DNA of 41,051 nt from a virus. A model generated the notes under the pieces. The model was not told the origin of the DNA. It did no database searches and saw only the letters and a program-made list of their open reading frames with translations. Of the stretch, positions 1 to 41,051 are shown piece by piece. Position numbers and translations under genes: made by a program. The stretch spans positions 1-41,051 of the IMG/VR virus record IMGVR_UViG_3300003872_000017. One strand, written 5' to 3'. How positions within the stretch are numbered: position 1 is the stretch's first letter; every line of letters begins with the position of its first letter.

Positions 1-30
1 CTTAACTTAACTTAACTTAACTTAACTTAA
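1..30. repeat. Left-end pentanucleotide repeat (CTTAA)6
   Basis: Six perfect tandem copies of CTTAA begin at base 1 and stop at base 30, followed by unique sequence. The right end of the window carries the same pentamer in the same orientation (about 15 copies). If the molecule is circular or concatemeric, the two tracts would join into one microsatellite of at least 106 bp. It may be a true terminal repeat or the point where an assembler opened a circular map. The sequence alone cannot decide. Confidence 0.9.
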
Positions 31-147
31 ACCATTTAATTTATTGTTAAGTGTTTATTGGAGACACGACTTGTGGTAAGTAGCCACCAACCCTTAGTAA
101 GTAGCTAAGAAGATAGATAGTACTATATGAATATAAAGGAAAGCAAA

Positions 148-633
148 ATGGCTTTATTCGAAGAAAAGAAAGTAGACAACACATCAGGAATTTATGAGCA
201 ACACAAACTAGAGGAGTTAACTCCAGAAAATGGTTCAAGTATTGGTTTTTATTTAGTTCAAACACCTATGATTGAAGGTGATGATGGTTCTTTTATGGTT
301 TGTAATGGTCTTAAAGTTGATTTAGGTGCTTCTAGTATTGAAGATTTAGTAGCTAGCGCAGAACCAGTTAGTTTTATTCCTAAGTCAATATTACAACAAG
401 ACATTGAAGAAGAAAACTGGAACATTGGACAACTAGCTAGACTTGAAAACTCTAATCGTCCTGGTGACCTAAACAAGAAAGGTAAGAAAACTCGTTACTA
501 CGCTTGGAACATATATATTCAACAAGCTCCGAATGAACTATTGAAACAACTTAAAGCTAAAGTTAATGAGCTAGAAGGTAATACAGTTACTGATGGTGAA
601 CAAACAGCTGGTTCAGCGAAACCAAAGTTGTAA
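148..633 (+). CDS. Hypothetical protein, first gene of the replication operon
   Basis: This 161-residue protein has no fold I recognise with confidence. It opens the operon and ends 3 bp before the DNA polymerase gene, so a DNA-binding or replication accessory role is plausible. The middle is beta-rich in appearance with aromatic and basic residues (KKGKKTRYYAW). The C-terminus is helical, then an unstructured stretch ending KPKL, with no acidic tail of the SSB kind. I chose ATG 148 because AAAGGAAAG lies just upstream; an in-frame ATG at 127 would add seven residues but has no ribosome binding site. A single-strand DNA-binding function would be a guess from position only. Confidence 0.8.
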   Translation: MALFEEKKVDNTSGIYEQHKLEELTPENGSSIGFYLVQTPMIEGDDGSFMVCNGLKVDLGASSIEDLVASAEPVSFIPKSILQQDIEEENWNIGQLARLENSNRPGDLNKKGKKTRYYAWNIYIQQAPNELLKQLKAKVNELEGNTVTDGEQTAGSAKPKL

Positions 634-636
634 CAG

Positions 637-2652
637 ATGTCTAAAATATATAGAGAGAGTTCAATAAACGAACTGATGGAGTTAATTAACCCAGATAAAC
701 CTATATTCTTAGACACAGAGACAAGTAAACTAGGTTCTCAAATTCGTTTGGTACAATGTTACCAGACGGATTGGGACCAGGTTTTATTGTTTGATACTAC
801 TAAGGTATCACTACTAGGTTTATGGGCTGTATTACAGGACAAACACTTAGTAGGTCATAATTTAGGTTATGATTTAAACTGTTTTAAGAGAGACTTACCT
901 AAAGGTGTTTACAGCGTACCATCTAATTGGGAAGATACATTTTATATGGCTAGACTAGCTTTTCCAGAATGGCAAAAATATTCTTTAGATGTTTGTTTAA
1001 CTAATGTTATGGGATATGACCCATACGCTAAAGAGGGCTTAAACAAGAAAACCTTACAGATGTCCTTTGAGAGGATTATGGTTAAAGGTACTTACATAGA
1101 AGGTCCAGAAGGCTTACGAGATATAACAGAGGAACAATTACTATATGCTAGTATTGATGTTTATGAACTTCCTAAATTATATGATGCTGTGGTATTATAT
1201 ACAGACGACATTAACCATACATTAGATAAGCTAACAATAGAACACGGTATGGAACTAGCTGACGGTGGTATGCCTATTGATGAAGATAGACTTAGTGTTA
1301 TGGAAGAGTCTTACTACACAACTATAGCTGATATAGACAAACAGTTACCGGTTGGATTTAATGTAAATAGTTATATGCAGGTTAGAAGGCTACTAGGTAC
1401 ACAACTAAGTAGCGATGAAGTATCACTAGCTATTATGAAAGCTAGACCTGGTGGATTAACAGACTTATGGTTTAGACTTAAAATGACTAACGGTAAATTT
1501 CCTAAAGCAGCATATAAAGCGTTAGAAGAAGGTAAAATTAAATGTGAGTTAAGAGAGTTTGGTGTTCCTCATAAGCTAACAGACTTAGGTGAAGTAACGA
1601 GCAATAGACAATTAGTTTATTATCAAGAGATAGATTATGAAGATACTCCAGAAGTTAGAGTTTATGCCGACTTAGTTATAAAAAAGAGAAAAGCTTTAAA
1701 GCGTTTAAACTTTGTTTCTAGAGCTAGGGCTAATGTATTAGAGGATGGAAGACTACATCCTACTTTAAGTCCTCACGCTATATCTGGGCGTGTTCAACAA
1801 CAAGATGAAAATCTAACACAGTATCCTAGAGATATGAAGACTATGTTTGGCTTAGGTACTAACAGTGGTAAAGTTCTTGTTTATGCCGATTACTCACAAT
1901 TAGAGTTAAGAACTATTTGCGCTATATTGCCAGAACGAAATATGGAACAAGCTTATCGTAAAGGTATTGACTTACATACATTTACAGCAGAGAAACTTAC
2001 CTTAGATGAGTCTCAACTACCTATTGGTATGGGTAAGCGTAACGTAGCTAAGATGTGTAACTTTCTAAACTTATATGGTGGTGGCGTAACTAACTTCCAG
2101 AATGTTGTTACCAAGTTTGCTGGTGTTTGGCTAGAGGAAGATTTAGTTAAACAAGTAACTAGGGACTGGTTTGCGGGTTTCTCGGATATCGCAACTTGGC
2201 ATAAAAAGAATAGTTCCAATAAGAGTAAGATGGACCATACAGTATTAGGTAGACGATACAAAGCCGATATAGTTACAGACTTAAACAACATCAGAGTATC
2301 CGGTAGTGGTGCAGAAGTAGCTAAATTAGCTATGCACTATATTTATAAATATCTCATACCTAAATATAAAGGTTCTGTTAGAGCTTTAAACTTTGTGCAT
2401 GATAGTTTTGTCTTAGAGTGTCCGGAAGACCCAACTATATATAAACAAGTAGCTAGGGATTTAGGTATCTGTATGTTTATGGGTTGGAAAGAAGCTATGA
2501 TTACTGCGGCGATACCTGATTTACCTATGCCTGTAAATGTTAGAGTAGGTACAAACTGGGGTGATATAGAACACGATATATTTGACTATGAAACAGATAT
2601 AGTGTGTTCTTATGAAGATGATTTAGAGGAGATGTTAAATGAACGCACATAA
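637..2652 (+). CDS. Family A DNA polymerase with 3'-5' exonuclease
   Basis: Replicative DNA polymerase of 671 aa, the size range of T7-type enzymes. The N-terminal DEDD proofreading domain shows DTET at about residue 26, GHNLGYDLNCF (Exo II) and a YASIDVYELPKLYD block (Exo III). The polymerase domain has motif A DYSQLELR at about 418, motif B RNVAKMCNFLNLYGGG from about 468 (with the Phe typical of Pol I rather than Tyr), and motif C NFVHDSF at about 587. Motif C reads HDS where most family members have HDE, so the second acidic residue is replaced. It begins 3 bp after the upstream stop and overlaps the next gene, consistent with one transcript. Function is very likely; the effect of the HDS variant is unknown. 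Confidence 0.96.
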   Translation: MSKIYRESSINELMELINPDKPIFLDTETSKLGSQIRLVQCYQTDWDQVLLFDTTKVSLLGLWAVLQDKHLVGHNLGYDLNCFKRDLPKGVYSVPSNWEDTFYMARLAFPEWQKYSLDVCLTNVMGYDPYAKEGLNKKTLQMSFERIMVKGTYIEGPEGLRDITEEQLLYASIDVYELPKLYDAVVLYTDDINHTLDKLTIEHGMELADGGMPIDEDRLSVMEESYYTTIADIDKQLPVGFNVNSYMQVRRLLGTQLSSDEVSLAIMKARPGGLTDLWFRLKMTNGKFPKAAYKALEEGKIKCELREFGVPHKLTDLGEVTSNRQLVYYQEIDYEDTPEVRVYADLVIKKRKALKRLNFVSRARANVLEDGRLHPTLSPHAISGRVQQQDENLTQYPRDMKTMFGLGTNSGKVLVYADYSQLELRTICAILPERNMEQAYRKGIDLHTFTAEKLTLDESQLPIGMGKRNVAKMCNFLNLYGGGVTNFQNVVTKFAGVWLEEDLVKQVTRDWFAGFSDIATWHKKNSSNKSKMDHTVLGRRYKADIVTDLNNIRVSGSGAEVAKLAMHYIYKYLIPKYKGSVRALNFVHDSFVLECPEDPTIYKQVARDLGICMFMGWKEAMITAAIPDLPMPVNVRVGTNWGDIEHDIFDYETDIVCSYEDDLEEMLNERT

Positions 2653-2875
2653 TAACGGAGGCCCTACCGATTACTATGATTTAGATAGTAATTGGACTGG
2701 TGTTGGCGATATAATAGACGCTCGAAATATGAGCTTTAATCAAGGTAACATACTTAAAGTAGCTTTTTGCTTTAATGTAGGTCGTCACGAAGCTACAAAC
2801 GAAGTTCGTGAATTGAATAAAGTTATATATTACGCACAACGAGAATTAGCTAGGTTATCTAATGGAACTAGTTGA
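2639..2875 (+). CDS. DUF3310-like protein (T7 gp1.7 nucleotide kinase family)
   Basis: A 78-residue protein that starts inside the end of the polymerase gene, with GAGGAG just upstream as ribosome binding site. The central block (MSFNQGNILKVAFCFNVGR followed by RELNKVIYYAQRELARL) matches the usual DUF3310 pattern of SFxxGNxxKYxxR and a C-terminal helix with spaced Lys and Tyr. In T7 this family includes gp1.7, a nucleotide kinase. Phage members are normally found in early or replication operons, as here. The assignment rests on motif recognition; enzyme activity is not shown by the sequence. Confidence 0.75.
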   Translation: MNAHNNGGPTDYYDLDSNWTGVGDIIDARNMSFNQGNILKVAFCFNVGRHEATNEVRELNKVIYYAQRELARLSNGTS

Positions 2876-3050
2876 AGAGAGTAAACGATACACAATAAGT
2901 GTATCGGAAAAAGAGTATGAGTTTATTAAATGGTGTATAGATAATAAAGATAATATTGATATAGTTAAAACACCGCTAAATTTAAAAACAGCTAGTAGTA
3001 AGATAACCAAGAGACTACCTAACCCATCTGATGATGAAATACCTTTTTAG
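2862..3050 (+). CDS. Small protein with SSB-like acidic C-terminal tip (DDEIPF)
   Basis: A 62-residue protein overlapping the previous gene by 14 bp. Its last nine residues, NPSDDEIPF, closely resemble the conserved tip of bacterial single-strand DNA-binding protein (DDDIPF in E. coli), the peptide that docks exonuclease I, RecQ, PriA, RecO and other partners. The rest (about 50 aa, mixed helix and charged) is too short for a standard OB fold. It lies between the polymerase and exonuclease genes. It could be a mimic or recruiter that captures host SSB-binding proteins, or the tail of a split SSB system. The motif is directly visible; the role is inference. Confidence 0.8.
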   Translation: MELVEESKRYTISVSEKEYEFIKWCIDNKDNIDIVKTPLNLKTASSKITKRLPNPSDDEIPF

Positions 3051-3058
3051 GATTACTT

Positions 3059-4006
3059 ATGGAAGAAACAAAAGTCGAACGAAAGATTGATACAATAGGT
3101 GGTTTAGAATTTAAACCTGATACAAGTAGTATGATAGCTACTATAGATGCAGATACAGTTGCCTATGCTACAGCTAGTGTATGTGAAGCGGGTGATGATG
3201 AAGCAGGTTATACATTAGACTTAGAATATGCTTTAGAAGAAGCTATTAGTAGAGTAGAAACTATTAAAGAGGCTACAGGCTGTAAAGATGTAGAGTTACA
3301 TTTTACAGGTGGTAAAAACTTTAGATTTACGCTCACTGGTGATTATAAAGCCAACAGAAAAGGTAGTAGGTCTCCCGCTGGTCTTTACGATTTAAAACTA
3401 GAGATGTTAAAACATTATAAAGGTGCTATGCATACGGATGTTGAAGCTGATGATTATGTAGCTTACCAAAAGAAATATTGGGCTGATAAATACATAGTAT
3501 GTTCACCTGATAAAGATGTTTATAATGGAGTTGAAGGTGTAAACTTTAACTACTTCAAACGAGCTAAAGGTAAGTTCATTAAGGAAGACATACCTATGAA
3601 GTGGATTAATACTTCAAAGGAAGAAGCTTTGTATTGGGTGTATATGCAAGCATTAATGGGTGATAGTACAGATGGTATTAAAGGTGTACCTAGATGTGGT
3701 CCAGCTAAAGCACTAGATATTTTGTGTCCTAGTTTAAAACAATCTATTAAAGATTATAAAACAGCTTACAAAGAAGAGCATAAAAAGTCCATAGCTGGTG
3801 ATAAGGTATGGTCGTTAATAGTTAAACCTAATAATCTACTAACTACACAATCTATAGATGAGGTTAGACTATGGGAAAAAGTTGTTGATGCTTATGAGTC
3901 AGCTGGCTTAACAGAGAAAGATGCTATACTAACTATGCGTCTCGTTAGTATGAACCAAATGAATAAGGATGGAGGTATAGAATTATGGACATCACCAATA
4001 AAGTAG
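3059..4006 (+). CDS. 5'-3' exonuclease (FEN/PIN family)
   Basis: 315 residues with the metal-binding pattern of phage flap/5' exonucleases. An early Asp pair occurs in IDADTVAYA, then GDYKANRKGSR (helical arch entry), DVEADDYVAY (the clustered acidic motif), CSPDKDVYN, and the helix-hairpin-helix region MGDSTDGIKGVPRCGPAKA. It would remove RNA primers and degrade DNA, as T7 gp6 or T5 D15 do. It starts 8 bp after the previous stop and its 3' end overlaps the next gene by 22 bp, so translation is probably coupled. All catalytic carboxylates expected for the family appear to be present. Confidence 0.93.
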   Translation: MEETKVERKIDTIGGLEFKPDTSSMIATIDADTVAYATASVCEAGDDEAGYTLDLEYALEEAISRVETIKEATGCKDVELHFTGGKNFRFTLTGDYKANRKGSRSPAGLYDLKLEMLKHYKGAMHTDVEADDYVAYQKKYWADKYIVCSPDKDVYNGVEGVNFNYFKRAKGKFIKEDIPMKWINTSKEEALYWVYMQALMGDSTDGIKGVPRCGPAKALDILCPSLKQSIKDYKTAYKEEHKKSIAGDKVWSLIVKPNNLLTTQSIDEVRLWEKVVDAYESAGLTEKDAILTMRLVSMNQMNKDGGIELWTSPIK

Positions 4007-4353
4007 AGATAGACGAAACAGAAGCTTACAAAAGACTACTTAGAAAGATACCTAATAATAAGTATAGCCGATTAGTTACAATAGGTAGAGGTGGGTTAGG
4101 TGTTATACAACGCATAGCTTATACCTTAGATGTACCGGTTGTAGTTATTCAACATAAGACCGAGTTGTCGGAACTATCCAAGTATGATTTATTCGTGGAT
4201 GATATAGTGTGTAGTGGCGATACTATCGGTAGATTACCTAGGAATGTCGATGTAGCTACATTAGTATATCGCAAAGGTGCTTTATATAAGCCAACATATT
4301 ACGGTACTTTTTATGAAGGTAATGAGTACATTAAATTTAGCTGGGAGGTTTAA
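3985..4353 (+). CDS. Phosphoribosyltransferase-like protein
   Basis: 122 residues with the hallmark PRPP-binding motif LFVDDIVCSGDTI at about residues 69-81 (type I phosphoribosyltransferase pattern VDDI-xx-SG-xT). A preceding glycine-rich loop, TIGRGGLGV (32-40), corresponds to the pyrophosphate loop. Family members join a base to PRPP to make a nucleotide. The protein is shorter than cellular hypoxanthine or xanthine enzymes and has no clear hood domain, so the base cannot be told. It starts inside the exonuclease gene and ends right at the MazG start, on the transcript that makes preQ0. A role in handling guanine or deazaguanine bases is an attractive inference, not an observation. Confidence 0.85.
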   Translation: MDITNKVEIDETEAYKRLLRKIPNNKYSRLVTIGRGGLGVIQRIAYTLDVPVVVIQHKTELSELSKYDLFVDDIVCSGDTIGRLPRNVDVATLVYRKGALYKPTYYGTFYEGNEYIKFSWEV

Positions 4354-4848
4354 ATGAAAACATTAACTAAGTACGAAGAACTAACGATACAGTGGGCAAA
4401 GGATAGGCGTATTATACCTAACGCTACATCAGCTACGCAAACACTAAAGTTAGTTTCCGAGGTTGGTGAGCTAGCAGATAACATAAATAAAGGTCGTGAT
4501 GTTAAAGATGATATTGGTGACTGCCTAGTTTGTCTTACCAATATAGCTGCGTTAGAAGGTACTAATTTAACGGAATGTTGGGCTAAAGCTTATAACGATA
4601 TAAAAGATAGAACCGGGTATATGACTCCAGAAGGTTGTTTTATCAAAGATGGTGACGATATTATAACCGGTGTTACTAGATTTGATAACGAACTACACAT
4701 TAATTTTAAAGCGAGTCAAGCTAAAGTTGTTCGTACGGTAGAACCTACGAAACTAGTGGAAGACTTAACAGACTTGTTTAGAGGTAAAACTTTAAAACAA
4801 TTAACAACATTTTTAATAGAAAAAGGATATATAGATGAAAGTAACTAA
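4354..4848 (+). CDS. MazG-like nucleotide pyrophosphohydrolase
   Basis: 164 residues. The N-terminal half has the MazG/all-alpha NTP-PPase metal motif: VSEVGELAD (E36 and E39) followed by DDIGDCLVCLTNIA (acidic residues about 52-56). A further helix, ECWAKAYNDIKDRTG, resembles the third motif. Such enzymes hydrolyse (d)NTPs to monophosphates. The remaining 70 residues form an additional domain I do not recognise. The ribosome binding site TGGGAGG overlaps the end of the phosphoribosyltransferase gene, and the 3' end overlaps queD. It may clear canonical or aberrant nucleotides, or shift host alarmone levels as suggested for other phage MazG proteins. Confidence 0.88.
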   Translation: MKTLTKYEELTIQWAKDRRIIPNATSATQTLKLVSEVGELADNINKGRDVKDDIGDCLVCLTNIAALEGTNLTECWAKAYNDIKDRTGYMTPEGCFIKDGDDIITGVTRFDNELHINFKASQAKVVRTVEPTKLVEDLTDLFRGKTLKQLTTFLIEKGYIDESN

Positions 4849-5305
4849 ACAGTTTAAGATGGAGATAGCACATAGATTAACTAGTAGTTATTCCAAGAGA
4901 TGCCAAAGTATTCACGGACACAGTTATCTAATGGAGGTAACACTAGAGAGTGAAGACCTAAATGCAGATGGAATGGTTATGGACTTCGGAGAGGTTAAAG
5001 ATAGAATGAACCATTTCTTTGACGCTTTTGACCATACATATGTTATTTTTAAAGATGATGTAACGCTACCATTCTTCTTAGGTATTGAAGCGCAAATACA
5101 TAACAGAATGATGGTTGTAGATTATAACCCTACAGCTGAAAATATGGCTTATCACGCTTTTAGAGCTTTAGTAGAAAATAACCTACCTGTAGAAAGTGTT
5201 AGAGTGCAAGAGACATTAACTGGTTGGGCTGTAGCTGAAAGACTAAAACCATTCATAGGTGAAGATATAACCTACTATAATATAGCTGGGCGAAACAATG
5301 CCTAG
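4835..5305 (+). CDS. queD: 6-carboxy-5,6,7,8-tetrahydropterin synthase
   Basis: QueD makes 6-carboxytetrahydropterin from dihydroneopterin triphosphate, the second step from GTP to preQ0. The 156-residue protein carries the zinc ligands H13 (EIAHRL), H27 and H29 (SIHGHSY), the catalytic Cys23 (KRCQSIHGH), a later FDHTYVI His-Asp segment, and a C-terminal glutamate block, QETLTGWAV. Length is a little above the usual 120-150 aa. It overlaps MazG by 14 bp and queE by 8 bp, indicating coupled translation with the rest of the pathway. Confidence 0.95.
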   Translation: MKVTKQFKMEIAHRLTSSYSKRCQSIHGHSYLMEVTLESEDLNADGMVMDFGEVKDRMNHFFDAFDHTYVIFKDDVTLPFFLGIEAQIHNRMMVVDYNPTAENMAYHAFRALVENNLPVESVRVQETLTGWAVAERLKPFIGEDITYYNIAGRNNA

Positions 5306-5912
5306 TTATCATATTGTAGAAACTTTTTATAGTATTCAAGGTGAAGGAAAGTATGCAGGTACTGCAGCTTTCTTTATAAGATTTTTTGGTTGTAATCTAA
5401 CTTGTAACTTTGGGAATGGTTTTGTATGTGATGATACAGCCCATTCAAATAATAAACTAGTTGTATCATATACAGCCGAAGAGTTAGTTAATAAGGCTGA
5501 ATTAGTTGGCGCTAAGCACATTGTATTAACGGGTGGTGAGCTTAGCTTAGGTAATGTAAATCCATTAATAGAAGCTTTACAAGAAGCTGGTATGTTTGTC
5601 CAAGTAGAAACTAACGGTAATAATTATGACGCTATAAAGTTAGCTAATTATATTACATATAGTCCAAAAGGTGCTTTTTCTGATGACGCACCTGTTATGA
5701 AAGAAGGGTTTCACGAATTAAAACTATTAGCTGGTGTACATAAACCTATTACATCTAATGAATGGGTTTTTGTTAAGAATAAGTATATACAACCAATAGG
5801 TAATGAACATACTTGGGATATGGATAATGTAAACTATTGTATTGAGTTTGTAAAAGCTAACCCTAGTTGGAAACTATCTCTACAAACACAGAAAGTAATG
5901 GAGATCAGATAA
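5298..5912 (+). CDS. queE: 7-carboxy-7-deazaguanine synthase (radical SAM)
   Basis: QueE converts 6-carboxytetrahydropterin to 7-carboxy-7-deazaguanine. The N-terminus VETFYSIQGEGKYAGTAAFF is characteristic of the family. The cluster-binding cysteines are C32, C36 and C44, i.e. CX3CX7C rather than the radical SAM standard CX3CX2C, because of a short GNGFV insertion before the third Cys. TGGE follows at about residue 78 as the SAM-binding motif (TGGEL rather than TGGEP), and ETNG is present near 110. Length (204 aa) is normal for the family. The stop codon overlaps the start of the next gene (TAATG). Confidence 0.94.
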   Translation: MPSYHIVETFYSIQGEGKYAGTAAFFIRFFGCNLTCNFGNGFVCDDTAHSNNKLVVSYTAEELVNKAELVGAKHIVLTGGELSLGNVNPLIEALQEAGMFVQVETNGNNYDAIKLANYITYSPKGAFSDDAPVMKEGFHELKLLAGVHKPITSNEWVFVKNKYIQPIGNEHTWDMDNVNYCIEFVKANPSWKLSLQTQKVMEIR

Positions 5913-6571
5913 TGCATTTTATGCATATAGCGCCAACTAACTTAATGCCTTTTATGGATAAGCACTACAATAAAGGTTTTAATATGCTGCTAACGCACCT
6001 GGTTTTACAAAACGAAGACTACGCTAAGACAGCTAGGGAGTTGGATGGTGTTAAATATTTAGACAACTCATTTTTCGAGTTGGGTTATTCTTTACCTACA
6101 GCAGACTTATTACACGCAGCCGAAGTAGTGAAAGCTACTACAATTATATGTAAAGATGGTACTACAGACGGTTTAGGTTCGTACAAGGAATCAGGCTATT
6201 CTGTTATGTGTATTCCTAAAACAATAGCTCAACTGCAAAGTATGCTTGATAACAAAGATATAGACTTAGTGGGTCTTAGTTATATACACTTTGTAAATAG
6301 GTTTAATACACTAGATATTGTTACACTACCTAAAGAACCTAAAATACATATACTCGGTATGCGTAGAGCTGAGGAATTACAGCAAGCTAAAGCGTGCAAG
6401 AAACATATCGTGTCTTGGGATACATCGGCAGCTGTATGGCAAGGACACTTAGGTAATAGTTTATCTAGTAATCCACCTAAAAATACTACACCTGTTGATT
6501 TTACAGCAAAATTAGAGTGGAATCTTCTTATGGAAGATAATATAAAATTTATTAAGGAGCAATTAAAATGA
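5912..6571 (+). CDS. dpdA: DpdA-like DNA transglycosylase (TGT superfamily), candidate
   Basis: 219 residues from ATG 5912, chosen because GGAGATCAGATA precedes it and the ATG overlaps the queE stop; an upstream in-frame ATG at 5867 has no such site. The protein has beta-alpha spacing fitting a small TIM barrel. Motifs recalling phage DpdA/TGT-like proteins are LDNSFFELG (D51, E57), CKDGTTDG (D82), GLSYIH near 121, HILGM near 147 and SWDTSAAVW near 168. DpdA enzymes exchange guanine in DNA for preQ0. Its position between queE and queC, with overlaps on both sides, strongly supports the role. It is shorter than cellular TGT and most DpdA1 proteins, so the subfamily is uncertain. Confidence 0.82.
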   Translation: MHFMHIAPTNLMPFMDKHYNKGFNMLLTHLVLQNEDYAKTARELDGVKYLDNSFFELGYSLPTADLLHAAEVVKATTIICKDGTTDGLGSYKESGYSVMCIPKTIAQLQSMLDNKDIDLVGLSYIHFVNRFNTLDIVTLPKEPKIHILGMRRAEELQQAKACKKHIVSWDTSAAVWQGHLGNSLSSNPPKNTTPVDFTAKLEWNLLMEDNIKFIKEQLK

Positions 6572-7227
6572 AAGATACATTACTAATATATAGCGGTGGT
6601 TTAGACAGTAGTAGTGCTTTATATATCTATAAAAATAAGATAGCTTTAGCCGCTAGCTTTAACTACGGTTCAAGACATAACGAACAAGAGATTAAGAGAG
6701 CTAAACTAAATTGTGAGCTACTAAACATAGAGCATATAGTTATTAATATGCAGGAGGCTTTTAGTGGTATTGAGAGTGCTTTAACAGATACAACTAAGGC
6801 TATACCAGAAGGTCATTATGAAAGTGATGGGATGAAAAGTACAGTTGTTCCATTTCGTAATAGTATTATGTTATCTGTAGCTACGGGTATTGCTGATAGT
6901 AGAGGTTTAAAAGGTGTTATGTTAGGTAGTCATTCTGGTGACCACGCTGTATACCCTGATTGTACACCTGAATTTAATGCTGGTATGCGTGCAGCTATGA
7001 TAATGGGTACAGATAATAAAGTTGAACTATTTACACCTTTTATGAACCTAGATAAGAAAGAAGTAGCTAAACTAGGTGTAGAAGCTGGAATGAAACCTGA
7101 CCTAACATATAGTTGTTATAAAGGTGGTGAAGAACAATGTGGTGTATGTAGCACTTGTGTTGAGAGAAGATGGGCTCTTGGAGAGTTATCTGATGAAGAA
7201 GTTAAAGGAATGAAAGATGAAAATTAG
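6568..7227 (+). CDS. queC: 7-cyano-7-deazaguanine (preQ0) synthase
   Basis: QueC uses ATP and ammonia to turn 7-carboxy-7-deazaguanine into preQ0. The ATP-pyrophosphatase loop SGGLDS is at residues 9-14. The zinc site near the C-terminus has four cysteines (C183, C191, C194, C197 in CYKGGEEQCGVCSTC). The 219-aa length is standard and there is no fused glutamine amidotransferase (Gat) domain. In phages Gat-QueC marks G+ (archaeosine) synthesis, so its absence points to dPreQ0 or another non-archaeosine product. Overlaps: ATGA with the gene before, 11 bp with folE after. Confidence 0.96.
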   Translation: MKDTLLIYSGGLDSSSALYIYKNKIALAASFNYGSRHNEQEIKRAKLNCELLNIEHIVINMQEAFSGIESALTDTTKAIPEGHYESDGMKSTVVPFRNSIMLSVATGIADSRGLKGVMLGSHSGDHAVYPDCTPEFNAGMRAAMIMGTDNKVELFTPFMNLDKKEVAKLGVEAGMKPDLTYSCYKGGEEQCGVCSTCVERRWALGELSDEEVKGMKDEN

Positions 7228-7783
7228 TAGAGATGAAGCTGTAGAAGCGATGGAAAAAGTAATTAGCTATATAGCTAAAGATGGTAGAGATGAACATACA
7301 GAAGGTACAGCCCTTAGATATATTAAAGCTTGGGATAATGATTGGGCTGAGGGTTATGACTACGAGATGAAGTTTACCACATTTAATGGTGATGGTACAG
7401 ACCAGATGGTAGTAGAACTAGATATTCCTGTCATTAGCCACTGCTCCCATCACCTAGCTCCTATTATGGGTGTATGTCACATAGCTTATATTCCAGGTGA
7501 AAGAATTGTAGGTTTAAGTAAACTAAACAGAACAGTTGAAAAGTTTGCGCGCAGACTCCAAGTACAAGAGAGACTAACTACACAGATTGCTGAAGACCTA
7601 CAGAGATTACTAAAACCTAAAGGTGTTGGTGTTCAGATTGTAGCTGAACATATGTGTGTATCTAGTAGAGGTGTTAGACATCACGGAGCTAGGACAGTTA
7701 CAACAAAACTAACGGGTATGTTTTTAGATAAACCTAGTGTTAAAGATGAATTTATAGCTACTATAAACAGTCATTCAAAGTAG
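7217..7783 (+). CDS. folE: GTP cyclohydrolase I
   Basis: FolE opens the pathway by converting GTP to dihydroneopterin triphosphate, the substrate of QueD. The 188-residue protein has the zinc and catalytic motif SHCSHHLAP (C76, H78, H79) and the second zinc ligand in AEHMCVSSRGV (C147, with H145). It also has the signature GLSKLNRTVEKFARRLQVQE. The usual EHH is SHH here; otherwise the family core is intact. It starts within the queC 3' end with AAAGGA upstream. Supplying folE in the phage suggests that host GTP cyclohydrolase flux is limiting for full-genome modification. Confidence 0.96.
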   Translation: MKISRDEAVEAMEKVISYIAKDGRDEHTEGTALRYIKAWDNDWAEGYDYEMKFTTFNGDGTDQMVVELDIPVISHCSHHLAPIMGVCHIAYIPGERIVGLSKLNRTVEKFARRLQVQERLTTQIAEDLQRLLKPKGVGVQIVAEHMCVSSRGVRHHGARTVTTKLTGMFLDKPSVKDEFIATINSHSK

Positions 7784-7788
7784 CTAGT

Positions 7789-8103
7789 ATGAAAGCTAAA
7801 TACGAAATAGAGCGGGTACCTTTACCCACTCTAATAGAACTCCTGCAAGATAATCGGTATAACAATAAACAAATTAGTTTAAAGGTTGGTGTTACACCTT
7901 TACAAATACACTACTATAAAATAGGTAGAACTAGAGAACCTAGTCCAATAGTAGTTATGAAACTTCTAACTAAGTTTGAAGTTAATGGTAAACATTTACT
8001 AGCTGATATATATAAAGACTTTGAAGAGCTAGATAGACACTACAATATAGTAATGGAGCAAATTAATGGCGTCAGAACAACAAATTCAGAAGAAGATAAC
8101 TAA
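7789..8103 (+). CDS. Small protein with helix-turn-helix-like region
   Basis: 104 residues. The segment from about 12 to 50 (LIELLQDNRYNNKQISLKVG followed by VTPLQIHYYKIGR) has the spacing of a Cro/XRE-like or resolvase-like helix-turn-helix. The remainder is helical and charged. It is the only likely sequence-specific DNA-binding regulator in the rightward operon and a candidate to bind the large inverted-repeat elements, one of which lies 400 bp downstream. It begins 5 bp after folE and its end overlaps the nuclease gene. Family membership is tentative. Confidence 0.75.
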   Translation: MKAKYEIERVPLPTLIELLQDNRYNNKQISLKVGVTPLQIHYYKIGRTREPSPIVVMKLLTKFEVNGKHLLADIYKDFEELDRHYNIVMEQINGVRTTNSEEDN

Positions 8104-8350
8104 TCTTCTTGAGGCAGAAGGGTGTTATGTAGTTAAAGTAGTATCAGCAACTAAAGCTGGTGTTCCTGATATACTAGGCTGCTATGAAGGAATGTTTTTT
8201 GCTATAGAAGTAAAAACTCCTTCGACTGTTAACAATGTATCTAAACTACAAGATTATAACTTGGATAAGATTAGATTATGTGGAGGTAACTCTATGGTGG
8301 CAGATAGTACAGAAGGTATTGTCGAATTTTTAAGAGGTTTATTAGTATGA
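8066..8350 (+). CDS. VRR-NUC domain nuclease
   Basis: 94 residues forming a stand-alone VRR-NUC (restriction-endonuclease-like) domain. Visible motifs are a leading EQQIQKKI helix, GVPDILG with the catalytic Asp35, AIEVKTP with Glu48 and Lys50, and a Q-containing helix SKLQDYNLDKI. Phage relatives act as structure-specific nucleases, and Holliday-junction or replication-fork cleavage is the usual proposal. GGAG upstream of ATG 8066 supports the start, which lies inside the previous gene. It ends in an ATGA overlap with the following small gene. Confidence 0.9.
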   Translation: MASEQQIQKKITNLLEAEGCYVVKVVSATKAGVPDILGCYEGMFFAIEVKTPSTVNNVSKLQDYNLDKIRLCGGNSMVADSTEGIVEFLRGLLV

Positions 8351-8523
8351 ATGACACTGGATTAATCAGATTAGCTAGTCTACAATCTCTTAGTACATTG
8401 AATGAAGCTATTAGTGAATTATGTACTAAGGTAACTATACTAGAAGATGAACGAGATGAATATAAGCGTAAATGGCTTGCAGCTACAAAATGCGTTAATG
8501 ATGTAAAACAAATTACATCATAA
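8347..8523 (+). CDS. Small coiled-coil protein, 58 aa
   Basis: An uninterrupted 58-codon frame that starts at the ATGA junction with the nuclease gene. The product begins MNDTGLIRLASLQSL and contains a predicted helical charged stretch (KVTILEDERDEYKRKW) typical of a short coiled coil. No family is recognised. The last four codons and the stop lie inside the 85-bp repeat that recurs at the right end of the window, so the gene tail was probably fixed when that element duplicated. Confidence 0.65.
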   Translation: MNDTGLIRLASLQSLSTLNEAISELCTKVTILEDERDEYKRKWLAATKCVNDVKQITS

Positions 8524-8606
8524 AACGCACATAAACACGCTTTAAACGCATTAAAAATCATTATGTATATAAATGTATGCGTAACAATTTTAACGCGTTT
8601 AAACGC
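8511..8606 (+). promoter_or_regulatory. Inverted-repeat control element, copy 1
   Basis: Bases 8511-8595 match 40793-40877 at 83 of 85 positions. The element holds TTTAAACGCATTAAAA (8541-8556) opposite TTTTAACGCGTTTAAA (8588-8603), a 16-bp inverted repeat with one mismatch, around the core TTATGTATATAAATGTATGC. The 12-bp palindrome GCGTTTAAACGC closes it (8595-8606). Within the core, TATAAA at 8568-8573 could be a -10 box, 52 bp before the helicase start. A 21-bp unit (8528-8548) recurs here, at the right end, and twice in the other orientation at 31865-31906. Confidence 0.75.
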
Positions 8607-8625
8607 AAATATAAAGGATTAACTT

Positions 8626-9882
8626 ATGATAGAACCTTATAAACATCAAATAGAAAAGGCAGAAGAATGTTGGAATATCTTAAAAGAAACTGGCTATGTT
8701 TATTTAGCTGGAAAGCCAAGGTCTGGCAAAACCCTTACAAGCTTGTTAATAGCAGAGACCTCAAACAAAATAAACAACATATTGGTACTAACAAAGAAGG
8801 CTGCAATACCTGGGTGGGAGAAGTTTCTTACAAATGTGAACCTAAAACATAACTATCTAATTACAAACTATGAACAAGTAGGTAAGTGGGACTCAAATAA
8901 GCGAAAAGCTATACTTAAACTAAACCCTAAAGATTATGATTTAGTTATTATAGATGAAAGTCATAATTTAGGTACTGTAGGTAAACCTAGCGGAAGGTAT
9001 AAAGCTATTAAATCTCTATGTTATGAACTACCTCATATACATCTTAGTGGTACAGCTATAGTTGAGAGTCCTAATAGTATATACCACCAAATGTCTGTTA
9101 GTAAATATAATCCTTTTATGTTTAAGAACTTTTATGACTTCTTTAGACGATATGGTAAACCATATTATATCAAGGCTGCAGGTAGAGAGATAGCTCAGTA
9201 TGATAGATTTAAACCTGAACTATTAGATGAGATTAATAAGTTTACTGTTTATATGACGCAAGAGGATGCTGGTATATCTAAAGATTGTATGGCAGAAGAT
9301 AAACTACACTATGTAGAACTTGAGAAGGAAACTAAAGAACTATATAACAGATTACAGAAGGATAATATATGTAGAGTATGGCAAGGTTATTTATCTAACT
9401 GCGATACTGACAAACCACTAGATTTGGTTTGCGATACAACTATGAAACTACGAACATCTTTACATATGTTGGAGAGCGGAGTAGCTAAGATAGATAATGA
9501 GTATATTGAACTAGGTAATACTGAGAAGATAGACTACATATATAATACATTTGGTGATACTAAAGATGTAGGAATAATGTGCCATTTTATTGGCGAAAGG
9601 AGATTACTTGAAAAGAAGTTTAAGAACGCTAGCATCTACTCTAGCAGCAGTCACGCAGAAGGTGTGGATTTATCTCACCTTGTACATTTTGTTATTCTTA
9701 GTTCCGACTATTCTGGCTCTAAGTTTATTCAGCGCCGTGACCGGGTGGTCAATATCAATGGTAGTAATACCACGATAGTTAATCATATACTTGTTAAGGG
9801 CGCTATATCAGAACAAGTATATAAGAAAGTAAGTAAAAAAGAAGACTTTAACAACTCTACTTATGAAGCTAATTCTATTTAG
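8626..9882 (+). CDS. SF2 (SNF2/DEAD-like) helicase
   Basis: 418 residues. Walker A is LAGKPRSGKT (K35), Walker B is LVIIDESHNLG (D110), and motif III-like HLSGTAIVESP follows. The C-terminal RecA-like lobe contains a QRRDRVVNIN segment that corresponds to the motif VI arginine region (QRxxRxxR). This resembles phage SNF2-type helicases that work in replication, recombination or transcription. It has its own upstream control element and ribosome binding site (AAAGGATTAACTT). The last 8 bp overlap the stop of the converging late operon, leaving no room for a terminator between them. Confidence 0.92.
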   Translation: MIEPYKHQIEKAEECWNILKETGYVYLAGKPRSGKTLTSLLIAETSNKINNILVLTKKAAIPGWEKFLTNVNLKHNYLITNYEQVGKWDSNKRKAILKLNPKDYDLVIIDESHNLGTVGKPSGRYKAIKSLCYELPHIHLSGTAIVESPNSIYHQMSVSKYNPFMFKNFYDFFRRYGKPYYIKAAGREIAQYDRFKPELLDEINKFTVYMTQEDAGISKDCMAEDKLHYVELEKETKELYNRLQKDNICRVWQGYLSNCDTDKPLDLVCDTTMKLRTSLHMLESGVAKIDNEYIELGNTEKIDYIYNTFGDTKDVGIMCHFIGERRLLEKKFKNASIYSSSSHAEGVDLSHLVHFVILSSDYSGSKFIQRRDRVVNINGSNTTIVNHILVKGAISEQVYKKVSKKEDFNNSTYEANSI

Positions 9883-12277
9883 TTTCTTTAAGTTTCAATT
9901 TATAAATCTTCTCAACCTCACTCTTAGGTAATTTAACTCCGTGGTCTATGTTTATGCGCTTAACCATTTTATCAACTTCAGACTTAATTATCTTATGTAC
10001 TGAGTCTAGATTTCCTTGTAACTCCTCACTCTTAATTCTTCCTAGTTGAGTATTAAATCGTCTACCATTTATATATGATTTAACTTTATTAATAACATCA
10101 TTACTGTAGCCTTTACCTAAAGTATCTCTAACTAAATTAGTTTGTGCATCGTGTAAAGCTACATATGAAGCATCATCACCTATAATTCCACTCTGTGTAG
10201 CATATTTAGGCTGTAGATTAACATCACCAGTAGATAAAGAGTCTGGCTTATGTTCTATTAGTTTCTGTTCTTCTTTAATTAGTAAATCGTTATAATCATT
10301 AGATATAATACCTTTTAAATGTGGATTAAGATTATCTATAATATTTTTAAAGTTGGCTACTTTAGTAGGTTCTCTAAGTATATCTTCTAAACCATCCATA
10401 ACTCTTAAATGTTTAGCTACACTACTATAAGGTATATGCTTTCTTATCATATTTGATAGTTTATCTATTATAACAACTGCAGCTTTACCTTCAGCTGTTG
10501 TAGCAATAGTTGCACCACTTCTTCCGTGCATAACATTTAGAGTACGCATACTATCATCTGTTTTAAATACTTCTTTCATATCATTAACTAATGAGTTTAA
10601 ATGTTGCCCTTCTGGTGTTACAAAACCTTTATTCTCTAAGTTTTTACTTATAGTCTCCCAAGCTTGATTACCGTTTTTACCTTGCAGAGTTCTATTTATT
10701 ATAGCCTTCTCTAACATAGCTGTATGTTTTTGCCCTACTAAATCTGATATATTACTAAATATATCATCACCAGCACCTATGGTTTTAAGCTTACGCATAA
10801 CTGCTTCTGGTGTTGATTTAGCCGAACCTTTATATGTAGTAGATACAGCCTTCTGAATTTCATCACCTAATTTACTAACTCTAACAGTAGCCATTTTAGC
10901 ATAGTTATCATTAGCAGCTTTCCACATAGCATACTCTTTAGTGCTAAGTGCATCTTTTAAATCAGAATTTATTTGGTCCTTTACAACACTCCACTTATGT
11001 ATAGATTGACCTTTCGCTCTAGCCTTAAGACTATTAACTATAGGTGAACTATCTAGTAAGTCTTTTACACTTACTTCATCTTTACCTAATAATTGTTTAA
11101 GTTCAGCTACATCACCAGTAGTAGCATCATCAACCACATCAAATAGCTTAGGTTCAAAAACTGAGTTAGTTGGTTTATCACTAATAGTAGCTTTAATATC
11201 ATTATACTCTTGCCCAACTCTCTTGAAATTAGTTTTTAAATCTTGTGCAAAATCTTCTACATTAAAGCTACTCTTTGAAGCTTCAATTAGATTTTGTTTA
11301 GTATCCTTAATTCTCTTGTTTAAGTTTTTAACAGCTATAGGGTCGTTAACCATAGAAGATTTAATGTCAGCACCTTGTGTACCTAAATTGTCAATTAGAG
11401 CTTTAATTCTATTCTTAGTTGTATCAGCCTCACCTGTTACTCTTCTCCATTGTTTAAACTCACTATCAGCTACCTTAGCATCTATATTGTAGTGGTCTAA
11501 CATATATCTATATATACCGTTAGCTTTTGAGCCTGGTAAGAATTCTAATGCTTTAGTTACACCACCAGTCAGTAAACCACCTATAATTCCATCTCTAGTA
11601 GCTTCACTATATGACTTATCTTCACCTACAGAACTAAGGAATGTTAACGCACCACCCGTTAATGTTGCAGACATAACTCCACTACCCATAGGTACTGCAC
11701 CATATGAAGCTAACTCACCATATGTAGCAGGATGCATAAATTGTTCTGGGTGTTTAGTATTATAGTTACCTATAAAACTATTAAGGGTTTTAACGGCTTT
11801 ATCTGTAGTAGCTTTTTCATTAGGTAAATCATAATGAGCTAATGTATCATTAATAACCTTAGCACCACCTGCTGTAAGTTCTCTAGCACCAGCTACAACT
11901 TGTTCAGTACCTTCTTTAATAGGAGTTGTTACATCTTTATTAAATGCACCTTGATAGTCTTCTGGTTGTCCTGTACTGATGGTACTAATTGTACCATCAG
12001 GATTTACTGTAGGTTTATTTGCATCACTATAATCAGTAACACCACTTAAATCTGCTTTAGGTTGATTTGTGCCACCGTTTAGATATGCGCCTACACCTAC
12101 ATCAGGTATATTTGTGTTAGTATTAGCACTATCATTAGTACTACTATTGCTGTTAGTATCTGTTCCATTATTTACCACCTTATAATCATTTGGGTTTAAA
12201 TCATTTATATTAAGCTGTTGGGTAGGAGCATTACTCACTACCTTATAATCATTTGGGTTTAAATCATTTATATTCAT
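9875..12277 (-). CDS. Large internal virion/ejection-like protein
   Basis: 800 residues at the end of the leftward operon. The N-terminus carries two copies of NINDLNPNDYKVV (residues 2-14 and 23-35), then a long Asn/Thr/Ser-rich linker. A Gly/Ala-rich hydrophobic stretch follows near residues 190-250 (GELASYGAVPMGSGVMSATL and GIIGGLLTGGVTKAL), then a long helical region. This layout, and the location just after the portal gene, resembles podovirus ejection proteins such as P22 gp16 or T7 gp15/16. No lytic transglycosylase motif was found. The stop overlaps the helicase stop on the other strand. Confidence 0.75.
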   Translation of the reverse strand: MNINDLNPNDYKVVSNAPTQQLNINDLNPNDYKVVNNGTDTNSNSSTNDSANTNTNIPDVGVGAYLNGGTNQPKADLSGVTDYSDANKPTVNPDGTISTISTGQPEDYQGAFNKDVTTPIKEGTEQVVAGARELTAGGAKVINDTLAHYDLPNEKATTDKAVKTLNSFIGNYNTKHPEQFMHPATYGELASYGAVPMGSGVMSATLTGGALTFLSSVGEDKSYSEATRDGIIGGLLTGGVTKALEFLPGSKANGIYRYMLDHYNIDAKVADSEFKQWRRVTGEADTTKNRIKALIDNLGTQGADIKSSMVNDPIAVKNLNKRIKDTKQNLIEASKSSFNVEDFAQDLKTNFKRVGQEYNDIKATISDKPTNSVFEPKLFDVVDDATTGDVAELKQLLGKDEVSVKDLLDSSPIVNSLKARAKGQSIHKWSVVKDQINSDLKDALSTKEYAMWKAANDNYAKMATVRVSKLGDEIQKAVSTTYKGSAKSTPEAVMRKLKTIGAGDDIFSNISDLVGQKHTAMLEKAIINRTLQGKNGNQAWETISKNLENKGFVTPEGQHLNSLVNDMKEVFKTDDSMRTLNVMHGRSGATIATTAEGKAAVVIIDKLSNMIRKHIPYSSVAKHLRVMDGLEDILREPTKVANFKNIIDNLNPHLKGIISNDYNDLLIKEEQKLIEHKPDSLSTGDVNLQPKYATQSGIIGDDASYVALHDAQTNLVRDTLGKGYSNDVINKVKSYINGRRFNTQLGRIKSEELQGNLDSVHKIIKSEVDKMVKRINIDHGVKLPKSEVEKIYKLKLKETK
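12178..12274 (-). repeat. 34-bp perfect direct repeat at a gene start
   Basis: Bases 12178-12211 and 12241-12274 are identical, with a period of 63 bp. Both are in frame at the start of the 800-aa protein and encode the duplicated NINDLNPNDYKV segment. Identity at DNA level suggests a recent duplication or active homogenisation rather than old divergence. Confidence 0.9.
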
Positions 12278-14103
12278 TATTGTCCTCCTTGTGAAGGTCT
12301 ATTAGGTAATTGGTTCATAGCTTGTCCTTGAGGTTGCTGTCCCTCTAATTGACCTTGTTGCATTGCTTGTTGCTGTTGAGGTTGTAACATCTGAGCAGTC
12401 TGTTCAAGTATTTGAGCCAACTCTGGACTATATTTAGACTTAGTATTTTTGAGACTTAAACTAGCTGCTTGGAAGTAACCTTGTGGATTAACTTGACTAA
12501 GCATATTACCTACAGGTCCATTCAGAAACTGCTCAAATAGTTGTCTGTTTTGGTCTGATGTATCATCAAAACTAACTGTATCTAAACCTATATCAGCTCT
12601 TGAGAAAGCTATATCTGTATCCATAGTTGGTATTGGAGCCATAATATGATTACCATAGTCATCAGTTAATGGTTTACCTGTTGCTGGGTCTTTAACCTCT
12701 TCAAATACGTGCCTAGTTTGAGGTTGTCCAGTTTGTTGGTCTACTTGACCTGTAGGTATCTCTAAAGGTTTATTTAACTCAATCCATTTATTACCTTCAT
12801 AGTTATTAGCTACTCTGATAACGTCGTGAGCTGTAAAGTATTGTTTAATTAGATTAACTATATCCCAGCCTAATAAACGATAGAAGTTCTCTATTTTACT
12901 TGTACTATATCTTTGCGCTACGACAGAAGCATTTTGCTGTAGTTTTACCTTAGCACCACTATCACTAGCGTAAGCCATACCTAAGAAACTATCATTAATA
13001 CTAAGAACTCTCTGAACTCTATCTAAACCTTTATCTATAATAGTATATTGGTCAAGCACTTCTCTAGTTAAATTCTCCACTCTGATACCAGCTAAATCTT
13101 TAACAGGTATAATAGCATTAACTCTGTTAAATTGATTAGTAAACTCCGCCAAGTCTTCTACTGAACCATCTTCTACAAAAGCTTTTTGTGTATTAGCCAT
13201 AAGTTGTATTTTAAGTAGTGCTTGATTTATAGCTTTTTGTGTTTCAATTACTTCCCTAAATAAACCATAAAACTCTGCTCTATTACTGTCATTAAGCTTC
13301 TGCACTCTATAAGGCATTTTAACATCTTTATATGTTATCTCTTTCTTGCTAAGTATAGTATCTTGACACCAGTGTATGGACCAAGTCTTATCACCATCTT
13401 TAACTATAGAGTGAACTATTAAATAGTTATCAAAGCGTTTATATCTACCCATAAATTGTGTATTATAAGTATATGTAAAATCTGCTTCTTTAATATAAAG
13501 ATAATTATAGTAAGCATCTATTTCTTCGCGTTTAGCTTTACCATATAGTCTATCTACATCTTCTTGAGCTACCCACTTAAATCTATGTATATACTTAGCG
13601 TCAGAATAGTCATCTAATCTACTCATAGGGTCTATAGCTATTTCTAAACTAGGTATATGGCTAATGTTAATCTTGTATAATGGACGCCCAAATTCATCTA
13701 TTTCACCAGTTGGTTCTACATCTACATAGCTACACATTAAACCAGTTAAGATATTATCTAGCTTAATTTTATCACCTTCTGCACTAAAGTTATTAGTTCG
13801 GAAGACATAATCAACTACATCTTGAATAACAGCTGCAGTAATTGTACTACTCTCTTTCTCAGGATTAACCTTAACATTATTAACTATAGTAGAATAATAG
13901 CCTACTAACATACGGGCAAATAATTTAATAATATTAAATGTCTCTGCGGGTTGTCCTCGTTTAGCTAATATATTTAGCTGTTCTACCGAATACTGTCTAT
14001 TATGATATAAGTCTAATACTTCAAGAGCCTCATTACGAGACTCCTCAAAGGAGTCATAGCTAATTTTAAATGTATCTCTTAAGTTTTCTACTGTTGGTTT
14101 CAT
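12277..14103 (-). CDS. Portal protein (P22-type)
   Basis: 608 residues, in the size range of podovirus portals. The N-terminus (ALEVLDLYHNRQYSVEQL then RGQPAETFNIIKLFARMLVG) and the following VNPEKESS region resemble P22-family portals. The middle is a mixed barrel/wing region and the C-terminus is a Gln-rich tail (QPQQQQAMQQGQ), as in several portals with C-terminal barrels. It forms the dodecameric DNA channel at the capsid vertex. It sits next to ejection genes, far from terL and capsid; in most phages portal follows terminase directly. Its ends overlap both neighbouring genes. Confidence 0.88.
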   Translation of the reverse strand: MKPTVENLRDTFKISYDSFEESRNEALEVLDLYHNRQYSVEQLNILAKRGQPAETFNIIKLFARMLVGYYSTIVNNVKVNPEKESSTITAAVIQDVVDYVFRTNNFSAEGDKIKLDNILTGLMCSYVDVEPTGEIDEFGRPLYKINISHIPSLEIAIDPMSRLDDYSDAKYIHRFKWVAQEDVDRLYGKAKREEIDAYYNYLYIKEADFTYTYNTQFMGRYKRFDNYLIVHSIVKDGDKTWSIHWCQDTILSKKEITYKDVKMPYRVQKLNDSNRAEFYGLFREVIETQKAINQALLKIQLMANTQKAFVEDGSVEDLAEFTNQFNRVNAIIPVKDLAGIRVENLTREVLDQYTIIDKGLDRVQRVLSINDSFLGMAYASDSGAKVKLQQNASVVAQRYSTSKIENFYRLLGWDIVNLIKQYFTAHDVIRVANNYEGNKWIELNKPLEIPTGQVDQQTGQPQTRHVFEEVKDPATGKPLTDDYGNHIMAPIPTMDTDIAFSRADIGLDTVSFDDTSDQNRQLFEQFLNGPVGNMLSQVNPQGYFQAASLSLKNTKSKYSPELAQILEQTAQMLQPQQQQAMQQGQLEGQQPQGQAMNQLPNRPSQGGQ

Positions 14104-15758
14104 TGTTTAATTACCTTATAAGATTTTCCATCAGCACTAATCTGAATAGTTGTACCATCAGCCTTTTGATATATTTTACCAGGCTCAAATTTAGTTACAG
14201 TTGGTTGTTGCTCTGTTTGCTGACCTATAGCAGCTGGATGAAAACCTTTAACTGCTTCATCTAGTTGTTTCATAGCATTTAAAGATAATGACTTCTCAGC
14301 TAAGAACCCAGACTTAAATTTGTTTCTATCGTTAGTTAAATTCACACCAACAAAGGAATTAATAGCATCTTTAAAAGACTCAATATTATTATAGTTACCA
14401 GATGTTAGAACTTCTTTTAGTCTATCATATTCTGACTCAGCTACAGCTGTACCAGATATAGATTTAACATATGCAGCTAAGTATGCACCAACTTTAGATT
14501 TAGTAGCTACAGTTAATAAAGCTTTCTCTTTTGCTTCTGGTGATAAGGTATTAAATGCTGTATCACTAAGTTTCTTTGTAGCCCATTGTTTTACTTCATC
14601 ATAAGCACCTTGATTTATTTGTTCATCACCTAAACTATCAATATCTTTAGCTAGATTAACACCAGCTTTAGCAGTAACTATATCATCAGTATATTCTCTA
14701 GCTGTAGTAGGATTGGGTTTGTGACCTACAGACTGTTCATAAGCATTCATATCAGCTATATCAGTATTACTAATTTTGAAGTCTGGCTTACCTATATTAG
14801 TCATATATTTAGCTACCATATCAGCGTGCTTCTTTAAACTAGCTATCTTCTGTTCAGTATCTGTATCGATAGCATTTTTATATACATCGTGTTCAGCCTG
14901 TTCAGCTGGTGTAGGCTTATAACCTTTAGTTATTTCAGCGTCATAATTAGCTACCCAAGAAACTATATCACTCTTAGTTAAGTGAGTTGCTTTTGTAGGC
15001 TTACTAGCATTAACTTTAATCTGAGCATCTGCCTTATTATCTACCTGAGTTTTTAACCAATCATTGTAAGTTTTGTCCGGATTAGTTTCTAACCAATCGT
15101 GTGCTGACTTAGCTTGAACTTGGTCTGTGCTAAGATGTTTACCTATATTAGCTAATTCATCTTGAGTTTTAATAAAGTTATTATATTGATTAGATGTAGC
15201 TCTATCTAAATAACCTGTATCAGCAGCGAAGTCACCAACACTTGCTAAATGTCCAGCATCCGTCATATAGTAAGACTTCTGTAATGCCTCTAAATCTTGA
15301 GGTCTTAAACTATTAAGTGTTTTAGGGTCTAAACCTAAGCCTTCTTCTACTTGTTTAACATCAGCAGTATTATTCCAATCTATAGGTCTAATCCCTTTAA
15401 CACCATACATCTCTTGCATTTTATTCTTAAGAGTAGGATTAGAATTAATAGTTTGATTAAAACCTTCATAATCACCATCTTTAATCAAGTTATTTGTAGC
15501 TCCATCTAAGTTCTGTGCAGCTATATAATTATTAGTTATAGTATTCTGAAAAGCTAATTGTTGATTTTGAGCTTGTAAAGCAGCTACTTTTTCATTTGTT
15601 AAATTAGCAGAACTATTATAATTAGATGTTTGAGCATCCTGCAGGGCCATAGCACTCTTCTGTAAAGCTGCTCTTTGCTCTGCATCTCGCCTATAACCAC
15701 CTGCTGCGCCATAACCTACAGCAGCCCATCCGTTTAAATTATCACCTGGTAAACTCAT
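14100..15758 (-). CDS. Ejection/internal virion-like protein
   Basis: 552 residues, mostly helical, Lys/Asn/Ala-rich, with a glycine-rich start (GWAAVGYGAAGGYRRDAEQR) and a long coiled-coil-like body. The last 25 residues form a separate small beta motif (PGKIYQKADGTTIQISADGK). No enzyme motif is seen. Its position between the 268-aa ejection-like protein and portal suggests it is packaged in the virion and injected with DNA, as with P22 gp20 or T7 gp15. The assignment is from context and composition. Confidence 0.7.
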   Translation of the reverse strand: MSLPGDNLNGWAAVGYGAAGGYRRDAEQRAALQKSAMALQDAQTSNYNSSANLTNEKVAALQAQNQQLAFQNTITNNYIAAQNLDGATNNLIKDGDYEGFNQTINSNPTLKNKMQEMYGVKGIRPIDWNNTADVKQVEEGLGLDPKTLNSLRPQDLEALQKSYYMTDAGHLASVGDFAADTGYLDRATSNQYNNFIKTQDELANIGKHLSTDQVQAKSAHDWLETNPDKTYNDWLKTQVDNKADAQIKVNASKPTKATHLTKSDIVSWVANYDAEITKGYKPTPAEQAEHDVYKNAIDTDTEQKIASLKKHADMVAKYMTNIGKPDFKISNTDIADMNAYEQSVGHKPNPTTAREYTDDIVTAKAGVNLAKDIDSLGDEQINQGAYDEVKQWATKKLSDTAFNTLSPEAKEKALLTVATKSKVGAYLAAYVKSISGTAVAESEYDRLKEVLTSGNYNNIESFKDAINSFVGVNLTNDRNKFKSGFLAEKSLSLNAMKQLDEAVKGFHPAAIGQQTEQQPTVTKFEPGKIYQKADGTTIQISADGKSYKVIKQ

Positions 15759-15770
15759 TAATTCTCCTTA

Positions 15771-16577
15771 TTAAGCTAATGCAGCCATTGAACTAGCACC
15801 ACCCGCACTTCCACCAGCCATTGCTTTACCACCCATATAACCACCTATAGCCTTAAGAGCTGATGTATCAAACTGTGTCATATTTCGTGAGTTCTGATTA
15901 GCTATACTAGTAGCATTATTGTATAATGAACCAGCTAACATATTGTTTTGGCCAGATAAATTAACACTAGCATTAACACCATTATTTTGTACATTACTAA
16001 GTACACCTAGCATATTAGTACCTTGACCTAAGCCTAGATCTAGGAACTGCATTCGTTTAGTTGAAGCTAAACTATCTTGGTTCATTCTAATATTAGCTTC
16101 CTCATTAGCTTTACTATTAGCTAATTGAGTTAGACCTTGTGCCTCTAAACCACTAGCACCTACACCTCTTTGAGATAATGCTCTAGTTAAATTTTTCTGT
16201 GCGTCTTGATAAGCTTGATTAGTTTGGGCTAAATGTTGTGCTGTAATATCATCACCATTATACCTAGCTACATAAGCTGCTTCCTGATGTTCTATAGGAC
16301 CATAAATTTCTTTCCAATCTTGATACTGACTTTTCTGATAATTTCTAGCATTTGTAGATTGTTTTTCAGCAAACTGTGCGTGTTGTTCAGCTCTATTAGC
16401 TTGTATTTTAGCTTCATTATCTTTCTTTCGTTGTTCAGCGTGATTGGTTAAACCAAGTGTATCTGTAGTCCAATCTACTGATTTTTGTGTCTCTTTTGAG
16501 GCATCTGTAGCTATAGAGCCTACACCGTGCGCTGCGTGACTAACAGCGCGTTCTGCCTTCTTAACTACCTTTCCCAT
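15771..16577 (-). CDS. Ejection-like virion protein with Ala/Gly-rich C-terminus
   Basis: 268 residues. The N-terminal part is strongly helical and charged (KKDNEAKIQANRAEQHAQFA). A conserved-looking central block is LSQRGVGASGLEAQGLTQLA. The C-terminus is Gly/Ala-rich and membrane-active in appearance (AIGGYMGGKAMAGGSAGGAS). This pattern is common in podovirus DNA-transfer proteins (P22 gp7, T7 gp14), which enter the outer membrane during ejection. The start overlaps the stop of the acetyltransferase gene, and GGAG lies upstream. Confidence 0.75.
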   Translation of the reverse strand: MGKVVKKAERAVSHAAHGVGSIATDASKETQKSVDWTTDTLGLTNHAEQRKKDNEAKIQANRAEQHAQFAEKQSTNARNYQKSQYQDWKEIYGPIEHQEAAYVARYNGDDITAQHLAQTNQAYQDAQKNLTRALSQRGVGASGLEAQGLTQLANSKANEEANIRMNQDSLASTKRMQFLDLGLGQGTNMLGVLSNVQNNGVNASVNLSGQNNMLAGSLYNNATSIANQNSRNMTQFDTSALKAIGGYMGGKAMAGGSAGGASSMAALA

Positions 16578-16966
16578 TATAACTCCTTATAGTATTTTAT
16601 TTCTAATATCTTAGCACCACTATGGTTTAAGTATTTAGAACTTTTGTTTGTTAGGCTATTAGCAGTCCAACCTTTATAGCCAAACTCTATTAGTTTATTT
16701 TCGTAAAAATCAACTAACTTTTTTGTGTGGTATCTATATTCAGGTTCTATGTATACATTATCTACGTGGTTGCCATAACCTAGTAGAAATCCTACTAATT
16801 TATCTTCTCTATATAAACCAATAGTTATATGGTTATTTTCACTTAGTATTTCATTGAGACCTAAACTAGCTTCATACCAACTAATATCAGACCTATATAT
16901 TAGTTGATACTTCATATATAGTTCTAATAAACGGTTATAATCTTCATCTTGTATAAATTTAATCAT
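16577..16966 (-). CDS. GNAT-family acetyltransferase
   Basis: 129 residues with the N-acetyltransferase fold. The opening MIKFIQDEDYNRLLELYMKY is typical, followed by the beta4 strand DKLVGFLLGYG and beta5/loop NVYIEPEYRYHTKKLVDF, with a degraded acetyl-CoA loop (R-Y-H-T-K in place of the usual RGxG). The C-terminal strand-helix pair ends SKYLNHSGAKILEIKYY. It is unusual inside a structural operon, between a tail protein and ejection proteins. No ribosome binding site is visible; an AT-only hairpin and TATAAT lie just upstream, so it may be leaderless. Substrate unknown. Confidence 0.85.
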   Translation of the reverse strand: MIKFIQDEDYNRLLELYMKYQLIYRSDISWYEASLGLNEILSENNHITIGLYREDKLVGFLLGYGNHVDNVYIEPEYRYHTKKLVDFYENKLIEFGYKGWTANSLTNKSSKYLNHSGAKILEIKYYKEL

Positions 16967-16980
16967 AGTTTATTATATCA

Positions 16981-17007
16981 TAATTAATATTAATTTAATA
17001 TTAATTA
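16981..17007. promoter_or_regulatory. Perfect 13-bp AT-only inverted repeat
   Basis: TAATTAATATTAA and its exact complement are separated by one base. The structure overlaps the stop codon of the 276-aa tail gene and lies 15 bp before the acetyltransferase start. On the minus strand it is followed by TATGATATAATAAACT directly before that ATG. It may attenuate read-through or form part of a separate promoter. Confidence 0.7.
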
Positions 17008-17831
17008 CTTATAATATCAGCACTTCTAAGCGCACCTAATATATCATTTACCTTATCTTGAATAGCTTTAACCTCTGCTTGTGTTGGAGGGTCACTAATT
17101 GTTTGTGTTAAATTAGCTATAGCATCTTGGATAGGATTATCAGTAGTTGTACCACCTTCTGTAACTGTGCCACTAGCTGTACCAAAGTCTTTATTGAAAG
17201 CTGTATTTTTAGTAAATTTAGGTTCATAAGTATCTTCTGTATACTTAACACTAACTATTTGATTACTACCAGAAGTAAATGTTTCAGCTGCATTATAACT
17301 AACAATACCAGTATAATCACTAGAGCCATCTAGTTTAGAGTAAGTGTCTTCTATATACTTAACACTAACTATTTCATTGCTACCAGAAGTGAAATCCATT
17401 ACAGCATTGTAACCAACAATACCAGTATATTGTCTTGAACCATCTAATGTAGAATAAGTTAAACCTTCCTTAGTTAAATCCACTATACTTACTTGTAATG
17501 GTTGATATTTACTTTCAACAAATTTAATGTCGGGTATCTGATAGCTATTAGGTGTAAAATACACGTCACCTCCATAGCTAACTATTTTAGTATAATTTCT
17601 GGACCCGTCAATCATACTAAAGTTATCTGATTTTTCAGCTAGCTTAGCTATTGTAGTCTCTAAATACTTTAATCTATCAGCTACATCAGCTGGTACAACA
17701 AAGGCATTATTACCTCTGTTACCATATGATATATCTACTTGTTGGATTAGCTTATCTAAAAATCTTCTTAGTTGCATAGGGTCTGTAATATCTTGAGGTA
17801 ACGCCATAAATGTTGATTGCTTATCTACCAT
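17001..17831 (-). CDS. Tail protein with three internal repeats
   Basis: 276 residues. After a helical N-terminus (MQLRRFLDKLIQQVD) come three copies of a 36-residue unit at about 74-109, 129-164 and 167-202, each with the pattern DGSxxYTxIVxY then FTxxSxxI and KYxEDTY. The phrase KNTAFNKDFGT near 208 is common in phage tail fibres. The C-terminus is a helical segment. It overlaps the nozzle gene by 11 bp. A tail needle, plug or fibre subunit is likely; the exact part is unknown. Confidence 0.75.
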   Translation of the reverse strand: MVDKQSTFMALPQDITDPMQLRRFLDKLIQQVDISYGNRGNNAFVVPADVADRLKYLETTIAKLAEKSDNFSMIDGSRNYTKIVSYGGDVYFTPNSYQIPDIKFVESKYQPLQVSIVDLTKEGLTYSTLDGSRQYTGIVGYNAVMDFTSGSNEIVSVKYIEDTYSKLDGSSDYTGIVSYNAAETFTSGSNQIVSVKYTEDTYEPKFTKNTAFNKDFGTASGTVTEGGTTTDNPIQDAIANLTQTISDPPTQAEVKAIQDKVNDILGALRSADIISN

Positions 17832-20280
17832 TTGTCTGTCTTAAAAGAGGGTCAATTTCTATATCATATAATTTACCTGTACCACTATATTCAAACTTGA
17901 GATAATATGCTCTACTTAGTTGTGATGGTATTAATATCTCTTCTGTAGCTAATACAGTTGAAGATAATGTTTTGGTAGTAACTAAGTTACCTTGTAAATA
18001 AAACTTAAATGTAATATCGCCTTTGTAAGCTATAATAACATCTTTAAATAGTTTTACATTAGTTATACTAAAAGGTAAGTTACTACTTTCATAACCATTA
18101 ACAGTTTTATCTAGTTCTATAGCTATATTATTTATCTTAACTATCTCTTTAAAACTATCTGTATCATAATATTTGGTTGAGCTAGAAATAGTATTCTTAT
18201 CTAAAGTATTGTATGTAATAACATTTAGCTCACCTGTACCTTGAACTTCTAATTGTATACTATCACAGACAATGTTATTGAACTCTAGTATTTCTTTATT
18301 AGTTCTAGTTGCTGAACTTAAATGCTTAGTTATTGAACTATATACACCGTCTAAATTACAATGCATAGTTATATCAAGACTACCTACATAATCAACTTTG
18401 AAGTAAATTATCATATCTTTATTATCAGGTGAATTAACAAATATAGGACCTTTATAGTGCATATTCAAGTTATTTAGACTTGTAGCACTATATAACTTTT
18501 TATCTAAACTATAATATAGAGTATCCTCATAAACATAGAAATTATCTGCATCTTTAGCCACAGTTCTAAGTATATTACCAAATCTTGTATCAAACGCTAA
18601 TATAGAACCATTATTAGATATATAATATACATCATCATAAACTACAGCGTCCTTAACATTCTGTAGGTCTATCTTAGATAGTTTAGGTCTACTAAGTATT
18701 GAAATCTCACTACCACTAGATGCACATATACCATCAGTAGATGCCCATAACAAAGTATTTTTAGCAAAAGCTATAGATTTATGTTTTATACAACCTTGAT
18801 TAGCACTAAGCAAATACCTACTTAATGTAGCAGGGCTTGTACCAGTTACTATATAAGTAGCGTATTTAGTGAAGACTAGCAGTCCATTAGATACTACACC
18901 TAAGCCAGTTAATTTATCATTGAAATCTATAAAGTTAAATACACTCCAATTATTTACATAAGCTATATCACTGTAGTATAATTTATCATCTTTTACACCA
19001 AAGAATATAGCATTATGTTCAGTTAGATAATTTAAACCTATAGGAGCTGGTGCATTATTAAAACTATTTAGTACAGGTCTATCTATAACTAAATCATCAC
19101 CATTATTATCAGCTATATTACCAGTAACATTGCTAGCTTCTACGGCTAATTGCATAGAAGTTAAGTTACCACCTATTCTGTATACTCTTATTTTATCTAC
19201 TTGTGGGTCTGTAGAAGCTGTACAATTAATGAGAGCTACATCATCAGTAAATGATAAATTAGAACTATATTTACTAGGTTGAGACTCTGTGCCATCAGAA
19301 CTATTATAGTAAGTGTAGCAGTAACTATAAAGTCCATCCATATAAGTTATTTCTGGTAGTAGTTTATCTGTAGTTGTAAAGAAATCATCAGGTTCATCAA
19401 CTTTGAAATAGTCATCAGCTATCTTTCTATACACATATACAACACCAGAAGTTTTATCAGCTGAAAACTTAATGCTAATTGTTTTCTTACTAGCATCTAC
19501 AGTTAAACTGTTACTTAATTGTTTAGACCTTAGCCCATTATCATCAGCTTCATATTTAAATAAGTATTCAGTGCCTAGCTCAAAGCCAGTCTTTTCAACT
19601 AGTAAATCATTACCTGATATATCATAAGTATCATCATCTAATGAAGTGCCTGTTGTAGAACCTACTAATCTATACTCACTATTATATTCTCTATATACAT
19701 ATACTTTATTATCTACACCAGTTATAGAACTTATAGATATTGAGTTATCACCACTAGCAACTGTACCTGATTTACTAAATACTACAGAAGTAATACCATT
19801 AAGACTAGCTATATTAACAAACTTATAGTTATAAGTACCTTCTGGTAAGTTACCATTTGAGGCGCTATCTAAAGTAGCATCTGTAATATTATCTAGTGTA
19901 GTTGGTACAGGGTCATATATCTTAGTTATTACTGGTACATTAACTACTGTTACCTTAGGAGTGCCTGTTGGCTTATCTATACCTAAGTTATACCAGGTTA
20001 TACCATCTACTGATTTTTGCGGTCTACCTATACCATCTGAATAATATAGTTTCTCTTGAAATTTAATATAATCCTTATATGTGTCAGAACTAATCCAATT
20101 ATATTTAAAGTTAATAATATAAGTGCCTATAGCCGTATTTTCATCTGTACTATCTTTTATAGGTCTTAGTGCTTTACTTGTATTATCAACATTATCATAT
20201 ATTACAGCTTCATTTATAGCTATAAGTTGTGGTGCTAAACGAGTATTAAGTCCACCACTGAAATCATTTAGTTGTACCAT
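17821..20280 (-). CDS. Tail nozzle / hub protein
   Basis: 819 residues. The N-terminal phrase LNDFSGGLNTRLAPQL and the downstream beta-propeller-like repeats (GVKDDKLYYSDIAYVNNWSV, LLWASTDGICASSG, ISNNGSILAFDTRFGN) are typical of the nozzle class that includes T7 gp12 and P22 gp10. An Ig-like or fibronectin-like insertion may occupy about 140-330. It would form the distal end of the short tail, to which the tailspike and needle attach. It overlaps the lysozyme gene by 17 bp and precedes the repeat-containing tail protein. Confidence 0.82.
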   Translation of the reverse strand: MVQLNDFSGGLNTRLAPQLIAINEAVIYDNVDNTSKALRPIKDSTDENTAIGTYIINFKYNWISSDTYKDYIKFQEKLYYSDGIGRPQKSVDGITWYNLGIDKPTGTPKVTVVNVPVITKIYDPVPTTLDNITDATLDSASNGNLPEGTYNYKFVNIASLNGITSVVFSKSGTVASGDNSISISSITGVDNKVYVYREYNSEYRLVGSTTGTSLDDDTYDISGNDLLVEKTGFELGTEYLFKYEADDNGLRSKQLSNSLTVDASKKTISIKFSADKTSGVVYVYRKIADDYFKVDEPDDFFTTTDKLLPEITYMDGLYSYCYTYYNSSDGTESQPSKYSSNLSFTDDVALINCTASTDPQVDKIRVYRIGGNLTSMQLAVEASNVTGNIADNNGDDLVIDRPVLNSFNNAPAPIGLNYLTEHNAIFFGVKDDKLYYSDIAYVNNWSVFNFIDFNDKLTGLGVVSNGLLVFTKYATYIVTGTSPATLSRYLLSANQGCIKHKSIAFAKNTLLWASTDGICASSGSEISILSRPKLSKIDLQNVKDAVVYDDVYYISNNGSILAFDTRFGNILRTVAKDADNFYVYEDTLYYSLDKKLYSATSLNNLNMHYKGPIFVNSPDNKDMIIYFKVDYVGSLDITMHCNLDGVYSSITKHLSSATRTNKEILEFNNIVCDSIQLEVQGTGELNVITYNTLDKNTISSSTKYYDTDSFKEIVKINNIAIELDKTVNGYESSNLPFSITNVKLFKDVIIAYKGDITFKFYLQGNLVTTKTLSSTVLATEEILIPSQLSRAYYLKFEYSGTGKLYDIEIDPLLRQTNGR

Positions 20281-20680
20281 TACAAGTCCTTAGCATATTT
20301 GCGTCATATTTACATCTAGTAGGTAGCTGTTTACACCATAAGCTATTCTCAGCCTCTTTAGCAGCTTCTTTCCAATTACATATTTTAATAGCAGCAATCA
20401 TCTTTTTAAAGTTATTAAACCTATTATAACCTAAATTAAACATCATATCTGTTAGCGCCATTTGAGCTGTTGATGGTATGTCATCCCAATCTTTAAATAT
20501 CTCTCTTAAACCATTGATAGCTATTTTAATATCATCAGTTAGTAAAGTCTCAGCTATATGTAGACTAATACCATCATCAGATAAGTTGTGACCTACTCCA
20601 ATAGTTAATTTACCAGCAGTATCTTTATAAGGATATAACTTTATACCTTCGTGCTTTTTAATCAATTCTTTAGTTGTCAT
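20264..20680 (-). CDS. Lysozyme (endolysin, GH24)
   Basis: 138 residues with the T4/P22-type lysozyme motif: Glu11 (KKHEGIKLYPY), Asp20 (YKDTAGK) and Thr26 (LTIGVGHNL), the E-8aa-D-5aa-T catalytic triad. The helical lobe includes ALTDMMFNLGYNRFNNFKK. It degrades peptidoglycan after the holin opens the inner membrane; there is no signal peptide or SAR segment, so it should be holin-dependent. It overlaps genes on both sides and lies near the end of the lysis block. Confidence 0.95.
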   Translation of the reverse strand: MTTKELIKKHEGIKLYPYKDTAGKLTIGVGHNLSDDGISLHIAETLLTDDIKIAINGLREIFKDWDDIPSTAQMALTDMMFNLGYNRFNNFKKMIAAIKICNWKEAAKEAENSLWCKQLPTRCKYDANMLRTCNGTTK

Positions 20681-20867
20681 TTAATCTATCCTCTAATGCT
20701 TTTACTCTAGCTTCTAAACTAGCTACTTGCTGTGGGCAACCTAGCAAATCTTTTATCTTAGCTTGTTTAAATATATTGATAAGTTCTTGTATTCTTGAGT
20801 CTGTATAGTCAAGTTTATCATTAAACTTACTTAAACTCTGTTTTATTTCTAACATTTCATTTGACAT
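20670..20867 (-). CDS. Small coiled-coil protein in the lysis cassette
   Basis: 65 residues, almost entirely helical with heptad-like hydrophobics (MLEIKQSLSKFNDKLDYTDS at the start and LEARVKALEDRLN at the end). A single CPQQ lies in the middle and there is no membrane segment. It ends 11 bp inside the lysozyme gene. It may be a tail fibre chaperone or a lysis accessory; nothing in the sequence settles this. Confidence 0.7.
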   Translation of the reverse strand: MSNEMLEIKQSLSKFNDKLDYTDSRIQELINIFKQAKIKDLLGCPQQVASLEARVKALEDRLNDN

Positions 20868-20878
20868 ACTTTAATCCT

Positions 20879-21451
20879 CTATTTAATATCTTCTGGTCTA
20901 TATACTAACTTCATAAGTCTAGCTGTATCTTTAATATCTCTATTTAGCCTTGCTAAAGTCTTTACATCAGTTGAGTGTAAAGTATTTATAGAATTTACTA
21001 TATAAGTTCCAAATGTAATACTATAGGCTATCAATAGTCCTGTAACCCATTTAATTGTAAGTGGTGAAATATCTTTAGCTCTACTTTTATCTATATTTTC
21101 AATTTTAATTCTATGCTCTTCTGTAACTCCAACAAGTCTTAGTGTATCTTTAGTAAGAGCTTGAACATCTTTAGTGAGCAATCTAACACTGTTACAACCA
21201 TTATCACTCGCTTGTATAATAGCTATATTGTCTATACGCTTGTGTATTTGTTTGTTGCTTTCAACTATACTATCATCTCTACGTTTAAAGCTTTCTGCAA
21301 CTTCTTTATCTAGTAAAGCTAATCTATTGTTTACTAAGTCTTGGTTGTTTAATTTTTGTGATATATTGCTAAGTTCTTTTGTCAAGTCTTTTTGTGAGAT
21401 AGATAAGTTATTTATACTTACAACTATTTCTTCAATAGGTACATTATCCAT
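20879..21451 (-). CDS. Coiled-coil protein with one C-terminal transmembrane segment
   Basis: 190 residues. Residues 1-130 form a long charged coiled coil (KDLTKELSNISQKLNNQDL, HRIKIENIDKSRAKD). One hydrophobic span follows at about 133-155 (IKWVTGLLIAYSITFGTYIV), then a short basic tail. This resembles an enlarged XhlA-type lysis accessory. It lies directly between the spanin genes and lysozyme, so a role in holin/endolysin function is likely but unproven. Start ATG 21451 overlaps the end of the preceding small gene. Confidence 0.75.
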   Translation of the reverse strand: MDNVPIEEIVVSINNLSISQKDLTKELSNISQKLNNQDLVNNRLALLDKEVAESFKRRDDSIVESNKQIHKRIDNIAIIQASDNGCNSVRLLTKDVQALTKDTLRLVGVTEEHRIKIENIDKSRAKDISPLTIKWVTGLLIAYSITFGTYIVNSINTLHSTDVKTLARLNRDIKDTARLMKLVYRPEDIK

Positions 21452-21623
21452 CTGTAAACTTCTTATTATATTGTTTTATTTCCTCATTCAAATAAGAAAT
21501 AGCTTTATCTTTTTCAATACAAGCTTCTTTAAGCTCTTTGTAGTTCTTAATAAGCTCATTAAACTGCGTTAGAGGCAACATAACTGTAGAACCATGTATT
21601 TGTGTATCTAACTTACTTTGCAC
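21444..21623 (-). CDS. Small protein, 59 aa, GTG start (or 45 aa from ATG)
   Basis: A frame missed by longer-ORF searches. From GTG 21623, which follows AAGGTGGTTAAAG (a strong Shine-Dalgarno), it encodes 59 residues; an internal ATG at 21581 would give 45. The body is helical (LPLTQFNELIKNYKELKEAC, then IEKDKAISYLNEEIKQYNKK). It begins inside the 3' end of the Rz1-like gene and ends inside the next gene, filling what would otherwise be a 160-bp gap. Function unknown. Confidence 0.65.
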   Translation of the reverse strand: MQSKLDTQIHGSTVMLPLTQFNELIKNYKELKEACIEKDKAISYLNEEIKQYNKKFTDG

Positions 21624-21822
21624 CTTTAACCACCTTGTATTGAAGTTGTAATGGAGCTATAACAGTTTTATTGACATCATAAGTTTGTAATCTAGGACAT
21701 TTAGCTTTTACATACTCTGTCTTAACTATAATCTTAGGTTTATCACAACACGCATTAAATAGTGAGATTATGCACACCAACAGTATTACGAATGTCATCT
21801 TCCCTGTACTGTTTGACTTCAT
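21613..21822 (-). CDS. Outer-membrane spanin lipoprotein (Rz1-like)
   Basis: From ATG 21822 (AAAAAGGAT upstream) it encodes 69 residues: a short polar start, a hydrophobic signal FVILLVCIISLFNACC with a lipobox-like end (LFNAC), then a small periplasmic part containing KCPRLQTYD. An in-frame ATG at 21861 is possible but gives an unlikely basic extension. The 5' part is embedded in another frame of the Rz gene, the classic overlapping spanin arrangement. With Rz it would fuse inner and outer membranes at lysis, which implies a Gram-negative host. Confidence 0.85.
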   Translation of the reverse strand: MKSNSTGKMTFVILLVCIISLFNACCDKPKIIVKTEYVKAKCPRLQTYDVNKTVIAPLQLQYKVVKGAK

Positions 21823-22060
21823 TCTGTATATCCTTTTTCTTTTGTTTCTGAACTTCTTCAAATAAAGTATTTCTACTTGTAGTATTCATATCTTGAATGA
21901 CTGTTCTTAAGTTATTTGATTTAACTTTTTGAACTACTAATTTATCTTTTAGTTTATTAACTTTTTTATGTTGCTCATATACAGTATATTTAAAATAGCT
22001 ATATCCACTTGCTAACAATACAGCTAATAGGCTGAAAAATATTAATCGTATACTAAACAT
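21755..22060 (-). CDS. Inner-membrane spanin (Rz-like)
   Basis: 101 residues: one N-terminal membrane segment (LIFFSLLAVLLASGYSYF) followed by a periplasmic coiled coil rich in Lys, Gln and Glu (HKKVNKLKDKLVVQKVK, EEVQKQKKKDIQNEVKQ). This is the usual form of i-spanins. The Rz1-like gene overlaps its 3' part out of frame. It follows the holin gene by 1 bp. Confidence 0.87.
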   Translation of the reverse strand: MFSIRLIFFSLLAVLLASGYSYFKYTVYEQHKKVNKLKDKLVVQKVKSNNLRTVIQDMNTTSRNTLFEEVQKQKKKDIQNEVKQYREDDIRNTVGVHNLTI

Positions 22061-22061
22061 A

Positions 22062-22268
22062 TTAATCCTTTATAGGAGCTGTACTCCAATTTGTTTTAAC
22101 TATATAAGCTAACGCACCTAATATAGATGTATATATAGCACCAACACCTATATCACTCATACCTTTTACATCTGCTATAAAAGCAGGTTGTAAAATGTAC
22201 CAAGATAAATAACAGAAGAATACAATTACTGCATATCTACCAATAAGTTTTACATCTACTTTAGTCAT
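22062..22268 (-). CDS. Holin (two transmembrane segments)
   Basis: 68 residues with two membrane spans (about 9-30, YAVIVFFCYLSWYILQPAF, and about 41-58, GVGAIYTSILGALAYIVK), a polar loop between them and a short charged C-terminus. Small size and position directly before the spanin pair identify it as the likely holin that triggers lysis. It starts exactly at the end of the DUF1353 gene. Confidence 0.85.
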   Translation of the reverse strand: MTKVDVKLIGRYAVIVFFCYLSWYILQPAFIADVKGMSDIGVGAIYTSILGALAYIVKTNWSTAPIKD

Positions 22269-22675
22269 TATTTTACCGTTATATCTATAAGATAAGAGCT
22301 ATCTTTAGTACTCTTTTCCCAATGACTACTACCAAATAGTCTAACAGCTATATAAACTAAATTAGCTTTAATAGAATTATACCCAGCCTCTATAATCATT
22401 TTTCTTAACAATCCATCACATACTTTTCTAGGTAATACCATAGATGTATACAACCCATCGTGTATAACTGCACCATATACTACTGGCCCTTCAAATGGAC
22501 TTGATAAGACTACCCAAAATACTTTATGTATACTAGTGCCATCTGTTATGAAACCAGCTTTTACAGTAATATTATATACACTATTTTTATATGTATAGTC
22601 TTCAACAAGTTGCCTTTTTCTCTTAAGATATTCTAAGATTATATATCTTAGAATATCTTTATATAATTTATTCAT
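22268..22675 (-). CDS. DUF1353-family protein
   Basis: 135 residues with the family pattern: KAGFITDGTSIHKVFW in the middle and VYGAVIHDGLYTS with an invariant His-Asp pair. DUF1353 proteins are common next to phage lysis or tail genes but their activity is unknown; a peptidase-like or binding role has been suspected. The first 20 codons contain a perfect 15-bp inverted repeat (22625-22659) that would place a strong mRNA hairpin just after the start codon. Confidence 0.88.
   Translation of the reverse strand: MNKLYKDILRYIILEYLKRKRQLVEDYTYKNSVYNITVKAGFITDGTSIHKVFWVVLSSPFEGPVVYGAVIHDGLYTSMVLPRKVCDGLLRKMIIEAGYNSIKANLVYIAVRLFGSSHWEKSTKDSSYLIDITVK
22625..22659. promoter_or_regulatory. Perfect 15-bp hairpin inside the start of the DUF1353 gene
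   Basis: AAGATATTCTAAGAT (22625-22639) and its exact complement (22645-22659) flank a 5-base loop. It begins about 16 nt into the DUF1353 reading frame, at the entrance to the lysis block. No U-run follows on the minus strand, so it is unlikely to be a simple terminator. Translational delay or RNA processing is more plausible. Confidence 0.8.
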
Positions 22676-22677
22676 TG

Positions 22678-24414
22678 TTAGCTATCTATTACACCAAAAG
22701 CTTTCCAAGTACCTGGATTGCCTTTGTCTGTACATACCCAACCTACTTTACCTCCAGCAGCAGCATCAGAGTTAAACACAATATCACTTTCTGTATAATC
22801 TCCGGCAGTAGGTGCTTGCGATGCAAACTGAACACTTCCCATTCTGGCATAACTAAATCTAGTATTATATATATTACCATTGCCTGATTTATGAATATTA
22901 TCATACGCTGTCATATCTGCATCAGTAGCATTTATTAGTTTACCATTATTACTACCACGGTCAAACACAGAGTTCTTAATAGTTATTCTACCGGTTCCTG
23001 TTGAATAAACAAAGTCACAATCATTATTAGTTACCAATGGTGAACTTATCGAACAATTAAAGATATTTGTGTATACTTCACCTGCATTACTAATAGTTTT
23101 ATATCCTCCATTAAGCAGGTTGTAATTCTTAAAACCACAAGTCTCAAAATTTAGAGTTAAACCTACACTATTTGATTGTTGTATTACCGCACCACCGTAA
23201 TTTTTAAAGAAACAATTAGTAAAACTCATAATATCGGGAAAAACCCCTCCACTTATTATACAACCAGTATTAGTATTTGCAATAGAAGTTAAAGTACACC
23301 CAATGAAATTTATTCTATCTTGCCAATTATACATATCTATAGGATTAGTACATATATCCATATGGCAGTCTATAAAACTACAACTATTTAAACTACCAGG
23401 TATATCTGTTTTAGCGTATATACCTTTATTATATCCATAACAAAATAAACCCTTAAAATCTGTAAAATCTACTCTACCAAATCTATATGCAACACCATTA
23501 GCTGCTATATAGTTATAACATACCGTACCTAACTTTCTATTTGCCGAAACATTAAAATCTATATTCTTATTAAAATGTACAGTGTATACTTTCGGCACAT
23601 CTTTAATTTCATAAAAGTATATACCAGTGTTAAGAGGAGCACCTATAATATCATTAATCATCCAACCTGCTCCACTCGTCCATATACCATAAAAACTATT
23701 ATACAAATCAATATTTTGTATTTGACCATAATAACCTTGGCAAACAATAGTTACTGGGTACTCATTTATAGTATTTGGATTATAGTTATCAGGATAGTCA
23801 AAACCTATATTTTCAAATATACATCTATCTTGTAGACCAATAAAAGCATAATTTATAGCTGTAGCACTACTATAAGGAGAAGTTCCTTTTCTATCTTTAA
23901 CAATTAATCGAGTTGTAGCATATGAATATCCACTTATTTTTACATTTTGAGGTATTAAGCCTATTTTAGAATTACATAAATAACTACCCTCTGGTAAGTA
24001 AACATCTCTAAAGGCATTAAATACTGCTTTTAATATAGTAGTATCATCTTGCCCTGAACCATCATCATAATTATAATTACCTTTAACACCAAACCATTTG
24101 ACATTAACTGCACTATCATATTGTAATTCATATCTATCTAAACTATCAGTTACTATAATAGTACCACCGTTATCTTCACTATTATCACTATCAGTTCCCA
24201 TATATTTAAAGAAATGACTACCAAAAGCACCATCATTTTCTGTGTGATAACCAGTCACGTGAACATTGTTAGGTCTATCAGTTCTAGCTCTAAACTCAGC
24301 TATTGTTTTAGATGAAGCTACTATATCATTACCTTGTAAAGTAACATTCTTTGTACCATTACCAGGTTCTATTGTTGTTAATGCACCATTTGCATTAGGT
24401 AAAATTATACTCAT
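22678..24414 (-). CDS. Tailspike with right-handed beta-helix
   Basis: 578 residues. After an N-terminal linker, residues 90-170 show the pectate-lyase-like entry NVKWFGVKGNYNYDDGSGQD followed by VYLPEGSYLCNSKIGL, typical of phage tailspikes. Many short beta-helix rungs follow (FENIGFDY, SFIDCHMDI, NFIGCTLTS, FTNCFFKNYG). The C-terminal domain contains KVGWVCTDKGNPGTWKAFG, common at tailspike ends. It probably binds and cleaves a surface polysaccharide. It is encoded after the fibre-anchor gene and immediately before the lysis block. Confidence 0.9.
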   Translation of the reverse strand: MSIILPNANGALTTIEPGNGTKNVTLQGNDIVASSKTIAEFRARTDRPNNVHVTGYHTENDGAFGSHFFKYMGTDSDNSEDNGGTIIVTDSLDRYELQYDSAVNVKWFGVKGNYNYDDGSGQDDTTILKAVFNAFRDVYLPEGSYLCNSKIGLIPQNVKISGYSYATTRLIVKDRKGTSPYSSATAINYAFIGLQDRCIFENIGFDYPDNYNPNTINEYPVTIVCQGYYGQIQNIDLYNSFYGIWTSGAGWMINDIIGAPLNTGIYFYEIKDVPKVYTVHFNKNIDFNVSANRKLGTVCYNYIAANGVAYRFGRVDFTDFKGLFCYGYNKGIYAKTDIPGSLNSCSFIDCHMDICTNPIDMYNWQDRINFIGCTLTSIANTNTGCIISGGVFPDIMSFTNCFFKNYGGAVIQQSNSVGLTLNFETCGFKNYNLLNGGYKTISNAGEVYTNIFNCSISSPLVTNNDCDFVYSTGTGRITIKNSVFDRGSNNGKLINATDADMTAYDNIHKSGNGNIYNTRFSYARMGSVQFASQAPTAGDYTESDIVFNSDAAAGGKVGWVCTDKGNPGTWKAFGVIDS

Positions 24415-24424
24415 TCTTAATCCT

Positions 24425-24895
24425 TTAAATTATTTTCCAAGTTGAATTTGGACCTACTATAACATCTACATCAGGCGATATAGTTACAGGTCCATAAGAT
24501 ACATTATTTGTACCTACAGTTTTATCTAGTTTTCCAGTTGTAGCATCTCTACCATAAAGTGGAATAAATGTTCTACCATTAGGTGTATTATATCCTTCGC
24601 CAGTTCCACTAGGTATATAAGCTAGTGAAGTATTAAATATAGCGTCTACCTTAATTAATACAGGGGCTAAACTACTATTATTTACATCTACTACATCTCT
24701 ATGAAACTGTTGCAATATTGGAGCATTACTATTAGCTGCTTGCATATCAGTAATAGGTATTTTAGCTACTGTAGGTATATCTTCGCTTACAATAGAAACT
24801 ATAGCTACATCTTTACTAATACCAGCCACAGTAGCTATATTATTTACATTTTCTATATCATTTGCTATGACATTTATATTACTAACAAACCCCAT
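24425..24895 (-). CDS. Tail fibre/spike anchor-like protein
   Basis: 156 residues from ATG 24895, chosen because GGAGGT lies 8 bp upstream; ATG 24910 would sit on top of that site. The first 45 residues carry the repeating NINVIANDIENVNNIATVAG style common in N-terminal regions of phage tail fibres. The C-terminal half is beta-rich with PLYGRDATTGK. It likely joins the spike or fibre to the tail. It is followed 10 bp later by the tailspike gene. Confidence 0.75.
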   Translation of the reverse strand: MGFVSNINVIANDIENVNNIATVAGISKDVAIVSIVSEDIPTVAKIPITDMQAANSNAPILQQFHRDVVDVNNSSLAPVLIKVDAIFNTSLAYIPSGTGEGYNTPNGRTFIPLYGRDATTGKLDKTVGTNNVSYGPVTISPDVDVIVGPNSTWKII

Positions 24896-25157
24896 ACATT
24901 CTACCTCCATTATTTACTACTTTAGTATCTGCGATACCTATAGTACCTAGATATTCATCTAGTTTAATCATAGTGCCATCAGTAAGATTTTCCATACTAT
25001 CTAAATATTGCTTAAACAATGGTGACACTGTTAAAGTAAGTGTAGAATTTAAACTATTTAAAATCTCTTCTGGGAATACTAAGACATCATTATCACTATC
25101 ATAACATACAGACTTCTTTAAACTACGATTATCTGTTTCATACATATTAACTATCAT
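24882..25157 (-). CDS. Hypothetical structural-operon protein, 91 aa
   Basis: A 91-residue protein between the adaptor and the fibre anchor. It mixes beta-strands and short helices (SVCYDSDNDVLVFPEEIL, TLTLTVSPLFKQYLD), with no motif I recognise. The start overlaps the adaptor stop by 4 bp and its end carries the ribosome binding site of the next gene, so it is tightly coupled to virion genes. A small tail-assembly component is likely. Confidence 0.75.
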   Translation of the reverse strand: MIVNMYETDNRSLKKSVCYDSDNDVLVFPEEILNSLNSTLTLTVSPLFKQYLDSMENLTDGTMIKLDEYLGTIGIADTKVVNNGGRMYGVC

Positions 25158-25819
25158 TCAAAACTCCTATATACTGTAGTATATAAATTATTATCTGTTA
25201 AGTCTTTAGAAGCTTGAAGTGTTATCTCTTTCATCCAGTTGTTATACATAGCTAGTTCTTCATTACCAACTAATCTATTTTGTGTGTCCATATCATCTCT
25301 AAGACACATACCTATTACATATCTAGTTATCATAGTGTCATAAAGCTCTTCTAACTCTAAATCATCATCTATTGATGTTATAGTATCAGGCATTTTAACA
25401 TAATAAATTCTAATGTAAATATCATCATTAGTATCTACAGTTATAGGCGCTTTAGGCGTAGGTGATAATCTAATTATTTGTCTGTTAAGGTTATCTGTGC
25501 TTAAATACTGTGGTATACCTTCAATAGTAGTCCAGTCAATACCTAACATAAAATCTAATTTATCACTACCCACTATTTCTAGTTTAGATTTATTATATAA
25601 AGCTCTAGTTAATAATATATAGTTATCAGGTAATAAATAATTAGACTGTCCAGCTTTAGCAGCTATACTAACAGATGTTTTAAGGAGTTTAGCACTAACA
25701 CAGATAGCTTTCTGACATTCATCAACTAATCTAACTAGTCTTGCATCCGACCAGCGTTCTTTATCTGGGTCTGCTAATGTATCCCTAGCTCGTATAAGTA
25801 TTTCTGTAATTCTACTCAT
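25154..25819 (-). CDS. Head-tail adaptor protein (P22 gp4 / T7 gp11 type)
   Basis: 221 residues. The N-terminal helix pair (MSRITEILIRARDTLADPDK, then ARLVRLVDECQKAICVSAK), the LPDNYILL loop and the C-terminal helices (LYDTMITRYVIGMCLRDDMD) match the usual layout of podovirus tail adaptor proteins that ring the portal. It follows two hairpins after the decoration-like gene and has AAGGATATAAG upstream of its ATG. Confidence 0.82.
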   Translation of the reverse strand: MSRITEILIRARDTLADPDKERWSDARLVRLVDECQKAICVSAKLLKTSVSIAAKAGQSNYLLPDNYILLTRALYNKSKLEIVGSDKLDFMLGIDWTTIEGIPQYLSTDNLNRQIIRLSPTPKAPITVDTNDDIYIRIYYVKMPDTITSIDDDLELEELYDTMITRYVIGMCLRDDMDTQNRLVGNEELAMYNNWMKEITLQASKDLTDNNLYTTVYRSFE

Positions 25820-25837
25820 CTTATATCCTTAATAAGA

Positions 25838-25884
25838 CCCTCAAAGAGGAGGGCTCTATAAAGACACCCTCCGTAAGAGGAGTC
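25838..25884 (-). promoter_or_regulatory. Pair of GC-rich hairpins between head and tail genes
   Basis: Two short hairpins lie in the 76-bp gap before the adaptor gene: CCCTC/GAGGG (25838-25853) and CCTC/GAGG within GACACCCTCCGTAAGAGG (25863-25884). Both share the same arms, suggesting duplication. No long U-run follows, so they may partly attenuate or mark an RNA-processing point that sets head protein above tail protein levels. Confidence 0.55.
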
Positions 25885-25895
25885 AAACCAACTTG

Positions 25896-26285
25896 CTAGT
25901 TAGTATATGTACCTTCAGTGAGTTCTGTCTCAACATACTCAAAGAATACTTTCATAAGTCCATCACCTGCTGGAGCTGTTGAACCTGGTTTAACTGTAGC
26001 TGCGCCACCTGTTGCAAAGTAAGTATTAGCTTGTGTACCATCCGATACACCTACTGCATCTACTTTTACTTCATCAGCTACTGTAACACCTGCTACAACT
26101 ACATCTACTGTAGCACCTGATGTACTATCTGCTTTAAGTACAATTACTGAAGCTCTAGTAACTACTGAAGCTTCTGGTAATGTAAAAAAGTCATCAACTG
26201 ATGTTGATGTAGGAACAATGCCTGAAGCGAATGAGCTAAACTCTTTCTTCTGGTTATTTTTAGCTTCTAATCTATAATCTGCCAT
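25896..26285 (-). CDS. Capsid-associated protein, decoration-like
   Basis: 129 residues, rich in Val, Thr and Ala with a beta-sandwich look (SVIVLKADSTSGATVDVVVA, VTVADEVKVDAVGVSDG). It is directly downstream of the major capsid gene, the usual place for head decoration or head-fibre proteins. No catalytic motif is present. GGAG precedes its ATG. Function is inferred from position and composition. Confidence 0.75.
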   Translation of the reverse strand: MADYRLEAKNNQKKEFSSFASGIVPTSTSVDDFFTLPEASVVTRASVIVLKADSTSGATVDVVVAGVTVADEVKVDAVGVSDGTQANTYFATGGAATVKPGSTAPAGDGLMKVFFEYVETELTEGTYTN

Positions 26286-26304
26286 TTAAAATCTCCTTAA
26301 GTTG

Positions 26305-26328
26305 TGTTACACTAATTAAAGTGTAACA
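26305..26328. promoter_or_regulatory. Perfect 9-bp hairpin over the capsid gene stop codon
   Basis: TGTTACACT and its complement AGTGTAACA are separated by six bases. The last capsid codons and stop lie in the structure. There is no U-run. It may protect the capsid transcript 3' end or moderate read-through into the next gene. Confidence 0.65.
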
Positions 26329-27461
26329 TCTACGAATACGATACCGTAGTTATATCCAGCTGCTTTACCATATGAGTAATCAGCATTTTCAGCAAGTAAT
26401 TTCCCTGGTTTAGCTGCACACCATACTTCCATACAAGACTCCGAGAATTTATCGAAATCTGTAGTCTCGAATTTATAATCTGGCATCATACCATTGGCTT
26501 TCTGAAATGCACCTGCACCAAGAACTAAACAACGAGATTTTGTAGCTGATGCATAACCTGCTTCACCTGTCCATACGCTATTGTTACCATCATATTGACG
26601 AAGACCTGACATCTCAACACCAGTGTTCTCATAGTTGTAATACTCACCAGTTGTGATAGGACCATCAGTATCACCGAAGAATGTTCCAGCTTCTACAAAC
26701 AAGAAGTTTCCAATTTTACCTATAACACCTTTAATAAGTCTGTTATCATTACCACGAACATCAGCTGTTTGAAGAGCCGCACCAGCACCTGTTGAACCTA
26801 AGAATTTACCTTTTGCAGCTACATCTAAAACTATAATCCATACTGGTTCACCACCTTGAAGTGTGAAAGGTTTAAGAGGAAGTCTACGACTAATACCAGC
26901 CGGAGCTGTATCATATCCAGTACCAGTTTTAACAGCTGTTTCAATTTTAAGTATTGCATCTAAGTCAAATTTGTGGCCATCTGAACCATCAAATGATAAA
27001 CCAAATTCTGCTTCTTGCTGACCTAAATCAAAGAATGCTTGGTCGTCTGAGCGAACCCATAAATCACCTAGTTTAGAACGAGAGTCACTATGCTCATTGA
27101 TTGACAAGTCTCCAATGTTTACACCATCAAATCTATCACCATTATCAACTACATATCTATAATCAGCAACAGTAAGTTTATCAGAGAATTTCTTCTTCTG
27201 TTCACCACGACCTTGTGCGGTTGTTTTACCTTTAACTGGTCTACCACTAAGATTACCATCATAGTCAAAAACTACAGTTTTACCTTTTGAAGCTGCAATA
27301 TCATTCTCAACCATAATAATTGAGTCTTGTGTCTTACCTTTGTAAGGAGCCCAAAATGATACTGCTGCTTTCTGGATTAAACCTTCTGCAACCCACGCCT
27401 TACGAACTAAATCAGAACCAATGGCTACTACGCCTGTTCCGTCTGGTCTTAATTCTGCCAT
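26316..27461 (-). CDS. Major capsid protein (N4 gp56-like)
   Basis: 381 residues. The start MAELRPDGTGVVAIGSDLVR, the FWAPYKGKTQDSIIMVENDI block and KGKTVVFDYDGNLSGRPVKG match the N4 gp56-family capsid fold, in which this region forms the E-loop and P-domain. Late in the protein, CLVLGAGAFQKANG is also typical. It follows the scaffold gene by 15 bp. Codons are somewhat richer in GC than in the neighbouring genes, as expected for a very abundant protein. Confidence 0.9.
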   Translation of the reverse strand: MAELRPDGTGVVAIGSDLVRKAWVAEGLIQKAAVSFWAPYKGKTQDSIIMVENDIAASKGKTVVFDYDGNLSGRPVKGKTTAQGRGEQKKKFSDKLTVADYRYVVDNGDRFDGVNIGDLSINEHSDSRSKLGDLWVRSDDQAFFDLGQQEAEFGLSFDGSDGHKFDLDAILKIETAVKTGTGYDTAPAGISRRLPLKPFTLQGGEPVWIIVLDVAAKGKFLGSTGAGAALQTADVRGNDNRLIKGVIGKIGNFLFVEAGTFFGDTDGPITTGEYYNYENTGVEMSGLRQYDGNNSVWTGEAGYASATKSRCLVLGAGAFQKANGMMPDYKFETTDFDKFSESCMEVWCAAKPGKLLAENADYSYGKAAGYNYGIVFVDVTL

Positions 27462-27476
27462 ACTATTTCCTTTTTA

Positions 27477-28118
27477 TTAGAAGACTAAATTTTTATAGTC
27501 TTTAACTATATCGCCTTTTACAGCACTATATGATGGTTTATCATCTCCACCTACTTTATTCAAGTTTGGTTGGTTTAATGTTTGATTACCATCTCCTATA
27601 ACCTTTGGTGAAACTAAATAATTCTTAGCTTCCTCGAGAAAGTCTTCAAAACTAACTTCACCATTCTCAAGTTTCTTGGTAATTCTAGGAGGAACATCAT
27701 ATTGTATAACTTCATCTGTAAGTTGTACATCTGGATGGCTACTATTAAATTCTGAGAGAACTTGAGCTCGTCTCTCCAACTCAGCTTGTTGAGCAGCTAA
27801 TCTACCTGCTTCATTAAGTGTTTCTTGATGCTTCAGCATCGCCTCACGCTCCAGGTTATTAACCTTATCTCTCCAAGCATCTGGATTTTCATACTTTAAA
27901 GTATCTAATTCTGTCTTAGTAGCTTCATCTAACTCTAACTTAGGTTGAGTAAGTTTCTCAATAGCATCTAGTTTCGCTTCTTTTTCTCTAAGAGCTTGTT
28001 GCGACTTCGTAAAGGCTGCTTGAGTATCTTTAAATCTCTTCTCATAGTCTACTTTAGTTTCTTGGCTATCATCAACAGTATCAGTTGAGGTAGCCGTTTT
28101 ATCTTCGGGAGTACCCAT
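27477..28118 (-). CDS. Scaffolding protein
   Basis: 213 residues, highly charged and helical, with a coiled-coil centre (RFKDTQAAFTKSQQALREKE, LEREAMLKHQETLNEAGR) and flexible acidic N-terminus. It lies immediately upstream of the capsid gene, the standard place for the scaffold. A small C-terminal domain rich in Lys (KGDIVKDYKNL) would contact the coat. No protease motif is present. Confidence 0.85.
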   Translation of the reverse strand: MGTPEDKTATSTDTVDDSQETKVDYEKRFKDTQAAFTKSQQALREKEAKLDAIEKLTQPKLELDEATKTELDTLKYENPDAWRDKVNNLEREAMLKHQETLNEAGRLAAQQAELERRAQVLSEFNSSHPDVQLTDEVIQYDVPPRITKKLENGEVSFEDFLEEAKNYLVSPKVIGDGNQTLNQPNLNKVGGDDKPSYSAVKGDIVKDYKNLVF

Positions 28119-28146
28119 TATATTACCTTATGTAAAATTTTGTTTC

Positions 28147-28159
28147 GTATATATTATAC
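28147..28159 (-). promoter_or_regulatory. Candidate leftward promoter before scaffold/capsid
   Basis: On the minus strand the 63-bp gap between terL and scaffold holds TATAAT (28153-28158) within a near-palindrome GTATAATATATAC, about 35 bp before the scaffold ATG. The -35 region is weak. A local promoter here would raise capsid output above that of terminase. Confidence 0.5.
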
Positions 28160-28181
28160 TGTAAAACATATTAAAAGTATC

Positions 28182-29687
28182 TTAAACATCTGTCGAATTG
28201 TTATAGTGCTGTTTTACCTTGTTTATAGGTGTATTAATATACTTATTTGTTACAGAGTTATGTTTAATACCCATAGCTAAGTATCTAAGTGAGTCTGCGA
28301 TATGTGAATATATATCGTGTTCAGGGTTATCTAAGTATATATTAAACTTCTTATCAAACTGTCTTCTATACATCTGTATAGCTAATAGTGTTTGTTCCGC
28401 CTTTTTATCTATAACTACATTAGCTAGGAGCTGTCTTGTGGCTTCTATACCATCATTAATACGGTGTTTTTTAACTAATATAGGATTGAAACCCATCTCA
28501 GTCATAGCCTGTTTTCTAGTCTTAGCGCTTATCCACTCTTTAACAGCTATATCGTGAGGAACTAATGTTGTCCCAAATGTACAACCTAGCTTCTTACCGA
28601 TAGCTTTATATACCTCCACGAAATGAGGTAAGCCTTCACCCGTTTTAGCGTAGTCACCTATTATATGTACAGCACCAGATGGTTGTAACTGGAAAAATAT
28701 TACAGCTGTAGGGTCTGATATACCTATATCTAAAGCTGAATGAACTAACAAGTTAGGGTCGTATAGGTCTGTAGCTATCTCTAAGTTTTTAAACTCTTTA
28801 CTATAGTATGCACCTTCAATAGTTTGTTCAAACGCAGCTTTAGGGCTATATGGATACTCCCTATCAAACTTACTACCTAACCTATCCATCTTACCAGCAC
28901 ACCAGTTTTTCTGCTCTTGCGTTAGTGTTATGTTGAGGTCTGCTTCCACCTTATCGAAGTATTTCTCGTGTTCTTGTGTAGCTTCATAATAATAAGGCAT
29001 CCTACAGTCTGCGTCATATACCCAAGATAAGAATATAGGGTAAAAGTCTAGTGGTGTTAGAGGTGAGCTAGTCTTAGCAGCTATAGCCTGCCTAGCTACA
29101 GCCCTAGTCCATATATCGTAGAATAAACCTGATGCACCTTCTGCTGTAGACTCTATCGATATAAATGAGTCCGTAGCTACTGCCTCAAATGCACCTGTGT
29201 TTAACTCCTCCGCTTTCTCTGGATACTTTATAGCTATCTTAGCTAGCTCGGAGACGTGTAGCGAGGATAATGTATCACCACGAAAGTTACCTATCCTAAG
29301 TGTTGAACCGTTAGAAAATGTTAGTCCTTCTGAGTTTGAGGAAACTAATTTGAGGTTTATGAGGTCCTTTATATCCTGGTCTAAGTTATCCCAAGCAACT
29401 AAAGCTTTCTTATAAAGTTTCCTAGACTCTGTTAATCCATAACTCTGTATACCAGCTTGTGTGTTTGTGTTAAATAGACATTTATCTAAACCCTCTATAA
29501 CTTTATATGTTGATATTCCTCTCTGTCTAGATTTCAAGGTTATTGTTTTAGGGTGTTTTATATTATAGAGTATGTTTTGAGCTTCATTCATTTTGAAGTC
29601 TATTAGCTTATCTTTTTTATTAACTATTTTATATAGGTTGTTAAGTCTCCAGTATCTATTACCTAGTAATCTCATAAATTCATCCAT
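28182..29687 (-). CDS. Terminase large subunit
   Basis: 501 residues. The ATPase part shows a deviant Walker A (LKSRQRGIST near 50-60), a Walker B-like SSLHVSELAKIA and motif III SIESTAEG. The RNase H-type nuclease domain begins SALDIGISDPTAVIFFQ and has a later acidic residue in YSHIADSLRYLAMG. It pumps DNA into the capsid and cuts concatemers. Start overlaps the small subunit gene by 8 bp. Confidence 0.93.
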   Translation of the reverse strand: MDEFMRLLGNRYWRLNNLYKIVNKKDKLIDFKMNEAQNILYNIKHPKTITLKSRQRGISTYKVIEGLDKCLFNTNTQAGIQSYGLTESRKLYKKALVAWDNLDQDIKDLINLKLVSSNSEGLTFSNGSTLRIGNFRGDTLSSLHVSELAKIAIKYPEKAEELNTGAFEAVATDSFISIESTAEGASGLFYDIWTRAVARQAIAAKTSSPLTPLDFYPIFLSWVYDADCRMPYYYEATQEHEKYFDKVEADLNITLTQEQKNWCAGKMDRLGSKFDREYPYSPKAAFEQTIEGAYYSKEFKNLEIATDLYDPNLLVHSALDIGISDPTAVIFFQLQPSGAVHIIGDYAKTGEGLPHFVEVYKAIGKKLGCTFGTTLVPHDIAVKEWISAKTRKQAMTEMGFNPILVKKHRINDGIEATRQLLANVVIDKKAEQTLLAIQMYRRQFDKKFNIYLDNPEHDIYSHIADSLRYLAMGIKHNSVTNKYINTPINKVKQHYNNSTDV

Positions 29688-29994
29688 TAACTAAAGTTCC
29701 TTCTATGACTAGTGGTGCGGTGTTGTTACTATCGTTAGCTATGTTATTATCTATATTATTATCGTCACTACTATATTTGTTTAATAGGCGTGTTATTTTC
29801 CTAGCTGTTTCACCTTCATTCGTGTTATTTTTGAGTGAGTCTTCTATGTTGATAACTATATCTGTGTAAGTTTTTAATTCTCTAGGTTCTAAGTACCTTG
29901 CGTTGTTATCTGTAACTGCTCTTGTGGCAAGTTCTAGTGTTTTTTCTTTAAATATGTCTATGTTACTTCTTACTATTTCTATGGAGAGTTGCAT
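29680..29994 (-). CDS. Probable terminase small subunit
   Basis: 104 residues, helical in the first 70 residues (RSNIDIFKEKTLELATRAV, ELKTYTDIVINIEDSLKN) followed by an Asn/Asp-rich tail. Size, overlap with terL and first position in the leftward operon support terS. It has AAAAAAGGACTGC upstream. No clear helix-turn-helix is visible, so the call rests mainly on position. Confidence 0.72.
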   Translation of the reverse strand: MQLSIEIVRSNIDIFKEKTLELATRAVTDNNARYLEPRELKTYTDIVINIEDSLKNNTNEGETARKITRLLNKYSSDDNNIDNNIANDSNNTAPLVIEGTLVNG

Positions 29995-30045
29995 TAGCAG
30001 TCCTTTTTTTGTTATTATATTGTTTTATAGCTTAATTTTTTATTA

Positions 30046-30051
30046 ATTATA
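30046..30051 (-). promoter_or_regulatory. Candidate -10 box of the late leftward operon
   Basis: TATAAT on the minus strand, about 52 bp before the terS ATG, in the divergent control region. TGTTATA occurs twice just upstream. No good -35 is visible, which could mean activation by a phage factor. Confidence 0.45.
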
Positions 30052-30100
30052 ACAGACATATAACAGGAATGTTAGAATTTTTTTAAAATTTTTATGCTAG

Positions 30101-30241
30101 GTTCTAGTATAATAGCTATATAACAGTACCTAGTATAATAGCTATATAATAGAAATTTAGAATTTTTAAAAATAAAATTAGAGGACCTAGTATAATAGCT
30201 ATATAATAGAAATTTAGAATTTTTAAAAATAAAATTAGAGG
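30101..30241 (+). repeat. 57-bp tandem repeat with promoter-like boxes
   Basis: Two exact 57-bp units start at 30128 and 30185, with the beginning of a third at 30242 and a partial, diverged copy at 30101-30127. Each copy carries TATAATAGCTATATAA (30108, 30134, 30191). A near-identical box, TATAATCGCTATATAAT, occurs at 31779 upstream of another gene, so this is likely a stacked promoter or a binding-site array. Confidence 0.85.
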
Positions 30242-30259
30242 ACCTATTCTAATTTTATT
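30228..30259. promoter_or_regulatory. Perfect 11-bp inverted repeat after the tandem repeat
   Basis: AATAAAATTAG (30228-30238) pairs exactly with CTAATTTTATT (30249-30259); the stem can grow by one pair. It closes the tandem array on its right side. Possible transcription barrier between the two divergent operons, or part of a packaging or replication signal. Confidence 0.65.
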
Positions 30260-30290
30260 GGCGCACCTTGCGAACGGGGGGTGGCTAACT
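30260..30290. other. G-rich island in AT-rich control region (candidate packaging site)
   Basis: GGCGCACCTTGCGAACGG and a run of six G (30276-30281) followed by TGG stand out in very AT-rich surroundings, about 270 bp upstream of the terS start. GC-rich recognition sequences near terS are typical of cos or pac sites. No direct evidence of cleavage is available. Confidence 0.35.
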
Positions 30291-30337
30291 AAAATTAAAC
30301 TAAGCTTATTGTCTCGTGTTACTCCTAAACTTTCAAC

Positions 30338-30439
30338 CTAATTTCATAACTAATTTAATCTATATCAAAGGAAGATTATGCTGGAGAAAGAATGTTATAA
30401 TTTCATAACTAATTTAAGCTGTATCAAAGGAAGATTGTG
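30338..30439 (+). repeat. Duplicated leader module with ribosome binding site
   Basis: A roughly 42-bp unit occurs twice: TAATTTCATAACTAATTTAA then TATCAAAGGAAGATT, ending ATG in the first copy and GTG in the second. AAAGGAAG is a good Shine-Dalgarno in each. From ATG 30378 a 20-codon frame (MLEKECYNFITNLSCIKGRL) ends at 30440. Whether it is translated is uncertain. Confidence 0.5.
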
Positions 30440-30514
30440 ATAATTATAATACATATATAACATAACTAAATCAATATTTAAAATTCGCATATAATTTAAG
30501 TGTAATTTAAGTAT

Positions 30515-30543
30515 CGTTATACTATAATTTCACATATCAAAAG
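30515..30543 (+). promoter_or_regulatory. Candidate early promoter with TCACATA motif
   Basis: GTTATACTATAATTTCACATATC contains TATAAT about 35 bp upstream of the 60-aa gene, followed by TCACATA, a motif that recurs at 31130-31148 and (as TATGTGA) at 31918. Ribosome site GAAGGA follows before ATG 30559. Confidence 0.5.
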
Positions 30544-30558
30544 AAAGAAGGATAACAA

Positions 30559-30741
30559 ATGACAGATTTACAAAGAGAGATACTAATAGAGTTACTAAAT
30601 AACACTATTGAAGTTGGTGTAGTTGAAGTTAGTGAAGGTTACTATGAGTTGAATAACATACCTACAGAGAAAGATTTGGCTGTTGTTAAAGATGAATTAT
30701 GTAAACTTAGAGATAATTGTATATCTAAATTAGATAAATAA
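30559..30741 (+). CDS. Small early-type protein, 60 aa
   Basis: A 60-residue acidic protein (starts MTDLQREILIELLNNTIEVG) with a helix, a short beta segment and a second helix ending KLRDNCISKLDK. It is first in the rightward early block, after a promoter-like box and AGAAGGA. No family recognised. Position next to the divergent control region suggests an early takeover or regulatory peptide. Confidence 0.75.
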   Translation: MTDLQREILIELLNNTIEVGVVEVSEGYYELNNIPTEKDLAVVKDELCKLRDNCISKLDK

Positions 30742-30753
30742 AAGGATAATAAA

Positions 30754-31017
30754 ATGACATTATATACAAATAAACAAGCGATAAAACCGCTAATAGTCGC
30801 TAATAGATTAACAGCAGATATAGACTATAATGAATTATATTTCGAAAAACCATTAAGTGAAGACTGGATACAAATCGAAACCTTTGAAGAATACAAACTA
30901 CTTAGGTATTTTACTAATAATAAAGACCTATTACTAAAGTTAATCGCCGGTAATTACGCCTTTGATTTATCAATAAAAGAAAATAACTATAGTTTTACTG
31001 TACTTGAAAAATATTAA
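30754..31017 (+). CDS. Small early-type protein, 87 aa
   Basis: An 87-residue protein 12 bp after the previous gene, with AAAGGATAATAAA upstream. It is mixed in structure, with aromatic and acidic patches (IDYNELYFEKPLSEDWIQIE) and a short C-terminal strand. No signal peptide, membrane span or known motif. Probably co-transcribed with the 60-aa gene; function unknown. Confidence 0.75.
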   Translation: MTLYTNKQAIKPLIVANRLTADIDYNELYFEKPLSEDWIQIETFEEYKLLRYFTNNKDLLLKLIAGNYAFDLSIKENNYSFTVLEKY

Positions 31018-31062
31018 TCATAATATTTAAAATTTACCTTTTAATTAAGGTAGATTTCATAA

Positions 31063-31148
31063 TGTTATGATATAATTACATCATAACAAACAAACTTTTT
31101 GACATTATGTCAATTCAACTAATTACTCCTCACATAACTAATATGTGA
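31063..31148 (+). promoter_or_regulatory. Cluster of three palindromes before the 187-aa gene
   Basis: Three inverted repeats in 86 bp: TGTTATGAT/ATCATAACA (31063-31088) around TATAAT; TTGACAT-T-ATGTCAA (31099-31113), which includes a consensus -35 TTGACA; and TCACATA/TATGTGA (31130-31148) just before GATACAAT and the ribosome site AAGGAAG. This looks like a promoter with several operators. Confidence 0.65.
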
Positions 31149-31170
31149 TACAATTATAAGGAAGTCCAAA

Positions 31171-31734
31171 ATGGCACAAACAACACAAAAAAACATCAAA
31201 AAAACTATGGTTGATGTACTCGCATTCGTAGAAAAACACGGTAAAATGACACCCGAAAACTTAGAGTTATTTACTAATGAATTTTGTATCGCTAAATCAG
31301 GTTCAAACGGTTCAAAAGGTCCTCGTGAAGTTACAATCTTAAAAGATATTGAAGGTAATCAACTAGGTAGAAAATGTACTGCGACTGGTTTATGGTTTGA
31401 TAATAGTCACTTTAGTAAAAATACAACTATTAACAAGAAAGCGGAGAAACTAAAACTATCTTTATACCACGCGAGTAAAAAAGCGGAAAAAGATGCGCAA
31501 GTTATGTTAGATGAAGCTAAAGATATTACTGATATTACTGAAAAAGTCGCTAAATATGAAGCGTATGATGCAGCCCTTGTCGCAGCTAAGGCGATTAGAG
31601 AGACTTTCGCAGTAACTGATGAAATGAAAGAAGGTGGTCGTGAAACTATTGAAGCGTTAGCTAAGGCTTTAAATGTTGAAGTAAACCCGGTGAAAGATGA
31701 ACCAGCAGACACTGAAACTACTAAAGAAGCGTAA
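31171..31734 (+). CDS. Probably abundant early protein, 187 aa, unknown
   Basis: 187 residues with a strong ribosome site (AAGGAAG), an operator-rich promoter and its own rho-independent terminator, which together indicate high, independent expression. The N-terminal half has a compact beta-like region (KGPREVTILKDIEGNQLGRK then CTATGLWFDN); the C-terminal half is a long Ala/Lys/Glu helix and an acidic tail (VKDEPADTETTKEA). Codons such as GCG and GTC are more common than in neighbours, matching high expression. DNA-binding, nucleoid-like or host-takeover roles are possible; no family recognised. Confidence 0.82.
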   Translation: MAQTTQKNIKKTMVDVLAFVEKHGKMTPENLELFTNEFCIAKSGSNGSKGPREVTILKDIEGNQLGRKCTATGLWFDNSHFSKNTTINKKAEKLKLSLYHASKKAEKDAQVMLDEAKDITDITEKVAKYEAYDAALVAAKAIRETFAVTDEMKEGGRETIEALAKALNVEVNPVKDEPADTETTKEA

Positions 31735-31740
31735 CTAACT

Positions 31741-31766
31741 AGGGAGTGTAATAACTCCCTTTTTTA
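31741..31766 (+). terminator. Rho-independent terminator
   Basis: GGGAGT (31742-31747) and ACTCCC (31754-31759) form a stem, with a 6-base loop, followed by a run of six T. It is placed 7 bp after the 187-aa gene stop. It is the clearest intrinsic terminator in the window. Confidence 0.9.
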
Positions 31767-31778
31767 TTGTTGTTGAAT

Positions 31779-31795
31779 TATAATCGCTATATAAT
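31779..31795 (+). promoter_or_regulatory. Promoter-like box TATAATCGCTATATAAT
   Basis: Sixteen of 17 bases match the box in the 57-bp repeats at 30134 and 30191. It follows the terminator directly and would start transcription toward the 105-aa gene and primase block. Flanking TTGTTGA and TCAACAA make an imperfect inverted repeat. Confidence 0.55.
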
Positions 31796-31813
31796 TTATG
31801 TATAATCAACAAT

Positions 31814-31906
31814 ACGCGTTTAAAATTGTATTATGTATAAATGTATGCGATACAATTTTAAACGCGTTTAAAGCGTGTTTATGTGCGTTTAAAGCGTGTT
31901 TATGTG
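31814..31906 (+). promoter_or_regulatory. Inverted-repeat control element, copy with iterons
   Basis: A perfect 17-bp inverted repeat, ACGCGTTTAAAATTGTA (31814-31830) with its complement (31851-31867), surrounds the core TTATGTATAAATGTATGCGA. Directly downstream are two tandem 21-bp units (31865-31885 and 31886-31906) starting CGTTTAAAGCG and ending TTTATGTG. The same 21-bp unit occurs inverted at 8528-8548 and 40810-40830. TATAAA at 31836 is a possible -10 box. Confidence 0.8.
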
Positions 31907-31956
31907 TGTGTTATCATATGTGATAATATTTTTTTTAAAACTATAAAGGATATATA

Positions 31957-32274
31957 ATGGTAAATGTAGATAGAATGTTGAAAGAGCAGAGAACTAGGTT
32001 AACTAACATCAATAGTGAAGAGGTTACAAGTAAAGAAACTAAGAAACAATCTTATGCACTTGATATACCAGAAAATAATGTTTCACGCACTAATATGTTT
32101 GTGATAGACAATACTTTAACATTAACTAGGGTTATATGTTCTAATGTGTATCGCGTTGAATTTCCTTGTAAAACTATTGCGTGCGACATAGTGGATTGGT
32201 TCTCTTGTTATGACAATATTTTTGTACTCGGAGCGAGGAGAACTAATGTTAAAGCGGACCAATTTTATAACTAA
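31957..32274 (+). CDS. Hypothetical protein, 105 aa, upstream of the candidate origin
   Basis: 105 residues: a basic, helical N-terminal third (RMLKEQRTRLTNINSEEV, TSKETKKQS) and a beta-rich remainder with three Cys (RVICSNVYRVEFPCKTIACD). AAAGGATATATA is a good ribosome site. It is controlled by the inverted-repeat element and lies before a 347-bp AT-rich gap and the primase gene. An origin-binding or regulatory role is a position-based guess. Confidence 0.75.
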   Translation: MVNVDRMLKEQRTRLTNINSEEVTSKETKKQSYALDIPENNVSRTNMFVIDNTLTLTRVICSNVYRVEFPCKTIACDIVDWFSCYDNIFVLGARRTNVKADQFYN

Positions 32275-32621
32275 AAGGTGTTGAGGTTGGAAATTTTGTT
32301 TATTTTTTATTATTATGTTATTATATGTTAATATATAAATATAGTATATAAATAAGTATAAAAAAAACAAAATCTATAGTATAAAAAACAAAATCCGAGA
32401 TATATTAACATATGATATATTAACAGGTTCCCTTAAGCTCTTTCGAAGTGAGCTTTAAGTATACTAATATATTAACAAGTACATTCAGTATAATTTAAGA
32501 AATTAAATTATATTAATATATTACATTAACACAAAAGTTTAAGCGACTATTAAGCTTAAACTAATAAAACATTAAGATTTAAAATGATATAATTTTAAAC
32601 ATTCAACATAAAGGAGTTCCA
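32275..32621. other. AT-rich intergenic region, candidate replication origin
   Basis: No gene is seen in these 347 bp. It holds three ATATATTAACA sites (32400, 32415, 32467), two direct copies of AAAAAACAAAATC 21 bp apart (32362, 32383), a hairpin around CTTAAGCTC/GAGCTTTAAG (32432-32459), a perfect 9-bp hairpin AGTTTAAGC/GCTTAAACT (32536-32562), and a TGATATAAT box before the primase start. Placement immediately upstream of the primase-helicase supports an origin. Confidence 0.55.
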
Positions 32622-35147
32622 ATGATAATAAAGTACGCTACTTTACCTAAACCTTTAGTTAGAGCGAGCCAAATATATTCTCCCGAACAGTTAAAGCAAC
32701 ACGAACACAGACCAACAGACAAACTTTTATCTGATGGGTCGAGAGATAAACGACTAGAACAACAGTGGGTGAACAACCCAGAATCCCTCCTAGTAACCAC
32801 TAGCTTTGAAGACCTTATTAAAATAAACAACAAAGCAGTAGGAATAGTACACGGGTTATGTAACCCACCTTTAGTAACCATAGACATAGATTGCCAACAT
32901 AAAGCGGACATTTTAATGCCTATAGTAAATAACCTACCAACATCTCAACAACCCTTAGTTATATCGAAGGGAGTAGGTAAAGCAGGATACCATCTACTTT
33001 ATCACAACACCCAAGAGAACAAACTTCTCTTAGATTACATACTAGCTGTAAATAAAGGGGGATTAGGTGACCAATTAGATGTATTACAGTCTAGTAGTAA
33101 AATATTATTCTTTGGTAATGAAGGTAATAAAACTAAAGAACATATCGCTATAAACCCTCTTGTAGTTAATGGTAACCCTAACAACATAGTAATACCTATA
33201 CCGATACAGTTACAGCTAGCGGTTATGGCACTCTTTAAAGATATAAGACCTCAACACTTAAACATAGCGAAAGAGAGCGGGACATTTCTACCAGAACATT
33301 CATTACAAGTGTCTGATTTGGGTTACCTATTCAAGGACTTTAACCCACAGAACGCAGACACGGAGATAACCTTAGCTACATTTATAGCAAAGAGGGCTAA
33401 GGTAGACCTTAAGGAACAGTTCCAGAACCAGTCTGAGGAGGAGGCATACCCTTACAAACCAAAATATTATACTGGAACACCTAATGACCTTCTCCATAGG
33501 CTATCTGGCTCGTTAAAGAATGATGTAGGTGTATCGCAGGAACAGCATAAAACAGTAATAGAGACGATAAACCAACAACTACATCACAAGAAGAACTTAG
33601 ATGATTTACAGAAGGAGATATTAATGCCTGATACTAGGAACACAACAGAGCATCCTTACACATATAACAAGGATTGGGAGGAGAATACAGCGTCAATATT
33701 TAGTAATCACAAACAGTTACTAAATATATATAGGGTTAGTAGGTCTAGTTCACAAGAACCCCATATGATACATAACACGGAGACGGGTTCAGTTAGTTTA
33801 TTTAGAACACCTACAGAGTTAGTTGAGGAGCTACAAGGTGAGGTAGCCCTACCAGCTAAAAAACTAAGGTCTATACAGTCTAGGGCACAGTTAGTGGACC
33901 TCATAGATAGACCAGATGAACCATTTGGTTTGATACAACCTAAGAAGGACTCTGTAAATAGACGACCTTCGTTTAATGTATATAGGAGAACATTAATACA
34001 AGATTTTTTCTATACTCCAGAAGAAGCACAGCTCATTACCAAGCATATATACAAGAGACCAGCAACAATAATAGCTGCGATAGAGAGTCAGATGGGTGTG
34101 GATAAAACACACGAGCTATTTTTACCTTTTCTCAGGCATAAACTACTAACGCACGAGCCTTCTGCCTTAGTATTTGTTTTAGTTGGTGTTCCATATTCCT
34201 TTAAAACAGGTTTGATGGAGGGTGTTATTAAACCTCTATTCTCAACGCAAAGATATAATAAGGTTGGTGGAGAGGTACTAACGGAGAAGTTTAACGACTG
34301 GTTAGTTAATCTAGACATTCTATACATAGATGAGTTTCACCATCTTACTGGAACACCTCAATTAAAACCTGCTATACAAGCTCTAAACAAACTAGGGTCT
34401 GAATATCACGAAGGTATAAGAAGTATGCACAAGAGTGTTCAGAAAGGTAAAGATATTAAGCAGGAGGCTACAGTATTTTTAGCTATGAATAATCAGCACT
34501 TAGTTGTTCCAGCTACAGAGACAACTGGTGAGAGAAGATTAGTTGTTGGGTACTCTAGACAACCACTATCAGTAGCGCTTAAAATGGCTGACCCAGACAT
34601 AAAAGCGTTGATAAAGAGTGAGATAAACGACTTCGCTATATACCTTAGGAAGGAGGTTGGAGAAATAGACCCTCAAGACTACGCACATAATAGACGGTGG
34701 AAGGATATAGATAACCACTACTTTAGTTTTATGGATGAAGGTATTAGTAAGCTTAAGAGGTTGGCTCAGGCGTTAGGTTTAACTAATGATGCACCAAATT
34801 TCGAGCAGTTACAGAAGTTAGCTGACCCGATACCACTAAAGAATTTTGTATTTAAACTACAGAGAACTTCTCACGGGTCACCATACAGGTTACGCTTGTG
34901 GAATGCCCAAGGAAGTTACTCAAATCAGATAACACAGGAGGGATTAATTGACCACATAGAATCTATAGATTATAATGATGTAGCTAAGGCACTATCTAAC
35001 AACGATAAAGCACTTAAACCTAGTATGGTTTCATCTAACATAAGGCAGATGAAGCAGGACTTTATACTTAGTGAAGCTGAGGTATTAGTTAATAACTTGT
35101 ATCAAGAACCTGAGGAAGTTATGAAATTAGATGGAGGTACAAGGTAA
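32622..35147 (+). CDS. AEP primase-polymerase / SF3-like helicase
   Basis: 841 residues with two parts. The N-terminal archaeo-eukaryotic primase domain shows the metal pair in TIDIDCQHK (D88, D90), GYHLLYH (H124) and DQLDVL (D153). The C-terminal part is a phage/plasmid-type helicase with Walker A VGVPYSFKTG (K528), Walker B LYIDEFHH (D570, E571) and TGERRLVVGYSRQPL as a sensor or arginine-finger region. This domain order resembles the NrS-1 phage primase-polymerase. With a family A polymerase also encoded, priming and unwinding are its likely main jobs. Ribosome site AAAGGAG; stop overlaps the next start. Confidence 0.88.
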   Translation: MIIKYATLPKPLVRASQIYSPEQLKQHEHRPTDKLLSDGSRDKRLEQQWVNNPESLLVTTSFEDLIKINNKAVGIVHGLCNPPLVTIDIDCQHKADILMPIVNNLPTSQQPLVISKGVGKAGYHLLYHNTQENKLLLDYILAVNKGGLGDQLDVLQSSSKILFFGNEGNKTKEHIAINPLVVNGNPNNIVIPIPIQLQLAVMALFKDIRPQHLNIAKESGTFLPEHSLQVSDLGYLFKDFNPQNADTEITLATFIAKRAKVDLKEQFQNQSEEEAYPYKPKYYTGTPNDLLHRLSGSLKNDVGVSQEQHKTVIETINQQLHHKKNLDDLQKEILMPDTRNTTEHPYTYNKDWEENTASIFSNHKQLLNIYRVSRSSSQEPHMIHNTETGSVSLFRTPTELVEELQGEVALPAKKLRSIQSRAQLVDLIDRPDEPFGLIQPKKDSVNRRPSFNVYRRTLIQDFFYTPEEAQLITKHIYKRPATIIAAIESQMGVDKTHELFLPFLRHKLLTHEPSALVFVLVGVPYSFKTGLMEGVIKPLFSTQRYNKVGGEVLTEKFNDWLVNLDILYIDEFHHLTGTPQLKPAIQALNKLGSEYHEGIRSMHKSVQKGKDIKQEATVFLAMNNQHLVVPATETTGERRLVVGYSRQPLSVALKMADPDIKALIKSEINDFAIYLRKEVGEIDPQDYAHNRRWKDIDNHYFSFMDEGISKLKRLAQALGLTNDAPNFEQLQKLADPIPLKNFVFKLQRTSHGSPYRLRLWNAQGSYSNQITQEGLIDHIESIDYNDVAKALSNNDKALKPSMVSSNIRQMKQDFILSEAEVLVNNLYQEPEEVMKLDGGTR

Positions 35148-35317
35148 TGGCTATGCCTAGTAAAAGTCTCATTAAAAATAGTTTGCTTACAGATATAATA
35201 GATAGCTATAAATTAGGTGTACCTTTAGCTGCACTACATAGACAATACATACAACAAGGTGAGGACTTTAAAATAAGTCTTCCAGTATTTATGAAACTAA
35301 TTAAAAAGGAAATATAA
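35147..35317 (+). CDS. Tiny coupled protein, 56 aa, possible HTH
   Basis: A 56-codon frame starting at the TAATG overlap with the primase stop; GGAGGTACAAGG lies upstream. The segment LTDIIDSYKLGVPLAALHRQ has helix-turn-helix spacing, seen in small recombinase or regulator-like proteins. The final residues KLIKKEI and the following junction are repeated at the end of the next gene. No firm family. Confidence 0.65.
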   Translation: MAMPSKSLIKNSLLTDIIDSYKLGVPLAALHRQYIQQGEDFKISLPVFMKLIKKEI

Positions 35318-35487
35318 TGATTAAACTAACAGATAAAACAGGTGATATATACATAAACCCAGCACATATAGTATATCTATACAGAAGTTCACGGATTAAT
35401 ACAACCATAACAATGGTTGATGATACGCCAATCTATGTGAAAGAAACAGTGGAAAGCATACTTAAACTAATTAAAGAGGAAATATAA
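35317..35487 (+). CDS. FlbD-like small protein, 56 aa
   Basis: A 56-residue protein with the FlbD pattern: MIKLTDKTGDIYINPAHIVY, a TTITMVDDTPIYVKE strand pair and a final helix. FlbD is a short protein found beside flagellar genes in Campylobacterota, Firmicutes and others. A phage copy could modulate host motility genes or may be a general small beta-protein. It begins at a TAATG overlap and is the same length (171 bp) as the gene before it. Confidence 0.7.
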   Translation: MIKLTDKTGDIYINPAHIVYLYRSSRINTTITMVDDTPIYVKETVESILKLIKEEI

Positions 35488-35630
35488 TGATAATATTAAA
35501 CACAAAGACAATGTTACAATCAGCAGTTAATCTTAATGATTATTCAACACACCAACTACAAGAGATTTATGATTTTTATACCCAGCATAAAACATTTGTA
35601 GTTGTTATAGATGGAGAAATACAATGTTAG
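35487..35630 (+). CDS. Tiny coupled protein, 47 aa
   Basis: A 47-codon frame that starts at the TAATG overlap behind AGAGGAAAT. The product starts MIILNTKTMLQSAVNL and ends VVVIDGEIQC. It resembles a small beta-alpha peptide, no family recognised. It ends overlapping the 127-aa gene by 7 bp. Confidence 0.6.
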   Translation: MIILNTKTMLQSAVNLNDYSTHQLQEIYDFYTQHKTFVVVIDGEIQC

Positions 35631-36007
35631 TAAATAATACTATAGACCAACTTATAATTAGTTTAGAGAATATAAAAGCACTAAATGCACCAGAAGATAC
35701 TAAGCAGATACATTTGAATTTTGCCTTAGACTTAACTAAAAATATCCGTAGTAAACCAGAACAACCTAAGCATAATATAAATAGGCATCAATTAGTGGAA
35801 CTAACATTCTCAACACTAACAGATAATAATGATGACAACCTGAATGAACTATTAGCTTATGATTTTGATATGCCTACTGGCTCTTATTTATTAGTTGGTG
35901 GACGCAGTGAGGTTATTACATCTAACAGAGATATAACAAACTATAGCGTACCTTATCAAAGTGCAGACAAAATTAAAGTAATACGAGATTATGGAGGAGA
36001 TGAATAA
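35624..36007 (+). CDS. Hypothetical protein, 127 aa
   Basis: 127 residues: a helical N-terminal half (NTIDQLIISLENIKALNAP) and a C-terminal half with strands and a glycine pair (GSYLLVGGRSEVITSN). TGGAGAAATACA precedes the start. No motif recognised. It belongs to the chain of small coupled genes between primase and ligase. Confidence 0.75.
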   Translation: MLVNNTIDQLIISLENIKALNAPEDTKQIHLNFALDLTKNIRSKPEQPKHNINRHQLVELTFSTLTDNNDDNLNELLAYDFDMPTGSYLLVGGRSEVITSNRDITNYSVPYQSADKIKVIRDYGGDE

Positions 36008-36186
36008 TGATATTAAAATACAAAGCAGGTGAGGAAATTACAATGGTTGAGGTATCTAAGTTTACATACTTAGAAGATTATAGTATGTTGATGTACGAAC
36101 CTAAAGGTGGTTTAGGTACAATAAGAATAGATAACTGTAATAAAGCTAGCATTAAAATATATTCAGATACAGGAGTAGCATTATGA
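36007..36186 (+). CDS. Tiny coupled protein, 59 aa
   Basis: A 59-codon frame at a TAATG overlap with GGAGATGA upstream. The protein starts MILKYKAGEEITMVEVSKFT and looks like a small all-beta fold ending ASIKIYSDTGVAL. It ends in an ATGA-type overlap with the DNA ligase gene. Unknown function. Confidence 0.65.
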   Translation: MILKYKAGEEITMVEVSKFTYLEDYSMLMYEPKGGLGTIRIDNCNKASIKIYSDTGVAL

Positions 36187-37043
36187 GTAAGATACAAAAA
36201 AGCTTAGACTATAACAAACTTAAAGAGCAACAAGAAAAAGGTAAGCTACTAAAGAAACAACTAAAGTTTCCACTAATAGCTCAAATCAAATTTGATGGCG
36301 CGTACACTGTGATAGAAGTAGATAAAGACTACAAAGTAACATACCATACTTCTGGTGGTTTACAATACACTCTACCAGAAACACCTGAATATATAGATAG
36401 TCTTAAGCCAGGCTTCTATATAGCTGAGAGGATAATGAATGGTGGTAAATTAGGTACTAGACGCTTCACTGCATTAACCGGCCCAAAAACAAACCAGCAC
36501 GCTAATATTAATAGTCAGTTTAGAATACACGACTACTTAACTATAGATGAATATAATAGTGGTAAAGCTAGACTGTCTTGTGTTAGACGCTACCAACACT
36601 TAGCTACTATACCAGCAATAATTAGAGTAGATAACTTTATAATGCACAACTTAACTGATATTGAGGCATTTCTTGATATAGCAGTAAGACAAGGCTATGA
36701 AGGTATAATGCTTAAAGACCCTGAATGGTTGTGGAAAGATACTAAGTCTCGTAATATAGAGTGTGCTAAGTATAAGAAGAGACCAACGGCAGACTTACTA
36801 TGTATAGATACGGAGCGTGGTGAAGGTAAGTATGAAGGTATGATAGGTAGTTTAGTTCTACAAGACTCTCAAGGAAGGATAGTTAAGGTAGGTTCAGGAT
36901 TAAGTGATAGACATAGAGAAGCTAACCCACGAGACTTTATAGACAAGGTTATAGAGATTGAGTATGAGCAGATTATAGATACCTATATTCAACCAACATT
37001 TATACAACTTAGAACAGACAAAACAAAAGAGGATATAGATTAA
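36183..37043 (+). CDS. ATP-dependent DNA ligase
   Basis: 286 residues, the compact phage type. Motif I is QIKFDGAY with the adenylated Lys36. Later motifs are FYIAERIM (III-like Glu), YEGIMLKDP (IV) and CAKYKKRPTADLL (V). An OB domain follows (GSLVLQDSQGRIVKVGSG). It joins Okazaki fragments and recombination intermediates. It overlaps the genes on both sides by a few bases and completes the replication set with polymerase, primase, helicases and 5' exonuclease. Confidence 0.94.
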   Translation: MSKIQKSLDYNKLKEQQEKGKLLKKQLKFPLIAQIKFDGAYTVIEVDKDYKVTYHTSGGLQYTLPETPEYIDSLKPGFYIAERIMNGGKLGTRRFTALTGPKTNQHANINSQFRIHDYLTIDEYNSGKARLSCVRRYQHLATIPAIIRVDNFIMHNLTDIEAFLDIAVRQGYEGIMLKDPEWLWKDTKSRNIECAKYKKRPTADLLCIDTERGEGKYEGMIGSLVLQDSQGRIVKVGSGLSDRHREANPRDFIDKVIEIEYEQIIDTYIQPTFIQLRTDKTKEDID

Positions 37044-37288
37044 TGGATTTCTATTTTACAATTAAGAATAGACTACACCTAAACGCTGTAATATCTATGC
37101 TATACCAGTTTAATGCTGCGGGTAATGAAGACTGGGAAAATATTCACTTAAGTGAAGACCCGATAATAATAACATTCGATAAGGCTGCCTATGAGATTTC
37201 TTATAACTACAAATCTAACCTTGATATAGGCTATATAGAGACCACAACTGATTTATTATTAAAAATATTACTAAGGAGACTAGACTAA
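37043..37288 (+). CDS. Hypothetical protein, 81 aa
   Basis: 81 residues starting at the TAATG overlap with ligase. A small alpha-beta protein (MDFYFTIKNRLHLNAVISML at the start; IIITFDKAAYEISYNY in the middle) ending in a hydrophobic helix LLLKILLRRL. No family recognised. The next gene starts at its final base. Confidence 0.7.
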   Translation: MDFYFTIKNRLHLNAVISMLYQFNAAGNEDWENIHLSEDPIIITFDKAAYEISYNYKSNLDIGYIETTTDLLLKILLRRLD

Positions 37289-37902
37289 TGAAAGTAACAT
37301 TGGAAGATTACAACAACAGAACGGAAGAGATGATAGCTACGAGTGCCGCAATATGCTACAACTCAAAACCTAAAAACTTAGGTATAATTAGCAAGATGAA
37401 GGAACATAAGCACCTAGCTACATTTAGGTTTGCTTACGCAGTAATAAAGATAGAGGATGTATCTACTATTACAGCAGTACAGACACTAAGAACCAGCTTT
37501 GCAGATATGCTAGACTCAGATAGCCATCTATGGGAGTCCCAACGCTATGTTAATCAGAGTGAGAGGGAATTTGTAGTACCTGAATGTAGTTATCTTGATG
37601 ATAAAGTTAGTTTGGAGGCTAGAACAGCCTTTAAGACTGTTAATAACTTAACTAAGAATGTGTATAACAACCTATTAGAAATGGGTGTTAAAAAGGAAGA
37701 CGCTAGATATATACTTACTAGAGCTGTAACAACAGATTTATATATAGCTGGTAATATGCAGATGTGGACACAGTTCTTACAACTTAGGACTGATAAACAC
37801 GCACAGTGGGAAGTTAGAGCAATGGCTAATGAGATTGCATTAGTTCTTAGTGAGAAATTTCCTAGAATTATGGAAGAGTTTATAGGAGTTAATAACGGCT
37901 AA
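37288..37902 (+). CDS. ThyX-like (flavin-dependent thymidylate synthase) protein, variant motif
   Basis: 204 residues. The C-terminal part (NMQMWTQFLQLRTDKHAQWE then VRAMANEIA) and the ESQRYVN segment fit ThyX, which makes dTMP from dUMP using FAD. The family signature RHRxxSxxxxSxRY is altered: QTLRTSFADMLDSDSHLWES shows LRT in place of RHR and several extra residues before SQRY. Activity may therefore differ or be lost. AAGGAG precedes the start. The ORF is a little shorter than cellular ThyX. Confidence 0.82.
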   Translation: MKVTLEDYNNRTEEMIATSAAICYNSKPKNLGIISKMKEHKHLATFRFAYAVIKIEDVSTITAVQTLRTSFADMLDSDSHLWESQRYVNQSEREFVVPECSYLDDKVSLEARTAFKTVNNLTKNVYNNLLEMGVKKEDARYILTRAVTTDLYIAGNMQMWTQFLQLRTDKHAQWEVRAMANEIALVLSEKFPRIMEEFIGVNNG

Positions 37903-37921
37903 GTTTGGTAAAGGCGATAGA

Positions 37922-38239
37922 GTGTATAGTAAATCATATGAAGAAAAAGGTATAGTTACAGGTATAAATTTGTATTTAGATGACGAAGATGAATATCCTG
38001 TTAATGTAGAGTTTGATGGTGGGCAGTATGCTACTTTTACTTTAGACGGTAGACTTAGTAGTGAGTATAGAGCTATAGATTTAGCGTCTCTTGAATATGA
38101 TAAGCTCCTAGATGAAGTTAATAGTCAATTACTAGATGAATATAGAGAGCTTAAAACTAGGTTCTATAACATAGCTATTGAATACGGTTTTACACCTAGT
38201 GATATTAATTTTAGTAGTGAGATGGAGGAATTATGCTAA
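37922..38239 (+). CDS. KOW/SH3-like small protein, start uncertain
   Basis: 105 residues from GTG 37922. In-frame codons upstream (KFGKGDR) continue the typical start of an SH3/KOW-like barrel (GDRVYSKSYEEKGIVTG), and AGGAG at 37884-37888 fits a start near 37892, where only ATA or ACG codons exist. The real start may thus be a rare codon inside the thyX-like 3' end. The rest is a beta-barrel then a C-terminal helix. Function unknown. Confidence 0.72.
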   Translation: MYSKSYEEKGIVTGINLYLDDEDEYPVNVEFDGGQYATFTLDGRLSSEYRAIDLASLEYDKLLDEVNSQLLDEYRELKTRFYNIAIEYGFTPSDINFSSEMEELC

Positions 38240-38502
38240 ACAATAAAAAGATTGACTGGACACAAACGCTTAACTCACTTGTTCATACCCATAAGTATAA
38301 TGATGTGGTATTTAAGATAACTGATGTGGAAGACTTAGCCCACTATATAGCCGAGCTAAATGAAACTATAGGTTATTTAACAAGAAGAGCTGAAAACTTA
38401 GATTTATTAGCAAATAATAGATGGATAGAACTTAAAAAGCTTAAGGAAGAACAAACAACAGTGGACCAATTAGCTGGTTATAAAGTATATAAAGGAGCTT
38501 AG
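38233..38502 (+). CDS. Hypothetical helical protein, 89 aa
   Basis: 89 residues, mainly helical with a coiled-coil-like middle (AHYIAELNETIGYLTRRAEN, LDLLANNRWIELKKLKEE). ATGGAGGAATT upstream gives a strong ribosome site. It overlaps the previous gene by 7 bp. No known motif. Confidence 0.72.
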   Translation: MLNNKKIDWTQTLNSLVHTHKYNDVVFKITDVEDLAHYIAELNETIGYLTRRAENLDLLANNRWIELKKLKEEQTTVDQLAGYKVYKGA

Positions 38503-38583
38503 ATGAATACTGCTATACAAATATTATTACTACTTACGGCTATAGCTTTCTTAACGCTTCCATATTTAGTATGGAGGCTTTAG
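38503..38583 (+). CDS. Single-span membrane peptide, 26 aa
   Basis: A 26-codon frame directly after AAAGGAGCTTAG, one of the best ribosome sites in the region. The product (MNTAIQILLLLTAIAFLTLP then YLVWRL) is nearly all one membrane span. Such peptides in phages can affect host membranes or superinfection. The next gene begins inside its 3' end. Confidence 0.6.
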   Translation: MNTAIQILLLLTAIAFLTLPYLVWRL

Positions 38584-39026
38584 TAGATAGAGCTAGTAAT
38601 GCACAGAATTGGGTTAGTGTTGTGGAGTTTTGTAGTGAGTATGATATTGATGATAATTCGTTTAGGGTATTACTAAGTAAGGACAAGAAGCGAACATTTG
38701 GTAAGTATGTTAAACAACTAAATAGTAAAAACTATATAAACTTAAAACCACTTATAGCGCGGCAAGAGTTTAGGAAGACTATTTGGCTAGTTAATCACGA
38801 TAACTATTTTGCTATAACAGAGCATATTAGTGACTATAATCTAGCTTTAATACTAGCTAGATACACAGGTAAAACAAGAGCTAATTGGACGCAATTTTTA
38901 TCATTTAGACTTTTCTCTTTAGCACTAACTGAGAAAAGTTTGCTTGATTACAAAGTGCCAGACAATATGTGGGAGTTCTATAGAGTAACCACATTCTTAA
39001 TCAGAAGGATAAATAGATTATGGTAG
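38571..39026 (+). CDS. Hypothetical protein, 151 aa
   Basis: 151 residues, mostly helical and basic. A region near 10-50 (NWVSVVEFCSEYDIDDNSFR) has the look of a winged-helix or HTH-like start, and the C-terminus is aromatic and basic (MWEFYRVTTFLIRRINRLW). It overlaps genes on both sides. No family recognised. Confidence 0.7.
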   Translation: MEALVDRASNAQNWVSVVEFCSEYDIDDNSFRVLLSKDKKRTFGKYVKQLNSKNYINLKPLIARQEFRKTIWLVNHDNYFAITEHISDYNLALILARYTGKTRANWTQFLSFRLFSLALTEKSLLDYKVPDNMWEFYRVTTFLIRRINRLW

Positions 39027-39199
39027 TAGAGATAAAAAACATTAAGTATAAAACAGATTTAGTATGGATATTTTTCTTACTAATATTAACATTCACTAGT
39101 GATAGTAGCTTAAAAACTAGCGTAGGTATAGTAATAATAGTTATTTTCGTAGTTACTAGAGAGATTAAAATACATATAGATAATTCAAGGGATAAATAG
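39020..39199 (+). CDS. Small two-span membrane protein, 59 aa
   Basis: A 59-codon frame with AGAAGGATAAATAGATT upstream. The product has two hydrophobic segments, DLVWIFFLLILTF and SVGIVIIVIFVV, joined by a short polar loop. It has the size of a holin or superinfection-exclusion protein but lies among replication-side genes, not in the lysis cassette. Confidence 0.65.
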   Translation: MVVEIKNIKYKTDLVWIFFLLILTFTSDSSLKTSVGIVIIVIFVVTREIKIHIDNSRDK

Positions 39200-39202
39200 A
39201 TT

Positions 39203-39610
39203 ATGGACAGAAAATTAATAGTAGCTTTAATATTTACAGACATAATATATAAGCTAGACGATACTATAAAGCGCAGAGACTATGTTCAAGTAGAACTAAG
39301 AAAGGTGCATAAGAAGAATATATTAGTTGGTCGTTCTAAGTCTAAAGAGTTAGTAGATGCCTTTAAGGTAGCTAATAAAGCTTGGATTTCTGCACAAGAG
39401 AAGTATCTAGGTAATGGACTAGAGTATTCTGTGCCTTTAACTATACAATTCTTTATAGCTAAAGAGCCTTGGCTTGTTAAGTATTTCGGTTTGAACCTAA
39501 AACATTTTGATAGACTATACAATAGCTATGACCTATCAAAACATATATTCAGGTCGGCTAAGATAACTAATACAATTCTTGAAGAGGTTGATGATGCCAT
39601 TAGAGATTAA
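39203..39610 (+). CDS. Hypothetical protein, 135 aa
   Basis: 135 residues, largely helical and basic (RRDYVQVELRKVHKKNILVG, KSKELVDAFKVANKAW). It starts 3 bp after the small membrane gene and overlaps the helicase gene by about 20 bp. Nothing in it is recognised; the coupling to the helicase suggests a related role. Confidence 0.7.
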   Translation: MDRKLIVALIFTDIIYKLDDTIKRRDYVQVELRKVHKKNILVGRSKSKELVDAFKVANKAWISAQEKYLGNGLEYSVPLTIQFFIAKEPWLVKYFGLNLKHFDRLYNSYDLSKHIFRSAKITNTILEEVDDAIRD

Positions 39611-40790
39611 ATACACAACAGGCTTTGCTGGAACGGGAAAGAGTTATAGCTTAATACAGAAAGTTAAATATCTACCGATTAAAACAAGTGTTGTCTTAGC
39701 ACCTACTCATAAAGCACTTCATAGACTTAGGAGTGAACTACCTTTAGGTATAGAGATTAAAACTACACATTCTTTACTAGGATGGATACCTACTATAAAC
39801 GAGAGTGCTAAGAAAACTGAACATATAGATACTACTATGAAGCTAGATAAGCAACTAGATGAATATAACCATATAGTTATTGATGAAGCTGGAATGCTTA
39901 GTGAGGAGATGTTCTTTGAGATAGTATCTAAGGTTGAGGATTATGCTGGGCTAGATGGTGAGGAAGGTAAAGATGTTGAGATACATTGTTTCTTAGACCC
40001 TTACCAACTTTTGCCGGTTAAAGGGCAGCAATTACAAACAGACCCTTTAACCACTACAAACCTAACTACTCAACATAGAGCTGAGAGTCTAGACATAGTT
40101 AATCTATATACTAAGTTTGTAGACTATTTAATAGGTACTAATAAGTCTGATTTAAGCACACCTTATTCAGATAATGTATTACCTTTAGACATTAGTAAGT
40201 TTAAACTAGGTGATAGACTATTAGCTTATACAAATAAAGCTGTAGGAGAATGGAATATAACTATAGCTAAACAACTAGGTATAGATAGTTATGAAGAGCA
40301 GGAGGTTCAATTAGGTAGTATGTTAGATTTAGTTATGTGTGAAGAGTTTATAGCACCTACAACAAAGGACCTACTAGACTGGTTTGAGAGTGGTAAGCTT
40401 AAAATACAGAATTCTCAAATTAGTAAGAAGTTTCTAGAATACTCACTAAATGAGCTTATAGTTAATAAAGATATTAAGTTCATAACAGACTATACTTATG
40501 TATATCCGGTTATACTTGGCATAGGTAATGCTAATATAGTTCATATGAAAGCTAAAGAGGCTGCAGTTAAGAATAGAAGTAAGTTTAAAACTGTATATGC
40601 TTTAGGTAGAGCTTATATTATGGACTATCCTTTCGCTACAACTGTGCATAAGAGTCAAGGTAGTGAATTTAATAGTGTGTTCATAGATAAAGAAGATATG
40701 CAGAAGTCTATATTTAACGGTAGTTATAGTACATACGCTAGGTTAATGTATGTTAGTTTGAGTAGAGCTATTAAACAGATTTACATATAA
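39591..40790 (+). CDS. SF1B helicase (Dda/RecD-like)
   Basis: 399 residues from ATG 39591, chosen because GAAGAGG is 3-9 bp upstream; the frame is open from TTG 39579. Motif I is GFAGTGKS, Ia LAPTHKAL, Ib THSLLGW, II VIDEAGML, III FLDPYQLLPV, IV-like LTTQHRA, V ATTVHKSQGSEF and VI YVSLSRA. This is the RecD/Dda pattern of a 5'-3' helicase used in replication start or recombination. It is the last gene before the right-end control region. Confidence 0.93.
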   Translation: MMPLEIKYTTGFAGTGKSYSLIQKVKYLPIKTSVVLAPTHKALHRLRSELPLGIEIKTTHSLLGWIPTINESAKKTEHIDTTMKLDKQLDEYNHIVIDEAGMLSEEMFFEIVSKVEDYAGLDGEEGKDVEIHCFLDPYQLLPVKGQQLQTDPLTTTNLTTQHRAESLDIVNLYTKFVDYLIGTNKSDLSTPYSDNVLPLDISKFKLGDRLLAYTNKAVGEWNITIAKQLGIDSYEEQEVQLGSMLDLVMCEEFIAPTTKDLLDWFESGKLKIQNSQISKKFLEYSLNELIVNKDIKFITDYTYVYPVILGIGNANIVHMKAKEAAVKNRSKFKTVYALGRAYIMDYPFATTVHKSQGSEFNSVFIDKEDMQKSIFNGSYSTYARLMYVSLSRAIKQIYI

Positions 40791-40792
40791 AC

Positions 40793-40895
40793 AATTACAT
40801 CATAAAACGCACATAAACACGCTTTAAACGCGTTAAAAATCATTATGTATATAAATGTATGCGTAACGATTTTAACGCTATATAGCGTGTTTATG
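40793..40895 (+). promoter_or_regulatory. Inverted-repeat control element, right-end copy
   Basis: Bases 40793-40877 match 8511-8595 at 83 of 85 positions. Here the outer arms are CATAAACACGCT (40812-40823) with AGCGTGTTTATG (40884-40895), and the inner arms CGTTAAAAATC/GATTTTAACG, around the same TTATGTATATAAATGTATGC core. No gene follows on this map; if the ends join, the first gene downstream is the one at 148. Confidence 0.78.
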
Positions 40896-40898
40896 TTT

Positions 40899-40926
40899 AA
40901 GCTTAATTTAAGAATTAATTAAGCTT
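40899..40926. promoter_or_regulatory. Perfect 10-bp inverted repeat
   Basis: AAGCTTAATT (40899-40908) and AATTAAGCTT (40917-40926) with an 8-base spacer. It lies between the control element and the promoter-like boxes near the right end. No U-run follows. Confidence 0.6.
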
Positions 40927-40934
40927 GTTGTAAG

Positions 40935-40951
40935 TATAATTGTATTATAAT
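40935..40951 (+). promoter_or_regulatory. Rightward promoter-like boxes at the right end
   Basis: TATAAT occurs at 40935-40940 and again at 40946-40951, followed by TACACATAACA, like the early promoters at 30515 and 31071. Transcription would run right through the CTTAA tract and, on a joined molecule, into the operon at 148, which has no clear promoter of its own. Confidence 0.5.
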
Positions 40952-40975
40952 TACACATAACAAACATTTAACAAT

Positions 40976-41051
40976 AACTTAACTTAACTTAACTTAACTT
41001 AACTTAACTTAACTTAACTTAACTTAACTTAACTTAACTTAACTTAACTTA
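40976..41051. repeat. Right-end pentanucleotide repeat, about 15 copies
   Basis: Uninterrupted AACTT/CTTAA units fill the last 76 bases, in the same orientation as the six units at the left end. The tract may be longer than shown, since the window ends inside it. Confidence 0.92.

Follow-up and report, generated by a model that had tools for sequence, protein, structure and literature searches.

The phage genome analysed here carries three copies of one lineage-specific DNA palindrome. It is very probably a real signal, since two related phages keep one copy at the same spot, beside replication genes. Whether it serves replication start or gene control is not settled; a role in replication is the reading that we tentatively favour as the most likely. 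The window, meaning the whole stretch of DNA that was analysed, is IMG/VR virus record IMGVR_UViG_3300003872_000017 (41,051 bases), and its elements are composed as follows.

Element 1, 8511-8603, plus strand: inverted unit, left arm, core, right arm; between a 58-aa ORF and a helicase gene
21-bp unit of element 1, 8529-8549, minus strand: exact copy
Core of element 1 (TATAAATGTATGCG), 8568-8581, plus strand
Element 2, 31814-31905: palindrome plus tandem units
Palindrome of element 2, 31814-31867, plus strand: perfect 18-bp arms, 18-nt loop containing the core
Core of element 2, 31836-31849, plus strand
Two tandem 21-bp units of element 2, 31864-31905 (31864-31884 and 31885-31905), plus strand
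Element 3, 40793-40900, plus strand: inverted unit, left arm, core, right arm, partial unit on the right side
21-bp unit of element 3, 40811-40831, minus strand
Core of element 3, 40850-40863, plus strand
Partial unit TAGCGTGTTTATGT, right side of element 3, 40883-40896

The core, TATAAATGTATGCG, occurs exactly three times in the window (8568, 31836 and 40850), always on the plus strand, and the next-best matches have three mismatches. A compound pattern of the core followed by ACRATTTTAA, which takes in the right arm, likewise has three occurrences, with 0.00 expected from shuffles. The 21-bp unit, GCGTTTAAAGCGTGTTTATGT, is present in four exact copies, every one of them inside an element (0.01 expected). 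A sequence-only reading of this DNA had proposed three elements sharing a core and inverted repeats, with 21-bp units inverted at 8528 and 40810 and in tandem at 31865. Our analysis bears this out, with coordinates off by one at most: there are three exact cores, and in each element the pairing of the arms beats 300 of 300 shuffles. Elements 1 and 3 are identical at 84 of 86 positions (8511-8596 and 40793-40878), and element 2 has diverged further. In element 2, the inverted repeat (ACGCGTTTAAAATTGTAT, an 18-nt loop, ATACAATTTTAAACGCGT) is the best in the window among those with a loop of 10-30 nt; it scores 20.5, and no score above 15.0 arose in 20 shuffled genomes. When followed outward from the centre, all units face the same way, whether on the left (element 1), twice on the right (element 2), or on the left and partly on the right (element 3). 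Hence, the element is a dyad of ~60-110 bp, with the centre its sole asymmetric part.

The 11-mer TATAAATGTAT of that centre is unchanged across the window elements and those of two related phages, G023 (L204, IMGVR_UViG_3300035661_001517) and G025 (L209, IMGVR_UViG_3300003872_000087), in which it lies in the middle of an inverted repeat at the site of element 3. The window and its relatives together comprise 750,714 bases, in which the 11-mer occurs nine times; five of these occurrences are the elements. Arm pairing scored 15.0, 20.5 and 25.0 for elements 1, 2 and 3, 16.0 for the G023 element and 9.5 for the G025 element. With shuffled flanks, the first four scores were reached in none of 300 shuffles and the last in 5 of 300. 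As a control, the 11-mer was scored at 125 further occurrences, almost all of them in unrelated contigs; the maximum was 11.0, which four of the five elements exceed.

The arms differ between copies yet still pair, as had been noticed from the sequence. In an ungapped alignment of elements 1, 2 and 3 with the G023 element, both sides have changed in six of nine pairs, and covariation is 0.593, compared with at most 0.111 for slid partners; none of 500 shuffles reached 0.593. A search of related phages for co-varying arms, put forward as a check in the sequence-only reading, was positive in G023 and G025. The G023 element reads AATACAA[AAGGTATAAATGTATTGA]TTGTATT and element 2 reads ATTGTAT[TATGTATAAATGTATGCG]ATACAAT: the loop is 18 nt in both, with the core equally placed within it, whereas the arms differ yet pair. 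Elements 1 and 3 also have the 18-nt loop in their sequence. The arms in G025 (GGTTTTAAAATATTG and CAACCTTTTAAACC) have two mismatched positions and a bulge; nonetheless, a covariance model built from elements 1, 2 and 3 and the G023 element recovered the left-out G025 element as the best untrained match in 806 kb (E 0.044). Together, the kept position in relatives, the unchanged 11-mer, the covariation and the recovery of G025 suggest that the palindrome is probably constrained, with arms that are free in sequence but pairing and a centre that is fixed. Template-switch mutation can perfect palindromes without selection. Since the covariation rests on four or five sequences, from which the structure itself was derived, and since template switching could have acted, we regard the evidence for a pairing constraint as good, not final.

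The relatives were 25 contigs, many of ~40-43 kb, gathered by means of the helicase adjoining element 1 (8626-9882); 13 were read whole and 8 shorter ones in full. The element was found in only 2 of the ~25, namely G023 and G025, the two that share the module of the 168-aa gene and polymerase. A block of the 168-aa gene, the polymerase, QueD/E/C, FolE and an HTH gene is common to these two and the window. Each has one copy, at the element 3 site in the gap that separates the 168-aa gene from the dda-like helicase gene, and in each the element lies upstream of the promoter of the 168-aa gene, as in the window. The G023 core is inverted, lying on the other strand. The element 2 site falls outside the G023 and G025 contigs, and their single copy is counted without that site; none of the 25 relatives has an element ahead of the second helicase gene, the element 1 site. 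The element 3 site is the sole position demonstrated as common with relatives.

Searching the 25 relatives by blastn, or for the core with up to two mismatches, gave chance-level matches only, and the phage collection held no DNA similar to the element. In IMG/VR, the bare 14-mer was found in at least 119 stretches, all of them without a palindrome of this kind, and a 20-mer of the unit had no match. Peptide patterns of the PrimPol and of the 168-aa protein yielded no relatives, the polymerase alignment contained only G023, G025 and one distant locus, and the helicase search of genome contigs returned one contig, L216, that ends short of the element 3 site. The PrimPol of G009 is 56% identical to that of the window, and G009 has no element. 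Hence, the element tracks the 168-aa/polymerase module, not the PrimPol.

The genes and promoter-like boxes around the elements are listed here.

168-aa gene, 127-633, plus strand: opens the polymerase block that lies downstream of element 3
104-aa XRE-like HTH protein, 7789-8103, plus strand: candidate DNA-binding protein
58-aa ORF, 8347-8523: left of element 1
Helicase gene, 8626-9882, plus strand: downstream of element 1; phrog_62, DNA helicase
105-aa gene, 31957-32274, plus strand: downstream of element 2; no homologue found
PrimPol/SF3-helicase-type replication protein, 32622-35147, plus strand: candidate user of the element
dda-like helicase gene, 39579-40790, plus strand: upstream of element 3; syntenic in G023 and G025
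TATAAT-type -10 boxes ahead of the 168-aa gene, 40935-40951, plus strand: downstream of element 3; consensus only

All three elements are intergenic and, as the sequence-only reading had it, each lies ahead of rightward genes (starting at 8626, 31957 and, across the joined ends, 127) and none ahead of any leftward gene in the window. No element lies directly ahead of the rightward unit that starts at 30559 or of the primase gene at 32622. The final codons of the 58-aa ORF come from element 1, and element 3 is immediately 3ʹ of the dda-like helicase gene. Homologues of the 168-aa gene were confined to G023 and G025, the relatives that bear the element. The 168-aa protein has no PHROG or Pfam match, and its assignment as an SSB was dropped for want of a family match; the 105-aa and 187-aa proteins had no family match either.

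What is the functional significance of these elements? One possible, if doubtful, answer is that they are operator or promoter cassettes, such that a phage or host DNA-binding protein, e.g. the 104-aa XRE-like protein, would bind the dyad and set expression of the rightward replication blocks. The location of all three copies, in gaps ahead of rightward genes, is consistent with this. Furthermore, outside its core element 1 lacks a TATAAT box; the only similar hexamer is TATAAA, found in the core as well as at the ribosome-binding site. The TATAAA of the core may itself be a -10 box there. The outer arms hold a CG-centred palindrome, TTTAAACGCGTTTAAA (6 found with up to 3 mismatches, 0.39 expected), which the 104-aa protein could bind. 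This protein, described earlier as HTH-like, is a plausible XRE-type HTH with a fold predicted at moderate confidence, and its gene is present in all three element-bearing phages; more distant, weaker homologues occur in phages that lack the core. It is the whole linked block, not the HTH gene alone, that is present in every element-bearing phage.

The arrangement of promoter-like sequences argues against operators of this kind. The 168-aa gene has its TATAAT-type promoter, a consensus match, ~85-120 bp beyond the core in G023, G025 and the window alike; in each of these phages it is well outside the element. Just upstream of element 2 are three TATAAT hexamers in 11-bp steps (31779, 31790 and 31801), and on its downstream side is a TATAAT-like TGTGATAAT. 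Hence, the boxes are placed differently at each element, and there is no common spacing to them. Campylobacter σ70 promoters have a periodic A/T pattern and a TGxTATAAT extended -10 (PMC3656092); the element here has only TATAAA in its conserved core, which lacks the TGx, and the TATAAT boxes lie outside it in varying places. Directly after dda, most other family members have a promoter-like stretch in which TATAAT-type boxes are preceded by an AT-rich, periodic part. Since such stretches match the Campylobacter σ70 consensus, the hosts are probably Campylobacterota. The inversion of the core in G023 and the divergence of the inner arms among copies in one genome, which a sequence-specific dimer would not easily tolerate, also speak against an operator. 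The sequence-only reading had suggested that the elements define one regulon. They do form a single family; the constant orientation and spacing to promoters expected of the operator of one regulon were not found, judging by consensus matches for the promoters. With the core inverted in G023, no fixed spacing to σ70-like -10 boxes, and element 1 both without a separate promoter-like box and absent from all 25 relatives, a transcription regulon is not supported.

A rather unlikely alternative is that the palindrome is a cassette that moves or duplicates, marking the borders of modules and serving mainly in recombination, similar to the promoter early stem-loops (PeSLs) of T4-type phages, which have been described as mediators of gene shuffling (PMC4503421). 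Elements 1 and 3 are near-identical direct repeats of 86 bp that flank the block 127-8523, where the genes distinguishing the window lineage are found, elements 2 and 3 bracket the PrimPol-dda block (31957-40790), and element 1 is confined to the window phage, all of which suits such a cassette. However, G023 and G025 have the same block with one copy found in each (the element 2 site being outside their contigs), and the kept position and arm covariation point to a function in cis.

The elements could also be read as RNA, that is, as hairpins in untranslated or intercistronic mRNA that would control processing, stability or translation. This we consider unlikely. It is favoured by the strong predicted folding of element 3 (z of -6.2 and -5.5 on the two strands), by the intercistronic position of element 1, and by four relatives with a different hairpin, with compensatory changes in the stem, from just upstream to a few hundred bases before the helicase gene; element 2 may be transcribed from the TATAAT boxes just upstream of it. 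Nonetheless, predicted folds are strong with no consistent strand preference, which suits a DNA element and weakens a strand-specific RNA reading. Likewise, the core strand is reversed in G023, the element is ahead of the promoter at element 3 and in G025, the G025 element comes after a terminator-like hairpin, and no Rfam match was found. Searches for known RNA families (Rfam) and for tRNAs found none. Two other candidates were dropped: intrinsic terminators, the large palindromes having no following T-run, and promoters for a phage-type single-subunit RNA polymerase, no such polymerase being recognised among the listed ORFs.

We tentatively prefer a replication-associated stem-loop, which explains the data slightly better than, and is nearly equal to, an operator. 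We propose that a fixed 11-nt centre, TATAAATGTAT, sits within arms that pair and are free in sequence, the outward-facing 21-bp units being optional. The ancestral copy would be the one flanked by the dda-like helicase gene and the 168-aa/polymerase block, later copied to the second helicase gene (elements 1 and 3 being recent copies of each other) and upstream of the PrimPol block (element 2). At the stem-loop, with the DNA extruded or single-stranded, the AEP-primase/SF3-helicase protein or its partners would load or would initiate priming, in the way suggested for the origin of the plasmid pRN1. The kept loop, the free but pairing arms, the free orientation and the neighbouring replication genes fit this picture.

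The replication protein is found across the phage family. D88, D90, H124 and D153, as well as K528, E571, N623 and R638, are invariant or nearly so among 14 homologues; we take the first set to be the AEP primase pattern and the second the SF3 helicase pattern. A model of moderate confidence has its best match in the C-terminal region of the phage NrS-1 polymerase (E 3e-11). Thus, residue patterns indicate both AEP and SF3 in the replicon, and the fold match supports the SF3 part. On the other side, the element follows the 168-aa/polymerase module and not the PrimPol, as G009 illustrates; a stem-loop 3ʹ of the primase gene is not general in the family, being strong in G003 only and smaller in G020, and 3ʹ of the window's PrimPol gene the inverted repeats are within the shuffled range; and three copies exceed the need of one origin. 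The covariation, taken from four or five sequences, could partly reflect template-switch mutation. There is also a competing, independent origin candidate, an iteron-like array of four ATATATTAACA upstream of the primase (32326-32477), with a similar array in G009. GC skew follows gene direction only and located no origin. In its most specific form, the preferred reading makes the elements a class of signal read as a folded stem-loop and not as duplex sequence, with an invariant TATAAATGTAT loop and free pairing arms, independent of orientation and multiplied so that replication or priming starts beside each early block; we consider this form unlikely.

Little is known about the origins and priming sites that PrimPol/SF3 phages use. 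Here, one genome offers three short, well delimited sites, and two natural variants exist, one with an inverted core and different arms; hence, whether such proteins read structure or sequence is directly testable. If the elements are operators instead, they link three replication blocks in an uncultured phage lineage that probably infects Campylobacterota.

Several known systems resemble the elements in part. PeSLs of T4-type phages and the TATA-plus-inverted-repeat motif of HGTV-1 (PMC4503421, PMC3950731) are also dispersed intergenic inverted repeats with an AT-rich core near virus genes, but they occur in many dispersed copies and the elements here in three, with a core of varying orientation and, inside the element, TATAAA in place of TGxTATAAT. 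The intergenic repeats of halovirus HF2 have AT-rich motifs, a position kept among relatives and tested promoter activity (PMC8707807); the elements here share the first two features, but are known from sequence and vary in the position of the -10 box. The polymerase of NrS-1 starts DNA synthesis at the 8-nt 5ʹ-TTTGGTTA-3ʹ, present in two genome copies and a possible origin (PMC7102993, PMC8718748). NrS-1 is a phage of Epsilonproteobacteria, with a fold-related PrimPol/SF3 protein and a short recognition sequence; TTTGGTTA is absent from the window, and the consulted passages on NrS-1 describe no palindrome (PMC7102993, PMC8718748).

The Sulfolobus plasmid pRN1 has an essential stem-loop of ~100 bp that starts 54 bp 3ʹ of the replication gene, is conserved among relatives in structure and not in sequence, and functions when moved; a similar stem-loop has been reported for phage BIP-1 (PMC4234260). 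The elements here differ in that they have a conserved 11-nt loop motif, three copies and a putative role in replication, and in that the element follows a dda-like helicase and is not family-wide among phages; element 3 is ~5.6 kb after the PrimPol gene, 3ʹ of dda, and not immediately 3ʹ of the PrimPol/SF3 gene as in pRN1. The likeness is that the replicon encodes an AEP primase and an SF3 helicase and that a stem-loop of ~100 bp, close behind the 3ʹ end of a replication gene, keeps its structure without its sequence: as in pRN1, pairing is preserved here while the sequence of the stem changes.

Both ends of the window (40975-41051 and 1-30) consist of a (TTAAC)n microsatellite. With the ends joined, this array lies within the leader of the 168-aa gene, after promoter-like boxes and before the gene itself. 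It is absent from both G025 (L209) and G023 (L204), the two relatives that share the 168-aa gene and polymerase block. Failure to assemble through the array is the probable reason why the contig ends at this point.

The same leader has two successive hairpins in the window and in both relatives:

window 70-110, paired hairpins
L209 17820-17920 (-), paired hairpins
L204 19484-19590 (-), paired hairpins

The first hairpin is near-identical between G025 and G023 (CTGnTGGGCAGGTAACCCACAG); that of the window is unlike this version, and its loops repeat TAAGTAGC. An Rfam search with the leader hairpins gave no match. A possible function is translational control.

A further hairpin, GTGAG...TATCATCTGGTATGATA...CTCAC/GCCAC, is distinct from the inverted-repeat element studied here and is found 5ʹ of the helicase gene in four related phage contigs:

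G002 17748
G003 21908
G008 32264
G009 15056

It lies close to the gene in G002 and G009 and several hundred bases away in G003 and G008, and its stem shows compensatory changes.

The polymerase block includes the following genes, named by sequence recognition only:

window 4835-7783, QueD, QueE, QueC and FolE-like genes

Their presence suggests that the DNA carries 7-deazaguanine modification.

Tandem 57-bp repeats packed with TATAAT boxes (window 30128-30253) occupy a divergent region, with terminase genes on one side and early rightward genes on the other.

The AT-rich gap 5ʹ of the PrimPol gene (window 32326-32520) contains four exact copies of a ATATATTAACA iteron and is a candidate replication origin; G009 has a similar array upstream of its PrimPol gene. 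In G003 (L189), a stem-loop with 22-bp arms (37448-37518) begins 52 nt beyond the stop codon of the PrimPol gene, on its 3ʹ side, and follows a smaller hairpin. A stem-loop 3ʹ of PrimPol is the arrangement of the Sulfolobus plasmid pRN1, whose stem-loop origin lies just 3ʹ of its replication gene.
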